In this document: piece by piece, positions 1 through 64,000 of the stretch | Numbering within the stretch: position 1 is the first letter of the stretch | How the letters are laid out: each line of letters starts with the position of its first letter | Origin: an uncultured Rikenellaceae bacterium | GTDB taxonomy: Bacteria > Bacteroidota > Bacteroidia > Bacteroidales > Rikenellaceae | Assembly (NCBI GenBank): GCA_946486375.1 | Contig: CAMLTW010000004.1 | Coordinates: 1-64,000 of the forward strand | Direction: 5' to 3' | Length of the DNA: 64,000 nt | The notes under the pieces: model-generated | Told to the model about the DNA's origin: nothing | Seen by the model: the letters and a program-made list of their open reading frames with translations, nothing else | Database searches by the model: none | Program-made: the position numbers and the translations under genes

Positions 1-452
1 CTTTTTACTGAAAGCTGCTACTAACGACTCATAAATCTACCCTTAATCGTGTATTTGATGATAGTTGCGGATTTTAGGTTCTATGCTTTTATAGACAGCC
101 TGTTTTACAAAACTGCGCTGGAGGTGCATACCCTTTATATTCGGCCAGATTATTCCTCTTGTAAGAAATATATGATTTCCTACCTGCCGGCACTTTCTTG
201 TCGGAGAGATTTTATATGCGAAGGTACAGCGACGGACGGTCGCCAAGTACCGCTATGCTAACGGTTCCCGGATATTCACGGCAGCCTTCCGCAAATCATA
301 GATTTGGGTATTCCGCTTTATCCTGTCCACTGTTTACTTGTCTTGTTCGTCCTATGCTCGCTGTCTGTCCTGCATAAAAATCATTCCCTGACAAGAAGGC
401 CGAAAGGCTTCAAGAAAAGGGAAATAAAAACAACAACTTAAAATTCAGAATT
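1..452 (+). promoter_or_regulatory. Gene-free left end with leader of the 453 gene
   Basis: No convincing gene is seen in this stretch. A promoter-like block (TTTTATATGCGAAGGTA, 211-227) resembles blocks upstream of other plus-strand genes in this element. A hairpin GAAGGCC-GAAA-GGCTTC (about 395-411) is followed by the A-rich tail GGGAAATAAAAA (419-430) shared by the other leaders. A small hairpin with a 3-nt loop (CAAATC-ATA-GATTTG, about 293-307) followed by GGTA recalls the core of the structured leaders, but I could not pair an outer helix, so it is at best a degenerate copy. Confidence 0.4.
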
Positions 453-938
453 ATGCACAGCAGAGTTTTTCAAATTTCAACAACGCAGATAGACAAGGAA
501 AACTATCTGAACGAAGACACCCTCAATCAGGGCGACAACAGTTTTTACGATTATTGTGCCGACATCAGCGATGAAGAGCGCAAGGAAGAGATAACCAATT
601 TAGTCAATTCCATCCTGCCGAAAGGAATGTTCGAACTTGTATCGGAAGACACGATACGTTATACAGGTGATGGCATGGAACAATGGAAAGAGAAGTATGT
701 TGCAGAAATCCGGAAGAAAGCGGACGCCATTACTGTCGAAAATATGTTTGAGTGGAGTTCTACATATTACCTCAAGCAGGCAATAGATAATCCGCTGGAT
801 ACCGGCTATCATTTTTATCTGAATGGAGACGGATGCCAGTCATTTGCCGAGCCATCCTTTGAGTTCATGCTGTTTGTCAGCTCTCTTGAACCCGGCACTT
901 TGCTCTATGTCGGAGGCGTCATTGATTATCACTTCTGA
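453..938 (+). CDS. Hypothetical protein, 161 aa
   Basis: I do not recognise this protein. It is soluble, acidic and has no signal peptide or membrane segment. The start is preceded by the A-rich tail shared by plus-strand leaders in this element, which supports the ATG chosen. A hairpin just after the stop codon makes it a monocistronic unit. Codon use and base composition fit the rest of the element. Its placement with two other small unknown genes next to an iteron array suggests accessory maintenance or regulatory work, but this is only position. Confidence 0.75.
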   Translation: MHSRVFQISTTQIDKENYLNEDTLNQGDNSFYDYCADISDEERKEEITNLVNSILPKGMFELVSEDTIRYTGDGMEQWKEKYVAEIRKKADAITVENMFEWSSTYYLKQAIDNPLDTGYHFYLNGDGCQSFAEPSFEFMLFVSSLEPGTLLYVGGVIDYHF

Positions 939-955
939 CGGTATATGTCGTATAG

Positions 956-980
956 CCACCCGCTACCATGCGGGTGGTTT
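956..980 (+). terminator. Probable terminator hairpin
   Basis: CCACCCGC (956-963) pairs with GCGGGTGG (970-977) around a 6-nt loop, followed by TTTC. It lies 18 nt after the stop of the preceding gene. The T tract is short, so termination may be partial. Confidence 0.55.
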
Positions 981-1023
981 CACCCAACTCATTTAATGAA
1001 GTACAGCAATTGAAAGTATTACA

Positions 1024-1218
1024 ATGAAGACAAAAACACTCCATAGTCAGGATGCAAAAAAAGTTGGCATCAGCAGTTTCCCCAATTTTCACAAGTCAGG
1101 AAGCATCAGTGGAATGAAAAAAACCTATTATGGACGGGACGCCCTGCTTGTGCGTTGTGGCAGTTATATTTACAATGTGTCAAGTGCCCCTGAAATATAC
1201 TACAAAGTAGCACATTAG
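1024..1218 (+). CDS. Small hypothetical protein, 64 aa
   Basis: This is a short basic protein of unknown function. The C-terminal half, with Y/G/R-rich residues around GRDALLVRCGSYIYNV, looks like a compact beta-rich fold. Its 3' end overlaps the start of the TAGTA iteron array, so a protein binding the array could affect transcription into the next gene. The start ATG follows the preceding gene's terminator by about 45 nt. I see no motif that gives a function. Confidence 0.6.
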   Translation: MKTKTLHSQDAKKVGISSFPNFHKSGSISGMKKTYYGRDALLVRCGSYIYNVSSAPEIYYKVAH

Positions 1219-1259
1219 TATTTTAGTAAAGTAGTAAAATAGTAAATAAGTAAAATAGT
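1213..1259. repeat. TAGTA-type iteron array, copy 1
   Basis: This is an AT-rich run of repeated TAGTA(A) units, about 6 in under 50 nt. It contains AGTAGTAAAATAGTAAATA (1230-1248), which occurs identically at 28008-28026 upstream of parA. It sits between two small genes, directly before the ATG at 1263. It is a candidate binding site for the ribbon-helix-helix partner of ParA, serving as a centromere-like or operator site. The identity to the parA site is seen; the function is inferred. Confidence 0.6.
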
Positions 1260-1262
1260 AAC

Positions 1263-1553
1263 ATGAAGACTTGCAGAAAAGATTTTCAAGGCAGGAAAAG
1301 CACAACGGTTCTTAAATTGCTTTGCCGTAATATAGCTGCCGGACGTTTTAACTGGCGGAGATACTGTACGCCTCAGACTTATTTCGGTCAGGAGATTTGC
1401 GTTACACCATTGCACTGTTCCTATGGCCAAATCGGCTACACCGTGCATTTCCCTTACTCCAACATGCCGGAAGTGGAATATGATTGGGAAATGGGAAAAT
1501 TGACAGTAGATGAAGAAAACTGGAAAGAATATTTCCGACATAGCGAACAATGA
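1263..1553 (+). CDS. Hypothetical protein, 96 aa
   Basis: The N-terminal third is basic and the C-terminal third acidic and aromatic; the family is not recognised. No signal peptide or membrane segment is seen. The gene starts three nucleotides after the last TAGTA repeat, so its expression is probably controlled by whatever binds the array. It ends just before a strong hairpin that separates it from the convergent ardC operon. The 'PYSNMPEVEYDWEMGKL' region suggests a folded protein rather than a chance reading frame. Confidence 0.65.
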   Translation: MKTCRKDFQGRKSTTVLKLLCRNIAAGRFNWRRYCTPQTYFGQEICVTPLHCSYGQIGYTVHFPYSNMPEVEYDWEMGKLTVDEENWKEYFRHSEQ

Positions 1554-1556
1554 CAA

Positions 1557-1590
1557 GGGGCTGGCATTCACACCAGCCCCAAATCCTTTT
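1557..1590 (+). terminator. Terminator between convergent transcripts
   Basis: GGGGCTGG (1557-1564) pairs perfectly with CCAGCCCC (1573-1580) and is followed by AAATCCTTTT on the plus strand. It lies between the convergent ends of the 1263 gene and the long minus-strand operon. The downstream T run is better on the plus strand, but the hairpin could act on both transcripts. Confidence 0.75.
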
Positions 1591-1593
1591 CAT

Positions 1594-3282
1594 TCATCGT
1601 CGCATTCCACCGCTATATTCGGCCTCCTGCTGTTCCTCCCTGTATTCTTCCAGGTCGTTCAGTTGCTCATTCACGCCCTGGAGATTGGCATCCAGTGTCA
1701 TGTTGTGGTCATAAGGGTAATGATGCTTCACGGTCATGCCCGCGTTGGTCATCGTCCCCACATCCAGCGAGTCACTGTCCCTGTTGTAATTGACATGCAG
1801 CACGTCGCCGTTCGGCATTTCGAAGACCGGCATCTTGTGCCGCGTCATTTCCGCAAACTGTTCTGCAGCCATCTCCCTCGCCAATGCCTTCACATCCTCG
1901 CTGGCCCTGTCAACTCCATATCTTCGGATATGGTCTCGAACTTCCTGTTCGGTGTATTTCAGCATCACGTCATAAGTTCCTCCTACACTACCGTTATACA
2001 CGACAGCGAAATGCTGGTCTTCAATCAGCAGGTCATCGCCACGGTTCTGCAAAGGAGAGGCATAGGTGTACTGTTCATCCATTCCGTTCCCGTCGTAATA
2101 CTCTTTCGCAAGAGTGAGCAGCCCGTTGTAGTCCCCTTTGTCTTTCAGTGCGTCAAGTCGGTTGGTATCGTCCGCCATTTGCAGATAGGCTACAGAAGCA
2201 TAATATACCTTTTCCTTCGGGGTTTCCGTCCGTTCCTGATTTTCGGTCTTTTCCCTTTCTATATCCCTGGCTATCTGGTCTATTTTCTGCGTGATCATGG
2301 ATGATGCCTTCTTCACGTCCATAAGTACGGTCTTAATGTACTGGGGTGACTCCTTCAGGTTATCCAGCCACGATTTCAGATACGGACAACTGTCCTCTTT
2401 TATATGTTTGGCCATTCCGTAGCGTTGGGAGATCAATGCACCGCACAATTCGGCCACAAGTTCTTCATCGCTATACTCCTTTGAACCGAAAGAGGTCGGT
2501 TGGAAACGGTTTAGCACACCTTCCGCACCAGTTGAATGTCCCATCTCATGGAACAGTGTTCCGTAAAATGCTTCCCCGTCCTTGAACTGCACCTTCTCCG
2601 GTACGGTGATTTCATTCTTGCTAATCGAGTAAAAGGCATCATCCTGATGTTTCACGTTGATGGGACATATCCATAGATTGTCGCGTATCATCCTATCCAC
2701 CGGTTCGAAACTGAACATTTCACCTTCATGGACGAATGGACGGCCGTTTTCCTTTTCCAGCTTCTCCCACAGTTCAGGACGAGCCTCTTTCAGATTCGTC
2801 TGGGCGACGTTGAACACGCGGAATACCTGCATCTTGGGATACACGTTATACTCTTTCTTTTCGTCCTCGGACAAGTTTTTGTAATCGTCATACTTGATCT
2901 TCTCCTTGGTCTCCTTGTGGATGCAGGTAAATGTGGTCAGCATGACGGGAAACGATTTCTCGCCTTTCAGTACCGATACCCTCGGCAGTTCCTCGCCGTT
3001 CTTGCCCGGTTTGTTCAGTCTCTGCACGCAATCAAATGTGCAGAACCTCGGAATAGTGTATCCTTCCTTTTCGCAGTGCAGCATGAGCATAAGCGCATTC
3101 ATACCGTTGTATTCGCGTCCGGACAGATTGCGTGGCCACTGAAGGCTGCCCTCGGTGAACCAGGGCTTCTTCCAGTCCTTGCTGATAGTCTCCAGCTTTT
3201 CAATCATCATTTCCGCAAAGAGGTCGAGAGCCTTGTCTTCGCTGTTCGGCCCGTCTGTATTTTGTCTCCTGTAGCCTGCCAT
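1594..3282 (-). CDS. ardC: ArdC-type antirestriction protein with zinc metallopeptidase domain
   Basis: The N-terminal 150 residues match the ArdC ssDNA-binding domain (WPRNLSGREYNGMNALML near 49-66). A zincin domain follows with the intact motif HEMGH (245-249) and a downstream EELVAELCGAL helix carrying the likely third zinc ligand. The C-terminal 200 residues are a variable extension ending in GGMRR. ArdC proteins of plasmids and ICEs bind ssDNA and protect incoming DNA from restriction endonucleases; some travel with the transferred strand. This is the last gene of the 17325-1594 operon, 5 nt after the SSB-like gene, a pairing that fits protection of single-stranded DNA. The tail resembles those of two other proteins of the operon and may be a sorting signal. 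Confidence 0.85.
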   Translation of the reverse strand: MAGYRRQNTDGPNSEDKALDLFAEMMIEKLETISKDWKKPWFTEGSLQWPRNLSGREYNGMNALMLMLHCEKEGYTIPRFCTFDCVQRLNKPGKNGEELPRVSVLKGEKSFPVMLTTFTCIHKETKEKIKYDDYKNLSEDEKKEYNVYPKMQVFRVFNVAQTNLKEARPELWEKLEKENGRPFVHEGEMFSFEPVDRMIRDNLWICPINVKHQDDAFYSISKNEITVPEKVQFKDGEAFYGTLFHEMGHSTGAEGVLNRFQPTSFGSKEYSDEELVAELCGALISQRYGMAKHIKEDSCPYLKSWLDNLKESPQYIKTVLMDVKKASSMITQKIDQIARDIEREKTENQERTETPKEKVYYASVAYLQMADDTNRLDALKDKGDYNGLLTLAKEYYDGNGMDEQYTYASPLQNRGDDLLIEDQHFAVVYNGSVGGTYDVMLKYTEQEVRDHIRRYGVDRASEDVKALAREMAAEQFAEMTRHKMPVFEMPNGDVLHVNYNRDSDSLDVGTMTNAGMTVKHHYPYDHNMTLDANLQGVNEQLNDLEEYREEQQEAEYSGGMRR

Positions 3283-3287
3283 AACCG

Positions 3288-3899
3288 TTACTGATTGGAG
3301 TTAGACGAATCTGCGACACATTGTGTAAGTTCCTCTACACGGCAGGATACATTAGGCTTACCGTTATGGACAGTCAGGCCCATCTCGCCCTTGGCATCGA
3401 TCTTCACACCAGGCTGGAGCCATTCTTCACGCTGCCTGTTGAAGCAGAAGAAACGTACCCATTGGTACTCAAAGCCGTCAGCGACTTTCTCCGTGCTGAA
3501 TGCCGAGAACATCGTGTAGGACTGGTCTTTCTTGTCCTTCTTTTCCTCGATGTTCTTTCCGACCTTTCCACAGAAAACCATCTCTCCTTTGAGAGTATTG
3601 GCCGCATCGGCAGCCACATCGCGGATCTCGTTTGCGAAAAGGTTGAAATAGGTCCTGTCGCCCCTGTGCTTCAGGTACATCGTACCGTCAATCTCGACAC
3701 GTGAGCCTTTCCCGTAGCAGGAGGCTTCCTCCTGACCGCCATCTTTGCTCACATCGATCTCGACAGGCTTTTCCTGACCATCAGTTGCAGGAACCATTAT
3801 CTGGAGAGGGAACGTAAAAAACGGTTTTCCCTCCTTGTTTGTGCGTGTAGTAGCATCGCGGTTGATAATACCGCATACAGTAACATTACATTTAATCAT
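3288..3899 (-). CDS. Single-stranded DNA-binding-like protein (OB fold), 203 aa
   Basis: The opening MIKCNVTVCGIINRDATTRT resembles the first OB-fold strands of SSB-type proteins. A second half (from about residue 100, 'GEMVFCGKVGKNIEEK') looks like another OB-type segment. The protein is about twice the length of a single OB domain and lacks the acidic DDxPF tail of canonical SSB, unlike the SSB at 27441. I start it at 3899 because homology begins there; an in-frame upstream extension looks non-coding. It lies directly upstream of ardC in the same operon and probably coats transferred or replicating ssDNA. Confidence 0.65.
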   Translation of the reverse strand: MIKCNVTVCGIINRDATTRTNKEGKPFFTFPLQIMVPATDGQEKPVEIDVSKDGGQEEASCYGKGSRVEIDGTMYLKHRGDRTYFNLFANEIRDVAADAANTLKGEMVFCGKVGKNIEEKKDKKDQSYTMFSAFSTEKVADGFEYQWVRFFCFNRQREEWLQPGVKIDAKGEMGLTVHNGKPNVSCRVEELTQCVADSSNSNQ

Positions 3900-3978
3900 A
3901 ACTCGTTTTGTTTTTAGAATGGTACATATCATCCGGCAAATGCTGGTTATATTGATGTTGAAGGTCTGAGAGCATATT

Positions 3979-4170
3979 CTAATCGGGCGCACGGATCATT
4001 GCCCAGACAAGCCATCCGGCAACGAGCAGCTGCACTCCCACGATAAGGAATGTTGCCGTCAAGCCAAACAGCTTGTAGCAGGACAGGACATACAAAGCCA
4101 GGTAGGATAATCCTGCCAGATACTTGCATAGCTGTATCATCACGCATTTTATCATATCGCCATGCTTCAT
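3979..4170 (-). CDS. Small membrane protein, 63 aa
   Basis: Two hydrophobic segments (about 17-35 and 38-56) make this a probable two-pass inner-membrane peptide. Its ATG overlaps the stop codon of the upstream hydrolase gene as ATGA, which argues for translational coupling and for this frame over an overlapping alternative. A small membrane protein coupled to a peptidoglycan hydrolase is reminiscent of export or holin-like helpers, but no family is recognised and this role is a guess. Confidence 0.55.
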   Translation of the reverse strand: MKHGDMIKCVMIQLCKYLAGLSYLALYVLSCYKLFGLTATFLIVGVQLLVAGWLVWAMIRAPD

Positions 4171-5717
4171 CTTTTCAGATTTTCCGTTTGTCCTCGCTGC
4201 TCGGACATGCCCTGTTCGAAATTCTGTGAAGCCATTTCCGAAAGGATGGCAGTATTCAGCAATCCCGTCACGCGCATCCGCTTGGCTTCATCCGTAAGGG
4301 TACTGTTGTTCAGCACGGCCGACAGCCGGCTCAATTCTGCGGAACTCAACTCGCGCGATATATGCTGTTCGCCGTTATCCGCCTGAAGGACGGCTTTCCC
4401 GTTCTCTTTCATGGTCAGACTACAGCTTTTCATGTCAGGCAGCAGTGGTTTCAAGTCGATCTTTCCGCTATCCATGGCCCCCGAAACGGCGGCTTTCTGC
4501 TCTTCCTCGTTCTTGCTGTCAATCTGAACGGCCAGCACCATCAGTGAGGTAAAGGCCGTCATGGCCATCTCCATGACAGGGTCATTGCATCCGGACATGC
4601 CGACGCCACTGTCCTCCGAGGACAGCAGCTTTTTCATCCAGTCTTCGGTAGAAAGAGGTTTCTCGATTTTGGGTTCTTCTGTACTACGGTATTTCGCGAG
4701 CAGGTCATTGCCGTTGTACAGCACCTGCTGCTTGATATTGCCTTTCTGCGCAATCTCGGCCAGATATGCAGCCGGGTCGATGTCACGGCGCGTCCCGTCC
4801 GAATGGATGTTCACCACCCCGAAATGCAGGTGCTCTCCCGTGGTCCGTGTCCCCGTGTTGCCCGAGGTTCCAAGGCGTTGTCCTGCCTTGACACTGTCTC
4901 CCGCCTTGACTGCGATATCGCCAAGGTGCATATAGGTACACTGCACCTTGCTTCCATCCGGGCGGCTGTATTCGACGGTTACACTCTTGCCTCCGGCAGA
5001 GTTGGCATTGCCGTTTACCGAAACGACCTTTCCGCCGTTTTCCGTGGCCAGCACCGCATCGCCTTTGCATCGTATGTCAAGCCCCTTGTGCATCTGCTGC
5101 TTTTCTTTGTCCATCGGGTCCTGACGCATTCCGAAAGCAGAAGTGACAAAGAGGAATTCCTTGCGTTCCACCGGAAATGAATAGGCTTCTGCCTTTTCTT
5201 TCTCCTGGAGAGGATTGCTTTCCAGACCGAACTGCTTGCCCTGCGCGGCCATTTCCTGCATGACCTGATGGTCGTATTTGTCCAGGCCGTTCTGCTCGAT
5301 GATCTTCTGCAGAGTCCCGGCATAGTTGCCCCCGGTCGCGTAACCGGCTTTGGCTATACCTTCCGTCCATCCCTTGTAGTCATCGGGACGGAGATTGAAA
5401 CATTCCGCGTAGCGGCTGTTCTCCTTAAGGAACCTCGAATGGTGTTCATAGGAGTCTCCTACGTTATCATAGCTGCAGAATTTCTCGTTCGGCTTGTCAT
5501 CCGAATACAGGCTGTACCGGCCGCCTTCCGCAATCCATGACTGTGTGGCCTTGATGCCGAAATGATTGTTTTCCTTGCGGGCCAGTTCACTCTGTCCGTT
5601 GGAACTCTCAAGGATCCCTTGTGCAAGTGTTACCGAAGCGGGGATGCCATACCGGCGCATCTGCTCCATGGCGTACTCTGCATACTTGTCTGCATATTCT
5701 TTATTTTTTCCTGCCAT
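4167..5717 (-). CDS. Bifunctional peptidoglycan hydrolase: glucosaminidase plus M23 endopeptidase
   Basis: Residues 8-150 form a FlgJ/LytF-like N-acetylglucosaminidase domain with the catalytic-type glutamate in QGILESSNGQS (E37). Residues 185-330 form an M23/LytM domain with both zinc motifs intact: H210-x3-D214 and H296-L-H298. The last 170 residues are a charged helical region of unknown role. No signal peptide is visible, so export may be through the secretion machine or by another route. Such enzymes open the cell wall for assembly of the conjugation channel. The preceding gene ends 5 nt upstream, and its last codons (ATGAGGAGG) also read as a Shine-Dalgarno sequence for this start, which is rare in this phylum. 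Confidence 0.88.
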   Translation of the reverse strand: MAGKNKEYADKYAEYAMEQMRRYGIPASVTLAQGILESSNGQSELARKENNHFGIKATQSWIAEGGRYSLYSDDKPNEKFCSYDNVGDSYEHHSRFLKENSRYAECFNLRPDDYKGWTEGIAKAGYATGGNYAGTLQKIIEQNGLDKYDHQVMQEMAAQGKQFGLESNPLQEKEKAEAYSFPVERKEFLFVTSAFGMRQDPMDKEKQQMHKGLDIRCKGDAVLATENGGKVVSVNGNANSAGGKSVTVEYSRPDGSKVQCTYMHLGDIAVKAGDSVKAGQRLGTSGNTGTRTTGEHLHFGVVNIHSDGTRRDIDPAAYLAEIAQKGNIKQQVLYNGNDLLAKYRSTEEPKIEKPLSTEDWMKKLLSSEDSGVGMSGCNDPVMEMAMTAFTSLMVLAVQIDSKNEEEQKAAVSGAMDSGKIDLKPLLPDMKSCSLTMKENGKAVLQADNGEQHISRELSSAELSRLSAVLNNSTLTDEAKRMRVTGLLNTAILSEMASQNFEQGMSEQRGQTENLKR

Positions 5718-5721
5718 ATCA

Positions 5722-8106
5722 TTACCTCCTCATGCTTGAACGCTGTTCATTTTCTTCCGGCTCAATCCTGCGTTCGGACTGTTTCTCCTGTGCCGTATCA
5801 AAGAGAGTCCGTGTCTGGCCGTTTCCGGCTGTCCTTTCTGTTATGCCCGTTGTTCTGTTCCGGGCATCCGCGAGTCCTTCTGCATCCCGTATCACCACTC
5901 TTGCACCGCTTCTCGCAAGTTTCTGAAGGAAAGTATCGAGCTGGCTGACTGGGAATGTCACGGAAGCCGTAAAGCCTTTTTTCATGTCAGCCTCGTGCTT
6001 CTCCATTTTCAAGGCAAGCGTTTCCGTTACCTTGACGGCATCCTCGTTATAAGCCGTATAGTTGTCACCGGTTCTTACAAACTGGATAGCGTCCGGGTGT
6101 TTGGCCTTTATCTTGTCCCAAGCCTCTCTCTGCGGACTGACGGATTCAACGGTACGCTCTTCTCCATTCTGTCGGCTGACAGCTTCTCCCTGCCGTATCT
6201 CGGTTTCCTTCTCCTGCTTTTCCCCGGCGTGTTCCTCCTGCGACTGTCCCTTTTGCAGTATATCGGCAAACAGCGAGGCAGCCAGGTGCCGTTTGTAGCT
6301 GTCACGGTCTTCCGCCACCCACATGCGCTGCCATTGTTGCGGTGATACACTGCGCGGCTGCAGTTTCTGCCCGTCAATCGTTACGGCACACAGTACACCG
6401 TCCTGCTTGGTTTTGAATACGGACACACGCTGTATCCGGTTCAGGTCCACGTCCTGTGTCCCGCTGTTGAACAGATCGACTTTCAGGTCGGGCTTGATTT
6501 CAGCAAGCGCGTAATATTTATGAGCCAGTTCCATGCGGACCTTGTCTATATTATCCATGGACTGCTTGAGTGTGGAAAAGAAGCGGTTTATGTCTTCCTT
6601 ATCGGGGTATATGCTATAACCTCTCTGATGCTCCGGCTTTATATAGAGAGCCCATCGGTTCTTGTCGTCCTGAATCATCTGGATCTTGTCAAATCCTACT
6701 TCGTTGGCCCGTTTTACTGCAGGGCTCACGTTCAGGGTCGAAAGCACTTCCAGGGCCCAGTTGTTCAACCGTGCCAGAGAGACCTGTTTCTCGGCAAAAT
6801 ACTTGTCATCAGGTCTGTAACCCAAGGCTCCGTCCGGATTGAAGAAACGCACAGTCTCGATGCCTTCCCGACGTAAAGCACGTCCGATACGGGCTTTGTT
6901 CATGCCGGGAATCTCGTTGTCCACCTCCGGTGATGCCCCGGCGGGAAGGATCACATCAGCCGACTTTGATACGGGATCTATGACAAGGACAATGGTTTTC
7001 TTGTCCTTGTCCGGACGTTTCCGTAACTCATCGGCCACGAAATAATGCTTGGGCAGCTGATCCTGCATGTCAGATGTCTGTTTCCTGTTCCGCAAGGTGG
7101 CATATTCGATTTTCTCTCCACGTTCCGCTTTACGGATAACTTCGAGAGCATTGTTCACGTCACTCTCGAGGGCATCTATCATATTCGGGTTCTCTTTGAG
7201 TTCCCGGTCCCAATATTCCACCAAACTGAGACTTTCGTCGGACAAGCGGGCTGGCAGTCCCAGCTCCAGCATCTTGATTCCCGATGCTATTTCCACGACC
7301 AGCCGTTCCTGTTTGACGGCATCGTCAGAAGGCGGCATACCGTTTTTCATCACCATTCCCTCGCGGGCAAGCCGCTGCTGATGTCCGGTGGCACTTACTA
7401 TCTGGCGCAGGGTTTCCTGCACATAATCGTTGTAATGGTCAAAGTTCTTTTGGCGGGGCATATAGACGGCATCTTTGTCCGTTTCATAATGGGGCATTCC
7501 GCTGCCATCGTAACGGACCGGCACAAGGTTGTCACGCATTTTCAGCAAAAAATCATTGAAGCGGATATGCATACGCCGTGTGTCTGCCTCCGAATATCCT
7601 CGTTCCATGGCATTCCCATCCTGTTGCAGAACGGCCCTGTAAGCCTCTTCGTCCACATGGGGAAATGTCGTCTGGTCTATATTGAACAGAGTGCGTATCT
7701 CTCTGTTATGTACTCCCTTATATTGTTTCTTCTGCTCATCGTCCAATGTGAGGTAGGTTCCCCGGTTGATGAACTCTTCAGGATTGTTCCTGTGGACATA
7801 TTTGTTCCAGTTATAGTACAGGAACGGCACACCCTGTTCATGCTCACGTACCGACGTGCCGCGGGCCTTGGCATCACTGAACAAGGTGAACAGGTTCGTA
7901 TTGCATCCGTTCCGATCGGAATGCAATGCCATGAACAGTGCATTGAACGGGCTGGCCGACACGCCGTGCGGGTACAGCCTCGGATACCTCTTTCCAGAAG
8001 CGTTGAGCCAGTAACCATTGGCCTTCGAAGCCTCTCCCAAAGCAGTGGAAAGCAGACTGATTTGCCTTTCCTCTGCATTTTTCTCTATTTTGGATTTTTC
8101 TTTCAT
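5722..8106 (-). CDS. ArdC-like polyvalent protein with degenerate peptidase site, 794 aa
   Basis: The N-terminal half matches the ArdC architecture (LYPHGVSASPFNALFMAL near 45-62). Where active ArdC has HExxH, this protein has IVSATGHQQRLARE, so the catalytic Glu and first His are missing, while the following helix (RLVVEIASGIKML) is conserved. The central part is unknown. A module near 565-615 (VTIDGQ ... DRDSYKRHLAASLFADIL) also occurs in the 14805-16304 protein. The C-terminus ends SSMRR. It is probably a structural or DNA-binding paralogue of ArdC that accompanies single-stranded DNA rather than a protease. The start is preceded by an AT-rich spacer after the 8132 gene. Confidence 0.7.
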   Translation of the reverse strand: MKEKSKIEKNAEERQISLLSTALGEASKANGYWLNASGKRYPRLYPHGVSASPFNALFMALHSDRNGCNTNLFTLFSDAKARGTSVREHEQGVPFLYYNWNKYVHRNNPEEFINRGTYLTLDDEQKKQYKGVHNREIRTLFNIDQTTFPHVDEEAYRAVLQQDGNAMERGYSEADTRRMHIRFNDFLLKMRDNLVPVRYDGSGMPHYETDKDAVYMPRQKNFDHYNDYVQETLRQIVSATGHQQRLAREGMVMKNGMPPSDDAVKQERLVVEIASGIKMLELGLPARLSDESLSLVEYWDRELKENPNMIDALESDVNNALEVIRKAERGEKIEYATLRNRKQTSDMQDQLPKHYFVADELRKRPDKDKKTIVLVIDPVSKSADVILPAGASPEVDNEIPGMNKARIGRALRREGIETVRFFNPDGALGYRPDDKYFAEKQVSLARLNNWALEVLSTLNVSPAVKRANEVGFDKIQMIQDDKNRWALYIKPEHQRGYSIYPDKEDINRFFSTLKQSMDNIDKVRMELAHKYYALAEIKPDLKVDLFNSGTQDVDLNRIQRVSVFKTKQDGVLCAVTIDGQKLQPRSVSPQQWQRMWVAEDRDSYKRHLAASLFADILQKGQSQEEHAGEKQEKETEIRQGEAVSRQNGEERTVESVSPQREAWDKIKAKHPDAIQFVRTGDNYTAYNEDAVKVTETLALKMEKHEADMKKGFTASVTFPVSQLDTFLQKLARSGARVVIRDAEGLADARNRTTGITERTAGNGQTRTLFDTAQEKQSERRIEPEENEQRSSMRR

Positions 8107-8131
8107 ACAGTATATGTTTTGGGGTTATATG

Positions 8132-9928
8132 CTACTGGATACCTCGTGTACGCACGATAGTCTCCTGTTGTCCGTTGTCGTAATTGTCCGAGGCCCTTTG
8201 ACGGAGCTGTTCGCTTCTGGCGAGTACGGCGTTTGCCAGCGTGTTGAGCGGTAAGGCTCCGGCCCGGTAAGCGTCAGTCACGGTCTGCGATAATTGGATA
8301 GTACAGGGTACACGGTCAATTGTCGCGACAAGCATGTTGCCTTGAAGTACGGGATTCGTGATGCGGGGATTGAGCGGTTCGTCAGGATAATGGCGGTATT
8401 GGGCTGCGCCTCTATTGGCCGTGTTCATTTCGCCTTCTGACCGTTCACGCAGCACTTCATGCCCGGCCTTGTTCAGCAGGTTCGCCCCGCCGAGACCGAT
8501 AAGGAGCATCTTCAGCAGCGGATTCCGCACAAACATACCGGCCACTATGCTGGCTATAGGCAGCAGGTTGTCCTTGATGTTCAGGGACTGTGTCTTGCCT
8601 GTAAATACTCCCAGTAGAATATCCGGCAGCATCGCCATCACATAGCCGAGATTGCCGGCAATGTCTCCCATGCCGCTCAGTCCAAGGGTGCCGAGCAGAT
8701 CTTCCCATCCGCCCGTGTTGCCGTTGGATGCCGGCGTTTCAGACAGGTCATTCACGGGATGTACCCCTGTTTCCTGCATGACCTCCGGCTCTTTTTCCGG
8801 TTGTACCGTTTCCTGATGTACCTGTTCCGGCTCTTCCGCATCCGTTTGTTTCTTTTCTTCCAGACTTTTCAGGTAGACTTCTTCCTGCCCCGGTGCGACG
8901 ACCAGCGGCACATCCTTGTAGCGTTCCGGCCGTTCCTGTTTCAGCTTGTCCTGCAAACCTTTCAGGAACGGGAACGGCTGCTGCTTCTTCATCCAGTCCG
9001 TAAAGTTGAAATTGCAGACCGGTATCTGTTTCTTCAGCTGCTCATTGGCGGTCGCCGTGAAACTGTCCTTGTCTGCGGTCATGGTGGCTGCTTCACGCCG
9101 GAAATCTTCAAACACATTGTGTTCGCTGCCGAATACACCCTGGCTGATACATTGTTCGACTGAAATCGACTTGGGGTCTTCCGGCTCCAAATGTGCCATG
9201 GTGGCGGAGACGGCAGCATCCACACCGATGAATCTGGCGAATGCCGCCCATGAGCCGGCACCGCCCAGCATGACGGTATCCGCCGAGGCACCCAACAGCC
9301 ATCCCGCACCCTGCTCGACCTTGCTCGGCCGGTAAGCGGCCTCACCACGCTTCTCGATCTCCTCGGCAAGCGGGGAACGGCTCAACATCTGCGGCAGGCC
9401 GAACAGGCTTGATTCCGCGGCCTTGCGGATGATATAATCAGCCGAAGACTTGGGCATACGGTCTTTCACCAGTTTGTCTATCATCTGCTGTTCCAGACGA
9501 TAGTCCATGTAGGCATAGGCGAGATCGCCGCCAAGCTGTTCCGACAGTTCGTCGTACCGTTCGCGGCCGATTTCCTTCACGACTGCATCACGCCATTGCC
9601 CGGCCATATACGCAAGGTCGTGCTGTATGTCTTCCGAAGCGGCGATTTTCTCCTTGCACATCTCTACATAATCTTCCGTTGTCTTGGAGTTCCATTCGCC
9701 GGTAACTTTGAGCAGCTGGTACGGGTCGTTCAAAGGTTGGGCTGAAGAAGCCATCATGCTGAGAACCCCGCCAAGGGAGGTGGAATATTCCTTCATTTCC
9801 TCACCTTGTTTCCGGGCAAGATAATCTCTTGTCTCATCCATGACGGAAGCAAGGTGGTAACGGAAATAGTCATCCGAAAGACGTTCCAGTTCTGCGAATC
9901 GTCTGCTTTGTTTTATAGTTCCGTCCAT
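8132..9928 (-). CDS. Large hypothetical protein with C-terminal membrane segments, 598 aa
   Basis: I do not recognise the family. The first 300 residues are helical and mostly soluble with a Gly/Ala-rich hydrophobic patch (GAGWLLGASADTVMLGGAG, near 207-225). An acidic Glu/Pro/Gln-rich linker follows (about 350-420). Two or three hydrophobic segments lie at about 435-500 (YVMAMLPDILLGVFTG; PLLKMLLIGLGGANLL). A soluble tail has VLQGNMLVATIDRVPC. Its place between the hydrolases of the operon suggests a membrane-associated scaffold or DNA-handling protein. It is also one of the few proteins large enough to hide an unrecognised relaxase, but no HUH-type motif is seen. Confidence 0.6.
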   Translation of the reverse strand: MDGTIKQSRRFAELERLSDDYFRYHLASVMDETRDYLARKQGEEMKEYSTSLGGVLSMMASSAQPLNDPYQLLKVTGEWNSKTTEDYVEMCKEKIAASEDIQHDLAYMAGQWRDAVVKEIGRERYDELSEQLGGDLAYAYMDYRLEQQMIDKLVKDRMPKSSADYIIRKAAESSLFGLPQMLSRSPLAEEIEKRGEAAYRPSKVEQGAGWLLGASADTVMLGGAGSWAAFARFIGVDAAVSATMAHLEPEDPKSISVEQCISQGVFGSEHNVFEDFRREAATMTADKDSFTATANEQLKKQIPVCNFNFTDWMKKQQPFPFLKGLQDKLKQERPERYKDVPLVVAPGQEEVYLKSLEEKKQTDAEEPEQVHQETVQPEKEPEVMQETGVHPVNDLSETPASNGNTGGWEDLLGTLGLSGMGDIAGNLGYVMAMLPDILLGVFTGKTQSLNIKDNLLPIASIVAGMFVRNPLLKMLLIGLGGANLLNKAGHEVLRERSEGEMNTANRGAAQYRHYPDEPLNPRITNPVLQGNMLVATIDRVPCTIQLSQTVTDAYRAGALPLNTLANAVLARSEQLRQRASDNYDNGQQETIVRTRGIQ

Positions 9929-9935
9929 AAGTATC

Positions 9936-10262
9936 CTATATCATATTTATCTGTTTCAACAGTTGTTCTTTTGTCTGTTCAATCGCATTGTGGTACACTT
10001 CCATCTGTTTGGGGAAGAACTCCTCCAGCCATGCGTCTTTCTCGATGTTGTCATGGATGAAGCGTATCGCCTGTTCACGCTCTATCTCCACGGAGGCTTC
10101 ACCTTCCTCCCGGTTGTTGAACCATGCCTTTGTCCACCAGCGGACACCAGCCCGGTCCGGATATACGGACACGATACGCGGTATGTCGAAGCTCTGGATG
10201 TCGATGTCGAGTTCAGCCAGCGGATCAATGATGCCGCTGTAGCTTACGGCTTCGTCATGGAG
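9936..10262 (-). CDS. C-terminal extension of the M23-like protein, reached by -1 frameshift (or separated by mutation)
   Basis: This frame reads on from the slippery run without any ATG. The only internal start candidate is a GTG at 10172, in the middle of continuous protein-like sequence (HDEAVSYSGIIDPLAELDI precedes it). It ends QLLKQINMI 7 nt before the next gene. A -1 shift at A AAA AAC would fuse it to residue 271 of the upstream protein, giving about 379 aa. The content is acidic and helical with an aromatic cluster (RWWTKAWF). Either programmed frameshifting makes two products, or one A was lost from a 10-A tract and the gene is broken or mis-sequenced here. Confidence 0.6.
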   Translation of the reverse strand, partial: LHDEAVSYSGIIDPLAELDIDIQSFDIPRIVSVYPDRAGVRWWTKAWFNNREEGEASVEIEREQAIRFIHDNIEKDAWLEEFFPKQMEVYHNAIEQTKEQLLKQINMI

Positions 10263-11074
10263 TTTTTTTTTATGTCTCCGCTCATGGTGGAGAGGTACAC
10301 GTTGTGACGCAGGGCCAGGTAATGCAGGAAATCAGCGATGAGCAGGTTCTGTACCTTGCTGACCAGCGGGATGGATTTATGTCCCAGTCCGAGAGGATTG
10401 GCCATGCTCGGCATGTTCTCGTAGAAATATTCTCTCATCGCCCCCATGGTGAAGATGTGGCGCAGAGACTGCTCCGTGTGCTCGGGCAACACGTAGGCTC
10501 CGCGTTGCAGATCCTCCATGTAGTACGGCAGGAAACGCAGCATCAGTTCCTCGATTTCCCGTTTGTCCTTGTCGTAATCGGTCTTCACGGTCATTTCCAG
10601 ATCCGGGAATGCCGCCGTTTCATGTCCTCCCGCCTGACGAAGCGCACGGATGTTGCCGTAAAGCATGGTCAGGAACTCCAGCGGATTCAGTTCCTCTCCC
10701 TTGAACCGGGCTTCGACGTGCAGCCTGTCACCGCTCAAGGCCACAGTCTGACCGGCTTTCACGCGTTGCCCGAACTGCGCAAAGACATTTGACAGGTGTC
10801 CGTATGTCACCTCATATTCCCCGTACCGGATAGTCTGGCATATCCCGTGTACCGGATCATTGCCGACCCCTGACACGATTCCGCTCGCGACGGCAGACAG
10901 CCTGTAATATCGGGCGTTGAAGTCAATGCCATGGTGGAAAAACGGCTTGCCCGTTCCCGGGTCGGTCTGTTCGCCGTAACCGAGAGTCATTTCCACCTCC
11001 TTGCCCTGGGGCTCCTCGAAAGGCATACAGTAGCCGCTCTCGGAGTGAAGTATCATTTCTTCTGTATATTTCAT
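10244..11074 (-). CDS. M23-like peptidase with incomplete zinc site (zero-frame product, 276 aa)
   Basis: Residues 10-150 form an LytM/M23 fold: HHGIDF carries the first zinc motif, YGHLS is the usual core strand, and DRLHVEARF replaces the standard HxH, so the first His of that pair is Arg. Catalysis is therefore doubtful; many such proteins act as activators or scaffolds. Residues 165-271 are helical. The frame ends five codons after an A AAA AAC heptamer (10268-10262); the -1 frame stays open for 108 more residues of protein-like sequence. The gene follows the 11099 gene closely in the operon. No signal peptide is seen. Confidence 0.75.
   Translation of the reverse strand: MKYTEEMILHSESGYCMPFEEPQGKEVEMTLGYGEQTDPGTGKPFFHHGIDFNARYYRLSAVASGIVSGVGNDPVHGICQTIRYGEYEVTYGHLSNVFAQFGQRVKAGQTVALSGDRLHVEARFKGEELNPLEFLTMLYGNIRALRQAGGHETAAFPDLEMTVKTDYDKDKREIEELMLRFLPYYMEDLQRGAYVLPEHTEQSLRHIFTMGAMREYFYENMPSMANPLGLGHKSIPLVSKVQNLLIADFLHYLALRHNVYLSTMSGDIKKNSMTKP
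10262..10268 (-). promoter_or_regulatory. Candidate -1 ribosomal frameshift heptamer A AAA AAC
   Basis: On the minus strand the zero frame reads ATA AAA AAA AAC TCC, which places the classical slippery heptamer exactly in phase. A GGAG lies 7 nt upstream, like the stimulatory site of dnaX. Downstream, CAGCGG (10239-10234) pairs with CCGCTG (10223-10218), extended by AGC/GCT. The spacer to this hairpin is 17-22 nt, longer than usual. The zero-frame stop is 15 nt after the heptamer. Confidence 0.5.
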
Positions 11075-11098
11075 TTCGTTCTGTATTGGTTCATAATG

Positions 11099-11764
11099 TT
11101 ATCTTCTCATTCCTCCGTTATAAGTCTGTTCCTCGCTCTGGCCGGGGAAAGCCTGTATCCTTGCCACGCTCTCCGTGTTCGTGTCACGGAAGACGCCGGC
11201 ATTGTTGCCGATGAGCATCATGCCGAGGAAAGCCCCGGCGATCTTGCCCAACCACCCGAAACGTCCGAAAATGAGAAAAGCGGCGGCTATAAGGCCCGCG
11301 ATGCTCAATCCAGATACGTTGCCATGGCCGAGGTTACGGACAAAATTGCCGAGCATGTTCATGCCTCCGCCACTCGAAGCCTGCCGTAGGAAATTGGATA
11401 CCCCGTCAAGTTTGGAATCTATTCCCGCCACAGCTCCGCTTAACGTGCCGACGGCTTCTCCGGCCTTGTCCGTCAGTCCCCGTACATCCTCGGCGGTATC
11501 AGCCAAGGCATCCGTGGCCGGTTCTCCGATGACCGCATCGCTCACGATACGCACCACGCTCTTGTCTGTCGTCAGCTTTTCCCAGCCGACATAACCGATC
11601 GCACCTCCGACGGCGGCAGTCTTGACGGCTTGTCCGGCGCCCCGTAACGTCTGCGACGGATGAAGTGCCGCTTCACCCACGTTTTTCCCGGTTGCCAAAA
11701 CAGCCTTGCCGGTACCTTTGGCCGCCTTGCCGCCATACTTCAATATTGTACTCCATACTCCCAT
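11099..11764 (-). CDS. Gly/Ala-rich membrane protein, 221 aa
   Basis: The N-terminal 70 residues are basic and Gly/Ala-rich (KYGGKAAKGTGKAVLATGKN). A central helical region follows, then a hydrophobic pair of segments at about 150-190 (LSIAGLIAAAFLIFGRFGWLGKIAGAFLGMML). The last residues are NGGMRR, close to the SGGMRR end of the ArdC protein although the codons differ (GGA GGA ATG AGA AGA versus GGT GGA ATG CGA CGA). The family is not recognised. It sits between a VirB5-like secreted protein and the M23-like protein, so a role at the inner membrane in the secretion apparatus is plausible. Confidence 0.6.
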   Translation of the reverse strand: MGVWSTILKYGGKAAKGTGKAVLATGKNVGEAALHPSQTLRGAGQAVKTAAVGGAIGYVGWEKLTTDKSVVRIVSDAVIGEPATDALADTAEDVRGLTDKAGEAVGTLSGAVAGIDSKLDGVSNFLRQASSGGGMNMLGNFVRNLGHGNVSGLSIAGLIAAAFLIFGRFGWLGKIAGAFLGMMLIGNNAGVFRDTNTESVARIQAFPGQSEEQTYNGGMRR

Positions 11765-11776
11765 ATCTCGTTCTTT

Positions 11777-12460
11777 TTAAGGTCTTACATTTTTTCCGAT
11801 CTGCTTCCATCTTCGTTTGGCGGCTTCCACAATGTCGCGTTTGTCCGCAACAGGGCGTGCGCCTTCGTCGATTTCATACCAGATGTCACTCATAGTCGTA
11901 TATTTCACGGCCTTGGTCAGCCGTTGCAGCTTGGTGTTCATCAGCTTGAGCTTCGGCCTGATCCCGAAGACTATCTCCATGCGTTCCCTTTCCGTCATCT
12001 TGTTTTCCGCAAGACAGGCCATTCGTATGTCATTTACTATTTCCACACTGCCAAGCATCAGCTCCCGGTAAATCCTGTTGCGCTCCGTGGAAAGGGCTAC
12101 TGCCAATGCGTTGGTCGTGCTCCGGCTAACCTGCCTGGTAAAATCTTCCATATTGTCTGTCAGCCTTGAGATTTCGTGATAAAAGCCATAAATCTGTGCG
12201 GCGTAGCAGACGATGGACCGGAAAGAATCCAGATACTTGTTGAACTCCCTTTGCAGGTCGGCCGTAGCCTGTACTTCCTCTTTCGTCCATATATGTCCGG
12301 TAGTCTGCAGCATCATCACCTTCTCCTGGTTTTTCAGCTCTTTCTGCGCCTTGTCCGTGTAGAGCAGTATCATTCCGGCCAGAACCGGATCGTTCTGTGC
12401 CTGTATCTTGCCGATACAGATGCCCGTCAGCAGCATAACTATCAAAATCGTCCGTTTCAT
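11777..12460 (-). CDS. Secreted VirB5/TraI-like conjugation protein, 227 aa
   Basis: A signal peptide (MKRTILIVMLLTGICIGKIQA, about 1-21) precedes a helical, periplasmic-type domain. The C-terminus KYTTMSDIWYEIDEG ... EAAKRRWKQIGK matches a pattern also found at the ends of the proteins encoded at 12472, 48377, 49154 and 49876: a helix ending in (R/D/G)RW followed by about 10 polar residues. Helical periplasmic proteins of this size next to TraJ are minor pilus or channel components in related systems. It forms a pair with the next gene upstream, 11 nt away. The assignment is by architecture and context, not a clear domain match. Confidence 0.6.
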   Translation of the reverse strand: MKRTILIVMLLTGICIGKIQAQNDPVLAGMILLYTDKAQKELKNQEKVMMLQTTGHIWTKEEVQATADLQREFNKYLDSFRSIVCYAAQIYGFYHEISRLTDNMEDFTRQVSRSTTNALAVALSTERNRIYRELMLGSVEIVNDIRMACLAENKMTERERMEIVFGIRPKLKLMNTKLQRLTKAVKYTTMSDIWYEIDEGARPVADKRDIVEAAKRRWKQIGKNVRP

Positions 12461-12471
12461 CGCGTCATTCT

Positions 12472-13167
12472 TTATCGTGTCAGGGAGGCTGCCCGGCGCC
12501 AGCGTGACATGGCCATGCGGGCCACTTCACCGTTGTTGCGGTCAAGCATACCTGCCGTCACATTTCTCCATACATCATTGAAAGTATAGTACCGGATGCT
12601 CAGGTAGAGCAGATGCAGCTTCCGGCTGAAAGCCGACAGCCTGTCATTCAGCGCCCATAGCGTAGTGCTGCGCTCCGCACCGGTCAGCATATTCTCTTCA
12701 CCGCCTTTGGCAACGGCATCGTTCAGCAGTGTATATACGGAGACCAGTTCCGTGGCCGTCTCGATATAAAGGTTGTTCATGCCCATACTGGCAACGATAC
12801 CCTGCGGGTTGTCCTTTATCGCTTTGCCCAGTTTACCCAGAGTCAGGAAGATCCGGACCCCGTCGTTATAGAGATGCGTACAGGCTTTCAGTGACGAAGC
12901 GTATCCGTTCACCGTCTTCAGGTAGCCGTTGTACTGTTTCTGCCATTCATGGATGCGGTTGAATTCGGCGGCGATGCTGTTCTGCAGGAGTGCCGTCTGC
13001 GTCTGTCCCTTGATCTGTTTTTCAATCTGGCCGTTTATCAGCTCGTTGCCCTCCGCCAGAGCAATCCACTCCAGCGGATTGGAAGCCGCTATCTGGGCTT
13101 TGGACACCTGCGGCAGAAGCAGGACGGCAACGAGGGCCAGACTCCAGTTAATGATTCGTGATCTCAT
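12472..13167 (-). CDS. Secreted VirB5/TraI-like conjugation protein, 231 aa
   Basis: I start at MRSRIINWSLALVAVLLL (13167), which gives a clean signal peptide ending near SKAQ; a longer in-frame start at 13212 would bury it. The mature part is helical with an early Gln-rich stretch. The C-terminal IRYYTFNDVWRNVTAGM ... ARMAMSRWRRAAS parallels the neighbour at 11777 and the secreted proteins of the main tra operon. The gene overlaps the upstream PH-domain gene by 20 nt. It is probably a periplasmic channel or pilus accessory protein. Confidence 0.6.
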   Translation of the reverse strand: MRSRIINWSLALVAVLLLPQVSKAQIAASNPLEWIALAEGNELINGQIEKQIKGQTQTALLQNSIAAEFNRIHEWQKQYNGYLKTVNGYASSLKACTHLYNDGVRIFLTLGKLGKAIKDNPQGIVASMGMNNLYIETATELVSVYTLLNDAVAKGGEENMLTGAERSTTLWALNDRLSAFSRKLHLLYLSIRYYTFNDVWRNVTAGMLDRNNGEVARMAMSRWRRAASLTR

Positions 13168-13636
13168 ATATTCCCTTTTTTCTTTTGTTGTATTCCACCC
13201 GTTCGCGGACAAGTGTTACTATGTCATCCCTGCGCCGGATACCGGTCAGATCAAGCCTGGGGGTATTCCGGTCCATCGAGAAAATGCTCACCGTCTTCAG
13301 CCCGCAAAGCTGCTGCAGCAGGCTTTGATTTTCCGTGAAGTCCACGATACGGTATAATTCCATATAATCTGTCTTACGCCAGATGATGCCATGCTCGCAC
13401 ACGAGCTGTTCGGACCCGATGCGATAGCGTATGCGTCGTAGATAGATGAACCTGTACACCAGGAACAGGGAAAGCAGAAGGGCGACCCACATGGACAGAG
13501 TCGTGAACGGCAAGCCGTCAATCCCGCCAAAGACCCATCCTGCACAGCATAACACAAGAATGGGCAGCTCGTTGATGACGAACTGTCCGGTGTGGGGCAC
13601 AAACACATGAGTGCGGAATAAACGGTCTGTCTGCAT
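13148..13636 (-). CDS. Bacterial PH (bPH2/YdbS-like) membrane protein, 162 aa
   Basis: Two hydrophobic segments at about 20-60 (LPILVLCCAGWVFGG; LSMWVALLLSLFLVYRFIYL) are followed by a PH-like beta domain with the typical pattern RYRIGSEQLVCEHGIIWRKTDYMELYRIVDF. This is the usual YdbS/YdbT arrangement. The role of such proteins is poorly known, mostly linked to membrane-associated assemblies. Its place between a Toprim protein and secreted conjugation proteins is unusual; it may anchor or sense an envelope complex. The start at 13636 is 12 nt after the Toprim gene. Confidence 0.75.
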   Translation of the reverse strand: MQTDRLFRTHVFVPHTGQFVINELPILVLCCAGWVFGGIDGLPFTTLSMWVALLLSLFLVYRFIYLRRIRYRIGSEQLVCEHGIIWRKTDYMELYRIVDFTENQSLLQQLCGLKTVSIFSMDRNTPRLDLTGIRRRDDIVTLVRERVEYNKRKKGIYEITNH

Positions 13637-13648
13637 GATGTTTTCTTT

Positions 13649-14800
13649 TTATCTGTGATAACTGGTCTGCCGTTCTTCCTCGTCCTGTCCTGAATGCCGT
13701 ACTTCAATCGGATTGACCAGCCCCTCGGTCTCTTTGAGGTACTCGGGATTGGTCTTGCCAAGCAACGCATCGTTCCAGTCCTTGTAGCAAGGCAGAATGG
13801 GAAATTCTCTGATATTTTCCGGGGAAATGTTCATCTGTCCGGCTATTGCCTTGAACTTTTCCACGAACAGCCGTCCGGCGGCATCATTGTCGAAACAGAG
13901 GTAATGGTGTGCCTCCGGTGTGGCGGCAAGCATACCCTTGATCTGACCCTCTGTAGGGGTACCGCCGGTAGATACATACACGCTCTTCCTGGATAGGTCC
14001 GGGTTGTTCTTGATCTGTTCCCGGTTGAGCTGATAGAAGGCCATCGCGTCATAGGCACTTTCAAACCATGCCACTCCGCCGACGGAATCCAGGTCACCCT
14101 TAAGGTTGGCTATCCACAGCCCCTCGCTCGAATTGCTGCCCTCAGCCTTGCCCTTGTAACTGCCGCTGCCGTCCGGACGCGGGCGGCCTCGTTCCTCAAG
14201 GCCGACAACCGTCCCCGGGTCTTTGGGCAAAGACATCGGAAAGGCAAGGTTCGTGTATCGGGTCCCGTCTTCACGGACTTTTGTCGCCAGGTAGAAATCA
14301 CGGTGGAAGGCATACTGCGTGTAGAGGTCGATTCCACGGTGTTTGAAGAAAGGATAGAACTTCTTCTGCGTATCCCTGTCCTGAGGGTTGAACCTGTGAA
14401 TCTCGTAATCCGTTATGTCGAACGGTTTCACGTCCCGTTTCGGCTGGATAATCCGTGTACTGCGTTCCTCGATGGGATGGTTCAGCAACCGGTTGCACAC
14501 GAGATTGACAAGCCGGTCCGGAGATACTCCTGCCCGGTATTCCGCGAAAAACTGCGGGTATTCCTTGATGAAGGATATGATGTTATAGACTTTCTGTTCC
14601 TGTGCCTTGAAACAGCACTTGCCGTTCGGCATCACGATGAACTTGTCGCCACGGATACGACGGCCTTCGCTGTCCATCCGCACATACGACGGATAACGCA
14701 GACCGTCACGCTTGTTCAGATGATAGCCCGCGTCAATGAGTATGTCCTGAATGTTCAGTCTCTGTAGAAAATCATCGTATGTAAGGTCTCCGTTCCTCAT
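13649..14800 (-). CDS. Toprim-domain primase-like protein, 383 aa
   Basis: The N-terminal 110 residues resemble the zinc-binding/N-terminal region of mobile-element primases but without an evident CHC2 cluster (GDKFIVMPNGKCCFKAQEQ). A Toprim domain follows at about 240-330 with the catalytic Glu in WFESAYDAMAFY and the DxD in LCFDNDAAGRLF. A low-complexity Gly/Ser insertion lies near 205-220. Related proteins of Bacteroides elements are annotated as Toprim or DUF3991 proteins. It likely primes the complementary strand after transfer or nicks and handles DNA. The first ATG lies 4 nt after the preceding gene. Confidence 0.8.
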   Translation of the reverse strand: MRNGDLTYDDFLQRLNIQDILIDAGYHLNKRDGLRYPSYVRMDSEGRRIRGDKFIVMPNGKCCFKAQEQKVYNIISFIKEYPQFFAEYRAGVSPDRLVNLVCNRLLNHPIEERSTRIIQPKRDVKPFDITDYEIHRFNPQDRDTQKKFYPFFKHRGIDLYTQYAFHRDFYLATKVREDGTRYTNLAFPMSLPKDPGTVVGLEERGRPRPDGSGSYKGKAEGSNSSEGLWIANLKGDLDSVGGVAWFESAYDAMAFYQLNREQIKNNPDLSRKSVYVSTGGTPTEGQIKGMLAATPEAHHYLCFDNDAAGRLFVEKFKAIAGQMNISPENIREFPILPCYKDWNDALLGKTNPEYLKETEGLVNPIEVRHSGQDEEERQTSYHR

Positions 14801-14804
14801 AAGT

Positions 14805-16304
14805 TTACCTCCCCATTCTCATATCACCGATTTCCCGGTTCATCTGTGCCTCGAAATTCCGGATGGCAACATCCCTCGGAGTGTCAACACCGGGTTTGAA
14901 ATAAGGACGCGGCCCATGGTAATGTTCCTCATAACACTCCGGCCCGTGATGGCATCTGAGATTATGCACGACCTCGGAAACCACCACGGCACCTGCTGAA
15001 AGGGCCGCAAGAATCTTTATGCCCAGTCCTTTGCTTGTTTCCGGACGGGGGCGCAGGTCTGCCTCGCTGAAGATCTTCGCGAAAAGTTTCGTCCGATGGT
15101 AATCGTCCGTGGCGAGAAACTTGTCGTATTCCTTCTGGGTAATCTCGTGGCTGTAGGTCTGCCCGTCGATGACGGCGGTCATCCTATACTTTCCCTCTTC
15201 CGGTCCGGGTTCCACGGCAATCCGGCTTATCTCGGTTCCATGCCCGCCGATCTCATCCGACAGCTGCAGGCTGTTGCCATAGTCTTCCGTCTGCCCGTTC
15301 GCCTGTGCGTATTCCTGGTAATGTCTTGCGGCCAGTTCCTCGTGCACTTCAGGATGGAGGCCGATGGCGATATGCCTGTCACTGTTCAGATCATCCAAGG
15401 TCACTTTATCCGCGAAATCTCCGGCAATGACCCCGTTCAGGAGCTCCAGACGTTGCTCAATGGAATGCTCTTCAAGAGAATTCGATGTAAGCGTTTTGAT
15501 TTCCTCTTCCGTCAGGTCATAGACCATGTCCGCGTTGACATTCTCGGACTGCACGGTGAGGGTTCTGTTCTCCGCATCGACAATAAGCCCGTGCGAAGCA
15601 AGGCACTCCGACCATTTTTCGTTCGAGAAATAGACTGGCGAAGCGACAAGCTCCCTGTACGGGCGGGCAGGTTCCTGGCTGCGGGGACGACTGACCATCG
15701 GTGTAATGGCAGCCTGCAAGTCCTGCAGGACATCACGGGGCTGTACGGGTTGTTCCGGCTGTCCTCCCTTGTAATAAAAGCCGTAGCCTCCGGACTGCAG
15801 CTCGCCGGGCTTCATGCGTCCGTCAGGACGTTCGGGGACAATGGGCGCTCCGGGGAAAAAGAGCTGTCCGCCGACCCTGCGCAGATGAAAACCGCCCTGC
15901 TGGCGCGGTGTCCATCCGAGTATGGGAGGAAACAGCCCCCAACGGCCTGTACGCCCGTATTCACCCATTCCGATACGGTAGCCGTGCAGACCCATCGCCA
16001 CACGTCCGTTGGCATTGCGGGCATGGACAAAGTTCTTGGGCAGATAGAAATCCTTTGCAAGGATGCTCGTGAGCACATTGTAGGCTTTCTTGTTGGCGGT
16101 GTTTGTTCCCCAGTCCGTAAGCGCCAACAGTTGTTTCTCGGTAATCGGATAGGTCAGCAGCGGCGAATCGTGTCCCTGTACGATCAGCTTGTAGCCGCCA
16201 CCGTCAAATGCGATATGGGCTTGAAGCCCGTTGCGCATCAGTATGTCGCGCATTTCAGGCTGCAAGTCCATCGCTCTGGGGTTTGTATTGGTTCGTATTG
16301 CCAT
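14805..16304 (-). CDS. Three-repeat hypothetical protein with His-rich C-terminus, 499 aa
   Basis: No family is recognised. The sequence contains two diverged copies of a unit of about 85 residues, at about 18-105 (PITEKQLLALTDWG ... RVAMGLHGY) and 236-325 (DLTEEEIKTLTS ... HIAIGLHPE). A third related piece lies at about 370-415 (TAVIDGQTYSHEITQKEYDKFL). The third unit resembles a module in the 5722-8106 ArdC-like protein. A Gly/Pro-rich middle links the units. The C-terminal part has a short hydrophobic stretch (ILAALSAGAVVVSEVV) and a His/Cys cluster (CHHGPECYEEHYHGP). It is probably a DNA-associated or structural component of the element. Confidence 0.6.
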   Translation of the reverse strand: MAIRTNTNPRAMDLQPEMRDILMRNGLQAHIAFDGGGYKLIVQGHDSPLLTYPITEKQLLALTDWGTNTANKKAYNVLTSILAKDFYLPKNFVHARNANGRVAMGLHGYRIGMGEYGRTGRWGLFPPILGWTPRQQGGFHLRRVGGQLFFPGAPIVPERPDGRMKPGELQSGGYGFYYKGGQPEQPVQPRDVLQDLQAAITPMVSRPRSQEPARPYRELVASPVYFSNEKWSECLASHGLIVDAENRTLTVQSENVNADMVYDLTEEEIKTLTSNSLEEHSIEQRLELLNGVIAGDFADKVTLDDLNSDRHIAIGLHPEVHEELAARHYQEYAQANGQTEDYGNSLQLSDEIGGHGTEISRIAVEPGPEEGKYRMTAVIDGQTYSHEITQKEYDKFLATDDYHRTKLFAKIFSEADLRPRPETSKGLGIKILAALSAGAVVVSEVVHNLRCHHGPECYEEHYHGPRPYFKPGVDTPRDVAIRNFEAQMNREIGDMRMGR

Positions 16305-16329
16305 AGTCTGATGTTATGATTGTTATCCG

Positions 16330-16554
16330 CTATGCGTTTCCTTCCTCCATCGCCGCTTCCAGCTGTTCGTCCTTGTAGCGGACAAATTCGGCGGCAGAAT
16401 CATTCCCGATAACGAGGTTGCGTTCCTCACAGTAACGGGCATATTCCTCCTGCCACTCCGCGGAAAAATGGTTCACATAGTCGAGCCAGCCGTATTCGCC
16501 GCTCTGCATTTTCTCTATCAATACCTCTTCGGGATAATACTGGTGCTGTGCCAT
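16330..16554 (-). CDS. Small conserved-looking acidic protein, 74 aa
   Basis: This is an acidic, aromatic-rich small protein with no motif of known function and no membrane segment. It is 12 nt downstream of the DUF4099 gene and 25 nt upstream of the repeat protein gene, clearly in the operon. The regular helical pattern (EEYARYCEERNLVIGNDSAAEFVRY) supports a real protein. It might be an anti-restriction or regulatory small protein, but nothing specific supports that. Confidence 0.6.
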   Translation of the reverse strand: MAQHQYYPEEVLIEKMQSGEYGWLDYVNHFSAEWQEEYARYCEERNLVIGNDSAAEFVRYKDEQLEAAMEEGNA

Positions 16555-16566
16555 ATCAATCGGTTT

Positions 16567-17325
16567 TTATTTGTGAATAGCTGCCGAGCGGTTGCGTTCC
16601 CCGGCTTTTTTCTGTTCGTTCCACAACTCTTCGGTATATTCCTCTTCCGGAACATAGTCGAGGTTTCCGTCATCATCCATGACCCAGCAACCGTAACAGC
16701 CGAACGTGTATTTGTCCCATTCACGCTTGGACTGTTCCCTCCATCGCTGCTCGTCGCCGGTACAGAAACGGATACCGGTCTTGGAATGAAGGTCAATACC
16801 TACCGTGACGGGCTCATCGTCCACGACCAGTGTCAGCGGATCTCCGTGCTGCATTCCGTTCACCTCCGTTGCACCGAGATGCAGCTCCTCGGCCAGCACC
16901 TGCAGATTGCGCCCGATGATGGGCGTGGGAACATACATGACCTGCTTCGTCCCCGTGTCAATCTGGACGAAAGCCTTGTTGTGCCTGCCGTCAGCGGTTT
17001 CCACATCCGCGATGATGGCCTTGCCCTCAAGCAACTGTTTCTGTTGCGTTTCGTCAAAGCGTTCCAGCGGCGAAGATTTCAATGCCGGATAGAAGACCAC
17101 GTCCGTCTGGCCACCCTCCATGCGGATAAGAGCGAATCGGGTACGGCTTTCCACCGTTTCTCCGTGCTCGTCGGTGACACGCACGGGAAGAACGGGCGAA
17201 TGGCGTCCGTTGTAAATATCATCAAGGACGTGCATCGGCAGATCCTCGATCATCTCCTGCGTGAGCCCGAATCGGGCAAGCGTCGAAAAGGGAATCTCTT
17301 CAAATTCAAAATGCGCCTTTTTCAT
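16567..17325 (-). CDS. DUF4099/DUF3945-type mobile-element protein, 252 aa
   Basis: The opening FEEIPFSTLARFGLTQEMIEDLP matches the DUF4099 pattern. The segment QQKQLLEGKAIIADVETADG ... IGRNLQVLAEEL fits DUF3945, which usually follows it in Bacteroidetes conjugative elements. Those domains are common near topoisomerase, ArdC or relaxosome genes, but the function is unknown. The C-terminal 80 residues contain a Cys/Gly/Trp patch (YTFGCYGCWVMDDDG). It is the first gene of the long minus-strand operon and has a strong promoter with a -7 TATATTTG just upstream. Confidence 0.75.
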   Translation of the reverse strand: MKKAHFEFEEIPFSTLARFGLTQEMIEDLPMHVLDDIYNGRHSPVLPVRVTDEHGETVESRTRFALIRMEGGQTDVVFYPALKSSPLERFDETQQKQLLEGKAIIADVETADGRHNKAFVQIDTGTKQVMYVPTPIIGRNLQVLAEELHLGATEVNGMQHGDPLTLVVDDEPVTVGIDLHSKTGIRFCTGDEQRWREQSKREWDKYTFGCYGCWVMDDDGNLDYVPEEEYTEELWNEQKKAGERNRSAAIHK

Positions 17326-17355
17326 ACTATATCAAGTTTGTAAAATTATGTTCGG

Positions 17356-17384
17356 CAAATATAGTATGACCTTGTAAATTCAAA
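17356..17384 (-). promoter_or_regulatory. Bacteroides-type promoter of the 17325-1594 operon
   Basis: On the minus strand a TTTG (-33, 17384-17381) is separated by 17 nt from TATATTTG (-7, 17363-17356), an almost ideal match to the Bacteroidetes primary sigma consensus. Transcription would begin near 17350, giving a leader of about 25 nt before the ATG at 17325. Confidence 0.75.
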
Positions 17385-17431
17385 CAAAAACACAGATATA
17401 TAAATGATTATAATATACCATTTTTATAACA

Positions 17432-17463
17432 TTAGTACGATTTTCTTTGAATAATCGTACTAA
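17432..17463. promoter_or_regulatory. Palindromic operator, AAAATCGTACTA family
   Basis: TTAGTACGATT (17432-17442) and AATCGTACTAA (17453-17463) form perfect 11-bp inverted arms around 10 nt. The arm belongs to the 12-mer AAAATCGTACTA that is repeated in tandem upstream of the tra operon at 57362-57387. It lies about 50-80 nt upstream of the -33 box of the operon starting at 17325 and a similar distance before the promoter of the 17544 gene. Confidence 0.6.
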
Positions 17464-17531
17464 TTGCGATAAAATATGCAAACTAATAGCAGAATGCATG
17501 GCCGTTCATGTCGAACATAGACAGACCATGC

Positions 17532-17539
17532 TAATTTTG
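17532..17539 (+). promoter_or_regulatory. -7 element of the 17544 gene
   Basis: TAATTTTG fits the TAnnTTTG -7 consensus. It ends only 4 nt before the ATG at 17544, so the transcript would start at or just after the start codon. The mRNA may be leaderless, or the ATG at 17562 may be used. No clear -33 TTG is seen. Confidence 0.45.
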
Positions 17540-17543
17540 CAGC

Positions 17544-18212
17544 ATGAGAAAAATTTTATGGATGATTATATCAGGCATTTCGCTCAGTCTGATACCGGCA
17601 ATGGCACAATTCAATACAGTTTCCTCCGCTTCCGATTACTATCGGGAGGAGAGTGTGCAGGCGGCCACCAAGGACAAGGAAACAGCTTCAGACAATACGG
17701 GTTCCGGGAAAGGTGTATCGGAAAACACCGGCAAATCCGGGGCTCGCGGCGATGTGCAAAGGCAGATGGTGGTTGAGCGTTACCTGAGTGTCAGTTATCC
17801 GTTACCGAGAATCAAGGTAACTTCTCCATACGGTTACAGGAAAGACCCCTTTACCGGCAAGCGTAAATTTCATGGGGGAATCGATTTGCAGGCACGTGGC
17901 GACAAGGTGCTGGCGATGATGGCGGGAACTGTCGTAAAGGTCGGGCAGGACAAGACTTCCGGCAAGTATGTAACGCTGCAGCACGGGAACTGCATGATCA
18001 GCTATTGCCACCTTTCAAAGATTCTCGTAGCCAGGGGAACAGCCGTCCGGCCGCGTGATGCGGTCGGTATTACCGGCTCTACAGGACGCAGCACGGGAGA
18101 ACACCTGCATATCACCTGCCGCCTCAATGGCAAGAGTGTCGATCCCGCAATCCTTTTTGAACATGTCAGGAGAGTACAGCAGGAATGTGTTTCGGCACTG
18201 GCCGAACTATGA
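17544..18212 (+). CDS. Secreted M23 metallopeptidase, 222 aa
   Basis: A signal peptide (about 1-22, ending IPAMAQ) is followed by a linker and a complete LytM/M23 domain: HGGIDL (zinc ligands near 109 and 113), SYCHLS, and GEHLHITCRLNG (HxH near 186). It should cut peptide crosslinks in the periplasm, opening the wall for the conjugation channel. It is transcribed away from the long minus-strand operon and shares its intergenic region and palindromic operator. Its end overlaps the convergent phosphoribosyltransferase gene by 6 nt. The promoter lies unusually close to the start codon. Confidence 0.88.
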   Translation: MRKILWMIISGISLSLIPAMAQFNTVSSASDYYREESVQAATKDKETASDNTGSGKGVSENTGKSGARGDVQRQMVVERYLSVSYPLPRIKVTSPYGYRKDPFTGKRKFHGGIDLQARGDKVLAMMAGTVVKVGQDKTSGKYVTLQHGNCMISYCHLSKILVARGTAVRPRDAVGITGSTGRSTGEHLHITCRLNGKSVDPAILFEHVRRVQQECVSALAEL

Positions 18213-19046
18213 ATTTTTTCTCCCTTTGATTGCATGGCTGATACTGTCGCCCCATACCGACATCCGGACGACGGACATCGGCGGCATGGAAAACGTCTTT
18301 CCATAGAAAATGGCGGCCACCACCTTGCCGCCGTGCCTTTCTATTTCCTCCTTGTAGTCGGACACACTCTGTCCGGTCGTCAGCACATCGTCAATGATAA
18401 TGATTTCTTTTCCCTTTATATCACCGGTAATCTCGTAATTCCGCTCAAGGACACGGCTGTCCGCTCCGTCCGCTTCATGTAGGCTTTCCCGGGCATCGCA
18501 GATCACCGTATCGTACAGTCCTGATGTCAGATCCGGCCTGTGCTTGCCCATATACCAGTTCAGCCGCTTGAACCGCTGTTCATACTTTATCCAGTTGCTG
18601 CACGGCATGAACATGATATGATAAGGCTTGCCGTCCGCCTGTATGGCGGTCATACATGCCTTGAAGAACTCGATGCCGTGTATCTCTCCCTGCTTGAACC
18701 GGTAGATGGAACGGCAGAATGTCCGTTGTGCTTCATTGAGAAAATCATTGTACCGTGACGGATAGTAATAGTCGTAAAATGCAATCCGGATTCCACGGAA
18801 CTTGAACGGTTTGAGCGGATGCCTGTCGTCGAACCGGTCGGGATACATGCAGCAGAACATACGGCAGGCGTCTCGATGTCCGGCCATTACTGCCATACGG
18901 CAATAGCGGCCTCTTTCGTCTTCCCGGCTTGCGCTCCGTGCGGCTGCATACGCCGCTTCACCGGCTTTCCGTCGCCAGAAAGCGATGACATGCAACAGCC
19001 CGGCCACTATGCCGAGCAACACCAGGAGCACAAGTTTCTCACTCAT
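18207..19046 (-). CDS. Membrane-anchored phosphoribosyltransferase-like protein, 279 aa
   Basis: An N-terminal hydrophobic anchor (residues 4-25) is followed by a helical region and a PRTase type I domain with the PRPP-binding signature EIIIIDDVLTTGQSV near 212-226. ComF-like PRTases in DNA uptake have the same loop but lack this anchor. The segment YCRMAVMAGHRDACRMF recalls a single Sel1-like helix pair. The substrate is unknown. It is transcribed from its own promoter, with -7 TACTTTGC at 19073-19066, and converges on the M23 gene. Its association with conjugation genes is intriguing because PRTase-like proteins can act as nucleotide-sensing regulators. Confidence 0.75.
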   Translation of the reverse strand: MSEKLVLLVLLGIVAGLLHVIAFWRRKAGEAAYAAARSASREDERGRYCRMAVMAGHRDACRMFCCMYPDRFDDRHPLKPFKFRGIRIAFYDYYYPSRYNDFLNEAQRTFCRSIYRFKQGEIHGIEFFKACMTAIQADGKPYHIMFMPCSNWIKYEQRFKRLNWYMGKHRPDLTSGLYDTVICDARESLHEADGADSRVLERNYEITGDIKGKEIIIIDDVLTTGQSVSDYKEEIERHGGKVVAAIFYGKTFSMPPMSVVRMSVWGDSISHAIKGRKNS

Positions 19047-19065
19047 ATTGAACCTTTTTACTTTT

Positions 19066-19073
19066 GCAAAGTA
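19066..19073 (-). promoter_or_regulatory. -7 element of the phosphoribosyltransferase gene
   Basis: The minus strand reads TACTTTGC, matching TAnnTTTG, about 20 nt upstream of the ATG at 19046. No convincing -33 TTTG is found at the usual distance. Confidence 0.55.
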
Positions 19074-19189
19074 AGCAAATTATCGGTGCTGGCCTTGAAA
19101 TGGAACCGGTAATTTGTTCGATCCCATTATATATCCTACTTGCCGTCCCATTTTACAAGTCTCTTCCTTTTTCCTATGGGGCTTCCTTT

Positions 19190-19410
19190 CTCTTTTCGTC
19201 GGCGAATATAGGACGAAGCGTATCAATGCCAAACCGCATTCCATTCGGATGACGAAAACAGACTGCTGCACAATCGGTTTTCTATCCGGATTTGGCTTAT
19301 GATACCAGCTGCTTCATCCTCCTTATGCCTCAAAAAGTTGAAAATACAGCCCTCAGTTCAAAAAGAGGGAAATAAAAAAACAGATTTTCAAACAATTAAA
19401 ACGGAAAGAA
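19190..19410 (+). promoter_or_regulatory. Leader of the 19411 operon
   Basis: This gene-free leader begins near a promoter-like GGCGAATATAGG block (19200-19211). It ends with a hairpin CCCTC ... GAGGG directly followed by AAATAAAAAAA, the A-rich tail common to the plus-strand leaders. I could not find the TCTTC/(A/C)GTA core here, so it shares only the terminal part with the structured family. Confidence 0.45.
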
Positions 19411-19635
19411 ATGAAAGAAGAAATCAGACAGGACGGCAGGACAATACTGTCAAGTGAAGACGGATTCAGCATCCGCATGTTTTTCAACAACCTGAGCGGA
19501 AAGAACTTTTCCGGAAAGGAGTACCGGGACTATGTCAGAAACATAGCCTTCGGCGAAATGGGATTCAGACCGGGAACAATCGAACTCTATTGCGACGGGA
19601 AGAAAGTCAGGACAGGCACACTTCCCGAACTCTGA
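19411..19635 (+). CDS. Small hypothetical protein, 74 aa
   Basis: This soluble protein, with a FSIRMFFNNLSGKNFSGKEY segment followed by an IELYCDGKKVRTG strand pattern, is not recognised. It begins after a leader with the shared A-rich tail and is followed 99 nt later by the 213-aa unknown gene, probably in the same transcript. The regular beta-hairpin-like end supports coding. There is no indication of function beyond its place in the block of plus-strand genes. Confidence 0.65.
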   Translation: MKEEIRQDGRTILSSEDGFSIRMFFNNLSGKNFSGKEYRDYVRNIAFGEMGFRPGTIELYCDGKKVRTGTLPEL

Positions 19636-19734
19636 ACAGCAGTCAGGGGCAAAAGTCAAATTTCGTGAGGATAACTTATAAACGGGAGCCCAAGCGGTTC
19701 CGGCTAAAAGAATGAACAACTAAAAAATACAGGT

Positions 19735-20376
19735 ATGGACACAACAGCAGCAACAATGCATCCGGCAGAAGAATATCTCCGTAACGAACAGAACCCACCG
19801 GTCTTGTATGTCAGAATTTACGGGGAGCGCAGGAAATTGTTTATCAACCGAGGCAGAGAGAACGTCGTCGGTATTATTGCGAAAGGAAAACGCAAGCATG
19901 GCTACATCTTTTCAGACTGGAACAGCATCGAAAAAATCTATTATCCGTCACAGGAAAAGGAAGACGAAAAGGATATGGACAGGAAAATGATTCTCAAATA
20001 CCAGAAGCTCGCACGCCTTGCCACGCATACCAACGACTGGCTCCGTAAGATTGCAGCAGCAGACCTTGAGAAGTCCCTGTACGAAAACCGTATCACCACG
20101 GGAACGGCTATTGACGGAAAGTGCATCCGACTCTCCACGATTGAGAAGTATTGCGGAAGCTGGGACATGCAGCGGTTCCGCCAGGCCATGAAGAATAAGG
20201 AGAAATTCTCGACGCTTCGTTTCGACTTTTGCGGTTATGACGGTACGCTTTGGTGCGAGCCGCGGGACAATGGTGACATGGCTGCAGGATTCAGCAAGGA
20301 GTACCGGAATTGCGGCAACGGCTATTACTATCTGCTAATCAATGACGAGTTTGTGATTGGTTACGATATTGACTGA
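19735..20376 (+). CDS. Hypothetical protein, 213 aa
   Basis: This is a charged soluble protein without signal peptide. Residues 20-60 form a beta-rich segment (VLYVRIYGERRKLFINRG) and residues 75-140 a helical, Lys/Glu-rich segment. The C-terminal 60 residues are aromatic and Gly-rich (FDFCGYDGTLWCEP; NCGNGYYYLLINDEFVIGYD). The family is not recognised. It lies between a small unknown gene and the giant methyltransferase-helicase, and ends before two hairpins, the second a good terminator. It may be part of an anti-restriction set by neighbourhood only. Confidence 0.65.
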   Translation: MDTTAATMHPAEEYLRNEQNPPVLYVRIYGERRKLFINRGRENVVGIIAKGKRKHGYIFSDWNSIEKIYYPSQEKEDEKDMDRKMILKYQKLARLATHTNDWLRKIAAADLEKSLYENRITTGTAIDGKCIRLSTIEKYCGSWDMQRFRQAMKNKEKFSTLRFDFCGYDGTLWCEPRDNGDMAAGFSKEYRNCGNGYYYLLINDEFVIGYDID

Positions 20377-20386
20377 TAATCCACGG

Positions 20387-20487
20387 ACAGACCTTACCGG
20401 GGGCCCCGGCAGGGTCTGTTCCGGCTTCGGTCTGCCGACGGCATAGTCCCTTTTTATCGACGGCATGGCCATGCGCCGTCCTTTTTT
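20387..20487 (+). terminator. Two hairpins ending the 19411-20376 transcript
   Basis: ACAGACC (20387-20393) pairs with GGTCTGT (20413-20419) around a GC-rich inner part. Then GACGGC (20459-20464) pairs with GCCGTC (20475-20480) and is followed by CTTTTTT, a standard intrinsic terminator. Confidence 0.75.
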
Positions 20488-20579
20488 ACCTCAGATCTTC
20501 CTTTTCTATCTTTCCATCCGCCTGTTTTCAATCCTTTTCTATCCATCCCTCTTGTAGCTGCTCTTCCGTTCTCCGCCGT

Positions 20580-20807
20580 GCGACCTCGGGGGATTGGATT
20601 TTTCAGCAAAGGTAACCGCCGGTTTCCATTCCTGCCAATGCCGGCATTCTGCCCGTGGGGTCTCGGAAAAATCTTCCTCTCCGGCTGTCGAGCGTATTTT
20701 TCCTTACCGGCCATGGCGGATGTCCACCGCCACCTTTCAAGGCAGAAAAATAATCCCTGCGGCCGCAAACGGGCCGAAAAAAGGGAAATAAAAAAATAGG
20801 TTAAATC
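20580..20807 (+). promoter_or_regulatory. Structured leader of the methyltransferase-helicase gene
   Basis: A promoter-like block with GCAAAGGTAACCG lies at about 20606-20618. The core structure is an outer helix GGAAAAA (20665-20671) / TTTTTCC (20697-20703), 5' side TCTTC (20672-20676), inner helix CTC (20677-20679) / GAG (20690-20692), and 3' side CGTA (20693-20696). A second hairpin CGGCC ... GGGCCG (about 20760-20777) precedes the tail AAGGGAAATAAAAAA. The same fold with different stems is present upstream of five other genes. Confidence 0.7.
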
Positions 20808-23800
20808 ATGGGTTACAACAAATTGACATCATTATCGGCCAACATCAAGGCCATAGAGACAGCAGTAGCTATCCACTCGCAGGGCAGGACAGCCACGCAA
20901 GAGGAAAAACAGGTATTGGCGCAGTATTCAGGTTTCGGCGGTATCAAGGATGTACTGGACTTGGGTACGGACAAGCCGCTTGACAAAGGGGTTGCCGGGC
21001 TTTTGAACCGTCTGCTGGATGCGTTAAGGACACTTGCAGGGGGTGACGAGGCAGCTTGCCGTTCACTTGTTGAAAGCATCAAGTCATCTGTATTGACAGC
21101 GTTCTATACGCCGCAATTCCTGATTGACGCAGTGGCGGCACAGATACACAAGACATTTTCTGCCAACGGCTTGCAGATGCAAAGTTTTCTTGAACCGAGC
21201 GCAGGTATCGGCGGTTTCCTGCCTGTAGCCATGCCCGGCACACGCAGCTATGCTTTTGAGAAAGACACCATTACAGGACTTGTACTTTCGCTGCTGCATG
21301 AGGACGCAACCACCGTAACGGCAGGGTTTGAAACGATAGGCACACAGGAGCTGGAGCATCGGAAATTCGATGTCATTGCGTCAAACATTCCTTTCGGCAA
21401 CTTCCGTGTCTTCGATGCCGACCTGTGGAAAAAGGGCGGTATCTACGAACAGGCCACAAAGACCATTCACAACTATTTTTTTGTCAAGGCTATGGAACTG
21501 CTTTCCGAGGGCGGTCTGCTTGCCTTTGTCACTTCAAGAGGTGTGGCCGACACGGCAGGAAATAAGTTTGTACGTGAGTATCTGGTGAACCATGCCGACC
21601 TTATCAGCGCAGTACGTTTGCCTGACGCTCTTTTCATGCAGACAAGCGGTATCGAGGTGGGCAGCGACCTGCTCATATTCCAGAAACATACCAATAAGAC
21701 GGCACTCTCCGCACGTGAACAGATGTTTTTGCAGGTAGCCAAGGAAATGTACGACATGAACGGAACGATGACTGAAAACGCCAACAGGCTGTTTTCCATG
21801 CCGAAGACCGTACTGGCGACCGACAGCCGTATCGTGATGAACCAGCACGGCAAATATGTACGCAAACACCAGTGGCTCGGCTCTGATGCGGCCATGGCAC
21901 AATACCTTTCCGCTTTGCTCAAATACGACTTTGACCGGTATTTCCGCAAAATACTTTTCGGACAGCAGGGCGAAGCGTCCGTGCAGATGTCGCTGTTCGG
22001 GATGCAGGAGACGACCGCACTCTCCGTAAACAGAGGACGGAGAGCCTACACGGAAAAACTCGAGGACTGGATGAAAAGCGGTACATTGGTAATGTTCGAG
22101 GGGCAGATTGGTACGGTCGTGTTCCGCAAGTCAAGCCACTATACCGATGTGGCCGTGGATTTCGTTCCGGTGGACGAGGGAAAGGTCAATATGGAGCGTG
22201 CAGCCGACTATTTCCCTGTCCGTGAAGCGTATTTCATGCTTTCTACGAAAGAAAGGGATTTGCAGACTGAACAGACTGCCATACGTGAGCGGCTAAACAC
22301 CCTCTATGATGCCTTTGTAGCCAAATGGGGATTTTTCCATGAGAACGACAACAAGGAGTTTATCATGCTTGACAGCCTCGGTGTCGAGGTGTTCACTATC
22401 GAAATGCAGCTTGGCGGAGATATAGTCAAGGCCGACATCATGCGTGAGCCAGTGGCTTTCACCAAGATTGCGACTGACCGTATTCTACAGCCGTCGGAAG
22501 CGCTGGCAAGCAGCCTCAATTTCTACGGCAAGGTGGAAATGGACTACATCATGCGCTCTACCGGCCTGTCTGATGAAGATGTAATCGCAGCGTTGCAGGG
22601 CGAGATATTCTACAATCCTGTTACGGATGAATGGGAACACAAAGGCAAGTTCATTGCCGGAAATGTGGTTGACAAGTACAAGGAACTCACATCCTGCCTT
22701 GATGACCTGTCCGGCAGGGAAAGGGATTGGACGGAAATCTCCGCAAGGGCACTGGAGAACGCAACGCCCGAAACAATTCCCTATGAAGAGCTGGATATAA
22801 ACATGGGCGAGCGTTGGATTGACCCGCAGCTTTACGCCGACTTTGCGGCAGAACTTTTCGGGGTGGAAGCCGAAGTGATGTACTTTGATGTCAACGATAC
22901 CTATGTAGTTCGTCTGAAAGGTTACTCCCCGGCAGCATACAACACCTATTCCGTGCGCAATTTCAACGGTGAAGACCTGTTTGTCCATGCCTTGCATGAC
23001 ACAGTGCCGGAGATAACCAAAGAAGTGTATCGCAACGGCGACAAGGTACGTGTGCCCGACGAGGAAGCCATTCAGGAAGCGGCCACCAAAATACAGGAAA
23101 TCCGCAGCAATTTCAACCAGTGGCTCGATGCCCGTCCTCTGGAAGTCAGGGATGAACTGGTACGCACATACAACGAGCGTTTCAACTGCTATGTCCGTCC
23201 GGCCTATGACGGTTCGGCACAGACCTTTCCGCAGCTTTCCTTTGAGCAGTTCCCGTACAACGAACTCTACCCGTCGCAGAAAGACGCAATCTGGATGATT
23301 AAGCAGAACGGTGGTGGTATCTGCTGGCACGAAGTAGGCACAGGCAAAACCATGATTATGTGCGTCTCGGCCTATGAAATGAAGCGTCTGGGATTGGTAC
23401 AGAAGCCTCTGATTATCGGCCTGAAAGCGAATGTACACGAAATTGCCGACACGTTCCGCAAGGCATACCCGAACGCAAAAGTCCTGTACCCGGGCAAGGA
23501 AGATTTCACACCGGCCAACCGCAAAGAGGTGTTTTCCAAAATCAAGAACAACAACTGGGATTGCATCATCCTGACACACGACCAGTTCGCCAAGATACCG
23601 CAGTCCGAGGAAACCATGATAGAGATATTCACAGAAGAGCTTTACGATGTGGAGCGAAGCCTTGAAGTGTTGGAACAGTCCACCATGCGCTACCGCAGCC
23701 GCAAGATGCAGAAAGGGCTGGAAGTGAGACAGGAAAATCTGAAAGCGAAGCTGTCAGAACTCCGTACAAAACTGGACGACCGCAAGGATGATACCGTGGA

Positions 23801-25793
23801 CTTTCATTCAATGGGTATAGACCACATCTTTGTCGATGAATGCCACATGTTCAAGAACCTCATGTTCCAGACACGCCACAACAGGGTGGCAGGTATCGGC
23901 AATACAAAAGGCTCGCAAAGGGCGATGAACCTGCTGTTTGCCATCCGTGACATCCAGCACCGCACAGGCCGTGACCTTGGGGCGACTTTTTTGTCCGGTA
24001 CGGTGGTGGTAAATGCGCTGACAGAGCTTTATGTGATGTTCAAGTATTTGCGCCCACGTGAACTCAAGCGTCAGCAGATTAGCTGTTTCGATGCCTGGGC
24101 GGCCATATTTACCAAAAAGACAGCCGACTATGAGCTGAACGTGACAGGGGCAATCAAACGCAAGGAGCGTTTCCGCACTTATATCAAAGTGCCGGAACTG
24201 GCGATGTTCCTGCGTGAAATCACCGACTACCGTACAGCCGACATGATACATCTTGATGTGCCGGAGAAAAATGTCCGCTTCCTCTCTCATGCGCCGACAA
24301 TCGAGCAGGAAGAAATGATCGGACGTCTCGTTTCCTTTGCAGGTAGTGGAAACTGGGAAGACCTCGGGCTTGACACAATCGAGCCGGACAACCTCGACAA
24401 GGCAAAGATGCTCATTGCTACCAATGTGGCACGCAAGATGGCTCTCGACATGCGCCTTTTGGGTAACAAATTCCACGACGATGCGGACAACAAGGCTTCC
24501 ATCTGCGCCCGGACCATCTATGACTATTATGTACGCTCGGCGGCCAATAAGGGTACGCAGTTTGTCTTCAGTGACCTTTCCACTTACAAGCCGAACGAGT
24601 GGAACATCTATACCGACATCAAGGAGAAACTGGCACGGCTCGGCATCCCGGCTGACGAAATCCAGTTTATCCAGTGCGCTACCACGGAGAGAGCGAGAAA
24701 ACGGCTGTTTGAGGATATGAACAGCGGCAGGGTGCGTGTTCTCTTCGGCTCTACATCCATGCTCGGTACAGGAGTGAACGCCCAGCAGCGGGCTGTGGCG
24801 GTGCATCATCTGGAGATACCATGGAGACCTGCCGACATGGAGCAGCGCAACGGTCGTGCGGTACGCAAGGGCAACACCGTGAAACTCTGGGGCGGTAACG
24901 TGGTGGACATAATCATCTATGGAACAGAGAAGACTTTGGATGCCTACAAGTTCAACCTGCTCAAAAACAAGCAGATGTTTATCAACCAGATAAACAACGG
25001 CACTATTGCCGTGCGCCGCATCGACGAGGACTGCATGGACGAGGACAGCGGAATGAACTTTGCCGAGTTCGTGGCTATCCTTTCAGGAAATACTGACCTT
25101 TTGAACAAGGCCAAGCTCGACAACAAAATCATGCAGCTGGAGAAAGAACAGGCCATATTCAAGAAAGAGCGCATCCGTGCGGAGCGTAAGATTGCGGCCA
25201 ACACGGAAGCTGTCGGCAAGGCAGAGCGCATCGTGGCGCAGGTTGGGCAGGATATGGAGTATATCGCATCCTATAGCGGCAACAGGGAAACGCTGTTGCT
25301 CAATCTGCAGCAGGCTACCCGGGAAGAGACAGGCCGTGAACTGCACCGCATAGCCAAGACATACAGGGGCGAGGCTTACCGTACCATTGGCAGCTATATG
25401 GGGCTGAACCTGCTTGTCCGCAGCGAGTACACCCTTTCCGGTTCGTTCGACCGTAACGCTTTCTTTGTAGAGGGCGTAAGCGGACTGAAATACCGCTGTG
25501 GCGTGTCGGGAGCCCTGCCGTTGGGATTTGCCGAATCGGCACGATACCCGCAGGCCGCACTTGAAAGGATGCCGTCTTTGATAGAGAAGCAGCAGAAACA
25601 GATAGCCATGCTGCAGCACGAAATACCGACCTTGCAGGAAATCACCGCCCGGAAGTGGAGCAAGGCGGAAGAACTGGAGCGGTTGAAACAGGGATGTAAG
25701 GAATTGCAGCAGCGGATTGACGAGGCACTCAAGGAAGCCGAGCGTCCGCAGTCCGAAGTTCCCGAAGAAGAACACACTGTCAGGGCTGCCTGA
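20808..25793 (+). CDS. Giant DNA methyltransferase-SNF2 helicase fusion, 1661 aa
   Basis: The N-terminal 350 residues form an N6-adenine methyltransferase-like domain with motif I FLEPSAGIGGF (near 127) and a variant catalytic motif IV, NIPF (near 193). A SNF2-type helicase follows: Walker A VGTGKT (near 843), DECH box (near 1010), GTVVVNALTELY (motif III), and QRNGRAVRKGN (motif VI, near 1345). The C-terminal 230 residues are coiled coil. The layout resembles DarB of phage P1 and related mobile-element proteins thought to shield DNA from type I restriction. NIPF instead of NPPF/DPPY leaves methylation uncertain. It has its own structured leader and terminator and is likely expressed early after transfer. 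Confidence 0.85.
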   Translation: MGYNKLTSLSANIKAIETAVAIHSQGRTATQEEKQVLAQYSGFGGIKDVLDLGTDKPLDKGVAGLLNRLLDALRTLAGGDEAACRSLVESIKSSVLTAFYTPQFLIDAVAAQIHKTFSANGLQMQSFLEPSAGIGGFLPVAMPGTRSYAFEKDTITGLVLSLLHEDATTVTAGFETIGTQELEHRKFDVIASNIPFGNFRVFDADLWKKGGIYEQATKTIHNYFFVKAMELLSEGGLLAFVTSRGVADTAGNKFVREYLVNHADLISAVRLPDALFMQTSGIEVGSDLLIFQKHTNKTALSAREQMFLQVAKEMYDMNGTMTENANRLFSMPKTVLATDSRIVMNQHGKYVRKHQWLGSDAAMAQYLSALLKYDFDRYFRKILFGQQGEASVQMSLFGMQETTALSVNRGRRAYTEKLEDWMKSGTLVMFEGQIGTVVFRKSSHYTDVAVDFVPVDEGKVNMERAADYFPVREAYFMLSTKERDLQTEQTAIRERLNTLYDAFVAKWGFFHENDNKEFIMLDSLGVEVFTIEMQLGGDIVKADIMREPVAFTKIATDRILQPSEALASSLNFYGKVEMDYIMRSTGLSDEDVIAALQGEIFYNPVTDEWEHKGKFIAGNVVDKYKELTSCLDDLSGRERDWTEISARALENATPETIPYEELDINMGERWIDPQLYADFAAELFGVEAEVMYFDVNDTYVVRLKGYSPAAYNTYSVRNFNGEDLFVHALHDTVPEITKEVYRNGDKVRVPDEEAIQEAATKIQEIRSNFNQWLDARPLEVRDELVRTYNERFNCYVRPAYDGSAQTFPQLSFEQFPYNELYPSQKDAIWMIKQNGGGICWHEVGTGKTMIMCVSAYEMKRLGLVQKPLIIGLKANVHEIADTFRKAYPNAKVLYPGKEDFTPANRKEVFSKIKNNNWDCIILTHDQFAKIPQSEETMIEIFTEELYDVERSLEVLEQSTMRYRSRKMQKGLEVRQENLKAKLSELRTKLDDRKDDTVDFHSMGIDHIFVDECHMFKNLMFQTRHNRVAGIGNTKGSQRAMNLLFAIRDIQHRTGRDLGATFLSGTVVVNALTELYVMFKYLRPRELKRQQISCFDAWAAIFTKKTADYELNVTGAIKRKERFRTYIKVPELAMFLREITDYRTADMIHLDVPEKNVRFLSHAPTIEQEEMIGRLVSFAGSGNWEDLGLDTIEPDNLDKAKMLIATNVARKMALDMRLLGNKFHDDADNKASICARTIYDYYVRSAANKGTQFVFSDLSTYKPNEWNIYTDIKEKLARLGIPADEIQFIQCATTERARKRLFEDMNSGRVRVLFGSTSMLGTGVNAQQRAVAVHHLEIPWRPADMEQRNGRAVRKGNTVKLWGGNVVDIIIYGTEKTLDAYKFNLLKNKQMFINQINNGTIAVRRIDEDCMDEDSGMNFAEFVAILSGNTDLLNKAKLDNKIMQLEKEQAIFKKERIRAERKIAANTEAVGKAERIVAQVGQDMEYIASYSGNRETLLLNLQQATREETGRELHRIAKTYRGEAYRTIGSYMGLNLLVRSEYTLSGSFDRNAFFVEGVSGLKYRCGVSGALPLGFAESARYPQAALERMPSLIEKQQKQIAMLQHEIPTLQEITARKWSKAEELERLKQGCKELQQRIDEALKEAERPQSEVPEEEHTVRAA

Positions 25794-25819
25794 CCGTGAT
25801 TCATTGATTTAACCTTTTG

Positions 25820-25850
25820 CCTGTCCGGTCGTGATGATCGGGCAGGTTTT
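25820..25850 (+). terminator. Terminator after the methyltransferase-helicase gene
   Basis: CCTGTCCG (25820-25827) pairs with CGGGCAGG (25839-25846), one G-T pair included, and is followed by TTTT. It lies 27 nt after the stop codon. Confidence 0.75.
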
Positions 25851-25984
25851 CCTGTGTTTCGTCCTGCCGGGGCCGGCTGGCTTTTGTAGGCTGGCATCTG
25901 CCTTTTTTATCCTCCTTTTCCCTTTTTATCGCCTCCCTTTATATCTGTCTTTCAATCCTTTTATATCTTTGTCCTTGCAGTCCG

Positions 25985-26221
25985 TCCTGACCTTCCGGCT
26001 TATTGTTCCGCGAAAGTAACGGATAACAGCTGCACCTTGCAAATCCTCACGGCCTGCGGTGGCCGACGGAAATCTTCCTTCTCGGGGAGAAGCGTATTTC
26101 TGTCGCCAGATTTGTCCGGTTGCCGTTATCACTTTCGTGATGCGGAAAAATAAATCCGGCGAAGGTCTTTAAGGACCGAAAGCAGGGAAAGAAAAAAGTA
26201 AACTTAAAAAATGATAGCATT
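25985..26221 (+). promoter_or_regulatory. Structured leader of the DUF4313 gene
   Basis: A promoter-like block CCGCGAAAGTAACGG lies near 26008. The core: outer helix CGACGGAAA (26064-26072) / TTTCTGTCG (26097-26105), nine pairs including a G-T at 26068/26101; 5' side TCTTC (26073-26077); inner helix CTTCTC / GAGAAG with a GGG loop (26078-26092); 3' side CGTA (26093-26096). Then GGTC ... GACC and the tail AGGGAAAGAAAAAA. This is the cleanest copy of the shared fold. Confidence 0.75.
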
Positions 26222-26635
26222 ATGGAAAATGAAATCAGAGAAAGGGAAGTGGTTGTTGACGGCAAGACTTTGACGTTGTTACGCAAGGACGGAAAATGGG
26301 TTTTTCCGTTTGTCACGTATTATCAGCATGGACTCGGAACACCACTTTGTCTGGCATTGTTGGCGTATGTAGAAGACAGTAACGAATTTGAGTCGGAAGC
26401 TGTCATCACGGTCAATCTGCCTGGTGCGGAACGCAGTGCCGGGTGTCAGTTCATCGACACGAACAACAACGGGGAAGAAGTTCTCGACTGGCTCATGCTT
26501 TACGGTTTATGTACCCCTACCGGCAGATACGCCGTTTCCGGTTTCTGCAAGTACCCCGAGGTGGATTTTTATCAGAGCGAACGCTTCATGAAGCAGAAAG
26601 AGCTTTGCGACAGGTATTTCAACTTTGTTGATTGA
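26222..26635 (+). CDS. DUF4313 family protein, 137 aa
   Basis: The pattern TVNLPGAERSAGCQFIDTNNN followed by WLMLYGLCTPTGRYAVSGFCKYPEVDF fits the DUF4313 family, small soluble proteins common on Bacteroidetes mobile elements and of unknown function. It has its own structured leader and is closed by a long stem-loop, so it is monocistronic. Being given its own copy of the same leader as SSB and the methyltransferase-helicase suggests it belongs to the same early-expressed group, possibly anti-defence; that is inference from layout. Confidence 0.75.
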   Translation: MENEIREREVVVDGKTLTLLRKDGKWVFPFVTYYQHGLGTPLCLALLAYVEDSNEFESEAVITVNLPGAERSAGCQFIDTNNNGEEVLDWLMLYGLCTPTGRYAVSGFCKYPEVDFYQSERFMKQKELCDRYFNFVD

Positions 26636-26637
26636 CA

Positions 26638-26696
26638 GGCAGGAGAAGGCGGTCATACGGGACTGCCTTCATGGCCTTGCCTGCCAGTGTCCTTTT
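26638..26696 (+). terminator. Long stem-loop after the DUF4313 gene
   Basis: GGCAGG (26638-26643) pairs with CCTGCC (26680-26685), and within it GAAGGCGGTC (26645-26654) pairs with GACTGCCTTC (26661-26670), ten pairs with one G-T. CCTTTTATAT follows. It is probably a terminator. Confidence 0.6.
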
Positions 26697-27182
26697 ATAT
26701 GGATACCTTTCCTGTATTTTCTTCCTTTTATATGCGGCTTTCCCTACCCGAAATTAAGGTATGATGTCTGTGCCGCGGTCCGCCCTCCACTCCAAGGTAC
26801 GGAAGGCTGTGCCCGATCAACGGCAGTCTGCTTCATACCGCTTCATGCCGGAGCTTCGACCTGTCGAAACAACCGGTATTCCGCTATATGGGCATCCTGC
26901 CTGGTTGTTGCTCCGGCACATTCCGCCTTTTGTCCGCAGCTTTCCTTTCCGGGCCGACGGCGTCGTGGGCAAACGGTGACACATTCTGCTTGTGCTGTCC
27001 GTCGTGTCTCCGGCATGTCACAAGCAGAAAGAGTCCCCATTTTGTTTGCTCGGCAGACCGTTTTTTACCCACCCAAGCCGTCATTCATCACTTTTATAAA
27101 CATCCCCTTATATATACGGGACGATTCTGCCTTTTATATCTGTATCGGGATTACCTTCTCTCGTCATTCCTTGCCTGCCGCC
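26697..27182. other. Gene-free stretch of about 490 nt
   Basis: No reading frame here has credible protein character on either strand. It contains several scattered C/T-rich runs with CTTTTATAT-like pieces (about 26690, 26735, 27110, 27130) and a segment GCTCCGGCACATTCCGCC. It separates the DUF4313 terminator from the ssb leader. I see no hairpin as strong as those in the leaders. Confidence 0.5.
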
Positions 27183-27440
27183 GCGTAGGCTTTATCAGGT
27201 GCGAATGTAGGCTGTCGCGCCTGATTCTTCCGTTTTGAAGTGCATTTTGAAGGAAAATCTTCCTTGCCGGGCAAGAGTATTTTGCTTCAAAAAACGTCGA
27301 ATGGGCTGTACCGACATCCTTGTCATGCACCATAAAACCCCAAGGCGGTCCGGCAGAAAGGATCCGACCAGAGGGAAGAAAAAAACAAAGTCACAGGTAA
27401 TGGCAGGACTAACCACCTTGCCGCAAAACATTTTCAAATT
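27183..27440 (+). promoter_or_regulatory. Structured leader of ssb
   Basis: The block GCGTAGGCTTTATCAGGTGCGAATGTAGG (in part 27184-27212) is nearly the same as that upstream of 35028. The core: outer helix of 13 positions with one G-G mismatch (27245-27257 with 27280-27292), 5' side TCTTC (27258-27262), inner helix CTTGC-CGG-GCAAG (27263-27275), 3' side AGTA (27276-27279). Then a hairpin CGGTCC ... GGATCCG and the tail CAGAGGGAAGAAAAAA. About 60 nt more precede the ATG. Confidence 0.75.
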
Positions 27441-27854
27441 ATGCTATACATTCACACTATCGGTCGCATCGGAAAGGATTGTCAGGTTATCGAGGGTACA
27501 CACGGTTCGTTTATTGCTTTTGACATGGCAGTAGATGACTTCTCGCACGGAAACGCCGTTACCACATGGGTAAGGGTACGCAGCAACAAGGAAAACCATA
27601 TCCGCCTCTCCGAATACCTCACCAAAGGGCGCATGGTCCTTGTCGGGGGAACATTGTCAACTTCACTGTGGAAGGACAAAAACGGCGACAGCCAGATCCA
27701 GCTCTCCATCACGGCGGATGCCCTGGAGTTCATCAATACCGGTAAGCGGGAAGGTACAACCTCCGAAGCCGACTGCCAAGCCGCAGCTGCCGATAACGCA
27801 CCAGTTCCTCCGGCGGACATGCCACAGGACGGGGAGGAAGACCTTCCGTTCTGA
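27441..27854 (+). CDS. ssb: Single-stranded DNA-binding protein, 137 aa
   Basis: This is a canonical SSB: OB-fold opening IHTIGRIGKDCQVIEG, middle strand TWVRVRSNKENHIRLSEYLTKG, and LVGGTLSTSLWKDKNGD. A Pro/Ala-rich linker leads to the acidic tip EEDLPF, the docking motif for SSB partners. Plasmid- and ICE-borne SSBs are often leading-region genes that coat the entering strand and dampen SOS. It has its own structured leader, and the iteron-rich parA control region follows. The acidic tip separates it from the SSB-like protein at 3288. Confidence 0.9.
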   Translation: MLYIHTIGRIGKDCQVIEGTHGSFIAFDMAVDDFSHGNAVTTWVRVRSNKENHIRLSEYLTKGRMVLVGGTLSTSLWKDKNGDSQIQLSITADALEFINTGKREGTTSEADCQAAAADNAPVPPADMPQDGEEDLPF

Positions 27855-27884
27855 CATCTTCCGGAAAACGGTCACGGATGTAGT

Positions 27885-28055
27885 ATTTACTAATTGTAGT
27901 AATTTAGGAGATTAGTAAATCCCGGGTTACGAAAAATAGTAGATACTACATTTAGTGGCTAAGTCTTTTAGTAGAGTAGTAAATACTACGATACTAAAAT
28001 ATGTTATAGTAGTAAAATAGTAAATACTAATTGTAGTGAAGACTAAAAATAGTAT
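27885..28055. repeat. TAGTA-type iteron region upstream of parA
   Basis: About 170 nt of AT-rich DNA carries many TAGTA / TACTA units in both orientations (for example GTAGTATTTACTA, TAGTAGATACTACA, GAGTAGTAAATACTACGATACTA). AGTAGTAAAATAGTAAATA at 28008-28026 is identical to 1230-1248. The arrangement resembles the centromere/operator of ParA plus ribbon-helix-helix partition systems, where the partner protein binds short repeats just upstream of parA. Confidence 0.7.
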
Positions 28056-28063
28056 TATCTTTG
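28056..28063 (+). promoter_or_regulatory. -7 element of the parA operon
   Basis: TATCTTTG is a good TAnnTTTG match, with a TTG about 22 nt upstream (28031-28033). It directly abuts the iterons, so binding there would repress the operon, as expected for partition autoregulation. The ATG is 26 nt downstream. Confidence 0.65.
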
Positions 28064-28088
28064 TACCAGAACATTAAGACTCTGAATC

Positions 28089-28844
28089 ATGACAAAAATT
28101 ATAGCAGTTCTGAATCATAAAGGTGGGGTCGGAAAGACAACCACTACCATAAATCTCGCTGCCGCACTGCAGCTGAAGAAAAAACGTGTGCTCCTGATCG
28201 ACATGGACGGTCAGGCAAACCTCACGGAATCCTGCGGCCTGTCCATCGAGGAAGAACAGACCGTGTACGGGGCGATGAAGGGCGAATACCCTTTGCCGCT
28301 GGTCGAACTGAACAACGGCCTTGCCATTGTTCCCTCATGCCTTGACCTGTCGGCTGCCGAATCGGAACTTATCAACGAACCTGGCCGGGAACTGATACTG
28401 AAAGGGCTGATTGCGAAGCTGCTTGACAGCCGGAAATTCGACTATATACTGATTGACTGTCCGCCATCGCTGGGACTGCTCACGCTCAATGCTCTTACCG
28501 CGGCGGACTTCCTGATTATCCCGGTCCAGGCACAGTTCCTCGCCATGCGCGGTATGGCAAAGATTACTAATGTGGTTGAAATCGTCAGGCAACGCCTGAA
28601 TCCGGGACTGAGCATCGGAGGTATCGTGATCACCCAGTTCGACAAGCGCAAGACGCTTAACAAAAGCGTGTCCGAGCTCATCAACGATTCTTTCTGCGAC
28701 AAGGTGTTCAAGACCGTCATCCGGGACAACGTGGCTCTGGCGGAAGCCCCTATCAAGGGTCTGAACATTTTCGAGTATAACAAAAACAGCAACGGGGCCA
28801 AGGATTATATGGACTTGGCGCTGGAGGTACTGAAACTAAAGTAA
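28089..28844 (+). CDS. parA: ParA-family partition ATPase, 251 aa
   Basis: This is a deviant Walker A P-loop ATPase: KGGVGKTTTTINLAAAL (about 11-27), Walker A' LLIDMDGQANLT, and Walker B DYILIDCPPSLGLLTLNAL. Its length matches Soj/ParA proteins without an N-terminal helix-turn-helix. It binds DNA nonspecifically in its ATP form and moves the centromere complex, keeping the excised circular element or a plasmid-like state in daughter cells. The next gene, 7 nt downstream, encodes a ribbon-helix-helix partner and the upstream iterons are the probable centromere, so this looks like a complete partition cassette. Confidence 0.9.
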   Translation: MTKIIAVLNHKGGVGKTTTTINLAAALQLKKKRVLLIDMDGQANLTESCGLSIEEEQTVYGAMKGEYPLPLVELNNGLAIVPSCLDLSAAESELINEPGRELILKGLIAKLLDSRKFDYILIDCPPSLGLLTLNALTAADFLIIPVQAQFLAMRGMAKITNVVEIVRQRLNPGLSIGGIVITQFDKRKTLNKSVSELINDSFCDKVFKTVIRDNVALAEAPIKGLNIFEYNKNSNGAKDYMDLALEVLKLK

Positions 28845-28851
28845 AAACAAT

Positions 28852-29106
28852 ATGGGCAAAAGCGATTTATTGAAAGACGGTATGAAAAGCGGCCTTGACG
28901 GGCTGCTTTCATCAACCAAAAAATCCCCGCAGAAAAAAGAAACGGCTCCGGCCAAGGCGGAAAAGGAACCAGCGGTGCATTGCAACTTCGTCATTAACAA
29001 GAGCATTCATACCAGGATGAAATACCTGGCCATCGAAAAGAACATGTCTCTCCGTGACATCGTCAACGAGGCCATGAGAGAATATCTGGAGAAGCATGAA
29101 AAATGA
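28852..29106 (+). CDS. Ribbon-helix-helix partition partner (ParG-like), 84 aa
   Basis: A basic, flexible N-terminal 45 residues (Lys/Pro/Ala-rich) precede a compact C-terminal ribbon-helix-helix fold: HCNFVINKSIHTRMKYLAIE then NMSLRDIVNEAMREYLEKH. This is the layout of ParG/omega-type centromere-binding proteins, whose tails stimulate ParA. Directly downstream of parA and under the iteron-covered promoter, it is the likely iteron binder and autorepressor. DUF3408-like proteins of other Bacteroides elements are a distant alternative. Confidence 0.78.
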   Translation: MGKSDLLKDGMKSGLDGLLSSTKKSPQKKETAPAKAEKEPAVHCNFVINKSIHTRMKYLAIEKNMSLRDIVNEAMREYLEKHEK

Positions 29107-29128
29107 TTGAAAATTTGAAAGACGCACT

Positions 29129-29749
29129 ATGAGAGAAATAAATCCCAAAGAAACCACCCGTGCATACGCATTTGAGCTTTGGATGAAAGCCCCGATGCCG
29201 ATGGTTACATTTTTCAAGACTTTGGATGTCAGTCGTCTTGTCAAAATCAGCAAAAAGTCAGGTATGAAATTCAATATGCTGATGTGCTGGTGCATCGGCA
29301 AGGCGGCAAGCGGTATCAAGGAATTTTATATGCTGCCTGTCGGAGACAAATTGATGCAATATGATGCCATTGCGGTTAATACCATTGTTATGAACAAGGA
29401 CAATGAGGTCAGTTCATGCGATGTGCCCTTTTCTGATGATTTGCAGCTATTCAATGAAGATTATCTGAAATTGACAACGGAAGTAGCACAAAGCTGTGAG
29501 AACCACGACTTGACTGAAAGCATGGTAATAGGAACTTCCGCACTGGCCCAATATGAAATTGACGGTGCGGTAGGTATGTACAGCGGTATCTTCAACAATC
29601 CGTTTATAATATGGGGCAAGTACCGTAAGGGGTTCTTCAGGACGACACTGACGGTTTCATTCCAATTCCATCACACTCAAATGGATGGGGCACATGCTGC
29701 AAAGTTCCTGGATCGCTTGCAGCAGGAAATCAATAAATTACTTGTATAG
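29129..29749 (+). CDS. CatA-like chloramphenicol-type O-acetyltransferase, 206 aa
   Basis: The C-terminal pattern NPFIIWGKYRKG ... QFHHTQMDGAHAAKFLDRLQ is the CAT active-site region, with catalytic His in HHxxxDG (near residue 180-184). The N-terminal YAFELWMKAPMPMVTFFKTLDVS also fits. The length is slightly below classical CAT (about 213-220 aa). It transfers acetyl groups from acetyl-CoA, possibly to chloramphenicol; the drug specificity cannot be read with certainty. It starts 22 nt after the partition partner gene, so it may be expressed from the parA promoter. It is the first of four cargo genes with lower GC content than the surrounding backbone. Confidence 0.8.
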   Translation: MREINPKETTRAYAFELWMKAPMPMVTFFKTLDVSRLVKISKKSGMKFNMLMCWCIGKAASGIKEFYMLPVGDKLMQYDAIAVNTIVMNKDNEVSSCDVPFSDDLQLFNEDYLKLTTEVAQSCENHDLTESMVIGTSALAQYEIDGAVGMYSGIFNNPFIIWGKYRKGFFRTTLTVSFQFHHTQMDGAHAAKFLDRLQQEINKLLV

Positions 29750-29751
29750 CG

Positions 29752-30291
29752 ATGAATATGGAAACACAAAGATTGATACTTCGTCCCTGGACAGAAAACG
29801 ATGCAGAGTCTCTTTATAATTATGCCAAAGATCCTGCTATCGGCCCCATTGCCGGGTGGCCTCCTCATACATCTGTGGAAAACAGCAGAGAAATAATACG
29901 CGATATCCTTTCTGCACCCGAGACATACGCTGTAGTATTGAAAGAAACCAATGAACCGATAGGCAGTGTCGGAATTATGTTCGCTGATGGCGTACACAGT
30001 GCGGATATGCAGGATGGAGATGCAGAAATAGGATATTGGATAGGTGTTCCTTATTGGGGACAGGGACTTATACCGGAAGCCGTACAACGTTTGTTGAAGC
30101 GTTGCTTCGTCGAACTTGATGTGAAACGGGTCTGGTGTGGACATTATGACGGAAACATCAAATCCCGCAGGGTAATGGAAAAATGTGGATTCAAGTACCA
30201 TCACACAGAAGAAGGAAAGACTTCTCCGTTAGGAGATATCCGTACAGAACATTTTACTTTGCTTACCAGAGAGGACTGGAAAAAACGGTAA
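29752..30291 (+). CDS. GNAT acetyltransferase, RimJ/RimL type, 179 aa
   Basis: The start TQRLILRPWTENDAESLYNY is typical of RimJ-like GNATs. The acetyl-CoA site region is IGYWIGVPYWGQGLIPEAVQ (about 96-115) and the end NIKSRRVMEKCGFKY is the usual B motif. Members acetylate N-termini or small molecules, and some give resistance to antibiotics or toxins; the substrate here is unknown. It begins 2 nt after the CAT-like gene and so is probably translationally linked. Together with the next two genes it forms an accessory cassette. Confidence 0.85.
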   Translation: MNMETQRLILRPWTENDAESLYNYAKDPAIGPIAGWPPHTSVENSREIIRDILSAPETYAVVLKETNEPIGSVGIMFADGVHSADMQDGDAEIGYWIGVPYWGQGLIPEAVQRLLKRCFVELDVKRVWCGHYDGNIKSRRVMEKCGFKYHHTEEGKTSPLGDIRTEHFTLLTREDWKKR

Positions 30292-30311
30292 GAGAAATAT
30301 AAAAATGTCCC

Positions 30312-30710
30312 ATGATAAGAACTACGATAAAATCATTTATACAGGCTGATTTGGAATCTGTCTGGCATTCTGTCACTTCACTTTACGACTATTCATGGCG
30401 AAGTGACATAAAGGACATAGAAGTTTCCGACGAGCGCCATTTCAGGGAGATAAGTAATGAAGGCTATGTCACCTGTTTTACTGTTACTGTTATAGAGCCT
30501 TTTCTAAAATATTCATTTCTTATGGATAATGTGAACTTTTCCGGGGAGTGGACGGGACATTTCAGACAGGCTGAAAATGGAACGGAAGTGATTTTTACAG
30601 AGTCAATTAACCTAAAGAAATGGTGGTTATATCCTTTTGCATTGTTGTATTTGAAATTACAGCAGAAACGGTATATAGCTGACCTGAAAAGAAAATGTGA
30701 ACAAGAATGA
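30312..30710 (+). CDS. SRPBCC-superfamily (START-like) protein, 132 aa
   Basis: The opening TIKSFIQADLESVWHSVTSLYDYSWRSDI and the long final helix (FALLYLKLQQKRYIADLKRKCE) fit the polyketide-cyclase/SRPBCC fold, which binds hydrophobic ligands in a deep pocket. Function is unknown; such proteins are often linked to detoxification or small-molecule binding. It sits between two GNAT genes, overlapping the second by 4 nt (ATGA), in the acetyltransferase cargo. Confidence 0.7.
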   Translation: MIRTTIKSFIQADLESVWHSVTSLYDYSWRSDIKDIEVSDERHFREISNEGYVTCFTVTVIEPFLKYSFLMDNVNFSGEWTGHFRQAENGTEVIFTESINLKKWWLYPFALLYLKLQQKRYIADLKRKCEQE

Positions 30711-31204
30711 ACGGATCGGCCAAGTATATAATACGCCATTTGCAAGGTAGTGAGAACCATTTGCTAAGAGAATTTCTTTACGAAGCGATTTATATCCCTG
30801 AAGGAGTCAAACCGCCCTCAAAGGACGTGGTGGATTTACCTGAACTGAAACTGTATATTGAGGACTTCGGAAAGAAAAAAGATGACTTTTGTCTGGTCGC
30901 AGACTGTGAAGGGAAAGTGGTCGGTGCAGTATGGGTACGTATTATGAATGATTACGGACATGTGGATGACAGGACCCCATCGCTCTCCATATCCCTATAT
31001 AAGGAATACAGGAGTAAAGGCATAGGAAGCCATCTTATGCGTGAAATGTTTCGATTACTTGAGAGCAAAGGATATAGTCGCGTCTCTCTGTCCGTACAAA
31101 AGGCGAACTATGCCGTCCGAATGTATCTAAAACTTGGATTTAAGATCATCCATGAGACTGAAGAGGAGTTTGTCATGCTTAAAGATCTCTCACTATCCTA
31201 CTAA
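30707..31204 (+). CDS. GNAT acetyltransferase, 165 aa
   Basis: The acetyl-CoA-binding motif is SLYKEYRSKGIGSHLMREMF (about 103-122), followed by VSLSVQKANYAVRMYLKLGFK, the classic GNAT ending. The N-terminal half is the variable substrate side. The substrate is unknown. It is the last gene of the cargo, followed 62 nt later by a terminator. The three acetyltransferases in a row with a ligand-binding protein suggest a resistance or detoxification set rather than backbone genes. Confidence 0.85.
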   Translation: MNGSAKYIIRHLQGSENHLLREFLYEAIYIPEGVKPPSKDVVDLPELKLYIEDFGKKKDDFCLVADCEGKVVGAVWVRIMNDYGHVDDRTPSLSISLYKEYRSKGIGSHLMREMFRLLESKGYSRVSLSVQKANYAVRMYLKLGFKIIHETEEEFVMLKDLSLSY

Positions 31205-31265
31205 AGACGGACAACCTCTTATATATGTCATCTTCTTCAAGAAGACATCTCCCTATTATATTATA

Positions 31266-31300
31266 GATTACCGGTAAATTATCGGTAATCTTTTTCTTTT
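31266..31300 (+). terminator. Terminator after the acetyltransferase cargo
   Basis: GATTACCG (31266-31273) pairs perfectly with CGGTAATC (31283-31290) and is followed by TTTTTCTTTT. It is a strong intrinsic terminator for the parA-to-31204 transcript. Confidence 0.85.
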
Positions 31301-31369
31301 ATAGTTCCATAGAACATTTCTTTTATAATTCATCTTTTACCGCTTTCCGGCTTCATTCCCGCCGCACCG

Positions 31370-31596
31370 GCCTTGGTTTTATCAGATGCAAAGGTCTGCT
31401 GTCGCGCTTGATCCTCCGGCTTGAAGTGCATTTCCTGCAAATTCTTCCTTTCTGTGAAAGAGTAATTGGCAGGAAAAGCCGTCGTATGAAGCTGTACCGA
31501 CAGCTGTAAACCGCATCCATAAAACCCCAAGGCGGTTCAAACGGGAAAAGAACCGACCAGAGGGAAATAAAAAAACAATTCAAAATTGACATCGAC
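31370..31596 (+). promoter_or_regulatory. Structured leader of the 31597-33630 genes
   Basis: A block GGTTTTATCAGATGCAAAGG (about 31375-31394) resembles the ssb leader. The core: outer helix of 12 positions with one A-G mismatch (31431-31442 with 31465-31476), 5' side TCTTC (31443-31447), inner helix CTTTC-TGT-GAAAG (31448-31460), 3' side AGTA (31461-31464). A hairpin CGGTTC ... GAACCG and the tail CAGAGGGAAATAAAAAA follow. Confidence 0.75.
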
Positions 31597-31854
31597 ATGG
31601 ATAAAATAAGATTGGTAGTTTACAACGAATATGCACTGGGCTATATCATGCCCCAACAACCCGACAAGGTTTGCACATTGGCAGACAGGACTACGCTCGG
31701 CGCACCGTTCCGGACAATGCTTGAACCCTATTTCATCGGAAAGAACGATACCGTAAGGCTGGCCGGCAGGAAAGACTTCGACACGTTCCGGCTATCGTTC
31801 GGGGGGTACGACAATACGCAAATGTACGAGTATGACACCAACCAACAGGAATAG
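31597..31854 (+). CDS. Small hypothetical protein, 85 aa
   Basis: This soluble protein has a strand-rich start (MDKIRLVVYNEYALGYIM) and a C-terminal YDNTQMYEYDTNQQE; no family is recognised. It is the first gene after a structured leader and lies 45 nt upstream of the ParB-like gene, probably on the same transcript. Being first in the transcript, it may be needed early or may serve to set translation of the next gene. Confidence 0.65.
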   Translation: MDKIRLVVYNEYALGYIMPQQPDKVCTLADRTTLGAPFRTMLEPYFIGKNDTVRLAGRKDFDTFRLSFGGYDNTQMYEYDTNQQE

Positions 31855-31899
31855 CAGTAATCAGAAAATCAATGTATAACAAATCAAAATTTATGAATT

Positions 31900-33630
31900 A
31901 TGGAAACAATGAACATTCAATCAGTAGCAGAGAAGAACATCGTATCAGTAGTTTTGGCAGATATTCAGCCGAGTAACTATAACCCACGCAAGAATTTTGA
32001 TGTAGCAAGCCTTGCGGAATTGGCGGAAAGCATCCGTCAGCAGGGCGTCCTCCAGCCTATCGGGGTGCGTCCCATTGCGGAGAACCGCTTTGAAATCATA
32101 TTCGGGGAACGCAGGTATCGTGCCTCACTCATGGCAGGACTGGAAGAAATTCCGGCAATCGTTCTGAATGTTTCGGACGAGACCGCCGAAGAAATGGCGG
32201 TGACGGAAAACCTGCAACGCAAGGATGTAACCCCTATCGAGGAAGCAAACGCCTATCAGAGGCTGATAGAAAGCGGACGGCACGACATTCAGTCTTTGGC
32301 CATGCAGTTCGGCAAGAACGAGACCTATATCCGCACCCGACTGAAGTTCGTCTCCCTTATCCCCGAAATAGCAGAATTGTTGGAAAAGGATGAAATCACT
32401 ATCAGCGTGGCAAGCGAAATTTGCCGATATGGCGAGGACATCCAGAGAGAGGTTTTCGACAAGCACTTGAAAGAGGGTATCATGTTTGGCAGTTGGCGAG
32501 GCATGAAAGCGACCGAGGTGGCAAAGAACATCGAGCGCCACTTCACGACAGACCTTGAACGCTACAACTTTGACAAGACCCTTTGCCTGTCATGCCCCCA
32601 TAATACCAACAACATGACATTGTTCTGTGAGGGAACATGCGGAAAATGCGCCAACAAAGGCTGTCTTGATGAAATGAATGCCGCATTTTTGACGGAAAAG
32701 GCAATAGAGACCATTAAGGCTTATCCTGCACTATCTCTAAGCCATGACGCATATTGCTATAATGCGGATGCGGTTAATCGCCTCAAGGAAATGGGCTATG
32801 AGGTTGTGGCACTGCAATGCAGATACAAAGACTACCCGACACTTCCCGAAGAGCCTGAAGCCGGAGAATATGATACGGAAGACGAATATAAGGAAGCCAA
32901 GGTTGAGTATGAGCAGGATATGAACGATTATATGGAAGAGGGCAAGGAACTTGTACGCAGGGCAGAAGTAGGCGAAATATCGCTCTTCGCACGGATTGGG
33001 AACGAAGACATTGTCAAATGTTATGTGGAGAATTCCATGATGAATGCCGTCAGTGGACAACAGGCAGGACAGGAACAGCTTTCCCCGATTGAAAAACTGG
33101 ACAAGCAGGACAAGCGAAACAAGGAGATTGCCAGGGAAAAGACCGTGGAAGATACCAAAAAACAGATTTTGGAAGTGGATATGACCGAAACCAAGTTCGG
33201 GGCTGACGAAGAAAAGATGATTTATTTCTTCCTGCTTTCATCGTTGAGAAAGGAACACTTTGCCGCCGTTGGCATAGAGGGAGAACATTCGCCCTATCTG
33301 TCCAACGAGGACAAGACAAATATTGTGGCCAATCTTACCCCAAAGGCAAAAGCCGTCATCCGCAGGGATTTCCTGATTGAGAATTTCAAGAACGCATACG
33401 GAAGCAACGCCATAGCCGACATGTTGCTTGAATTTGCAGGAAAACACATGCCGGAAAGACTTGCCGACATCGAGAACGGACATAATGAAGTTTACGAAAA
33501 AAGACATCAGCGCATCGAAGAAAAGAAAGCCGTCCTTTTGGTGCAGGAACAGGCCAAACAGGAAGCAGAGCAGACTGAAACCGATGCGGACAACGAAAAA
33601 CAACCTCAATCCCAAGAGGTTGCTGCTTGA
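31900..33630 (+). CDS. Large ParB/Spo0J-like protein, 576 aa
   Basis: The ParB N-terminal (CTPase/nuclease-like) domain covers about 12-115: IQPSNYNPRKNFD, LAESIRQQGVLQPIGVRP, FGERRYRASLMAG, and ENLQRKDVTPIEEA. A helix-turn-helix region follows (about 130-200). A seven-Cys cluster at about 227-256 (CLSCPHN ... CEGTCGKCANKGC) suggests a zinc site not found in standard ParB. The C-terminal 320 residues are charged and helical. It is twice the length of Spo0J. Similar proteins of mobile elements bind DNA and some carry nuclease activity. It is not adjacent to parA, so it may serve entry or replication rather than segregation. Confidence 0.82.
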   Translation: METMNIQSVAEKNIVSVVLADIQPSNYNPRKNFDVASLAELAESIRQQGVLQPIGVRPIAENRFEIIFGERRYRASLMAGLEEIPAIVLNVSDETAEEMAVTENLQRKDVTPIEEANAYQRLIESGRHDIQSLAMQFGKNETYIRTRLKFVSLIPEIAELLEKDEITISVASEICRYGEDIQREVFDKHLKEGIMFGSWRGMKATEVAKNIERHFTTDLERYNFDKTLCLSCPHNTNNMTLFCEGTCGKCANKGCLDEMNAAFLTEKAIETIKAYPALSLSHDAYCYNADAVNRLKEMGYEVVALQCRYKDYPTLPEEPEAGEYDTEDEYKEAKVEYEQDMNDYMEEGKELVRRAEVGEISLFARIGNEDIVKCYVENSMMNAVSGQQAGQEQLSPIEKLDKQDKRNKEIAREKTVEDTKKQILEVDMTETKFGADEEKMIYFFLLSSLRKEHFAAVGIEGEHSPYLSNEDKTNIVANLTPKAKAVIRRDFLIENFKNAYGSNAIADMLLEFAGKHMPERLADIENGHNEVYEKRHQRIEEKKAVLLVQEQAKQEAEQTETDADNEKQPQSQEVAA

Positions 33631-33655
33631 CCATAATTCATAGTTGATTTCAGAT

Positions 33656-33684
33656 GCAGGGCGGAGAAATCCGTCCTGCTTTTC
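33656..33684 (+). terminator. Terminator after the ParB-like gene
   Basis: GCAGGGCGGA (33656-33665) pairs with TCCGTCCTGC (33670-33679), one G-T, closed by a GAAA loop and followed by TTTTCTG. Confidence 0.85.
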
Positions 33685-33773
33685 TGTTGAGTGCCGGAGG
33701 CAGACCGGCGCCGCCTGACCTTTTTTATACACCTCCCTGTCTTTCGGCAGTCTCCGTCTGCTGAAACAGTACG

Positions 33774-33870
33774 GACCGGGTTCTGGCTGATTCCTACAGG
33801 CCGCACGGGCGGTCTTCCGTCATCGGCCGGCCCGGATAACCTTTATAGCCGGACCTCTTATAATACCCCG
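33774..33870. repeat. Diverged intergenic repeat, copy A
   Basis: This stretch aligns with 34611-34705: shared pieces are CTGGCTGAT/TGGCTGAT, GCACGGGC, CATCGGCCG, and AACCTTTATAGC followed by GG-ACCT and TTnTAA. Both copies lie after a gene terminator region and before a structured leader, flanking the radC-like gene. They may be upstream parts of duplicated control regions. Confidence 0.55.
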
Positions 33871-33884
33871 GTAGTCTCAACATT

Positions 33885-34052
33885 TGTTTTCAGCGAAGTT
33901 ACAGCATCTTTCCGGACAAACGCAAGATCCGGGTGAATTTGGGAAACAATCTCCAATCCTGCGGATAGTATTCTTTCCCAAAATCTTGCACGAAGTCCAG
34001 ACAGAGCTGTGCACGGGCGAAAAAAATTGTTTCACCTTAAATCTTCGTTATT
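33885..34052 (+). promoter_or_regulatory. Structured leader of the RadC/JAB gene
   Basis: A block TTTTCAGCGAAGTTACAGC lies at about 33887-33905. The core: outer helix TTGGGAAACAA (33939-33949) / TTCTTTCCCAA (33971-33981) with one C-C mismatch; 5' side TCTCCA (33950-33955); inner helix ATCC-TGC-GGAT (33956-33966); 3' side AGTA (33967-33970). The 5' side deviates from TCTTC. The second hairpin is not evident, but an A-run (GCGAAAAAAATTG) precedes the start. Confidence 0.6.
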
Positions 34053-34496
34053 ATGAATACATTTTCTTTCCCTCAGATTTCAGTAAATTACAAGGATGCC
34101 GATGCTGCAAAACGTACCTTGGTAAACTCCTCCAGAGTGAGCTACGACATCTTCAAGGAGGCATACGATGAATGTATGCAGCATCATGAGGAATGCTGGG
34201 TGATGTTCCTCAATCAAGCCAACAGGCTTCTCGGACTCTCCTGCATATCAAAATGCGGCATCAGCCAGACCGTTGTGGATGTCCGTATCATCCTGCAGAC
34301 GGCTCTTCTGGCCCATGCCTCGGGCATAATCCTCAGCCACAACCACCCGTCAGGCAACATGGTGGCCAGCTCCAGTGACAATGCCATCACAAGCAAACTC
34401 AAGAAAGCCTGCGAAATCCTTGACATCACTCTCCTTGACCATATCATCCTCTCGGATACAGGCTATCTGAGCTACGCGGACGAAGGGATGCTTTGA
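34053..34496 (+). CDS. RadC/JAB (JAMM) domain protein, 147 aa
   Basis: The JAMM metal site is ILSHNHPSGNMVASSSDNAIT (H-x-H-P-S-G near residue 95, D 11 residues on), followed by LLDHIILSDTGYLSY. This is the RadC-like domain without the N-terminal helix-hairpin-helix of chromosomal RadC. These short versions are very common on mobile elements, where they are suspected of aiding DNA repair or antirestriction, without proof. It has its own leader of the shared family, which places it with ssb and the ParB-like gene in the presumed early set. Confidence 0.85.
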   Translation: MNTFSFPQISVNYKDADAAKRTLVNSSRVSYDIFKEAYDECMQHHEECWVMFLNQANRLLGLSCISKCGISQTVVDVRIILQTALLAHASGIILSHNHPSGNMVASSSDNAITSKLKKACEILDITLLDHIILSDTGYLSYADEGML

Positions 34497-34610
34497 CAGC
34501 ATCTCTTTTCACGGCAAATCCCGTTATACTGCCGCCCTCATGTGCGCCAGGCGGAGACTGTTATAAAACCTTCATGCACGACGGCAGCCCTGGGCTGCTG
34601 TAAGCACTCC

Positions 34611-34705
34611 GGTCCGGATCTGTGGCTGATGACGGAATCCGGCACGGGCCGTATTCTGCCATCGGCCGCTCCGGGAACCTTTATAGCGGCACCTGTTTTA
34701 ACGCC
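34611..34705. repeat. Diverged intergenic repeat, copy B
   Basis: This is the partner of 33774-33870, with the same order of blocks (GTGGCTGATGACGG, GGCACGGGCCGTATTCTGCCATCGGCCG, AACCTTTATAGCGGCACCTG in part). Identity is uneven, so the duplication is old or the blocks are functionally conserved. It lies between the RadC gene and the next structured leader. Confidence 0.55.
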
Positions 34706-34789
34706 GTCCGTCATAAGCCCCCGCCACCACCCTTATCCCTTTCTATTTTCCCTCTTGTATTGACATGAGAGTCATTTCATCTTTCGTCG

Positions 34790-35027
34790 TCCTTCTCGTC
34801 GCCGCGTGGACTTTACTGGTGCGAATGTAGGCGGTCGAGCCTGTTCCCTCCGTTTTGAAGTGCATTTCCTGCAAATTCTTCCTTTCTCTGAAAGAGTAAT
34901 TGGCAGGAAAAAACATCGGGAGAGGCTTTGACGACCGTCTCTCGATGCACCGTAAATCCCGAAGCGGCTCCTCCGAAAAGGAGGCCGAACAGAGGGAAGA
35001 AAAACAAAATTGTTAAATATCAGAATT
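34790..35027 (+). promoter_or_regulatory. Structured leader of the 35028-35988 genes
   Basis: The block CCGCGTGGACTTTACTGGTGCGAATG (in part 34802-34827) parallels the ssb leader. The core: outer helix (34865-34876 with 34899-34910, one A-G mismatch), 5' side TCTTC (34877-34881), inner helix CTTTC-TCT-GAAAG (34882-34894), 3' side AGTA (34895-34898). Then ATCGGGAGAG ... CTCTCGAT, GGCTCCTCC-GAAA-AGGAGGCC, and the tail CAGAGGGAAGAAAAAC. Confidence 0.75.
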
Positions 35028-35306
35028 ATGGACAAGGACATCAAAGAAAGCAGAGAGTACCGTCTCGCTAAAGACTGGGAAATGGCAGTCAACAATTACA
35101 GTTTCAATCCGGCTCGATTTGCAGCAGCAATACCGACCATGCACCCGACACTGCAGCAAAGCCTGTACAGGTTGATTAAAGAGTGCATCAAGGTTATGGC
35201 GGATGACAGCCGCAGGTACGACGAACGCAATATGGCTTCACACGAGGAAGCGAAATGTATCATGGAGTACCTGAAAGAACACGGGAGAAACATACCATTA
35301 AAGTGA
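35028..35306 (+). CDS. Small helical hypothetical protein, 92 aa
   Basis: I start at MDKDIKESREYRLAKDWEM (35028), after the leader's A-rich tail; an in-frame ATG at 35010 adds residues that look untranslated. The protein is helical and charged, with Cys and Met near the end (EEAKCIMEYLKEHGR). No family is recognised. It is the first of three short genes in a row sharing one leader, ending at a bidirectional terminator. Confidence 0.65.
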   Translation: MDKDIKESREYRLAKDWEMAVNNYSFNPARFAAAIPTMHPTLQQSLYRLIKECIKVMADDSRRYDERNMASHEEAKCIMEYLKEHGRNIPLK

Positions 35307-35313
35307 TAGACCG

Positions 35314-35586
35314 ATGAAAAAGAAAGAGGTGGAATTTGCCGGCAGAACTTATTCTTGCCGTGTGGTGAAATCAAATGAAGGTGAAGAACTCCTTATCGGC
35401 TCAACAGGTTTGCTTGACGCACTCCAGCCCGGTAGTTTCGACAGCGAGAACGAGGGCTTTGCGAGTAAGGAGGCTGAGAAATTATACGATGAGATTTTCT
35501 TCTTCACCGATGCCGGAAGTCTCGAGCTGCCGGATGACGAGCTGGTTGAGATGCTGAAAGAAGACAACCCGGAATGGTTTGAATAA
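35314..35586 (+). CDS. Small acidic hypothetical protein, 90 aa
   Basis: This strongly acidic protein (many Glu/Asp in the last 50 residues, ending DDELVEMLKEDNPEWFE) begins KKKEVEFAGRTYSCRVVKSNEG with a likely beta-hairpin. Its net negative charge is reminiscent of DNA-mimic antirestriction proteins, but no sequence match supports that. It starts 7 nt after the preceding gene. Confidence 0.65.
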   Translation: MKKKEVEFAGRTYSCRVVKSNEGEELLIGSTGLLDALQPGSFDSENEGFASKEAEKLYDEIFFFTDAGSLELPDDELVEMLKEDNPEWFE

Positions 35587-35619
35587 AATGAATATATAAA
35601 TCTATTAAAAATCAAGATT

Positions 35620-35988
35620 ATGGATAAAGAGTATGTAATGAGAGTGGCTGCGACAATTCGCGAACAGCTGGTAACGATGACCGACACGCCGGTCCTTATG
35701 TCATGGGGCATCGAGGAGTTTATGGCAACAGTATTCAAGAACCTGCCGGGACTGAAATTCCATGTAAACGGAAGACTCTTCCAAGGGGAAGTGCTGATCT
35801 GTCTGAACGGCTCGGACTATTATGAAGTATATCTCCGGAACGGGACAGACATAGAGTGCCTCAGTGACGAAGTCTGCTTCGATGAACTGGGAGAACTGAT
35901 AGACCGCCATATTGAAAGCGGAACTGACAAAGAGGAATATGCACGCTTCTGTGAACAGGCAGCCATGTCATTCGGATTTGGCAATTGA
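35620..35988 (+). CDS. Acidic hypothetical protein, 122 aa
   Basis: This is an acidic soluble protein with an alternating strand pattern in the middle (GLKFHVNGRLFQGEVLICLNGSDYYEVYLRNG) and a helical end. It is the third gene of a short operon with two other small acidic or charged proteins. No known family is recognised. It could be another member of an early, small-protein anti-defence set, by charge and position only. Confidence 0.65.
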   Translation: MDKEYVMRVAATIREQLVTMTDTPVLMSWGIEEFMATVFKNLPGLKFHVNGRLFQGEVLICLNGSDYYEVYLRNGTDIECLSDEVCFDELGELIDRHIESGTDKEEYARFCEQAAMSFGFGN

Positions 35989-36010
35989 TGAAGTGCTGTA
36001 CTTATAGGCT

Positions 36011-36044
36011 AACCCCGAAGGCTCGCGTCTGAACCTCCGGGGTT
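36011..36044. terminator. Bidirectional terminator between leading block and tra region
   Basis: AACCCCGAAGG (36011-36021) pairs with CCTCCGGGGTT (36034-36044) around 12 nt, one mismatch, followed by ATT. It lies between convergent genes and probably stops both. Confidence 0.75.
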
Positions 36045-36053
36045 ATTGCTGTG

Positions 36054-36443
36054 TTATGGATGTGTTTTGTCCTTGTCTGTATCTTGATTCTCACACCGGT
36101 TCCCTTGTTTGTCAATGTAGTACCAGTCATCACTTTCCCAATACCAGTGCTCGCCGCCGGAGCCTGCCACCTCTTTCCGTTCCCCCGAATCGGTGACTTT
36201 CGCCTTGCCACCCTCGAATGGATAGCCGAAGGCAAAACGAGGACGGATGACGGTCTTGCCTGTCTCGTCTGCGTAACCGATACGCCCTTTCCGGTCCACT
36301 ATGCGGTACAGTCCTTCACTTACATAGTCGTCTCCGTTGTCATATTGAAACGCTGCATAATGTCTTGCACTGCCGCAACTGCACAGCAGCAATACGGCAC
36401 TCAGATAAATGATAATCTTGTTCATGATGCGGGTTGTTTTCAT
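36054..36443 (-). CDS. Lipoprotein with WG-type repeat, 129 aa
   Basis: The lipobox LLCSCGS lies at about 19-25 after a short signal peptide; the start at 36443 (MKTTRIMNK) or 36425 both fit, and longer in-frame starts do not. The body has a WG-repeat pattern (YRIVDRKGRIGYADETGKTV and RPRFAFGYPFEGGKAKV). WG repeats are usually surface or envelope interaction modules. It is the last gene of the tra region on this strand, suggesting an outer-membrane accessory role, perhaps surface exclusion or immunity; unproven. Confidence 0.7.
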   Translation of the reverse strand: MKTTRIMNKIIIYLSAVLLLCSCGSARHYAAFQYDNGDDYVSEGLYRIVDRKGRIGYADETGKTVIRPRFAFGYPFEGGKAKVTDSGERKEVAGSGGEHWYWESDDWYYIDKQGNRCENQDTDKDKTHP

Positions 36444-36555
36444 TTGATAATCTGTATTTGTTAATGTCAAGGCAGCAGGAACTGCATGTTGAAACGGCAG
36501 AACAGCATCCTTCTTTCCCTGATTATATTCATGTCTTCTTTTCTCCATATTCCAT

Positions 36556-36741
36556 TCAATGATACCAAGTAAAAAGCCAGAAGATTAAACACAAATCAAT
36601 CAGCCACAGACCAAGCGGCAATAGTAACTGAAGCCAGAAATATTTTTTATCCTTTTTTTCAGGATATCGGCGGTAATAGGCTTGTTCTCTCGCTTTTGTG
36701 AAATATTTCTTTTCTATCCTGGAAAATTGACGGAAATACAC
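36556..36741 (-). CDS. Small single-pass membrane protein, 61 aa
   Basis: A basic, aromatic first half (about 35 residues) is followed by one long hydrophobic segment (LQLLLPLGLWLIDLCLIFWLF). It lies 21 nt downstream of the lysozyme-like gene in the same direction. A short membrane protein after a lysozyme resembles a holin-like or inhibitor helper, but no family is recognised and it could be a chance frame in an AT-rich stretch. Confidence 0.5.
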   Translation of the reverse strand: MYFRQFSRIEKKYFTKAREQAYYRRYPEKKDKKYFWLQLLLPLGLWLIDLCLIFWLFTWYH

Positions 36742-36762
36742 CGAAAGATTCTCCCTTCTTTT

Positions 36763-37296
36763 TTACTCTTCAAAAAGCAGCAGATATTCCACCTTCCTTC
36801 TCCGCTCGATGCTCGGAACTACCTTGCCTTTATAGCAGCGGAAGGAAATGTACTCCTTGTAAATATCCCTGTTTCCGGCTTCCAGTTTTTGTATCAGCTT
36901 GCTTTTGGGAAAGTCTTTGCTACCTAAAAGCCGGTACGGGCCTACCTGGTAGGCAAGACACGAGAGCAACGTAGAATCACGCCCGAATCTGCTGAACAGA
37001 CGGCAAAGTTTCATCATGTCCGCTCGCAGGATGGAGTCTCCCTGAGCTTTTGTGATGTCGTTGGTAAAACTCTCTCCGGGAAGAACCTTATGACCCCATC
37101 CCACATAGGGCCAATGTTTTTTCTCACCATGCCAACCCTCATAGTATTTCGTGCATCTGATTGCCCTCTCCAGCGGTGGCAGCTTGTATATGGACAGTTG
37201 GGCAGTTCCCGTTTCTGTCCCATGCCTTTCCTTCCCATAGACTGTTGCCACTGCAGATACCAGCAGTATGATGACAAACATCCTTACGTGCTTCAT
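36763..37296 (-). CDS. Secreted lysozyme-like glycoside hydrolase (GH24 type), 177 aa
   Basis: A signal peptide (MKHVRMFVIILLVSAVATVYG) precedes a phage-lysozyme-like core: IRCTKYYEGWHGEKKHWPYV carries the catalytic-type Glu, then GWGHKVLPGESF and a final helical lobe (LSCLAYQVGPYRLLGS). The start at 37296 overlaps the stop of the coupling-protein gene as ATGA; the much longer upstream frame is antisense-like noise. It probably cuts glycan strands in the periplasm during channel assembly, like VirB1-type transglycosylases of other systems. Confidence 0.82.
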   Translation of the reverse strand: MKHVRMFVIILLVSAVATVYGKERHGTETGTAQLSIYKLPPLERAIRCTKYYEGWHGEKKHWPYVGWGHKVLPGESFTNDITKAQGDSILRADMMKLCRLFSRFGRDSTLLSCLAYQVGPYRLLGSKDFPKSKLIQKLEAGNRDIYKEYISFRCYKGKVVPSIERRRKVEYLLLFEE

Positions 37297-39479
37297 TTCG
37301 CACCCCGTTTGTTCAACACATCCTTGATCATCTCCTTCACGTCCTGACCCACCTGCACGAAGTTCTTGTACAGGATGCGTTCCCGTTCCTCCCTCGATTT
37401 GAAGGTGTAGAATCTCGGCAGCGGCACATACGCGGCTTCCTCTTTCTTTATCTCTCCCATATCGAAGTCCGTCTTGCAGAAAAACTTTGTGGTCTTGAAC
37501 TCTTCCGACTCCTGAATGTTCATCGAGCCGCCTACGCCGGTCTTGGTTTTCACGAAGTCCCTCGCTGTCTGCCCGCATATCCATCCCGTTGCCATATCGG
37601 AAATCTTTGATGCCGGCACCAGACTGTCCATGTTCTCGTTCAGGTTAATGCTGGTCTTGTCACGGTCAATGGTCACGCCCTTCTTCACTTGCACGACCTT
37701 ACCGAAAATGTCATTCGACAGCCATTCCAGTGTCTCTTTCGAGCGGGCCGAACCGCTGACCACGTTACCCACGGTCGTGATGATCTTCTGCATACCTACC
37801 TTGCCGTAGTCGGCCTCCAGCTGCGGCAGCTCCTGGAATCCCAAGGTCACGCTCACCTTGTTGCTTCGGGCAGTTCCTATCAGTCGGTCTATCTTGTGGA
37901 AATACAGCGTCGGCAGCTCGTCCACGATGATGCTCACCGGGATGTTCTTCCCTTGGCCCGTATTCACTCGGGTGACAAGACGGTTCAGGATAAGGGCGTT
38001 CAGCGCACCGATAATGCTCTCCATCTCCGGGTCGTTGGCGATGAGCAGGTAGCTCGGGTTCTTCGGATCGCTCACCTTCAGGTCAAAGTCATCCCCGTCA
38101 CGGTGGAATATCCAGTACGATTCCTTGGTCGCCAGACGGGACGTATAGACACGCAGCGTACCGATCATACCTTCCAACTGCTCCATGGCCTTGTTCCTGA
38201 AGGCAGTCTGGAACGGCCCGAGCAGCGGTGCCACCTCGTTGTCAGTCTCCAGTACCTCAAAGATGGTCTGATAACTTTCGTTCAGGAACGATAATATGTG
38301 CGGCATGTCCGAATACTTTCCCAGCCAGTAGGCCGGCTCCACGATGTTGCCGCCCTCTTTGTCACGCACGACTCCGGTCGGCTTCCAGAATTTGGTTTCC
38401 GGGTCCTGACGTTTCTCCGCATACAGCATGTTTCCGTCCTTGTCATACGGCTCCCGTTCGTAATTGACAAAGAAATAGATGCAGGCAGCAAGGAAGTTCA
38501 CAGCGGATGTCTGGAAAAACTGGTCGCTTCCGCCGCCACCTTCCTTCTTGCCCTTCTGCAATGACTCGAGCAGGGTTTCCGCCGTCTCACTGGCTGCCGC
38601 CAGGTTGTTGATGTATTTTGCCTGAATAGGATTGACACGACGGCTGTATTCCACGTCCACGAAGTTGATCATGTTGAACTTGCACCCCTTGGGAACTCTT
38701 CCAAGTTTCTCGTTCAGCTTGTAATGGTAGTAAAGTTTCGTGGCAAGTGTCGGGAATTTATAGTCATATACAACCATGGCAAACCCCTTGGCACTGTGCT
38801 GACGGATGAACGGTTCAATGATACTGAATGTTTTACCCGAGCCGGGAGTTCCCACGACCCACGTCCCGCGGAAAGGGTTGCTGATACTGACCCATCCCTT
38901 GCGGAACTTCCCCTTGTAATAGTAGCGCATCGGGATATTCACGCTGTATTTGTTCTCCTGAATCTCTTCGCTCTGCTCGAAACTCTCGTTCTCGAAGTTG
39001 AAGCGGTCCTTCATCAGGCCCTCCTTGATGAACTTGGAGATATTGTCCAGGGCTATATGTACCAGTATCACTCCCACGAGCGAAGCCGCCATGTATAGGA
39101 TACGGTTCAGCGGCAGCGTATAGAGCCGCATTTCCATCGGATGTCCGAACAGCCATACGGACAGGACAAGCAGAAGCAGTCCGCCGGTCAGGGGAAAAAT
39201 CACCTGCTTGCGGGCGTTGAACTCCAGATGCTTCTTGTTCCTCGTACCGATACAGGTGATGCAGATCAGCAGTATCGTGGCTATCTTGCTGTACACGAGA
39301 TGGCCGTCCTGATAGATCGTCCATCGCTTGATACGTCCGTGGATGTCAGTCAGTATGCCGCCCCACTGGTCGAATACTGCCGGGTCAATGGCATACTCGA
39401 AGAACTCCAGCAGAACCGACACATAGACGACTGCACGGAATATCTTGTAGAATCCTTGTAACTCTTTGCTTTCTTCCAT
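37293..39479 (-). CDS. Type IV coupling protein (VirD4/TraD/TraG family), 728 aa
   Basis: Up to four N-terminal hydrophobic segments (residues 10-150) anchor it in the inner membrane. Walker A is VVGTPGSGKTFSII (near 208-221) and Walker B is SIIVDELPTLYF (near 512-523). A long insert contains EKRQDPETKFWKPTG. In Bacteroides nomenclature this is the TraC/coupling-protein position. It should bring the relaxase-DNA complex to the channel and power export. Because AbiE genes were inserted upstream in the opposite direction, it must have its own promoter in the short gap at 39480-39600. Confidence 0.9.
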   Translation of the reverse strand: MEESKELQGFYKIFRAVVYVSVLLEFFEYAIDPAVFDQWGGILTDIHGRIKRWTIYQDGHLVYSKIATILLICITCIGTRNKKHLEFNARKQVIFPLTGGLLLLVLSVWLFGHPMEMRLYTLPLNRILYMAASLVGVILVHIALDNISKFIKEGLMKDRFNFENESFEQSEEIQENKYSVNIPMRYYYKGKFRKGWVSISNPFRGTWVVGTPGSGKTFSIIEPFIRQHSAKGFAMVVYDYKFPTLATKLYYHYKLNEKLGRVPKGCKFNMINFVDVEYSRRVNPIQAKYINNLAAASETAETLLESLQKGKKEGGGGSDQFFQTSAVNFLAACIYFFVNYEREPYDKDGNMLYAEKRQDPETKFWKPTGVVRDKEGGNIVEPAYWLGKYSDMPHILSFLNESYQTIFEVLETDNEVAPLLGPFQTAFRNKAMEQLEGMIGTLRVYTSRLATKESYWIFHRDGDDFDLKVSDPKNPSYLLIANDPEMESIIGALNALILNRLVTRVNTGQGKNIPVSIIVDELPTLYFHKIDRLIGTARSNKVSVTLGFQELPQLEADYGKVGMQKIITTVGNVVSGSARSKETLEWLSNDIFGKVVQVKKGVTIDRDKTSINLNENMDSLVPASKISDMATGWICGQTARDFVKTKTGVGGSMNIQESEEFKTTKFFCKTDFDMGEIKKEEAAYVPLPRFYTFKSREERERILYKNFVQVGQDVKEMIKDVLNKRGAK

Positions 39480-39570
39480 TTTTTATAGCTTTTTTATTGG
39501 GTTGTGGTTCTGATCGCCTCGGATATTGTTGGACTTGATTATTTTGATTCAGACGAAAATAAATGTCATG

Positions 39571-39606
39571 TTTTTGCAGTAAAAAACAAGACTTTTCTTA
39601 TATTTG
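39571..39606 (+). promoter_or_regulatory. Promoter of the AbiE pair
   Basis: TTTTTG (39571-39576, -33) and TATATTTG (39599-39606, -7) match the Bacteroidetes consensus, spaced about 22 nt. The start codon at 39631 is then 18 nt after the likely transcription start, which favours 39631 over the in-frame ATG at 39604. Confidence 0.7.
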
Positions 39607-39630
39607 CATCCGGAACAAAACGATTCGATT

Positions 39631-40350
39631 ATGGTGATTACTAAACAGGTACAGGAAATACTGGACGCCACGCCTCCGGGCAAGGTGCTTACCATTGCCG
39701 ATTTCAATGTGCTGCCGGAGTACCAGCCTGCGTTGGTCAAGGCACTCAGCCGTCTGGTGGCAGAAGGCTCTATCTGCAAGATTGCCAAAGGACGGTACTA
39801 CAAGCCTAAACAGACGGTGTTCGGCACATTGAAGCCTCCGGTGGCAGAGGTGGTCAAGGACCTTCTGGAACGTAACGGCAAGCCAATCGGCTATATGACC
39901 GGTACGGCAGCATTTGCGCAGTTGGGGTTGACGACACAGATCACATCGGCCATTACGATAGGCACGAACAAATACCGCCGGCCTATGAAACGGGGCGAAT
40001 ACAGCGTGTCCTTCCTTGTACAGCCTAATGCAATCACACGGGAGAACATTCCTCTGCTGCTGATCCTTGACGCGCTCAAATTGCTCCGTGAGATTCCGGC
40101 AACATCACCTGACGATTGTGTGCGGGGCGTTGCTCGGCTGATAGCCGCTCTGTCCGAAGGCGATCTGGAGAAACTGGCGGACCTGGCCGAAAATTACCAG
40201 CCGTATGTCCGGGCATTGCTGGGTGCCATTCTGGACAGTCTTGGAGCTGACACCCGACAATTGCGTGCGACACTCAATGGGGTCACGACCTACAAACTTC
40301 CTGTCACCGCACAGGCTTTACCCACCAAATTAAAATGGAACATCGTATGA
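39631..40350 (+). CDS. abiEi: AbiEi-type antitoxin (DUF6088 family), 239 aa
   Basis: The N-terminal 75 residues are a winged-helix-like DNA-binding domain (TKQVQEILDATPPGKVLTIADF; LSRLVAEGSICKIAKGRYYK) typical of DUF6088/AbiEi antitoxins. The C-terminal part is the conserved larger domain. AbiEi represses the operon and counteracts the nucleotidyltransferase toxin encoded next. The gene overlaps the toxin gene by 4 nt (ATGA). The pair has its own promoter and runs against the surrounding tra genes, so it was likely acquired separately as a stability or abortive-infection module. Confidence 0.82.
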   Translation: MVITKQVQEILDATPPGKVLTIADFNVLPEYQPALVKALSRLVAEGSICKIAKGRYYKPKQTVFGTLKPPVAEVVKDLLERNGKPIGYMTGTAAFAQLGLTTQITSAITIGTNKYRRPMKRGEYSVSFLVQPNAITRENIPLLLILDALKLLREIPATSPDDCVRGVARLIAALSEGDLEKLADLAENYQPYVRALLGAILDSLGADTRQLRATLNGVTTYKLPVTAQALPTKLKWNIV

Positions 40351-41339
40351 GACTACACGAGAATCAGCAACTGTTTGCCGATGCCATAGAAGCGGCTGCA
40401 CGTCCGGTACAGGACGGCGGACTCGGCATCAAGAGTATCTTTATCGAGAAAGACTATTGGATCTGTCGTTCGCTGTCGCTTATGGCTACCGGAGACAAGG
40501 ATAATCGTGCCATTTTCAAGGGCGGAACTTCCCTGACCAAGGCCTACGGCATCGGGGCACGTTTCTCCGAGGACATTGACGTGGCCATCGCCGAAGCATG
40601 GACACTGAGCGGAAACCAGCTAAAGAACCTCATACGCCGTACATCGAAGAATATGACAGCCGGACTGGAGGAACTGGTCATCCCCGGCATGACAAGCAAG
40701 GGATCGCATTACCACAAGGCGTTTTACACCTATCCACGGGCCATAGATACGGAACAGGTCGGAGCAATCCGGGCTGGGCAACTCCTGGTAGAAATCAACA
40801 GTTTTGCCAATCCATATCCTTTCGAGCGGCGTTCTCTCTGCAGTTTCCTGACAGAGTTCCTGCAGGCTACCGGCAACAACCGTATGATAGAGGAATACGG
40901 GATGCAGCCGTTCGAGGTCAATGTGCTTGACCGTCGCCGCACGCTGACCGAGAAATTGGTGTCACTCATCCGATGCTCGCTGGCCAATCTGTATATGCCG
41001 CAGTTGACGGCCAAAATCCGTCATTTCTACGATCTGCATCATCTGCTGAAAGATGAAGAGTGCCTCACGTATCTTCATAGCGATGCTTTCCCCGAAGATT
41101 TCAGGTCACTGCTCGAACACGACCGGCAGAGCTTTGACAAGCCCGAAGGCTGGCGTGACCGGCGACTGGAGGAGTCCCCGTTGATGACAGATCTGCCGCA
41201 GGTTTGGGGCAACTTGCAGACAGTTTACATGGGTGAACTCCCGGATTTGGCATATCGTGCCATTCCGGCCCCCTCGGATGTCGAGGAAAGCATACGTCGC
41301 TTGATGGCATTACTGCGTGAATTCGGCTCTGGTTTGTAA
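40347..41339 (+). CDS. abiEii: AbiEii/AbiGii-type nucleotidyltransferase toxin, 330 aa
   Basis: The nucleotidyltransferase signature is complete: FIEKDYWICRSL, FKGGTSLTKAYG (GS motif near 58-62) and RFSEDIDVAIAE (D-x-D near 75-77). AbiEii-type toxins use NTPs to modify RNA targets and halt growth during phage infection. An alternative ATG at 40335 would add four residues; the ATGA overlap at 40347 is the likelier coupled start. It is paired with the AbiEi antitoxin just upstream and ends 49 nt before the convergent lipoprotein gene. Confidence 0.85.
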   Translation: MRLHENQQLFADAIEAAARPVQDGGLGIKSIFIEKDYWICRSLSLMATGDKDNRAIFKGGTSLTKAYGIGARFSEDIDVAIAEAWTLSGNQLKNLIRRTSKNMTAGLEELVIPGMTSKGSHYHKAFYTYPRAIDTEQVGAIRAGQLLVEINSFANPYPFERRSLCSFLTEFLQATGNNRMIEEYGMQPFEVNVLDRRRTLTEKLVSLIRCSLANLYMPQLTAKIRHFYDLHHLLKDEECLTYLHSDAFPEDFRSLLEHDRQSFDKPEGWRDRRLEESPLMTDLPQVWGNLQTVYMGELPDLAYRAIPAPSDVEESIRRLMALLREFGSGL

Positions 41340-41387
41340 TCGTATGTTGTCCAACAATGTCAAAGAACGCAATCGTATATCTCTGGT

Positions 41388-42059
41388 TTACCGGTTGATG
41401 GTTATAATCGGGCGTACCTTGTGCGCCTGTGTCTTGGGTGTTTCCTGTATGGCTCCGCTGCCCATCGAGTAAAGCCAGGCTTTTGCCGTTTCCTGTTCGG
41501 CCACTTCCGTGGATGTCCAGTACCAGCAGTCGCCGTCGGTCAGGGGCAACGGATCGCCCCCGCACTGTTCGATGACAGGATTTACCGTTTCCCGGATAGT
41601 ATATAGCAGACGCATCTGTGCCACCGACGGAACGTATGCGCTCTGCCCGTAACACCAGAGGTCAAAGACCGCTTCCGCCATCGGCGAAGCCGTTTCCTTC
41701 GTTTCATATAGAGCGAATGTATTGGCATTGCCGTCATGTGCCGCGAGGTCCGCAGATGTGCCTTGGGCAATACCGAGGCTGTCGGCAAATGCCTGCGGGG
41801 TGATGTCCCACAGGTAAACCGCGTAGCCGTTTCCTTCCGCACCCTCATGCTGCCGGGTGTCGAACACGACGGCCACAGCCTTTTTCCCGGATTGCTGGTA
41901 TTCCGTGTAGGACAAGGCCGTTCCGTCCTCGCACAGGACATGTCCCGGGCGGACAGCCGTGTCCGGTACGTCTATATGCGCGTCACAACCTGTCACGGCG
42001 ACTGCTGCGACAAGTACCGGTACGAACCGGCTCACCTTTCTGAAAATGTTCTGTTTCAT
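41388..42059 (-). CDS. Tra-region lipoprotein with DUF1566-like C-terminus, 223 aa
   Basis: The lipobox VAVTGCDA lies at about residues 19-26. The rest is an extracytoplasmic domain with the C-terminal pattern CWYWTSTEV ... AWLYSMGSGAIQ ... KVRPIITI, as in DUF1566/Fib_succ-like domains of secreted proteins. It follows traO by 8 nt in the tra operon. It is probably an outer-membrane lipoprotein of the transfer apparatus or cell-surface contact. It is the last gene before the AbiE insertion. Confidence 0.75.
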   Translation of the reverse strand: MKQNIFRKVSRFVPVLVAAVAVTGCDAHIDVPDTAVRPGHVLCEDGTALSYTEYQQSGKKAVAVVFDTRQHEGAEGNGYAVYLWDITPQAFADSLGIAQGTSADLAAHDGNANTFALYETKETASPMAEAVFDLWCYGQSAYVPSVAQMRLLYTIRETVNPVIEQCGGDPLPLTDGDCWYWTSTEVAEQETAKAWLYSMGSGAIQETPKTQAHKVRPIITINR

Positions 42060-42067
42060 CTTTTCCC

Positions 42068-42580
42068 TTATTTTATCGGTAGTTTCACACCAAGGGCTAC
42101 ACCTACCCGAAGCAGATCCGCGCCCTTTATCATCAAATCACTCTTCGCCTGCCAGTACAGCGTCCATCCGGACCGCAGCACGTAATTGTGCTCGTAACCG
42201 AAATGCAGGCCGCCCAGGAACTTCTTCGTGTCGCTTCCTGCCGAAGCTCCTATACGCAGGTTGCCGTAATGATTGCGGCCCCGTACCACGCAAGGCTTGT
42301 ATGCCACGCCAAAGCCATAGGTGCGGTAGTTGCGCCAGAAGGATTCCGGACAGATATGGCCGCACGGGCCGCATTCGGCCCACTGCAGGTAGCCGTTGGC
42401 AAAGAACTCCCACGCGTGCCGGTAGTTCATTTCATGTTCGTATGAAAACGTCACGTCCATACCGTTCCTGTAAAGCAGCCCGACCCCCAGTGAAAGACGG
42501 CCGCTGTTGCGTTGTGCGTTCGCGCTGAAGGCAAGGCACATGCAGGCAAACATCAGAATCAGAGTCTTTCTCATAATCAT
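42068..42580 (-). CDS. traO: Conjugative transposon TraO-like outer-membrane protein, 170 aa
   Basis: A signal peptide (ending AFSANAQ) is followed by a beta-rich domain with the TraO pattern (SLGVGLLYRNGMDVTFSYEHEMNYR; FLGGLHFGYEHNYVL; VGVALGVKLPIK). Alternating hydrophobic strands suggest a small outer-membrane barrel. In the CTnDOT-type system TraO is required for transfer and follows TraN, as here. The ATG overlaps the traN stop as ATGA. Confidence 0.85.
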   Translation of the reverse strand: MIMRKTLILMFACMCLAFSANAQRNSGRLSLGVGLLYRNGMDVTFSYEHEMNYRHAWEFFANGYLQWAECGPCGHICPESFWRNYRTYGFGVAYKPCVVRGRNHYGNLRIGASAGSDTKKFLGGLHFGYEHNYVLRSGWTLYWQAKSDLMIKGADLLRVGVALGVKLPIK

Positions 42581-43434
42581 TCCTCCTCCAGCAGGTCAGC
42601 GTTAAACGAATCGGCAGACAACACATCCTCATAATCGATGTTCAGGCTGATATTGCGGCCGCTGATTTGCTTTTCCGTCATTTCGACAGTCAGCAGCTTG
42701 TCGTTCGGGAAGGTCATCTTCTTGATGACAAGCACATTCCTGTAACCATGTCGGAATGTCTTTCCCGGTTCCAGTATCATCGCCGGAGTAAGCTCGATAG
42801 TCTGGGCGTTGGTGGCCTTGGCGAGTTTCTTGTCAACGAGCTTTACCCTGATCTCATCGATGTCGAAACGGATGTTCGTCTTGTTCTCTATGGAAAAGTC
42901 TATGAAGAAGTAGTCCCCGACAGAGTATATGTTGTTCAGGCGCATCACCATACGGTGTGCCTTGGTGGCCACATTCCTGATTCTCGCCGGAGAGTTCCAG
43001 ATCCGTCTGGCAAAGCGTGTCATCTCGGCGGTTGACATCGATACTGCCGGGTTGTTGTAGGCGTTGCGCTCGTGAGGGAGTATCTCCTTGTCCGTTACGG
43101 CTTCCTTAAGCCGTGTGGTGTAAACCAGCGCGTATTGCGTGCGGTAGCGTTCCGTGATGACGGTCACGATGGCAATCACCTCGCCGTCCTCGTGTCCGGC
43201 TTCCTTGGGTTTCAGCCGTACAATGTTGTCCAAAGGCTGGTCGCCAACCACCTTGTCGGTGGAAATGTCCACCATGCGTACCGGCTCCGATGCCGTGATG
43301 ACGGTCGTCACCTGTTCGTTGACCGTCAGTTGTTCCATTTCCTCGTAGGTCGTCTGCGCCTGTGCATTCCGCGTTCCCAGCAGTCCGGCTGTCAGAAGAA
43401 ATACCGTTCCGATTTTCTTGAGATTCATATTCAT
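42577..43434 (-). CDS. traN: Conjugative transposon TraN (DUF4138, VirB9-like), 285 aa
   Basis: A signal peptide (about 1-27, ending RNAQAQ) precedes a beta-rich protein with the DUF4138 pattern: VNEQVTTVITASEPVRMVDIS, IVTVITERYRTQYALVYTT, FFIDFSIENKTNIRFDIDEI and PGKTFRHGYRNVLVIKK. It corresponds to VirB9/CagX in the outer core complex. Its partners are TraM (VirB10-like) and TraO, encoded on either side. A DNA methyltransferase gene separates traN from traM, which is not the CTnDOT order. Confidence 0.88.
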   Translation of the reverse strand: MNMNLKKIGTVFLLTAGLLGTRNAQAQTTYEEMEQLTVNEQVTTVITASEPVRMVDISTDKVVGDQPLDNIVRLKPKEAGHEDGEVIAIVTVITERYRTQYALVYTTRLKEAVTDKEILPHERNAYNNPAVSMSTAEMTRFARRIWNSPARIRNVATKAHRMVMRLNNIYSVGDYFFIDFSIENKTNIRFDIDEIRVKLVDKKLAKATNAQTIELTPAMILEPGKTFRHGYRNVLVIKKMTFPNDKLLTVEMTEKQISGRNISLNIDYEDVLSADSFNADLLEEE

Positions 43435-43474
43435 GTCGTTGATTGTTTATATTCCATTTGTTTTTCTTTTACCC

Positions 43475-44254
43475 TTATGTCGTCGTATGTATTCGCTCCA
43501 GTTCTTCCCGGATACGGAGTTCGGCGATGTCGCAGTACTCCTTCACGGTCTCGAATCCGATATAGTGCCGTCCCGAACGGATTGCGGCAATGGCAGTCGT
43601 TCCGGACCCGATGCAGTTGTCCAGCACGGTGTCCCCCTCGTCGGTGTAGGTGCGTATCAGGTACTCGACCAGTGCCACAGGCTTCTGGGTCGGATGATAG
43701 AATGCCCCTGTCTTGTGTTCTTTCGGGATGAAAATGACCGATGTCGGATATTTGTTGTCCGCCATGCGTACCGGTACCAGCTTCATCTCCCCGTAGCACC
43801 GGTTCGTGAAACTGCCTTCCGTCATGCTGCGTCCATGGTTTCTCCTTTCGGGAGGGCACGGTGTCATCTGCGGATGATACACGGGCTGCTTCATGTAGAA
43901 CACCAGAATGTCCTCATGCTGGCGCAACGGCATCCGGTTGGCATTGAGATGGCCCGTAACACGGTCCTTCTGCCATACGAGGTTATAACGCCAGATTCCC
44001 GGTTGGGAAAGCATGAGATGCGCGGAGAAGATTCCCTGGGCGAACAGGATGATCGGACTGTCCGGCTTGATAATCCTACGGTACTGCTCCCACAGCGGAC
44101 CAAGGGGTATCTGCCTGTCCCAACATGCTGACCGGTTGCCGCGGTTCAATACACCGTAAGGCAGGTCGGCGATGATGGCATCGACGCTTCCCTCCGGCAT
44201 ACGGCTCATGCCTTCCAGGCAGTCCATGTTGTATATCTTGTCCGTCTCTATCAT
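43475..44254 (-). CDS. Orphan DNA methyltransferase (beta class), 259 aa
   Basis: The order of motifs, catalytic DLPYG (near 31-35) before the SAM-binding DNCIGSGTTAIAAIRSG (near 215), marks a beta-class N4-cytosine or N6-adenine enzyme. The target-recognition part lies between them (LVWQKDRVTGHLNANRMPLRQHEDILVF). No restriction endonuclease gene is present. It starts with ATGA overlapping the 44251 gene and lies inside the tra operon, so transferred copies would be methylated in the donor, protecting them in hosts with the matching enzyme. Confidence 0.85.
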   Translation of the reverse strand: MIETDKIYNMDCLEGMSRMPEGSVDAIIADLPYGVLNRGNRSACWDRQIPLGPLWEQYRRIIKPDSPIILFAQGIFSAHLMLSQPGIWRYNLVWQKDRVTGHLNANRMPLRQHEDILVFYMKQPVYHPQMTPCPPERRNHGRSMTEGSFTNRCYGEMKLVPVRMADNKYPTSVIFIPKEHKTGAFYHPTQKPVALVEYLIRTYTDEGDTVLDNCIGSGTTAIAAIRSGRHYIGFETVKEYCDIAELRIREELERIHTTT

Positions 44255-44604
44255 ATCGCGTTGTTTTTCGGCCCTCCAAGCTGCAGGGCACTCGCCCAAG
44301 TACAACGTCCCTTCCGGTTTTCCCGGACCTCACACTCCCAGAAGGTATTCATCTCCGCGTGCTTGAAATTGACCGCACCGTCTCCCGGCCCGTAAAAGCC
44401 AGTGTATTTCTGGAAGGCGAACAAGGCGATTCTCCGCCCGTCCTCTGCCAGAAAGTTGCATATCAGGGCGAAGCGTCCACCTTTCTGCCACCATTGGGTA
44501 CTCACGAGTTGCCCGACGAATGTTTCGGCCTTGTCGGGAGCGAGGAAGTCATCGTAGTAAAAGCCGTCCGTTCCCTCATGTAGTTTTGAAATATCTGTTT
44601 CCAT
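44251..44604 (-). CDS. Hypothetical protein in the tra operon, 117 aa
   Basis: I start at METDISKLHEGTDGFYYDDF (44604), since upstream in-frame sequence lies antisense-like over traM's end. This is a small soluble protein with the strand pattern TFVGQLVSTQWWQKGGRFALICNF ... GRRIALFAFQKYTGFYG. No family is recognised. It is translationally coupled to the methyltransferase by ATGA, so it may assist it or modulate restriction. Confidence 0.65.
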   Translation of the reverse strand: METDISKLHEGTDGFYYDDFLAPDKAETFVGQLVSTQWWQKGGRFALICNFLAEDGRRIALFAFQKYTGFYGPGDGAVNFKHAEMNTFWECEVRENRKGRCTWASALQLGGPKNNAI

Positions 44605-44618
44605 TGTCTCGAACCTTT

Positions 44619-45764
44619 TTATTTCCTTTTTTCCTGACCATTGACCAGATAGACGAAAGTCCCGTATTTCAGCTTGACCTTGTTTTTCTTGATGGCCTTG
44701 CTGATGGCGTTGCTCGTCTTCTGGTAAGCGTTGTTCACCGCCTGCATTCCCCATTGGGCGAGGCTGTTTCCTGTAGTTCCGGTACTCATGCTCATGTTGC
44801 CCGACATGGCACTGCTGGCCACATCCTTGCTCGTTTCCCGGAACTGGCTGTTCGGTACATACAGGCCCTCCATACCGTCCGTGTCATAAAGCGCGAGACT
44901 GACCTTCACAAGCTCGTCGTCCACAAGGATGCTGTTGATGTTTCCCTTGACACGTCCGGACGAGAAGCCGCTTACCGTGGCGTACAGGTACGTACCCCGT
45001 TTCACCACGCACTCGTCTATTTCCACGTCATCCAGCAGGCGCAGCCTGATGCGCGAGCCGTCCACAACCTTGATGTCCTCGTCTATGATGGCCTGGATCA
45101 GCTTCGGTTCACGGGCATCCTTCGCCAGCGTGTTGAAATAGTCCGAGGTGGTCTTCACCTTGCGGACTACCGCGCTGGGCGGTTCGTCTGCCGACGGTGC
45201 TTGCACCGGACGTTTCTCCTCGTCGATGGTGCCGGCCTCCGGTACATTCTGCGGCGGAACGGTGTCCGTGGTATCCGCCTCTTCAGGGGGCATCACCATG
45301 TTCTGTCCTTTCAGCCGTGCTTCGGCAAGGGCCTTTTCCAACTCCGCGAGTGCTTCCTGTTCACGCTCTTTGGCGGCGGCAATTTCCGCTGCCGCTGCTT
45401 TTTCCTGCTGTTGCTCATCGAGCAGGGCGATGTCATCCTGCGTGTATTGTGATTCATATTCTTCCTTGTTTTCATCAGGTTCGTCTCTTTCTATGTTGCC
45501 GACCGCCGAGTAGTCCTGTATCTTGCCCCACGATTTCTCCATGTTCTCGTATTTGCTGCCAATGCCGTCATCCTTGATCTGCGCTTCCGGCAGTTCCGGA
45601 TTCAGGAATTCTGTTGTCTGCAGCGTCTTGTCCGGTATATCCGCCGTTTCGGTATGAAACAGGTCGAATATGAAGTAGGACGCACCGAGCAGAGGGATAT
45701 AAAGAATGGCAGGGAGCATGTACTTCGGCTGTCTGAAATTGATTTTCTCAAATATCTTTTTCAT
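44619..45764 (-). CDS. traM: Conjugative transposon TraM (VirB10-like), 381 aa
   Basis: One N-terminal membrane segment (about 15-34) is followed by a long charged, Ala/Glu-rich periplasmic linker with coiled coil (about 110-150). The C-terminal domain has IRLRLLDDVEIDECVVKRGTYLYATVSGF and GNINSILVDDELVKVSLALYDTDG, the TraM/VirB10 signature. It spans the periplasm as part of the channel core. The stop of the TraL-position gene overlaps its start. Confidence 0.9.
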   Translation of the reverse strand: MKKIFEKINFRQPKYMLPAILYIPLLGASYFIFDLFHTETADIPDKTLQTTEFLNPELPEAQIKDDGIGSKYENMEKSWGKIQDYSAVGNIERDEPDENKEEYESQYTQDDIALLDEQQQEKAAAAEIAAAKEREQEALAELEKALAEARLKGQNMVMPPEEADTTDTVPPQNVPEAGTIDEEKRPVQAPSADEPPSAVVRKVKTTSDYFNTLAKDAREPKLIQAIIDEDIKVVDGSRIRLRLLDDVEIDECVVKRGTYLYATVSGFSSGRVKGNINSILVDDELVKVSLALYDTDGMEGLYVPNSQFRETSKDVASSAMSGNMSMSTGTTGNSLAQWGMQAVNNAYQKTSNAISKAIKKNKVKLKYGTFVYLVNGQEKRK

Positions 45765-46150
45765 GGCAAGTCTGTTTTGCTACGGTTTGTATTTCCTGTC
45801 CCGGTTTCCCTCAGTTCCTCTTCCTGCAACATCCTGTGTCGCTCCCTCAATACCGAATCCTGCATCTCTGTCGCTGTCCTCTCCGCAGGCTGGTGACGAT
45901 ATACCACTGTTATACGGTAGATGTTCCATGCCAGCCCGCCCAGCACGAAAGCGAACACGATGACCAGAAAAAGAGTACGGTGCACGTTGGCAAAGCCCTG
46001 TACCTTGGCTGCCGCCTTGTCTATACGGGTCGCCTTGGCAAACTTGCGTCCGGCTTCCACATCACGCTCATAGCGTTCCTTGTACTTCGGATCATTCCTG
46101 TCAGGCATCTTTTCGCCCAGCAGCATCCGTCTGAATCCCTTGATGTTCAT
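45761..46150 (-). CDS. TraL-position single-pass membrane protein, 129 aa
   Basis: The cytoplasmic, basic N-terminal half (about 1-55) is followed by one membrane segment (TLFLVIVFAFVLGGLAWNIYRI) and a charged periplasmic tail. In CTnDOT the gene between traK and traM is traL, a short membrane protein; length and layout differ somewhat, so I name it by position only. It overlaps traM by 4 nt. It probably joins the inner-membrane complex. Confidence 0.6.
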   Translation of the reverse strand: MNIKGFRRMLLGEKMPDRNDPKYKERYERDVEAGRKFAKATRIDKAAAKVQGFANVHRTLFLVIVFAFVLGGLAWNIYRITVVYRHQPAERTATEMQDSVLRERHRMLQEEELRETGTGNTNRSKTDLP

Positions 46151-46162
46151 ATCCTTGATTGT

Positions 46163-46777
46163 TTAATAGTTGCTCTTGCTTTTCTGTTCTATATCCTTGT
46201 TAAGGAGAGTGCGCCAGTTCACTATCAGCAGACCGTGAGGGTTGTTCTCCGTTCTCGGTACACGCTTGAGCTGACCGGCAGTCACCAGCTCACGCATCAG
46301 GATGTTGCTTCTGCGTTCGATTCGCTGGCGGCCGTAGTAGGTGAACTCCATGGTGCTCTTGTCAAAGCGGATGCTGTCACAATAAATCGAGAACACGGCA
46401 CTCGTGCCGAGGATGTTGGAATAAAAACCTTTCTCCTTAAGAGTGTTATATTGCGCCAGACCTGTTTCGTCCACCAGGTACATCGCCTTTTCCATCGTGT
46501 ATTTGATGTATTTGTCATCAGGCGGCAAGGTGAAGAAATAGTGGTGGAACATCTCCACATGGCTTTTGGCTTCCACGTCAAGCGTTTCATCCATCGTGGT
46601 ACGGTTGACAAGAATGGGCACGTTGCCGTCCAGCACGTACACCTTTTTCTGTGCATCCGACACCATTGTCCTGGCTGTCCAGATGCTCGATACGCTGATG
46701 ATGACACATCCCACGAGAAAGGCCGTGCAGATAATGCCCACCAGCCGTATCTTGTTTTCCAGATGCTTGATAATCAT
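46163..46777 (-). CDS. traK: Conjugative transposon TraK (VirB8-like), 204 aa
   Basis: One membrane segment (about 12-34) precedes a periplasmic NTF2-like domain: KKVYVLDGNVPILVNR, VEMFHHYFFTLPPDDKYI, MYLVDETGLAQYNTLKEKGFY and a final strand LLIVNWRTLLN. This matches TraK. VirB8-type proteins nucleate channel assembly at the inner membrane. It is followed closely by the TraL-position gene and traM. Confidence 0.9.
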   Translation of the reverse strand: MIIKHLENKIRLVGIICTAFLVGCVIISVSSIWTARTMVSDAQKKVYVLDGNVPILVNRTTMDETLDVEAKSHVEMFHHYFFTLPPDDKYIKYTMEKAMYLVDETGLAQYNTLKEKGFYSNILGTSAVFSIYCDSIRFDKSTMEFTYYGRQRIERRSNILMRELVTAGQLKRVPRTENNPHGLLIVNWRTLLNKDIEQKSKSNY

Positions 46778-46783
46778 ATCGGT

Positions 46784-47179
46784 TTATTGTCTTTTCCCGT
46801 TCAACATCATTACATATTCATCGTGCAGCATCGGCATGACTGTTTCCTGCAGTTCCGCAGCGAGAGCCCCGAACTCATCGGAAAAGACATGCACGTAATG
46901 GCCCAGCGTCATGACCTGCACGAATACCCACCAGATACCGCGTTTGCGCACTTTCGCCTTTTTCTGCAACTTGGCCATTTGCAGACGGTAGGTCAGGTAA
47001 GCGGCCAGCGGCGCTGCATAACGGTCGTCATACTCGAAGCCTTCGTCAAGGGCTTCATACTCCGGGGTAACTACATGGTTTTCCGGAACTTCGGTAATCT
47101 CTTTTCTCATGCGTTCATTCGCGTAGAGCAGGAAGCGTCCGTCCTTGCACCATTCTTTGATTTGTTCTTGTACGTTCAT
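46784..47179 (-). CDS. Hypothetical tra protein between TraJ and TraK, 131 aa
   Basis: This protein with a soluble acidic first half, a basic patch (KLQKKAKVRKRG) and then one hydrophobic stretch (IWWVFVQVMTLGHYVHVF) that may associate with the membrane is not recognised. CTnDOT has no gene in this place, so it is a lineage-specific addition. It lies 6 nt upstream of traK and 42 nt after traJ. Confidence 0.65.
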   Translation of the reverse strand: MNVQEQIKEWCKDGRFLLYANERMRKEITEVPENHVVTPEYEALDEGFEYDDRYAAPLAAYLTYRLQMAKLQKKAKVRKRGIWWVFVQVMTLGHYVHVFSDEFGALAAELQETVMPMLHDEYVMMLNGKRQ

Positions 47180-47221
47180 ACTTTTTTATTTTTAAGGATT
47201 GTTGTTTATATGTTTTTTATC

Positions 47222-48355
47222 TTATCTCATGATTGCCCCGATACCGCCTGTCGCTGTCATCTTGGCCTGCTGTGCCACGCCTTCTCCAAAATTTCTCGTA
47301 CTGAAGGCCGTGTCGCCCTCCGGTATCATCCACGCCGCAAGGTCAGGTACAAGGTTCAGACATTTCAAGGCTACAATGCTTGCCGCCATCAGATAACCGG
47401 CGGAGAAGAAACTGTTCTGCAGGTAGGCCGCCATTGTCTGCTCGCTGGCCGTGATTGCGGTCAGGTTTTCCACCTGGATGCACAGCACGATGTCGAAAAG
47501 GAGCAATACATAGAAGCCCACGAAGTAGAGCATGGCCCCGTAGAAATGTACCGTCAGGTAACGCGTCAGCCATTTTGCCCAGGAACCTTCCCATTTCGGC
47601 AGCAGAGAGAACGCCCATTGCAACGGGCCGAATATCGTCAGCATACCGAGCAATATCTGCTGGCAGTAGATCGTTGCCCACCAGCCTATGCGGAACACGA
47701 CAAGGGCAATCAGCATGATGATTTTGTCTATTCCCACGACGACACCGGCCGTCAAGGAGGTGAACCACAGTTCCGCGGCATCCTTTTCCATGCTGGTCAC
47801 TTCATCCACACCGGTCTGCTCCATGGTCGCCTCGATAAGGTTGGGGTCTGATGTTCCCGTGTGGGCGACATCCGCCTGTGCCTGCAGGCTGTGGTACATC
47901 GTGTCCCTTACGTGGATGAGCTGCTGCACTTCCTCGAACTTGTCCGCTATCTGTGTGGCTTCCGCCTCGTACAGGTCATGCGTGTACGAACCGATGCAGT
48001 TCGGGATGTAGGAAAGGAAGTCCAGAAAACACCAGTTGCTTCCGCTGCCGGCCATACCCGTGTCTGCAGGCGGATACCACCAGCAGAGAACGATGGAAAC
48101 AGCCAGCGGCCTGAACAGCTTCATCACATCCAGCGGCTCATGCTTCACCATCATCTTGTAGGCCATGCCTGCCGCCATGACAAGTGAGAACAAGGCGGCC
48201 AGAGCCATGCACATCTGCAGTATCCACCAGAACGGCCCCTGCGAACCCGTAAACGTCGCGTCCGTGAGGAACTCGTTCGTTTGAAAAATCACATCGTCAA
48301 TCTCCTCCTCAAGAAGATTGATACCAAAATCAGTGAGTATATTTCCGTCTGCCAT
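47222..48355 (-). CDS. traJ: Conjugative transposon TraJ (VirB6-like), 377 aa
   Basis: At least six hydrophobic segments are visible (for example MCMALAALFSLVMAAGMAYKM, IIMLIALVVFRIGWWATIY, AMLYFVGFYVLLLFDIVLC and SAGYLMAASIVAL). A soluble Gln-rich loop lies at about 110-190. This is the polytopic inner-membrane channel component. The end GGIGAIMR is conserved in tone with TraJ proteins. It is encoded after three secreted proteins that share a C-terminal motif. Confidence 0.88.
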   Translation of the reverse strand: MADGNILTDFGINLLEEEIDDVIFQTNEFLTDATFTGSQGPFWWILQMCMALAALFSLVMAAGMAYKMMVKHEPLDVMKLFRPLAVSIVLCWWYPPADTGMAGSGSNWCFLDFLSYIPNCIGSYTHDLYEAEATQIADKFEEVQQLIHVRDTMYHSLQAQADVAHTGTSDPNLIEATMEQTGVDEVTSMEKDAAELWFTSLTAGVVVGIDKIIMLIALVVFRIGWWATIYCQQILLGMLTIFGPLQWAFSLLPKWEGSWAKWLTRYLTVHFYGAMLYFVGFYVLLLFDIVLCIQVENLTAITASEQTMAAYLQNSFFSAGYLMAASIVALKCLNLVPDLAAWMIPEGDTAFSTRNFGEGVAQQAKMTATGGIGAIMR

Positions 48356-48376
48356 TTGCCGTCTGTCTTTTTAGTT

Positions 48377-49135
48377 TCACCTGTTTACACTCTCTTCACC
48401 GTCACCCCCGGAACTGCCGCCCGACTGTGAGCCACGCACCGCGAGACGCGATTCGTTCCAGCGGCTCATGGCTTCCCTGATGACGCTGCCTTTGTCCAAG
48501 GTACGGTCCGAGGTCGCGTTCAGCAGGTTGCTCGTCAGGGTGGCATTCTGCCGTTTGGCGAGATAGCTGACAAGAATCTCATTCTGCTGCACCACGTCGT
48601 CGTAGATTCGCAGATACTCTTTCTTCCGCTGCGCATTGGGCATATAGGCATCCCTGGTAGCATCAATGGCGCACTGGAAAACATGGTAGTATTCCGTCCA
48701 GCGTTCCCTGTCCTCCGGGGTACCTCCCGCAGGAAGGATACGGTCGATGTTACGCTTCATCCTTTCCATCTGGCCGTTGATCTTGTCACCTTCGGCAAGC
48801 CAGGCGATATCAGCCTGTCGGTCTGCCACGTTCAGGGCCTCTATTTTCGCGCGGCTCACCAATGCCGAATCGATGGATTCGGCTTCGTCCGTCTGGTTAT
48901 AGAGGTTGATGCCGGCTGTCGTGCGGAACGCCAGTTTGTTCTTTGCCGCCGCCGATTTCTTGTATTTGTTGTGTAATGCCCAGTAGTACAGTTCCGGCGT
49001 GAGGGAGCCCGCACCGGTTTCCATGACCGTAATCTGGTTCTGCTTCGGCGAGTCGTGGTTATAGGTCACATACTGCGCCTGTGCCGTTGCTGTTGCAATG
49101 ATCGCAACCGTCATGAGCATGAGTTTTCTGTTCAT
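48377..49135 (-). CDS. Secreted tra protein (VirB5/TraI-like family), 252 aa
   Basis: A signal peptide (MLMTVAIIATATAQAQ region) is followed by a helical domain (NKYKKSAAAKNKLAFRTTAG; QADIAWLAEGDKINGQMERM). The C-terminal helix SVIREAMSRWNESRLAV carries the RW motif shared with four other secreted proteins in this element. By position (before traJ) it corresponds to traI of CTnDOT, a VirB5-like periplasmic protein, though sequence similarity is not obvious to me. It starts 18 nt after the 49154 gene. Confidence 0.65.
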   Translation of the reverse strand: MNRKLMLMTVAIIATATAQAQYVTYNHDSPKQNQITVMETGAGSLTPELYYWALHNKYKKSAAAKNKLAFRTTAGINLYNQTDEAESIDSALVSRAKIEALNVADRQADIAWLAEGDKINGQMERMKRNIDRILPAGGTPEDRERWTEYYHVFQCAIDATRDAYMPNAQRKKEYLRIYDDVVQQNEILVSYLAKRQNATLTSNLLNATSDRTLDKGSVIREAMSRWNESRLAVRGSQSGGSSGGDGEESVNR

Positions 49136-49153
49136 CTTTTTTCCCTTTTATCG

Positions 49154-49879
49154 TTAGTAATCCAGCCTTCCGGAGTTGCGCCAACGTCCGAAGGCTCCTT
49201 CAATTATCTCCTGTTTGGTATGTTCACGGTATATCTTCGACTTCCAGTAGCCGATTCTTACCTGTATGTATCGCCAGGTCTCCATATAGGCCCGGTTCAG
49301 ATGCCGTTCGATGTCGTCCAGAGACCTGTTCACGGCCTCCAGCACCATCAGCAGATCCGAAGTGGAGCAGGCCGCCGCTCCCGTGGCATACAGCGCCAGG
49401 TCGCTGACCGACTTGTAGAGTTGCTCCCCGTCATGGGCTATATCCCGTATGGCTTTCTCGTTGATGGTGATGAGCAGGGCGTCGGAGGGTTCGATGCGTC
49501 CGCGTTTCAGCACCTTCTCGTGAAATGCCTCCAGCATGGACTTGTAGTCCGCTATCCGGTCACTTACCGTATTGTAGGTGTTCTTTGCGTTCAATACCGT
49601 GCGTAACGACTGGTACATCACATCAATGACATCAAAGGCACGGGTGTACCGGTCAAGGTCGATATTCAGCTCCTTGTATTCGCCGACCTCCTTGCGGCTG
49701 TATTCGTGCAGCAGCTGGTTGCTGTACTCAAGGGTACTTCGGGCCAGCAACAAGCTACGCTGCTTCTTATGGTCATTGATATAGGCTTCAACGGACACCA
49801 CGTCGAATGTCCATTGTGCTTTGACGACATCAGGCAGGAGTGCAAGCAGCACTATGGTTATCAGCAAGGCCCGTTTCAT
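49154..49879 (-). CDS. Secreted tra protein (VirB5/TraI-like family), 241 aa
   Basis: A clear signal peptide (MKRALLITIVLLALLPDVVKAQ) precedes a fully helical mature protein. The last residues IIEGAFGRWRNSGRLDY carry the shared RW motif. It overlaps the 848-aa gene's stop by 4 nt (ATGA). It is likely one of a set of three consecutive periplasmic helical proteins that build the tip or stalk of the conjugation channel. Confidence 0.65.
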   Translation of the reverse strand: MKRALLITIVLLALLPDVVKAQWTFDVVSVEAYINDHKKQRSLLLARSTLEYSNQLLHEYSRKEVGEYKELNIDLDRYTRAFDVIDVMYQSLRTVLNAKNTYNTVSDRIADYKSMLEAFHEKVLKRGRIEPSDALLITINEKAIRDIAHDGEQLYKSVSDLALYATGAAACSTSDLLMVLEAVNRSLDDIERHLNRAYMETWRYIQVRIGYWKSKIYREHTKQEIIEGAFGRWRNSGRLDY

Positions 49880-52413
49880 GGTCTTTCCTCCTTTCTCCCG
49901 CTTCGCAGGCTACGGGCGTTTTCCACCCAACGGTCATGGCATTCTTCCACGAGAGTGAGGCGTCGCCCTTCGTCCATATTCAGATCCGGAAGGACATCCT
50001 TCAGCACGTCGATGATGCTACGCTTGTAATGCATCATCTTTTCCAGGGATACCAGGTCGGCGTATATCTGCGTAATCCGGGAATCCACTTCACGCGCGAT
50101 TTCAAGACGGTCACTTGACCACAGCAGGTGGTACACCTCTCCGGTAGAGGTATCTTCCATCGGGGTGGTACGGGCATATTCCGTCGTGATCTTGCATGAC
50201 GGATGCTCCCGGGCAATTTCCGCGATACGTTCATTCACGATCCGCTCTTTTTCTTCTTCCGGAAGGTCCGGGTCGAATGTCAGCACGTCGGCCACATACG
50301 TGTCGGTGTATTGCGAGGTCAGTTCCCAGCTGATCTGTACAATGGCACGGTGAATCTTGATGCCGAGGAAGTATTTCGGCTTGCGTGCTATGCTGATGGT
50401 TGCCTTGAAAGTTATCTCGCCGTCTATATTCGGCATGGTCGCCTTGCGGACGAACGTGTATCCGTTCCACGAACCGCCGTCCTGCCACGACAGACTGTAG
50501 GCAGTCTTGCAGTCCTGCATGATGGCCGGGATACGGTAGTAGTCGTCCGTCGGCACGTCATTGTCGTTTGCCGCTTCCTGCTTCGCATCCGCGTATTCCT
50601 TCTGTTTCTTCTGCCACTCGGCCAGTTCTGCCTTCAACTCTCCGATACGCGTCAGGTTGGCGTTGTACTGCTGCCTGTAAACGGCAGCATCCTCTACACT
50701 GGCCTCGGATATTTTCTTCAGCAGCTCCTTGTTCTCATCCTCCAGTGCCTTGATCTGTGATTGAAGCATGGCTACCTGGTTGTCTGCCTCCCGTATCAGC
50801 TCATCCAATTCCGAAAAGTCAAGTTCATTTTCCGTCACGGAGGTCTGCATGGAGCAATCCTTGGTATGGGCATTGGGTGAACCGCCGCATTTCCTGCATT
50901 TGTACTGGGTCGAACCTTGGCCCAGGGTGGCCCCGTCCGAGCAGGTGACGCTGATGGTCACGCTCTCGCATCCTTTAAGTTTGGCGGCATCCGTTGCCTG
51001 ATAGTAGTTCCGTGCGTCGGAAGCTATGTAATAGACATAGCCGTCCTCGTTCTCGTTGAATTCCGACAGACGGGCATTGAGCTGCGCCTTGAAGGTCTCC
51101 AGATCCATAGTGTAGGAATCGAATATCTCTTCATACACGATTTCCTCATGGTTCCAGCTTTTCTTGACATGTATCTCGTAGGCGTAAGCCTTCTTTGTCT
51201 GCTTGCCGCCGCGGCTGATGATGTAGGCGTTCTGCCAGTAGTTGATGCTGTAAGTGTTGCCGTCATTCTGGTTGTTGAGCTGCTGTACACGGTTTCTCGA
51301 CCATCCGGCATATCGTTCCGAGTTGGAGAGAGCCTGTTCCCGCTGCGAGGCATTGGGATAAAAACCGGGGTCGCTCGTTTCGAAACGGGTCCACTCACCG
51401 CCGTTCAGGATGCTGTTGTCGTCCGTGGGCGGGTAATAGTCACACAATGACACGCTGCCCTGGTCACGTCTGGCGATGTACCAGCGCTGCGTGTAATAAG
51501 TCCCGGCTTCGTCGTCTATATAGTCACTGATCCAGCCGGCAAGGTCGTAATCCCCGAACTCGAACAGGCCGGCCACGTTGTCAGGACCACCGATCTTGTC
51601 CAGCAGCAGGTTCCCGATACCTTGTTCCGCTTCCTCGAACAGACCGGAGTAATGGTCGTACAGGTTGGCAATCTCGCTGACCTTGCCCGAAAGCAGGTTA
51701 TGGAACATACTTTCAGGCAGCAGGGCATCGCCGAGATTACTCGCACCGGCCGTTGCCAGACCGACACCCAGATTGTAGAGATTGTCAAGGTCGCTTTGCA
51801 GGTTCTCCCGTGTAAAGCGGTCAGGAATCCGGGAAAAATCGTCCAGCATCCGCTGCCAGTCTATACCGCCCAGTTCCGAAAGTTTCAGCAGAGGCACGAC
51901 CTCGCTGTTGATCTCCAGAAAAGCGATGTCCGAGAACGAAAGTGTACTGTTTGTCACAACGCTTTCGAACTGCATACACAGGCTCTTCGTCTCATCGCAC
52001 ACCTTCATCAGGTAGCTGCCCCAGTGGATCGCTGTCTGCGGGGAGTGAAGCATCTGCTTTGCCACCACCCAGATTTTCGGTATGATCTTGTCGGCCACCA
52101 TGTGGTAGATGCGGCGGTAATAATAATTCTCTGTGCTGCTGCACCAGATACCGAGGTCCGAGAGTGCTTTGTGTTCCAGAAATTTGGAAGAGAAAATTCC
52201 GGCTGCCGCCACCTCCGCCGCCGTATAGTGCTTCAGGATGTCATCGACCTGCTCACGGTAGTAGCTTTCAGCCACGACCTCCGTACCGAACGCGGCTGCC
52301 ATTGCCGCCACGGTACGTGCGTCATAGTTCACGCTGTAATACTGGGCGTGGACATGCTGCGTGAAGGCAAGCAGCAGAACTGCAAAGACAAGTGACAGTC
52401 GCTTCATGTTCAT
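49876..52413 (-). CDS. Very large secreted tra protein with coiled coil and zinc-ribbon-like insert, 845 aa
   Basis: I start at MNMKRLSLVF (52413), 5 nt after the upstream stop. A signal peptide (ending HVHAQ) is followed by a helical domain of about 320 residues resembling the shorter secreted neighbours. Then come an aromatic, beta-rich part (340-480), a possible zinc ribbon (CRKCGGSPNAHTKDC near 515), a long coiled coil (about 535-615), and a C-terminal helix ending RRLTLVEECHDRWVENA with the shared RW motif. It looks like a VirB5-like protein into which large surface-exposed modules were inserted, perhaps an adhesin-like channel tip. Confidence 0.7.
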   Translation of the reverse strand: MNMKRLSLVFAVLLLAFTQHVHAQYYSVNYDARTVAAMAAAFGTEVVAESYYREQVDDILKHYTAAEVAAAGIFSSKFLEHKALSDLGIWCSSTENYYYRRIYHMVADKIIPKIWVVAKQMLHSPQTAIHWGSYLMKVCDETKSLCMQFESVVTNSTLSFSDIAFLEINSEVVPLLKLSELGGIDWQRMLDDFSRIPDRFTRENLQSDLDNLYNLGVGLATAGASNLGDALLPESMFHNLLSGKVSEIANLYDHYSGLFEEAEQGIGNLLLDKIGGPDNVAGLFEFGDYDLAGWISDYIDDEAGTYYTQRWYIARRDQGSVSLCDYYPPTDDNSILNGGEWTRFETSDPGFYPNASQREQALSNSERYAGWSRNRVQQLNNQNDGNTYSINYWQNAYIISRGGKQTKKAYAYEIHVKKSWNHEEIVYEEIFDSYTMDLETFKAQLNARLSEFNENEDGYVYYIASDARNYYQATDAAKLKGCESVTISVTCSDGATLGQGSTQYKCRKCGGSPNAHTKDCSMQTSVTENELDFSELDELIREADNQVAMLQSQIKALEDENKELLKKISEASVEDAAVYRQQYNANLTRIGELKAELAEWQKKQKEYADAKQEAANDNDVPTDDYYRIPAIMQDCKTAYSLSWQDGGSWNGYTFVRKATMPNIDGEITFKATISIARKPKYFLGIKIHRAIVQISWELTSQYTDTYVADVLTFDPDLPEEEKERIVNERIAEIAREHPSCKITTEYARTTPMEDTSTGEVYHLLWSSDRLEIAREVDSRITQIYADLVSLEKMMHYKRSIIDVLKDVLPDLNMDEGRRLTLVEECHDRWVENARSLRSGRKEERP

Positions 52414-52418
52414 TCTGT

Positions 52419-52898
52419 TCAACGGTTGAAAATATTACCTCTCCGCTTGCTGCGGTTGTTCTTCTCAGGTACTCCCTGCAGGGCCAGTATCAGCTTCTCT
52501 GCTTCCTCCATAGCCTCGTATGGGGACAGACCCCTGTATCTGACATACAGGTCTCTGGCTACTTCATACCGGCGCTGGTCCCACTTGACCGCCTCCGATT
52601 CCTCGAAACGCATGATAGCCGCGACGGCTTTGTCCTCGTCTGACTCAAGTCCCATATATACGTCCAGTTCCTTTTCAGTCATGCCCAGACGCAATCCGAA
52701 ATTGCCCAGCATTTCTTCCATGTGCGCGATGCTCCTTTCCCCCAAATGGCGGAAATGAATCAAGTCCCAGTTGCTGTGCAGGCACAGTTCCCGGATGGTG
52801 GCAATATCGTGGCTGTTGCACACGTTGCGGATGCGGAGAGCGTAAGGCTCAACACTGAACAGTTCCGCTATAGGTCGGTTTATGTCAATCTTTCCCAT
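52419..52898 (-). CDS. RNA polymerase alpha-CTD-like helix-hairpin-helix protein, 159 aa
   Basis: Residues 6-75 follow the alpha C-terminal domain pattern closely: INRPIAELFSVEPYALRIRN (helix 1), NSHDIATIRELCLHS, FRHLGERSIAHMEEMLGNF then GLRLGM, the equivalent of [23 protein letters not shown] in part. The remaining 80 residues are helical and charged. Such a domain binds DNA or transcription factors in RNA polymerase. Here it is encoded between traG and a secreted tra protein, so it may act as a transcription modulator of the operon or as a DNA-contacting part of the transfer machine. I chose the start 52898, where similarity begins. Confidence 0.72.
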   Translation of the reverse strand: MGKIDINRPIAELFSVEPYALRIRNVCNSHDIATIRELCLHSNWDLIHFRHLGERSIAHMEEMLGNFGLRLGMTEKELDVYMGLESDEDKAVAAIMRFEESEAVKWDQRRYEVARDLYVRYRGLSPYEAMEEAEKLILALQGVPEKNNRSKRRGNIFNR

Positions 52899-52909
52899 TG
52901 TATGTGATT

Positions 52910-55615
52910 TTATTGTTTTGCTTTCAGGTTCAGTACCCGTCCGGCCTCGTTGACCTTCTGGGCGAATGTCAGGGACTTGCTGATGCCGCTGGCATCCCAG
53001 TCCCGGCAATAGGCTTCGATGGCTTCCTGATGGCTGCACCGGAGCTCCCTCTTGTAGAGTTTCAGGGCTTCCTTCTCAGCACGTTCGGTCGTGTAGGTCA
53101 TGTAGCATTCATGCGGCTCTTCCACGCCATACACGCCGCTTGTCGTTCCCCTTCGTATGAATACCTCCCGGAAGAACGAACGGCCGTCCTTGTTGTCCAG
53201 ACGGTTGATCGTGAATATCTTCTTGCAGTCAACATCGGTGAGCCCGAGAATGGCCTTGATGGTGTCGAAACGCTCCTTGAACTTGCTCTGGTCAAGCAGC
53301 ATCACCACGTCGCTGTTGTTGATGATGGCCTCTTTCACGATTTCACTGCCGATAATGTCCTGTATCTCCTGTGTCACAACGCCCACGCTGGCCCAGAACT
53401 TACGGGCCGTCTTGTACATGAACTTGATGTACTCGGCCATCAGCGGACTGGCAATGGCTTTCCAGGCTTCCTCGATGACAAGCACCTTGCGGTTCTTCTT
53501 GATTCGCATCTTCTGCAGGAACACGTCCATGATTATCAGCGTGACAAGCGGGAACAGCAGCGGATCATCCTTTATACTGTCAATCTCGAACACCACGAAG
53601 GTCTCGTCGAACAGCGAACTGTCCATGTTCTCGTTCAGGGTCTTTTCATGGTTGCCGCCCCTGTAGAAGTCCTTCATCATGTAGCGGTAAGTCGAGAGGT
53701 CTATGCCCGAAATGTGGTTCTCGTGACAGATGTCCGGAATACGCTGGACGGAGTATTCGTAAAATGAATTGAACGAGAGTTCTTCCACCTTCAACTCCTT
53801 GCGCCTGCGTTCCATTTCGTCTATCATGCACTCGATACGGCTGTTCCGTTCCTGCTCGCTTTCCTCACGGTTCCCGTCACGGTTGCGTTCGTCTATGGCG
53901 AGGCTTTTTCTCAGGTCTTCCCGCTGCATGGGCGTGAAGCCGTCGAAGCCGTTGAAATACGCGTCGTAATAATCGGTGATTACATTTTCCACCAGACGGT
54001 CTTCCGTCTTCGTGACTGTTCCCTGCGTGCCCTTCCAGATCAGCAGGACAAGATTCTTCAGGAAGCCGGTCTTTTCCACGTTCATCTCTTCCTTGTGGAT
54101 ACGGAACGGGTTCATCGTAATGGGGCGTTCCTCCGTGTAGCTGATGTACTTGCCTCCCAGATACTCGCACAATCCCTCGTAGGAGTTTCCGGTATCGACC
54201 ATTACGATGTCTGTACCCTGTTCGTGCAGCTGGCGCACGACAGAGTTCATGTGGAAGGATTTCCCGGAACCGCTCGGCCCGAGGGCAAAAAAGTTCGAGT
54301 TGTCCGTCAGCTTCTGTCTGCCTTCCTTGCCGGTGATGTCGATGGCGACAGGCACTCCCTGGCGGTCAGTGTAATAGACTTTCACCGGGGTGTCTTCGCT
54401 GTGCTGCACACGTTCCTTGTACATCAGGCACATCGCCGCGTCCGATAGGGTCAGGAACCGGTCATACTCTTCATTCAGGCTGTAGCAGTTGCCCGGGAAC
54501 GAGCCGACGAACAGCTCCAGCTGGTTGTAGGCTCGTTTGGAGATATGGATTCCCATTCTACCGAAAGCGTTCTCCAGATGATTCGTACACTTCTGCAGGT
54601 CCGTATCGCCGGACACGGCCACTATAAGGTTGAAATGGCTGTACACGAGCTGCTTGCTCTCGCGGGCAATTACCTCCTGTACACGTTTTATGTCTTCGAC
54701 CGCTGCCTGGTTGCTCGGGTTGGGAATGCTCGCGTGCCGGTTCTTCTTCTTGTCCAGCAGCGATAGTTCACGCTTCTGGTTGGGAAGGAAGATGACCTGG
54801 TTATAGACCACTGTATCGGCATTCGGAATGCTGTCAATGGCCGAGACAAGATCCACGGGCATTTCCGTGTTGTTCACTTCTATATTGGTATAGGGTCTGA
54901 TCATCGAAGGCAGCGAGATGCAGTCCACGTCCACGAGACTGTACACCTTGCAGCGCTTGTCACCCATCGAGACGCTCTCGTCGTCCGACTTGAAGTTCGT
55001 CATCGAGATAATACGGTCCTTGAAGTTCATGGCGAAATACCGGTCCACGTAATCGCTTGCCTCGGATTTGTTCAGGAAACGCGCCTGCACGCCGCTGTCC
55101 CGCAACTGGTCCTGTACCTTGCGGATCTTGACAAGGAAATCACGCCATTTCTTGTTGTCGAACGAGAAAAGGCGGCTTTTCCTGGCTTCCTGCGTGATGG
55201 TCAGGTAACACATGCTGTCCGTGTACGCCCTTCCCTTGAAATACCGGAAATACGATTCAGAAAGGAACTCCTGCTTCCCGGTATCCTCGTTGACAAAACG
55301 CTTCCTCACGAAGATGTCCTGCTTGTGAATGGCATAACCTTCTCCCAAGGTCAGGGCAAGGGCGGAGAACAGATGCGTGAAATCGTAGTAGCTGTCTATG
55401 TTCGCCGAATACTTCTGTACCGGATTCTCGATCTTCAGCATGGCGGAATATTCGCCCGTCTTGGTGTACAGGACACCCACGCCTTCCGTGTCTTCCACCG
55501 AGAAATAGATGTCCTGGAAGATACGCTTGCGCTTGCCTCCGGTACCGAACGCATGGACGGATATGGCCATACCCGCGCATAAGGCAACGAAAATCAGGAT
55601 AATGTATAGGGTCAT
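52910..55615 (-). CDS. traG: Conjugative transposon TraG (VirB4-family ATPase), 901 aa
   Basis: One N-terminal hydrophobic segment (2-21) leads to the VirB4 N-domain. The ATPase part has Walker A ALGPSGSGKSFHMNSV (near 441-456) and Walker B KVLVIEEAWKAIA (near 705-717), plus the VTQEIQDIIGSEIV motif. This is the main energy source for channel assembly and the best marker of the system. Upstream, a strong hairpin lies in the gap to traF. Confidence 0.95.
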   Translation of the reverse strand: MTLYIILIFVALCAGMAISVHAFGTGGKRKRIFQDIYFSVEDTEGVGVLYTKTGEYSAMLKIENPVQKYSANIDSYYDFTHLFSALALTLGEGYAIHKQDIFVRKRFVNEDTGKQEFLSESYFRYFKGRAYTDSMCYLTITQEARKSRLFSFDNKKWRDFLVKIRKVQDQLRDSGVQARFLNKSEASDYVDRYFAMNFKDRIISMTNFKSDDESVSMGDKRCKVYSLVDVDCISLPSMIRPYTNIEVNNTEMPVDLVSAIDSIPNADTVVYNQVIFLPNQKRELSLLDKKKNRHASIPNPSNQAAVEDIKRVQEVIARESKQLVYSHFNLIVAVSGDTDLQKCTNHLENAFGRMGIHISKRAYNQLELFVGSFPGNCYSLNEEYDRFLTLSDAAMCLMYKERVQHSEDTPVKVYYTDRQGVPVAIDITGKEGRQKLTDNSNFFALGPSGSGKSFHMNSVVRQLHEQGTDIVMVDTGNSYEGLCEYLGGKYISYTEERPITMNPFRIHKEEMNVEKTGFLKNLVLLIWKGTQGTVTKTEDRLVENVITDYYDAYFNGFDGFTPMQREDLRKSLAIDERNRDGNREESEQERNSRIECMIDEMERRRKELKVEELSFNSFYEYSVQRIPDICHENHISGIDLSTYRYMMKDFYRGGNHEKTLNENMDSSLFDETFVVFEIDSIKDDPLLFPLVTLIIMDVFLQKMRIKKNRKVLVIEEAWKAIASPLMAEYIKFMYKTARKFWASVGVVTQEIQDIIGSEIVKEAIINNSDVVMLLDQSKFKERFDTIKAILGLTDVDCKKIFTINRLDNKDGRSFFREVFIRRGTTSGVYGVEEPHECYMTYTTERAEKEALKLYKRELRCSHQEAIEAYCRDWDASGISKSLTFAQKVNEAGRVLNLKAKQ

Positions 55616-55639
55616 TTCAATATACGTTCAATTAAATAG

Positions 55640-55670
55640 GGGTAGGCCCGTATCTCATACGAACCTACCC
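55640..55670 (-). other. Stable hairpin between traF and traG
   Basis: GGGTAGG (55640-55646) pairs with CCTACCC (55664-55670), and inside it CGTAT (55649-55653) pairs with ATACG (55657-55661) across a 2x2 internal loop. No T run follows on either strand, so it is not a standard terminator. It may stabilise or process the tra mRNA and set TraG dosage. Confidence 0.55.
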
Positions 55671-55719
55671 GCGTTCAACATTCAATATAGCCACACATTG
55701 CTGTGATGGTTTAATTTTG

Positions 55720-56016
55720 TCAGACCTTACGCGAGTAGGCATAGACGAACACGCCTCGGTCCGTTCTCTTGCTGTGCAGACCTTTCCGCTGCTTGAAGAT
55801 GATTAGCACGATGCCCACCGACAGAATGACTGTCAGCGCGGCCAGTCCGGCCACGAATCCGGCAAGGCAGTAAGCGGCTATGAAGCCCGCGATGGCTCCG
55901 CCTGCCGTTCCTGCCGCCCAATAGATGTAGCGGCCCTGCAATCCCATCACTTCAAGAGGACGTTGCAGCCCCTTGAACAGCGGATAGTCCGGATAACGTG
56001 TTTCCTTGCTTTTCAT
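55720..56016 (-). CDS. traF: Conjugative transposon TraF (DUF4133, VirB3-like), 98 aa
   Basis: The start TRYPDYPLFKGLQRPLEVMGLQGRYIYW and two hydrophobic segments (about 33-53 and 56-76) are the TraF signature. VirB3-like proteins sit in the inner membrane next to VirB4. It lies between traE and traG as in CTnDOT. Confidence 0.9.
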   Translation of the reverse strand: MKSKETRYPDYPLFKGLQRPLEVMGLQGRYIYWAAGTAGGAIAGFIAAYCLAGFVAGLAALTVILSVGIVLIIFKQRKGLHSKRTDRGVFVYAYSRKV

Positions 56017-56028
56017 CCCTCGGTACTT

Positions 56029-56406
56029 TTATGCGTCAATGCCGAAAAACAAAGGAAGAGCCTGTGCTGCTGCAATCAGGAAAAGACATGCACCAACCAC
56101 CATCATGATCTTCTTTTTGACATCCTGCTCTTCGTTGTTCATGGCGATGTAAACGGAGATGGCGCCGATAATGGCGACTACACCGGCGATGGCATAGCAG
56201 AGCTTGACCATGACTGGTACATACTTGACAATTTCCTCCGCCACGGTAGATAGTGCGGTAGTACCGGCTGAATAGTCGCCGGCCGTACTCTGGGCCATTG
56301 CCGTGGTACCAGAGAACAAAGTGAGTGCAAGCATCTTCACTTTGGTGGAAACACCTTGGATGAATCCTTTTGCCTTTCGGCACATTTGTTTTACTTTCTG
56401 AAACAT
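56029..56406 (-). CDS. traE: Conjugative transposon TraE (DUF4134), copy 1, 125 aa
   Basis: A long N-terminal signal (basic, then MLALTLFSGTTAMAQ) is followed by two hydrophobic segments (VMVKLCYAIAGVVAIIGAISVYI and IMMVVGACLFLIAAAQALPLFF) with NNEEQDVKKK between. This is the TraE family, a VirB2 pilin-like position. A second, diverged copy lies just upstream. Confidence 0.9.
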   Translation of the reverse strand: MFQKVKQMCRKAKGFIQGVSTKVKMLALTLFSGTTAMAQSTAGDYSAGTTALSTVAEEIVKYVPVMVKLCYAIAGVVAIIGAISVYIAMNNEEQDVKKKIMMVVGACLFLIAAAQALPLFFGIDA

Positions 56407-56455
56407 ACTTGATCGTTTTTGAGTTAATATTTATGTATTGGATTGTTAAACAGCC

Positions 56456-56779
56456 TTATATGCGATAACCGAAAAATGCCGGAAGTACGATGGAGGCCCC
56501 GATGATGAACAGGCACGCGCCAAGCAGCGATAAAAAGGATTTGACGATGCCGTCCTCTCCAGTGTTCATCTTGATGTAGATCTGGAAGGCGGACACGATG
56601 ACCAGAACGGATGCGATGGAGTAGCATATATACAGGACATACAGCATCATCGTGACCACGAAGTCGTGCATCGTGGCCAGCGCATCCGCTCCCCAGCTGT
56701 AGTTCACGCTGCCGCTCTTGGCGAAAGCCGCATAGGGTACAAGAATTAACAGGCATACTATCTTTTGCTTAATCGACAT
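56456..56779 (-). CDS. TraE-like protein (DUF4134), copy 2, 107 aa
   Basis: I start at MSIKQKIVCLLILVPYAAFA (56779); longer in-frame sequence is antisense-like. The layout equals copy 1: cleavable signal, hydrophobic segment VLYICYSIASVLVIVSAFQIYI, polar KMNTGEDGIVKSF, and hydrophobic LLGACLFIIGASIVLPAFFGY. Identity with copy 1 is modest. Two tandem DUF4134 genes suggest two pilin-like subunits with different roles. It overlaps nothing and lies 1 nt after the 56781 gene. Confidence 0.82.
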   Translation of the reverse strand: MSIKQKIVCLLILVPYAAFAKSGSVNYSWGADALATMHDFVVTMMLYVLYICYSIASVLVIVSAFQIYIKMNTGEDGIVKSFLSLLGACLFIIGASIVLPAFFGYRI

Positions 56780-56780
56780 G

Positions 56781-57236
56781 CTACAATTTGTCTTTAATTG
56801 GTTTCCAGGCCATCTCCGGACGATTTTCCAGTTTGCCCCTGGAAAGCATCGCCTTGTACATTTCATCTGCACTGAAGCCATCAGACAGGTAGGGCGTGGT
56901 TTCCTCCATCTTTTCCTCCGCCTTGGCTTTGAGACGCTCCAGTCTTTCTTCCGGGGTCTCCTTTGTCTCCGGCTTTTTGTCCGCCGGCTTCTGGTCGGTG
57001 GCAGAATCGCCGCCTGATGCTGTTTCAGTATCGTATTGCTCGTTGCCGACACGGAACCCGGTTTCACTCTCGCTCACGGCAACACTCTCTTCGTCCTCCA
57101 GTGTGCCGAGGTCGAAAACTTCCTCCTCTGTCTTGCCGGTTCTCCTTTTTCCATAGAGATCCTGCATAATGATGACCGCGTAATAAATGAGGTACGCGAC
57201 CGTCAGAACAATGGCAAAAATGAAATATGATCTCAT
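56781..57236 (-). CDS. First tra-operon gene, membrane protein with acidic tail, 151 aa
   Basis: An N-terminal membrane segment (about 4-26) is followed by a short basic stretch and a long acidic, Lys/Glu/Pro-rich tail (PADKKPETKETPEERLERL) ending in MYKAMLSRGKLENRPEMAW. Position matches traD/early tra genes of other Bacteroides elements but I do not recognise the sequence. It heads the operon below the AAAATCGTACTA repeats. Confidence 0.65.
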   Translation of the reverse strand: MRSYFIFAIVLTVAYLIYYAVIIMQDLYGKRRTGKTEEEVFDLGTLEDEESVAVSESETGFRVGNEQYDTETASGGDSATDQKPADKKPETKETPEERLERLKAKAEEKMEETTPYLSDGFSADEMYKAMLSRGKLENRPEMAWKPIKDKL

Positions 57237-57353
57237 ATCTTTTAGTATGGATATTGAATTTTGTATTAGTTTGATTTCACAAATAAAAAAGGAGAATTTC
57301 GAACTACGAAATAATTGTGTATTAAACGGATGTTTTCTTTACAAGATTTATAT

Positions 57354-57387
57354 CGATTTTGAAAATCGTACTATAAAATCGTACTAT
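57354..57387. promoter_or_regulatory. Tandem operator repeats upstream of the tra operon
   Basis: AAAATCGTACTAT occurs twice head to tail (57362-57374 and 57375-57387), and CGATTTT-G-AAAATCG forms an inverted repeat with the first copy. The same 12-mer AAAATCGTACTA is part of the palindrome at 17432-17463. The nearest -7-like element for the operon, TTTATTTG on the minus strand (57287-57280), is imperfect and lacks a good -33, so a bound activator may be needed. Confidence 0.65.
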
Positions 57388-57427
57388 ATCGCCTTAATGA
57401 ACGGGAAAAATGAAGAAGTCAGGGCAT

Positions 57428-57455
57428 AAAAAAAGCCCTCCGTTCAGGAGGGCTT
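57428..57455 (-). terminator. Terminator after the primase gene
   Basis: On the minus strand GCCCTCC (57453-57447 read as complement) pairs with GGAGGGC (57441-57435) and is followed by a run of seven T. It separates the integrase-primase transcript from the tra operon. Confidence 0.9.
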
Positions 57456-57482
57456 CCATTGGCAGATTCGCTTTTTTTTAGG

Positions 57483-58370
57483 TCAGCGTTTCTTGCCTCG
57501 CAAGCAATCATTCAGATCCTTGTATTCGCTATATCGGACAGCTTCGTTGCTGACCCGTTCGCCGTATAGTCCGGCTATGGTTTCCACGGTCTTTTGCCCG
57601 GCAAGGTCGTTGTCGAGATAACAATGTATATGCAGGTATCTCTGCAGGTACATCAATGCCTTTTTCAGGTTGTTTACGGAGTTCATGACAAGGTAGTCGC
57701 AAGGCTGGTCTATACAAATGGTCCAGTTGCATGACTGCTTCAATGTCAGGTAAGACAGAAAGTCCATGAACCCCTCGAACACGCAGACCCGTTCCTGTAT
57801 CTCTCCGCACTGATGTCCGATCAGGGAGATGTCCTTGTTCTTGATACATCCTTTATAATAGGCGTTGCGCATTTCATATCCGCCCGAAACATTACCGAAC
57901 GCGAGGGCAAAATAATGCCGGTCACGCAATTCATAATGGATTTCCTTGCAGAACATACGTCCTATGTCAGCATCTATTTTCCGGGACTGAAGGTAAGAGT
58001 ATAACGCGTGATGCCGTAACGGGACGACAATCAGATTTTTCATATCCGATTCCACGGGACGGGGCGGAAGAGCCTGGAAACGGACTTTCGGCAAAGGCAT
58101 ATCGCTGGAATGCCGCCCGATGTATGCCAGTACCTCGCTTACACTTTCAGTCTGGTAAAGGTATTTACCCAATTCCACGAGGTCGCCTCCGGTGGCCGCC
58201 CCAAAATCATACCATTCGTTCAACCGGTCATTGACCTTGAACGACGGCGACTGCTCATCCCTTAACGGCGAGAGATACCAGTACTGATCCGATTTAACGT
58301 ATTGCGCATGGTGGCCGAGCTGCGCCAGAAAGTCCACTATGCGTACCTGTTTTGCTTCTTCTATAGTCAT
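57483..58370 (-). CDS. Toprim/CHC2-type mobile-element primase, 295 aa
   Basis: The N-terminal region has the primase zinc-finger fold pattern (YWYLSPLRDEQSPSFKVND; WYDFGAATGGDLVELGKYL) but without the Cys/His ligands, as is common for mobile-element versions. The Toprim domain has the Glu in VFEGFMDFLSYL (near 197) and DxD in YLDNDLAGQKT (near 251). It should make primers for lagging-strand or second-strand synthesis. It is paired with the AAA ATPase upstream, together resembling a RepA-like helicase and primase set. Confidence 0.85.
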   Translation of the reverse strand: MTIEEAKQVRIVDFLAQLGHHAQYVKSDQYWYLSPLRDEQSPSFKVNDRLNEWYDFGAATGGDLVELGKYLYQTESVSEVLAYIGRHSSDMPLPKVRFQALPPRPVESDMKNLIVVPLRHHALYSYLQSRKIDADIGRMFCKEIHYELRDRHYFALAFGNVSGGYEMRNAYYKGCIKNKDISLIGHQCGEIQERVCVFEGFMDFLSYLTLKQSCNWTICIDQPCDYLVMNSVNNLKKALMYLQRYLHIHCYLDNDLAGQKTVETIAGLYGERVSNEAVRYSEYKDLNDCLRGKKR

Positions 58371-58475
58371 GGCTGTTTTCTTTCACTTGTTCACACGGAA
58401 ATGGTTTAGTTTAGTTTTATTCCCTATATATATACATACTAAAGTAAACTGAAATATATATGCCCGCGCCCGGCT

Positions 58476-59588
58476 TCATTCTTCATCAAAAAGCCTTGCT
58501 TCCGCGGGGGTCATGTCATAGTAGAACAGCTTGTCCTGCTTGACAACAAGTTTAAGGTTGTCCGTCAGGTACTGCAGCAGTTTTATCATGACACTGCGGC
58601 CACGTTTGAAGCCTATGTTTTCATAAGAGGCGATCAGACGTTGCAGTACATTCTCAAAGCCCCTGATGGGTTTGCCGTCAAAGGCAGCGGAAAGGGCTTC
58701 CCGGTGCTGCTCGATGCTCAGCTCCGTAAAGCTTGTCCGTTGCCTGGGCTTCGGGGTGTCACCGAACGTGTGCCCTTCGGCGATGACCGGGAGCCCGTTG
58801 TCGTCCACGGTGAACGCGAAGGGTTTGAACTCCTTTTCCCGGATATGCAGGGCATGGACTTCACTGACAGACGGATTCTCGTTGCATTTGCTGATGACCA
58901 GTACTGTTTCCGCCTTGTTGCTCATCTCCGTACCGATATGGCCTCGTACATTGTTGTCCCCTTTGTTCAGGTGCAGCACGCAATGGATATGCAGGTCGTA
59001 ACGAGAGGACCATTCCATCATTTTGTTGATTACCTCCACCGATTCGCTGGTGCTGTTGATGTCCAGCATAAGGTCGCGGATACCGTCAATGATAACCAGC
59101 CCGTAACCTTTACCCTGACGAAGGGCATAGTCTATCACACTTATACGGACTGTCGGAGAATACTCCCGCAGGCAGATGAAATCAAGGTTCTCGCTGTCTG
59201 CTGTGGTAGGAAGCCCGGCCAGACGCAGAATACGTTCCAGCACCGTGTGACAATGATAGCGGCTCTGCTCGGTATCGACATACAGGATCCGGCGTTTGCC
59301 TTCCGGCAGATGCGCCCGGTAGTTCAGCACCTGCTTACCTGCCAGGGAAGCGGCGACAAGGGCGGAGACATTGAATGTCTTCTTGGATTTTGCCTTGCCG
59401 GTCGATGCACTGAAATTGCCGAGAGTCGCTATGGTCGAATTGTCAATCCAGATAATTTGCGGCGGGGTCTCGTATGTATCCGTCGCCTTGATTTGGGAAG
59501 CTGAAAGAATATCTGACAGACGGGTCTCTTCCAATCCCATTCCCGTCTTCTGGTCAGTTCTTCTTTCGTTTTCCATGGCGTTTCTCAT
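58476..59588 (-). CDS. AAA/RecA-like ATPase (RepA-type helicase family), 370 aa
   Basis: The P loop is unusual: STGKAKSKKTF (near 62-72), with Lys where the second Gly normally stands, as in several mobile-element RepA-like ATPases. Other motifs are RILYVDTEQSRYHCH (Walker A') and GLVIIDGIRDLMLDINS (Walker B). The C-terminal 100 residues are a winged-helix-like tail. It is thought to be a replicative helicase or initiator for the excised circle. The start codon at 59588 overlaps the helix-turn-helix gene's end; 59576 is an alternative. Confidence 0.82.
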   Translation of the reverse strand: MRNAMENERRTDQKTGMGLEETRLSDILSASQIKATDTYETPPQIIWIDNSTIATLGNFSASTGKAKSKKTFNVSALVAASLAGKQVLNYRAHLPEGKRRILYVDTEQSRYHCHTVLERILRLAGLPTTADSENLDFICLREYSPTVRISVIDYALRQGKGYGLVIIDGIRDLMLDINSTSESVEVINKMMEWSSRYDLHIHCVLHLNKGDNNVRGHIGTEMSNKAETVLVISKCNENPSVSEVHALHIREKEFKPFAFTVDDNGLPVIAEGHTFGDTPKPRQRTSFTELSIEQHREALSAAFDGKPIRGFENVLQRLIASYENIGFKRGRSVMIKLLQYLTDNLKLVVKQDKLFYYDMTPAEARLFDEE

Positions 59589-59949
59589 TTAAGAAGGGTT
59601 GTACTGCTGCCGCCTCGTGTGCCATCCGCGTGGCATCATCGACGGCAAGTTCATGATTCTGCAGGAGCCATTCGTCCAGTTCCTCCTTGGCAAAGTAGAT
59701 CATCTTGCCGCGAGGCTTGTAGTGAGGAATCTCCTTGTTGGCCGTAAGTTTATACAGCATACTTTCTGATACCCCGATGTACATGCAGGCTTCCGAAAAA
59801 GTAAAGACCTTTTTGGTCGCGTAAATGTTCTTTTCCAGCAATTCCACCCGTTCCAGAAAGCTCTCGACCGGTTCCAATTTCCGGATAATCGCTTCAAGGG
59901 CCGTGAGCCGTTCGCTCAACCTTTCCATGAATGTCAATCTGTTGGACAT
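59554..59949 (-). CDS. Helix-turn-helix excisionase-like DNA-binding protein, 131 aa
   Basis: The N-terminal 45 residues form a coiled coil (MERLSERLTALEAIIRKLEP). A MerR/Xis-type winged helix follows: KKVFTFSEACMYIGVSESML and PHYKPRGKMIYFAKEELDEWL. Proteins of this type next to integrases act as excisionases or repressors. The start 59949 (MSNRLTF) is preferred; upstream in-frame codons are AT-rich leader. It is the best candidate in the window for binding regulatory repeats. Confidence 0.82.
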   Translation of the reverse strand: MSNRLTFMERLSERLTALEAIIRKLEPVESFLERVELLEKNIYATKKVFTFSEACMYIGVSESMLYKLTANKEIPHYKPRGKMIYFAKEELDEWLLQNHELAVDDATRMAHEAAAVQPFLNEKRHGKRKKN

Positions 59950-60128
59950 ATTATTCGTGATTAAATTAGACAATAAGAGATGCACCTCTGTTTGTAACGC
60001 GTTGTATACAGAGGCAAAGGTAGAGTGTGAATATCTAAAAGCATTGGATGACAGTATGATACCGGTTTGGTAGCATATCAGTTATCATACTTTTGCTTTT
60101 CACATGGTTGACTTCTTAGCACTTCCTT

Positions 60129-60821
60129 TCATTCCTTCAGTTGGCTTACAAACTTTCTGATATTGTAAGCGGTTGAAGTCATTTTGTTCCTGACCAACGA
60201 AAGCGTGGTGGATATGCTCGTTGCGGATATGAAGTGCGAGCCGTCCTTGGATTGCAGGAAACGCCCTCTTTCGAGGACTGATTGCCAGTAAGGCTGAATG
60301 AATGAATTCTCAAGAAGGGCATCGAACAGGATAGCCACACGGCGCACGCTGTTCACCCGAAGACAGAAACCTATCTTGCAGGAGAAGAGAGATTCCATGT
60401 CGTCAATAGTTACGGGAGAACAGAACAGATGATAAGTATTGGCGCAAGAAACGATACCGGCCAGTTGTTTGCGCGAAAGACTGCAGTCAAAAGAAAGAAA
60501 TGAAAACTTTGCCGGATTACAATCGGAAGATGCCAGTTCCGATGTGTCATACTTCCGCTTTAGTTCCATGCACTCCTCGAAAGAGAGGCTCGGGGCGGAA
60601 AAAAGCGGTTGGATAAGGTAGGGGCAGTCGGTCAGCAGTCCCTTGACGATGTGGATGTTCATTTCGTGGCAGTTCCGACAGACCGCGTTATCGCAGTCAA
60701 TATACCGGTGACTGTTCACAAAATCCTCCACATAACGGCGATACTGTTTGCCGTGGATTTTGACCTCCTGGAGATAAACTGTTTTTGCTTCGGTAAGCAG
60801 GGCGAAAAGTTCTTCCGCCAC
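60129..60821 (-). CDS. Hypothetical Cys-containing protein next to the integrase, 230 aa
   Basis: The protein has a CDNAVCRNCHEMNIH cluster (near 43-57) that could bind zinc, helical segments, and a C-terminal NSVRRVAILFDALLENSFIQPYWQSV ... VRNKMTSTAYNIRKFVSQL. The last part recalls the general layout of RteC-like regulators of Bacteroides elements, but the match is too loose to name it. It lies between the integrase and the helix-turn-helix gene and is probably regulatory. Confidence 0.6.
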   Translation of the reverse strand: MAEELFALLTEAKTVYLQEVKIHGKQYRRYVEDFVNSHRYIDCDNAVCRNCHEMNIHIVKGLLTDCPYLIQPLFSAPSLSFEECMELKRKYDTSELASSDCNPAKFSFLSFDCSLSRKQLAGIVSCANTYHLFCSPVTIDDMESLFSCKIGFCLRVNSVRRVAILFDALLENSFIQPYWQSVLERGRFLQSKDGSHFISATSISTTLSLVRNKMTSTAYNIRKFVSQLKE

Positions 60822-61026
60822 GTCCTGTGCCGATTCAATGTGATGCGGGTGTTTGCTCCCCTCAAAAAGAGAGAAGGCCTTTGTCAGCTCTTGTCATGTC
60901 GATTTACATTTTATTGGTTTATAATAATATATCATCATAAAGGTATCGTTTTTCGATTGTATCTGCAATCGATGACGCCCTTAAAATATCTACTTGTAAA
61001 TTTGACATGATATGGTATATCATTGG

Positions 61027-62160
61027 TCACTCAAACAATCCGTTGACCAGGTTGACCGCATCATCCTTTTTCTGGTTGATGATTTTGGCGTACACCTGTG
61101 TCATTTTCACGTCAGCATGGCCGAGCAGCTTGGATGTCGTATATAAGTCTGCTCCGAGTGTCAGCATCATCGTCGCGAACGTGTGCCGCGCCGTATGGAA
61201 TGTAAAACGCTTGTTTATTCCCGCCGCTTTTGCCCATGGTTTGATAAGAATATTGACCATTGCTGGGGACGGCAGGTCAAACACATGGTCATCAGGAGTT
61301 TTGTCTCCACGCGCAGGCATCCACTTCAACGCTTCCGGGGAAAGCGGAAGATAAATCGGTTCCTTGGTTTTCTGCATTGAAACCGACAGACGGTATTGTC
61401 CACGATCAACGAATACATCTTTCCATTGCAACTTGATTATATCACTGATTCGCAGACCGCAGAAACAAGAGAACAGATAGGCACCTTTCACGGATTCATT
61501 TTTCATCGGGGTTGCGATCAATGCACGCACCTCTTCAATGGTCATGTATGACCGTTTGCTTTCAGGCAGACGGATCTTTTCCGACTTGCTGATTTTCGTG
61601 AAAGGATTGGACTTGATGATCTCGGCCCTGACAGCCGCATTCAAGGCTCCGTTCAATACCCGGTAATAAGTATGCAGTGTGTAATTCGACACTCGTTTGC
61701 CTCTGGAACGGTATTCGGACTGAAGGTAGTCAAGATAATTCTGGCAGAATGTCTTGTCTATTTGATCCATCAACATACGTTCTCCCGCATAATCCTTCAA
61801 GATGCGTATAGTGATGTCAATTTGATAACCGTCCTTTTTGCCACGCTTGGCCTGGTTCTCCTTGTAGGTATTCATCCAGTCAAGCAGGTAAACTCTCTCT
61901 TTGGTTTCTATACCGGCCTCGCCGTTGGTCAGCTCGATAATACGTTTGGACTTGATGGCATTGGCGGCATTCATAGTCGCCTGATTCTGCCGACGGGCAT
62001 TGTTATCCGTTTCCGGAATGAGATACAACTTAAGATATTCGTATGTTCGTTTTCCGAAACGGTATATATCAAGATACAGACTTTGGCTTCCATCTGCCAG
62101 CTTCTTTGTCCGAAGGCGGACAGGCTCTTTTACTTTTGTAGGCTTCTTTACTCGTGGCAT
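61027..62160 (-). CDS. int: Tyrosine recombinase integrase, 377 aa
   Basis: The start at 62160 (MPRVKKPTKVKEPVRLRTKK) gives the usual N-terminal arm-binding domain. The catalytic domain has Arg in SCFCGLRISDIIKL (near 233), the HxxR box FTFHTARHTFATMM (near 319), and HADVKMTQVYAK with the nucleophilic Tyr (near 355). The Lys strand MQKTKEPIYLPL is also present. It inserts and excises the element. It is transcribed inward, about 200 nt from the presumed right junction. Confidence 0.93.
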   Translation of the reverse strand: MPRVKKPTKVKEPVRLRTKKLADGSQSLYLDIYRFGKRTYEYLKLYLIPETDNNARRQNQATMNAANAIKSKRIIELTNGEAGIETKERVYLLDWMNTYKENQAKRGKKDGYQIDITIRILKDYAGERMLMDQIDKTFCQNYLDYLQSEYRSRGKRVSNYTLHTYYRVLNGALNAAVRAEIIKSNPFTKISKSEKIRLPESKRSYMTIEEVRALIATPMKNESVKGAYLFSCFCGLRISDIIKLQWKDVFVDRGQYRLSVSMQKTKEPIYLPLSPEALKWMPARGDKTPDDHVFDLPSPAMVNILIKPWAKAAGINKRFTFHTARHTFATMMLTLGADLYTTSKLLGHADVKMTQVYAKIINQKKDDAVNLVNGLFE

Positions 62161-62259
62161 ATCGATCCCTTCATAATTTTGTTTCTGTTGCAAAGATATG
62201 AATAAAGGTCGATATTGAGAAACAAACGAGAAACAAAATTGTACCGAAAAAGAACCAAT

Positions 62260-62385
62260 CAACTGAAAAGAAAGAAAACAACTGAAAACATCAAGTACAC
62301 TATAATCAATTGTAAATAAGCGGTTTTATTTGCACTTGTTTAGCTCTTGTTTTCATTTTAGGGCTTTACTTTATAAATCTGGAAA
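62260..62385. other. Probable right attachment region of the element
   Basis: This gene-free AT-rich stretch lies between the integrase and a truncated host gene. Protein similarity on the right starts abruptly at codon TAT 62372 (YKSGKT), so the junction should lie within a few tens of nucleotides before that. ATAAATCT at 62373-62380 also occurs at 31-38 near the window's left edge and could be the core, but an 8-mer is weak evidence. Confidence 0.45.
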
Positions 62386-63478
62386 AACTGTTCTATGCCG
62401 AAGGAATGTACCCAAAAACCAACAAATTTTAATATCAGGAGGTGAAGTAGCCAACGAGGAAGAATTCTGGAATCTAATTTTAAATCAACTAGATTGCTCT
62501 TATACGGACTCTTCAATAGTTGAAACCTCATCCACTGAAAGTGTTAATGTAACAAATAATGGTCAACTCACTCTTTTTGGAGTTGCTACAGGTGGAAGAG
62601 AAAAAAGTACAACGCAAGAAAGGGGTGCCAAAAGTACTCACATACGAAAACACATAATAAATCCCAAACGAAGTGCTATAGACAAATTAATACACTTAAA
62701 TAAAACGTTAATAATTGATGATTTTCATTATATCGAGCAAGGTGTTCAACAACAAATAATCCGTTCTCTTAAGGCCCCTATTTTCGATGGATTAAATGTA
62801 ATAGTTTTAGCAGTTCCTCATAGAGCTTACGATGCGCTAAAAGTTGAAACAGAAATGACAGGTCGAGTAGCTCAGTTATCTATTAACTTTTGGACACAAG
62901 ATGATTTAGCCCAAATAGCGATAAAAGGATTTAATGCTTTGAATATAAAATATGATGAATCGCTCGTAAACGCTCTAGCAAGTGAAAGTTATGGTAGTCC
63001 TAACCTAATGCAAGAATTTTGCTTCCAATTGTGTAAGCAAAACAATATTGAAAAAAGATGTAATAAAAAACGTATAATATCATTTTCAGGTCATTCAAAC
63101 TTTTTTAGTTACATTGCTCACAATGTAGCGTCTAAAGTTGCTTATGAAAAACTAGCAAGAGGTCCTAGACAAAGAACTGATAGAAAACCCAGAATACTTA
63201 AAACAGGAAACGAAGTCGATATTTATACAGCTACATTATTAGCAATCGCACATACAGGACCAAAAACTGAAATTACTATCGAAGATTTAAGAACATCCTT
63301 TAGGAGAATAATGGACAATCCACCTCAAAGTCAAGAAGTTGCACGAGTATTAGTACAAATGGATAAAATAGCAAAATCAATACCCGGAGAGCCTGTTATT
63401 GACTGGGCAAGAGAAGATAATAGCCTCTTTATTGCAGATCCCTATTTTGCATTTTATTTAAAATGGGCTATAAAGTAA
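62366..63478 (+). pseudogene. 5'-truncated AAA ATPase, probably the insertion target
   Basis: The protein reads well from KSGKTVLCRR (the second half of a Walker A) to the end: LIIDDFHYI is Walker B, TGRVAQLSINFWTQDDLAQI a sensor region, and the C-terminal 100 residues a winged-helix-like part. The usual 50-60 residues before the P loop, including its first Gly, are missing and replaced by noncoding element DNA. Composition is far more AT-rich than the element. I conclude that insertion removed the 5' end; the rest should be on the other side of the element. A native, non-standard short form cannot be fully excluded. Confidence 0.65.
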
Positions 63479-63514
63479 AGGCTATAATTCCAAGATATTA
63501 ACATATATCGTCTT

Positions 63515-64000
63515 CTATTTCTTTTTCAAACACTTCCGATACACGCCCCATCCGGCAGCGGCAAGGGCCAAAAGCCCCGTCCAAACCAGCCATCCGGGAA
63601 CGAAGGGACGGCGGGTTTCCTTCGCTTTGACCGTCTCGTCCGCCGTGGCCTCCTTCCGGGTACTGTCCCGAATGATGGTTTGGGCATGTCTTCGGCTGGA
63701 ATCGACCATCTGGCGGGTTGCAGTCTGCCGGGTTCGCTGAACTCTCCGGGTGGTTTCCTCCGCTTTCAAGGGAGGTTTCCCCGTAGCCGGATCGACCGGT
63801 TTTGCCGTATCGTAAACCCTCCGATGGGTGACCGTTTCAACCTCCTCGTCCTTTTCTCTTTCTCTCTGCTCCCGATAGTCGGTCTGTACCGTCTCCTGCC
63901 GGTACGCTTCGCTGCCAGTCCAGGTCTGCTCGCTCGTTACTCTTTGGGACTGCACGGCCCTTCGTTTTGCCCCGCAACCCGAAAGCAGGAAAAGGGTCAG
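63515..64000 (-). CDS. Partial lipoprotein with C-terminal membrane anchor (u-spanin-like)
   Basis: The gene runs off the right edge. In frame from position 64000 it reads LTLFLLSGCGAKRRA, a lipobox with the lipidated Cys, then about 120 highly charged, helical residues (REQREREKDEEVETV; TTRRVQRTRQTATRQ), and ends with one membrane segment (GWLVWTGLLALAAAGWGVY) plus KCLKKK. An outer-membrane lipid anchor at one end and an inner-membrane segment at the other is the layout of phage unimolecular spanins. GC content is high, unlike the preceding gene, so this may be prophage DNA. A general envelope protein is the alternative. Confidence 0.6.
   Translation of the reverse strand: MTLFLLSGCGAKRRAVQSQRVTSEQTWTGSEAYRQETVQTDYREQREREKDEEVETVTHRRVYDTAKPVDPATGKPPLKAEETTRRVQRTRQTATRQMVDSSRRHAQTIIRDSTRKEATADETVKAKETRRPFVPGWLVWTGLLALAAAGWGVYRKCLKKK

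Follow-up and report, generated by a model that had tools for sequence, protein, structure and literature searches.

A conserved poly-A run at the frame break of an M23-like gene in Bacteroidales conjugative elements, and its probable role in recoding

An M23-like gene spread over two reading frames

The window, by which we mean the whole 64,000-nucleotide stretch that was analysed, belongs to contig CAMLTW010000004.1 of an uncultured Rikenellaceae bacterium. Within a long minus-strand operon, extending from about 19.0 to 1.6 kb, lies an M23-like gene whose coding sequence continues in a second frame (Table 1). The operon also encodes ArdC-like anti-restriction proteins, a glucosaminidase-M23 protein and a toprim protein, and a conjugation-like gene set was recognized by eye elsewhere in the window. 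In Prevotella sp. E2-28, the M23 gene is found a few genes past traM and traN. This gene context suggests a possible role in conjugative transfer.

Table 1. Window coordinates of the M23-like gene, its junction and its operon neighbours.
Feature	Position	Strand	Remarks
Upstream operon gene, 221 aa, hydrophobic segments, no family assigned	11099..11764	-	Similar ORF precedes the gene in locus L092
Zero-frame ORF (short form), 276 aa	10244..11074	-	M23-like domain and conserved helical C-terminal part; relatives at 64-85% identity aligned
M23-like domain, residues 46-131	10682..10939	-	HxGxD present; first HxH His and preceding loop missing; probably non-catalytic
A9 slippery tract, T before, C after	10263..10271	- (T9 on +)	T-A9-C in 43/43 relatives; A8-A10 in 74/74 loci
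A AAA AAC heptamer, zero-frame register	10262..10268	-	Out of register in the phase-0 clade of relatives
Zero-frame stop TAA, ending the short form	10244..10246	-	Five codons past the heptamer; stop 16 nt past the tract in 56/73 loci
-1-frame extension, 108 residues (C-terminal domain of the predicted 379-aa long form)	9939..10262	-	omega 0.055/0.053
Long-form stop codon TAG	9936..9938	-	
Downstream operon gene, 598 aa, hydrophobic segments, no family assigned	8132..9928	-	Similar ORF follows in locus L089

The zero frame starts with an ATG at 11074 and its end reads GAC ATA AAA AAA AAC TCC ATG ACG AAG CCG TAA. As described in the first-pass annotation, this TAA (10246-10244) closes the frame five codons past the heptamer, and the -1 frame encodes 108 protein-like residues (10262 to 9939) with no start of its own. 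The -1 frame begins at CTC (10262), the codon of its last residue ends at 9939, and its earliest ATG, GTG or TTG is a GTG at residue 31 (10172), past conserved residues. The A9 tract (10263-10271) occupies 10271-10262 together with its C, and the window has no second run of nine A or T. T-A9-C occurs once, versus 0.03 occurrences expected from shuffles; A9 on either strand is by itself unremarkable, with one occurrence and 1.16 expected.

The HxGxD and HxH residues are metal-binding and catalytic motifs of the M23 family. The zero frame matched PF01551 (Peptidase_M23) with an E-value of 5.7e-11 and 42.9 bits, versus a gathering score of 28.7. The first-pass description as hydrolase-like has to be qualified. 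In an alignment with the window's two regular M23 proteins, the first HxH His was absent from all rows of the family, together with the loop before it. H47, the first metal-binding His, is replaced by Asn in one clade (L036/L039/L040), and L092 lacks the second HxH His too. The missing His and loop and the Asn of this clade suggest a non-catalytic domain, which is probably inactive as an enzyme. The element encodes three M23-type proteins, of which those at 17544-18212 and 4167-5717 keep the catalytic motifs and that at 10244-11074 has lost the first HxH His. The short form appears to have no evident signal peptide.

No relative of the 108-residue extension was found in Pfam, NCBIfam, PHROGs or PDB sequences. 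AlphaFold2 was run on the 276-aa part and the extension apart rather than on the 379-aa fusion. The prediction for the 276-aa part was poor (pLDDT 47). That for the extension (pLDDT 73) has three strands followed by three helices (b-b-b-a-a-a), and yielded no usable fold match (best Foldseek E-value 0.55, best VIA-align Z 3.9), which does not in itself show a new fold.

A C-terminal motif is common to three mutually unrelated, minus-strand products of the operon: GGMRR at 1594-3282, SSMRR at 5722-8106 and GGMRR at 11099-11764. The ORF in L092 that resembles the last of these also ends in SGGMRR. The shared MRR ending is a possible common tail signal.

Relatives of the gene and conservation of the frame break

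Genome contigs scanned with the 276-aa frame yielded a first set of 43 true relatives at 64-100% identity. Their hosts included Bacteroides, Phocaeicola, Parabacteroides, Prevotella-like genera, Barnesiella, Alistipes and others. All 43 contained T-AAAAAAAAA-C exactly and in the same register, with the zero-frame stop a few codons on. The -1 frame continued for 107-108 residues in all of them except L035. This locus (L035/L044, JAFLRT010000058.1) is on a short contig of an Alistipes MAG, where the A9 site is present but the extension departs from the others after some nine residues and terminates close to the end of the contig; the assembly is likely chimeric or broken.

Further relatives came from plasmid, phage-labelled and viral-contig records, and whole-genome searches with a profile of the extension brought the total to 74 distinct loci in Bacteroidales genomes and mobile elements. 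Identity falls to 40% between pairs of these loci, and to about 46% when they are compared with the window gene. Phylum-wide and order-wide even samples contained almost no relatives. This suggests that the gene is patchily distributed, as expected of a mobile element. Among the loci are five GenBank records labelled 'Bacteriophage sp.' (UNVERIFIED; L059-L063, MT835483, MT835624, MT836557, MT835677 and MT836722) and IMG/VR contigs (L050-L055) with this conjugative-element gene. These are probably integrative elements mislabelled as phage. Two further loci (L018 and L025) represent Bacteroidales element DNA in MAGs named Acetatifactor and Eisenbergiella (Firmicutes), reflecting either misbinning or a surprising host. 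Diverged copies of the gene were also found within single genomes (four in G1189, four in G1153 and three in G1348), which suggests that each of these genomes harbours several related elements at once.

An A8-A10 run was present in all 74 loci, and in 73 of them the frames remain broken at it. The run is A9 in 59 loci, A10 in 13 and A8 in two, both of which are deletion variants. The shift needed to join the frames is -1 in 68 loci (92%) and +1 in five, and one locus is continuous. The run starts in phase 2 in 52 loci (xTA AAA AAA AAC/G), in phase 1 in 15 (GAA or CAA, then AAA AAA AAG/C) and in phase 0 in seven (GAT, GGT or AGT, then AAA AAA AAA, then C or G). In the phase-0 clade (L092, L130, L131, L133 and L134), A_AAA_AAC/G falls out of register, yet the run is still nine long and the shift still -1. 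A zero-frame A_AAA_AAA heptamer lies inside the run in every phase.

Each of the five +1 loci has one A fewer than its nearest relatives' state; for example, L094 (A9) stands beside L093 and L095 (A10), and L097 (A8) beside L134 (A9). The only locus with A10 and a single continuous frame, L129, stands beside L131 (A9, -1). Ten A with one continuous frame is the arrangement that the first-pass annotation had named as refuting its reading, and it turned up in just one of 74 loci, in a fragmented draft genome. The continuous gene there identifies the fused protein as the natural long form. The five +1 loci and L129 differ from their neighbours by single-A indels. All six are terminal branches of the tree, most of them come from draft assemblies, and they may be indel errors.

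A base lost from an A10 run in a single genome, whether as a homopolymer read error or in a decaying pseudogene, would look like the arrangement in the window, and the first-pass annotation had left room for such an error. The same break was found in 43 of 43 loci and then in 73 of 74, in dozens of independent assemblies from many sequencing projects and across wide divergence, with strong purifying selection on both sides of the junction. For practical purposes this conservation refutes an error or a pseudogene, to which we assign only a negligible chance.

Changes of run length in the DNA could also switch the long form on and off, and the six of 74 loci that are one A off their nearest relatives' state are what phase variation might leave behind. 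Such switching predicts a mixture of states, yet the continuous 'on' state was found in only one of 74 loci, and near-identical elements in different genera keep A9. We consider phase variation highly improbable.

Selection on the junction and the extension

Selection was analysed in 34 non-redundant loci. Synonymous identity was 0.94-1.0 at the four tract codons (-3 to 0), versus about 0.5 elsewhere, and 0.93 at extension codon +6, which overlies the zero-frame stop. No synonymous excess was observed past codon +7 in these loci. Synonymous constraint peaks over the tract and over the codon preserving the stop, which suggests that both forms are selected.

In all phase-1 and phase-2 loci, A is the last base of the codon preceding the Lys codons (ATA, GTA, TTA, CTA, CAA or GAA), and it has stayed so while the encoded residue changed about 14 times on the tree among Ile, Val, Leu, Gln and Glu. 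The share of A-ending codons in the same genes is 0.33 for Ile, 0.23 for Val, 0.09 for Leu, 0.28 for Gln and 0.53 for Glu.

The extension is under strong purifying selection (omega about 0.05). Pairwise dN/dS was 0.055 for its codons 8-27 and 0.053 for codons 28-100, versus 0.14 towards the end of the zero frame. In 22 of the 34 loci there is no ATG, GTG or TTG ahead of extension residue 18, and in 14 there is none ahead of residue 31. The first starts are scattered between residues 10 and 87. Since most of these relatives have no start before residue 18, the conserved residues at the head of the extension cannot mark where an independently started protein begins.

These data bear on whether the two frames are separate genes, the downstream one being translated by reinitiation near the zero-frame stop. 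RefSeq presents them in this way, as an M23 metallopeptidase and a hypothetical protein, and in L056 the annotated pair overlaps by four bases, as is typical of translationally coupled genes. The even constraint on codons 8-27 and 28-100 is at odds with starts that are missing or scattered, and an independent start of the second frame was rejected on these grounds. Two genes would also leave the conserved A run unexplained, and L129 is a natural fusion. Separate genes are therefore very unlikely. Considering that the extension is under strong purifying selection and that its conserved part lies upstream of usable starts in most relatives, we suggest that the fused product is real.

Comparative sequence analysis established the conserved break, the run, the fused frame and the early stop. 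The slippery sequence and the break are kept in diverged homologues, and the second frame is selected up to the junction. We conclude that programmed recoding of some kind almost certainly yields a short and a long form. The proposal of the first-pass annotation that both arise from one recoding site agrees with the break kept in 73 of 74 loci and with the selection on its two sides.

Mode of recoding and comparison with known systems

The first-pass annotation likened the site to dnaX-type signals, for which a Shine-Dalgarno-like stimulator and a downstream stem-loop are expected; the relatives support neither. A GGAG does lie 7 nt before the window's heptamer, as had been noted. It is not conserved as a stimulator, being present in nine of 74 loci. 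Any of GGAG, AGGA or GAGG was found in 26 of 74 (35%), versus 14% of control windows, so that these tetramers are weakly enriched and absent from two thirds of the loci. An upstream Shine-Dalgarno-like element was therefore rejected as a conserved part of the signal. The putative downstream hairpin did not withstand scrutiny either. It folded no better than shuffles in the window (z -1.17) or in five relatives (z -1.28 to +0.58), and RNAalifold on a 24-sequence alignment gave -3.9 kcal/mol with double changes in three of 13 pairs, nothing beyond chance. With no consistent structure in the six loci and the alignment, and no synonymous constraint past codon +7, a conserved hairpin was likewise rejected.

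Transcriptional slippage calls for about nine or more A, and the run is A9 or A10 in 72 of 74 loci and A8 in two. Runs of nine A slip efficiently in bacterial RNA polymerases (PMC1088944, PMC5009743), and in tested cassettes efficiency tracked run length, at 63% for 11 A, 40% for nine and 10% for seven (PMC3711429). Mixed shift direction within one family is a criterion for transcriptional realignment (PMC3711429); by the same rule, the 92% of loci that share the -1 direction would read as ribosomal. The run kept in every phase, the absence of stimulators and the single-A variants in both directions, if genuine, together favour transcriptional slippage, and RNA-polymerase slippage is, on this comparative evidence, probably the main mechanism.

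Programmed -1 ribosomal frameshifting, by tandem tRNA slippage on A_AAA_AAC or the overlapping A_AAA_AAA, would make both proteins from one 9-A mRNA. The -1 direction in 68 of 74 loci, the in-register A AAA AAC/AAG of the 63 loci (of 74) whose run starts in phase 1 or 2 and which need -1, and A_AAA_AAA in all phases agree with it, and A_AAA_AAC is proven in one bacterial IS, where a stimulator is not established (PMC4066793). Slippage at A_AAA_AAA, which overlaps A_AAA_AAC/G in most loci, could also act and would explain part of the run's conservation. Three observations count against a ribosomal mode: a run of nine or more is kept where the A_AAA_AAC/G heptamer is out of register, a third-position A is kept two codons before the heptamer's P-site codon, and neither a Shine-Dalgarno-like element (GGAG in 9/74) nor a structure is conserved. 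In E. coli, moreover, A_AAA_AAC is much less shifty than A_AAA_AAG (PMC5009743). Given the dominant -1 direction and the slippery heptamers, ribosomes may slip as well, or even be the sole cause of the shift. As the principal mode we regard it as rather unlikely, and we judge transcriptional slippage on the whole run a better account than the dnaX-type slippage on A_AAA_AAC first proposed.

Under transcriptional slippage, RNA polymerase would slip on the A9 run and produce some mRNAs with one extra A. The templated 9-A mRNA would encode the short form of 276 aa, ending five codons beyond the run, and the 10-A mRNA would encode the M23-like part fused to the 108-residue C-terminal domain (379 aa). 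The ratio of the two forms may be set by the run. The protein probably works at the cell envelope during conjugative transfer, where its M23-like domain would serve as a scaffold and not as an enzyme.

The closest precedent is tssM1 of Citrobacter rodentium, which, like tssM of the Yersinia pseudotuberculosis T6SS-3, has a poly-A run shortly before a stop, joining a shorter frame to a C-terminal domain (PMC4256274). The lack of stimulators near the site is shared as well, and so, on the reading preferred here, would be transcriptional slippage, a need for both forms and their ratio, and a place in an envelope-spanning transfer machine. In C. rodentium, both forms and their ratio are needed, and the run is A11 (PMC4256274), whereas A9-A10 is kept throughout the family described here and the proteins are unrelated. 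Slippage in tssM was proven by experiment, while the present site is known from sequence comparison. Thermus thermophilus dnaX also has a nine-A run and two products that share an N-terminus, made by transcriptional slippage (PMC5009743, PMC1088944, PMC3711429). Its long product is in the zero frame, while here the long product needs an extra A. Escherichia coli dnaX (A_AAA_AAG, ribosomal -1) resembles the site in its A-rich heptamer, -1 direction and short and long forms; it differs in that the main clade here has AAC, that no Shine-Dalgarno-like element or hairpin is conserved and that the shifted product is the longer one. Insertion sequence transposases with poly-A slippage share the mobile DNA, the A run, the broken frame for the long product and, apparently, both directions within a family (PMC1088944, PMC3711429), whereas the present gene belongs to a conjugative-element operon and is not a transposase.

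In the literature searched, we found no paper on slippage by Bacteroidales or Bacteroidota RNA polymerase, and none linking Bacteroides or Bacteroidetes with slippage or programmed frameshifting in conjugative elements. Poly-A recoding with two products is already known; new within that literature are this family, its breadth and its setting in Bacteroidales conjugative elements. We give even odds to the proposition that a whole family of Bacteroidales conjugative elements depends on a fixed poly-A run, where slippage by RNA polymerase would set how much of each form of a transfer-machine protein is made, the host polymerase thereby tuning the apparatus. If true, no earlier case of a programmed transcriptional frameshift would have been described for conjugation in Bacteroidota. 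The protein belongs to a very common gut mobile element and is split into two genes by databases, and its poly-A recoding site is kept across many genera, spread by transfer. Should the slippage reading hold, a ratio-controlled component of Bacteroidales conjugation would become directly testable, and the site could serve as a natural test of whether the RNA polymerase of Bacteroidota slips.

Follow-up and report, generated by a model that had tools for sequence, protein, structure and literature searches.

The closest described systems are the single-stranded-DNA promoters Frpo1 and Frpo2 of plasmid F and their homologues on ColIb-P9 (PMC9849209). No early expression of downstream fusions was seen there without the Frpo hairpins. 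Further candidates, Frpo' and Frpo*, come from the leading regions surveyed by Samuel et al. 2024 (PMC11541004). That search used known Frpo sequences together with the consensus TTGACA/TATAAT, so that promoters of Bacteroidota would probably be missed; the string 'Bacteroid' is absent from its main text. A second group, ssoA, ssoU and sso1 of ICEBs1, consists of folded single-stranded DNA that is sometimes read by polymerase as a promoter to make a primer (PMC4595007). 'Bacteroides' does not occur in the main text of that paper.

The DNA analysed here, called the window, is a stretch of 64,000 nt from an uncultured Rikenellaceae bacterium (GCA_946486375.1, CAMLTW010000004.1:1-64,000, forward strand). 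It contains six real hairpins that are probably Frpo-like single-stranded-DNA promoters, carried by the transferred strand of conjugative elements in Bacteroidota, and possibly also priming sites. The sequence features behind this assignment are the fold with its covariation, the asymmetry of the promoter boxes, the wobble polarity of the strands, the neighbouring genes and the way in which the hairpins' strand relates to that of relaxase genes. Promoters in Bacteroidota (sigma-ABfr) have a -7 box, TAnnTTYG or TAnnTTTG, and a -33 TTG box. Many conjugative elements of Bacteroidota spread genes for resistance and competition in the gut; to our knowledge, the ways in which an incoming single strand withstands restriction in these hosts are little studied.

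As described for Frpo1 and Frpo2, a hairpin on the transferred strand would rebuild a promoter, which stands before genes of the leading region, ssb among them; F has two Frpo copies (PMC9849209), and the window's element has six hairpins. The leading-region islands of PMC11541004 offer a further likeness: their transferred strand bears anti-defence genes as well as genes for SSB and methylases, and they contain folded promoters. The sso elements are likewise folded single-stranded DNA, but they are priming sites, whereas here several copies precede genes. The present form is set apart from Frpo by its described features, a TAnnTTTG/TTG promoter instead of -10/-35 and a host group that is Bacteroidota. 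We know of no Frpo with the conserved apical module TCTTC/(A/C)GTA. Single-stranded-DNA promoters are known from E. coli plasmids, and this form belongs to another major bacterial group.

Six hairpins and their relatives

The initial annotation had placed six folded leaders before the genes at 20808, 26222, 27441, 31597, 34053 and 35028, and hairpins do stand at all six sites (each core occurring once: 20669-20699, 26070-26099, 27255-27282, 31440-31467, 33947-33973 and 34874-34901). The motifs claimed for the internal loop, TCTTC on the 5' side (TCTCCA in the 34053 copy) and (A/C)GTA on the 3' side, are both present, and the claimed 3-nt inner loop is seen in five of the six copies. The structure so described is merely the apical part of a longer imperfect hairpin of about 150 nt found in all six copies; it precedes a gene each time, with minus-strand DNA fold z values of -3.4 to -5.1. 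R1, a covariance model trained on these copies, recovers every one of the six, at 39.9-61.8 bits. The features are as follows.

20590-20760, minus strand: hairpin before the N6-methylase/helicase gene 20808-25793; minus-strand DNA fold z -4.1.
20658-20710: apical module of the 20808 copy, R1 45.2 bits; gene by Pfam N6_Mtase, Helicase_C.
20607-20614, minus strand: -7 box TACCTTTG of the 20808 copy; TTG at 20636-20638, 21 nt before the box.
25995-26170, minus strand: hairpin before the DUF4313 gene 26222-26635; minus-strand DNA fold z -3.9 (-3.69 in another run).
26059-26110: apical module of the 26222 copy, R1 52.2 bits; DUF4313 gene by Pfam.
26011-26018, minus strand: -7 box TACTTTCG of the 26222 copy; TTTG at 26040-26043, 21 nt before the box.
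27180-27340, minus strand: hairpin before ssb, 27441-27854; minus-strand DNA fold z -3.4.
27244-27293: apical module of the 27441 copy, R1 61.8 bits; gene by Pfam SSB.
27202-27209, minus strand: -7 box TACATTCG of the 27441 copy; no TTG at the right distance.
31375-31540, minus strand: hairpin before the gene at 31597 (phrog_11458), then parB 31900-33630; minus-strand DNA fold z -5.1.
31429-31478: apical module of the 31597 copy, R1 59.5 bits.
31389-31396, minus strand: GACCTTTG of the 31597 copy, one base from TAnnTTTG; exact pattern absent.
33870-34035, minus strand: hairpin before the RadC-like gene 34053-34496; minus-strand DNA fold z -5.1.
33936-33984: apical module of the 34053 copy, R1 39.9 bits; gene by Pfam RadC.
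33894-33901, minus strand: -7 box TAACTTCG of the 34053 copy; TTG at 33923-33925, 21 nt before the box.
34800-34960, minus strand: hairpin before the gene 35028-35306 (no family matched); minus-strand DNA fold z -4.6.
34863-34912: apical module of the 35028 copy, R1 58.4 bits.
34822-34829, minus strand: -7 box TACATTCG of the 35028 copy; no TTG at the right distance.

The stems had been called wholly unlike. The copies do differ, but those before 31597 and 35028 have near-identical apical stems, so that there are about five independent stems among the six. Elsewhere in the 64 kb, up to E=5, R1 finds only weak reverse readings of two of the six. A second model (R2) was built from 40 matches found by R1; on the whole genome of the organism it gives the six window copies and a seventh on another contig. 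Of 393 genomes from the order, 64 contain relatives of the hairpin, the organism's own included.

Compensatory change, as had been claimed, is clear in the alignment. Among 36 distinct rows, 126 cells are altered on both sides (35.6 +- 6.6 when shuffled), and the covariation score is 0.493 against 0.154 shuffled and 0.198 for the best slid version. With 107 distinct rows, in an alignment that includes some reverse second readings, there are 331 two-sided changes versus 84.8. A single common fold with a conserved internal loop is borne out. Rfam families share with the hairpins a conserved covarying fold, but none of them matches at its gathering score, either in the window, for whose loop the initial annotation knew of no described family, or in 20 relative loci. 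Rfam matches at E<=5 in 20300-36000 are three, chance-level and all away from the hairpins.

Two sets of copies were used for the counts below. In the first, 187 model matches were reduced to 175 (12 second readings out), to 135 at 90% identity, to 127 with full arms, to 83 by a strict similarity cut and to 80 with complete flanks. A few of the 83 are probably false, since weak matches (E up to 0.02) were kept. Probable false copies, for example inside long open frames, include L081, L156:10612 and L199. For further use 154 matches were listed, less own-genome matches, those already listed and reverse second readings; 139 of the 154 loci were taken after a 31.5-bit cut and repeat removal, and two repeats (L089, L219) and six small loci were left out as source loci. 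The second set comprises 95 loci (one source listing gave 80 of at least 119 stretches), with 89 matches that have full flanks and 44 that are non-redundant, 37 of these unlike the first set.

Probable folding strand and promoter boxes

The arms of each hairpin match their own partner, with a median of 33.2 versus 19.4 for swapped arms in the first set and 24.7 versus 11.8 in the second (among the matches listed). Folding energies do not tell the two strands apart. A sense-strand RNA would keep G.U and avoid A.C, and the arms fail in this: on the plus-strand reading A.C outnumbers G.T by 136 to 67 in the 83 copies. The control for this set leans the same way (523:426), and against it the odds ratio comes to 1.65 (P=0.002). 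For the second set the raw ratio is 89 to 30 (44 copies among the matches listed; P=6e-8 assuming independent sites). The apical helix alone has no polarity (A.C 58, G.T 46). The G-T pair at 26068/26101, which the initial annotation had taken to favour a sense RNA, is present, but the wobble polarity of the longer arms is opposite to that single pair. Because A.C mismatches are G.T on the minus strand, the minus strand seems the better folder, and it seems to be the strand that folds.

The minus strand of the upstream arm bears the pattern TAnnTTYG in 53 of 80 copies, versus 4.0 when shuffled. Elsewhere in this set it is found in 6 (upstream arm, plus strand), 4 (partner arm, plus strand) and 4 copies (far upstream). 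In the second set the same arm and strand have the box in 26 of 44 copies, versus 2.4 shuffled, with no box on either plus strand and 5 far upstream (among the matches listed). The exact pattern is missing in 27 of the 80, among them the 31597 copy. In the window five of the six copies have an exact -7 box; three of those five have TTG at 21 nt, and the other two have the box with no TTG at the right distance. In a count made without a control, 38 of the 94 TTG that precede the box do so by 19-23 nt.

On the plus strand there is no such enrichment. The -7 box occurs there in 6 of 83 copies at -250 to -110 (8.2 shuffled) and in 6 from -110 to the tip (6.4 shuffled). Among 12 gene starts of the window block, a plus-strand TAnnTTTG lies within 250 nt of parA at 28089 alone, and so of none of the six genes behind hairpins.

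These findings bear on the cis-regulatory RNA leader, the reading of the initial annotation, by which a fold of the plus-strand mRNA would control translation or termination, perhaps via an element-encoded protein common to the six units. Such a leader would suit the strong covariation, the 65 of 82 listed gene starts that lie 58-147 nt past the tip and the one copy folded as RNA (z -2.8). We nevertheless consider it quite unlikely, given the opposite wobble polarity of the arms, the lack of plus-strand promoter enrichment upstream and an upstream arm that bears the -7 box on the other strand. Some copies also have no near same-strand gene, for example one placed tail to tail with a short gene of the minus strand. 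A NusG-type element-encoded antiterminator acting on RNA leaders was rejected: no NusG-like family was found among the window proteins scanned, and the wobble polarity spoke against an RNA.

Folding of the strand is predicted to rebuild promoter boxes that follow the host's own consensus. The -33 region is mostly paired, and the -7 region less often. Counted from the -7 box, pairing in 50 of the 83 copies is 0.83-0.96 at positions -27 to -21, 0.44-0.68 at -6 to +6 and 0.76-0.90 at +7 to +23. The spacer at -20 to -11 is paired 0.52-0.88, and the dip, in a profile made without a control, is wider than the box. In the minimum-energy fold of the 26222 copy an unpaired stretch lies beside the -7 box, with CTTTCG itself paired.

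A -7 box on the minus strand would by itself work in double-stranded DNA too, as an ordinary promoter for an antisense RNA or a divergent gene, with the inverted repeat as operator or cruciform. In 26 of the 83 copies the nearest upstream open frame is indeed a minus-strand one; in the other 57 it is on the plus strand, so that a divergent gene to serve is often absent. The RNA of such a promoter would exclude the hairpin, and the lower pairing of the -7 region than of the -33 region and of the stretch beyond the box is relevant only if the arms pair. We regard this reading as extremely improbable.

Genes behind the hairpins and a proposed mechanism

A gene starts 40-330 nt past the tip in 82 of 112 copies, versus 42 of 117 on the mirror side. 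The 112 comprise these 82, two with very long frames (at least 1600 codons) that the script had dropped and that raise the count to 84, and 28 in which this rule finds no gene start past the tip. The products of 81 of the 82 genes were scanned (one of 1351 codons was omitted), five of them the window's own. In the 25 of 37 families listed, there are ArdA (5), SSB (5), RadC (2), N6_Mtase (2), ArdC (1) and ParB (1), and no SOS inhibitor. Other families behind hairpins are DUF6943, DUF4313 and DUF7688. In the window itself the hairpin genes include SSB, RadC, N6-methylase/helicase and ParB (Pfam etc.). The predicted context is that of a leading region, with ssb and anti-restriction genes.

The hairpins might instead be priming sites alone, of the sso/ssi type, where RNA polymerase makes the primer of the second strand and the genes behind are incidental. 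Polymerase-dependent sso are known (PMC4595007). Two relaxase-adjacent copies would suit such a role, one with no same-strand gene listed for about 3.1 kb (L166) and one with no gene judged real for about 1.3 kb (L091). The presence of six copies in a single element, each preceding a plus-strand unit, speaks against it, as do the enrichment of gene starts behind the hairpin and the SSB and anti-restriction genes among them; we find priming alone very unlikely.

The single-stranded-DNA promoter, our preferred reading, would act as follows. During conjugation one strand of the element, here the minus strand, would pass into the recipient, where every stretch of about 150 nt would fold back on itself. 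Through the fold the -33 box would come to lie in double-stranded DNA, and the upstream arm's -7 box, of the sigma-ABfr type, would stay less firmly paired. Host RNA polymerase could then bind and transcribe toward the hairpin base and into the following gene, whose template would be the same minus strand. Since polymerase would read the folded minus strand on entry, DNA-protection genes would be made before the second strand. In the double-stranded DNA formed later the arms would come apart, leaving the plus strand with no promoter of this type. The short RNA could in addition serve as a primer for the second strand, and in copies that lack a gene behind them priming may be the chief role. 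For the window's element we infer single-stranded entry of the minus strand, polymerase binding, the timing and the priming.

The conserved tip module, TCTTC/(A/C)GTA, lies just upstream of the -33 box. It may, we suggest tentatively, dock a specific protein (an alpha subunit of RNA polymerase, a primase or a factor encoded by the element) in a class of single-stranded-DNA promoters across Bacteroidota, active only as single-stranded DNA, that would serve conjugative and mobilizable elements both in turning on protective genes and in priming the second strand.

If the promoter reading is true, single-stranded-DNA promoters exist for a very different sigma factor system. Such promoters would mark leading-region genes, would give the strand and transfer direction for elements with no known oriT, and would flag new candidate anti-restriction genes, e.g., DUF6943, DUF4313 and DUF7688.

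Relaxases and the presumed transferred strand

The relaxase search covered 28 of 34 other genomes with hits and 47 of 61 further ones. The nearest relaxase gene within 25 kb is on the hairpin's strand in 38 of 44 cases, some of the relaxase matches being weak. After removal of near-duplicates it is on the same strand in 16 of 19, yet ahead of the hairpin in just 10. A general rule places the relaxase gene in the lagging region, and by this rule, as given in PMC11541004, the transferred strand is assigned in CTnDOT-type elements.

No oriT was found in the window's element, profile searches of the organism's own genome gave no relaxase there, and a relaxase motif scan of the window frames gave nothing convincing; because of this, we infer the transferred strand there. 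PF02486, PF03389 and PF08751 have no match in the own genome, and PF03432 matches only contigs C2 and C11. PF01076 matches only contig C1, which also carries the seventh hairpin, about 6.5 kb from the match and on the same strand.

Hairpin family and longer fold

All six hairpins, which precede the genes at 20808, 26222, 27441, 31597, 34053 and 35028 (copies are named by gene start), were located where the initial annotation had placed them. A covariance model built on these copies (R1) recovers 6 of 6 in the window, where its only other matches up to E = 5 are weak reverse readings of two hairpins. The proposal that pairing is kept by compensatory change is borne out. In 36 distinct copies, two-sided cell changes number 126 against 35.6 expected, and most of the covariation signal is lost when the partner is slid by one to three columns; thus, the hairpins are not random palindromes. 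A larger alignment of 107 distinct rows gives 331 against 84.8. The stems generally differ between copies as described, except that the apical stems of the 31597 and 35028 copies are nearly identical. No Rfam family matched the window or 20 relative loci at gathering score.

A longer imperfect hairpin, seen on folding about 250 nt of either strand, has the originally described hairpin as its tip. Six stretches of 160-176 nt each, folded as minus-strand DNA, have z values of -3.4 to -5.1; a separate minus-strand fold run on one window copy gave -3.69. Across relatives each arm matches its own partner, not the arms of other copies. In the first relatives the median arm-to-arm score is 33.2 for own arms, 19.4 for swapped and 20.8 for shuffled ones, and own-arm fit exceeds the 95th percentile of shuffles in 111 of 127 copies. 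In a second set (44 non-redundant copies picked solely by the exact apical pattern from named genomes and viral contigs) the scores are 24.7 for own and 11.8 for swapped arms. The 26222 copy also folds a second small hairpin, GGCC/GGCC, on the upstream arm adjoining the tip (window 26051-26064); visual inspection showed similar ones, uncounted, in several relatives.

R1 matches occur in 35 of 200 genomes of the family, and matches to R2, a model built on 40 R1 matches, in 64 of 393 genomes of the order (own genome included in both). In a phylum sample R2 detected 11 of 395 genomes, four of them from this order, the own genome included. A pattern with 21 fixed bases found at least 119 stretches in genomes of 84,980 species; among the 80 matches listed, 79 have titles that we assign to Bacteroidota (Bacteroides, Phocaeicola, Parabacteroides, Prevotellaceae, Alistipes, Pedobacter, Mucilaginibacter and others), and the remaining one is titled as an uncultured bacterium. 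Viral contigs gave 15 pattern matches, whose sequences are included in the second set. Nine draft contigs (L102, L108, L117, L122, L144, L173, L186, L211 and L101) end less than 200 nt from a hairpin, perhaps through assembly breaks at long inverted repeats or multi-copy elements.

Folded strand and probable promoter

A sense RNA keeps G.U and avoids A.C, and a minus-strand fold, written on the plus strand, does the reverse. The polarity score treats A.C and G.T alike and counts outer-arm mismatches that have a Watson-Crick pair on either side. A single G-T pair had been taken to favor a sense-strand RNA; the outer arms of the first set (83 non-redundant copies) point the other way, with 136 A.C and 67 G.T. 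By copy, 47 lean to A.C, 17 to G.T and 19 are even. Shuffled arms lean slightly in the same direction (523:426); correcting for this leaves an odds ratio of 1.65 (P = 0.002). The second set has 89 A.C and 30 G.T (P = 6e-8 if sites are independent, uncorrected for the shuffled-arm lean), with 32 copies toward A.C versus 6; its 37 copies unlike any in the first set have 71 and 24. The apical helix alone, at 58 to 46, has no clear lean.

The Bacteroidota primary sigma factor uses TAnnTTTG as its -7 box, together with TTTG near -33, the latter not found in Flavobacterium johnsoniae (PMC7366714). Of the 80 first-set copies with complete flanks, 53 have TAnnTTYG on the upstream arm's minus strand, versus 4.0 in shuffles of that arm. 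It occurs in 6 on the plus strand of that arm, in 4 farther upstream, and on the partner arm in 3 (minus) and 4 (plus), the latter about the chance rate. In double-stranded DNA most copies thus have no such promoter aimed at the gene. The polarity is also what a minus-strand RNA would give, but on the downstream side only 3 of the 80 have a minus-strand -7 box (the shuffle figure, 8.6, is that of the plus strand). In the second set, 26 of 44 copies have the box on the upstream arm's minus strand (shuffles 2.4), with 0 on either plus strand and 5 far upstream, and in the copies unlike the first set it is 21 of 37 versus 1.9. By raw count, with no control, 38 of 94 TTG ahead of the box lie at 19-23 nt.

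Five of the six window hairpins have the exact -7 box; the sixth reads GACCTTTG. An uncontrolled pairing profile over the 50 of 83 copies that have the box and are alignable across it gives 0.83-0.96 in the -33 region, 0.52-0.92 (uneven) in the spacer, 0.44-0.68 around the -7 box and 0.76-0.90 beyond it. No plus-strand TAnnTTTG lies within 250 nt of the six hairpin genes (0 of 6), and parA in the same block has one at 28056. Upstream of parA (28089), in window 27888-28064, this ordinary plus-strand -7 box reads TATCTTTGT; a run of TAGTA/TACTA repeats ahead of parA resembles a partition operator or site.

The geometry is shared with Frpo, the single-stranded-DNA promoter: the upstream arm on the minus strand goes from tip to base. 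Polymerase on this duplex would run off the hairpin base with the minus strand as template, and this run-off would lead into the gene behind the hairpin. Frpo-type promoters are known as a kind. The logic is shared, whereas the present hairpins have a different promoter, their own conserved apical module and another phylum. Judging by its position immediately upstream of the -33 box, the TCTTC/(A/C)GTA module may be contacted by polymerase or by a different protein. The Frpo searches of PMC11541004 and PMC12826799 started from known Frpo sequences or from the sigma-70 consensus and would probably miss the Bacteroidota form. 'Bacteroid' is absent from the main text of both papers. Titles and abstract openings listed from mostly open-access literature, preprints excluded (20 of 1,995 in one search), yielded no description in Bacteroidota.

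Genes behind the hairpins

The window, a conjugative element, encodes an integrase, TraG ATPase, coupling protein, TraM, DUF4138 and DUF5045 on its minus strand. The six hairpins sit within a block of plus-strand genes.

Units behind the window hairpins
plus strand, N6-methylase/helicase of 1661 residues
plus strand, DUF4313 protein
plus strand, SSB then ParA
plus strand, small protein then ParB
plus strand, RadC-like protein
plus strand, protein without known family

Related blocks have two hairpins in one Bacteroides finegoldii record, adjoining type VI secretion genes, and three in one Parabacteroides distasonis record, adjoining traK, traM and traN. SSB, methylases and anti-restriction genes are typical content of the leading region, the segment with which a conjugative element first enters the recipient (PMC11541004).

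In 82 of 112 copies (84 when two very long, unlisted frames are counted) an ATG frame of 70 codons or more begins 40-330 nt behind the tip, compared with 42 of 117 on the mirror side; 65 of the 82 starts fall 58-147 nt behind the tip. Family scans of 81 products, five of them the window's own and some frames probably spurious, gave DUF6943 (6), ArdA (5), SSB (5), DUF7688 (3), RadC (2), N6_Mtase (2) and one each of ArdC, ParB, DUF4313, DUF4121 and Mob_Pre, in a tally of 25 of 37 families. No link is obvious for further products, e.g., HsdR, a lysine exporter and VanW. In a minority of copies, a clear same-strand gene is lacking nearby. For example, the hairpin of L166 faces the tail of small minus-strand genes, and the start of the relaxase frame is about 3.1 kb ahead; in L091 plus frames within the first 1.3 kb look spurious, and the distance to the relaxase start is about 2.5 kb. 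Such copies may have a role in priming the second strand, as some sso do (PMC4595007); this priming is also known for Frpo (a title cited in PMC11541004).

Several other genes were observed. Between the ssb-parA and 31597 units, window 29129-31204 holds a CAT-like acetyltransferase (PF00302), two GNAT acetyltransferases and a weak cyclase-like match, without hairpin-model matches. Two anti-restriction-related proteins (ArdC domain; phrog_7245 anti-restriction) are encoded outside the hairpin block at 1594-3282 and 5722-8106, minus strand. In L035, a Parabacteroides distasonis element, an annotated RNA polymerase alpha C-terminal domain protein (14082-14819) adjoins the coupling protein; the corresponding window region has a DUF6088/AbiEii pair (39604-41339).

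Relaxases and the transferred strand

Relaxase genes (PF03432) within 25 kb of a hairpin are on the same strand in 38 of 44 cases (33 ahead, 5 behind) and opposite in 6; with near-duplicates removed, these are 16 of 19 (10 ahead, 6 behind) and 3. Provided that the relaxase gene is in the lagging region and is read away from oriT, a shared strand would mean that the folded strand is the one transferred. None of the families tried (PF03432, PF02486, PF03389, PF08751 and PF01076) identified a relaxase of the window's own element. The own genome's seventh hairpin, on another contig, C1 (10637-10677, minus), has a Mob_Pre relaxase ahead on the same strand (C1:3839-4156). In L223, a CTnDOT-type record, a hairpin-led stretch has a 94% match on the minus strand near 55.1 kb, and after it come two small genes, PcfK and PcfJ; mobABC is on the same strand near 25 kb. 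The hairpins of L106 and L086 lie about 280-360 nt upstream of a same-strand Mob_Pre-like relaxase (called by Pfam in L106 and by similarity to L106 in L086), and these sites may be very near oriT.
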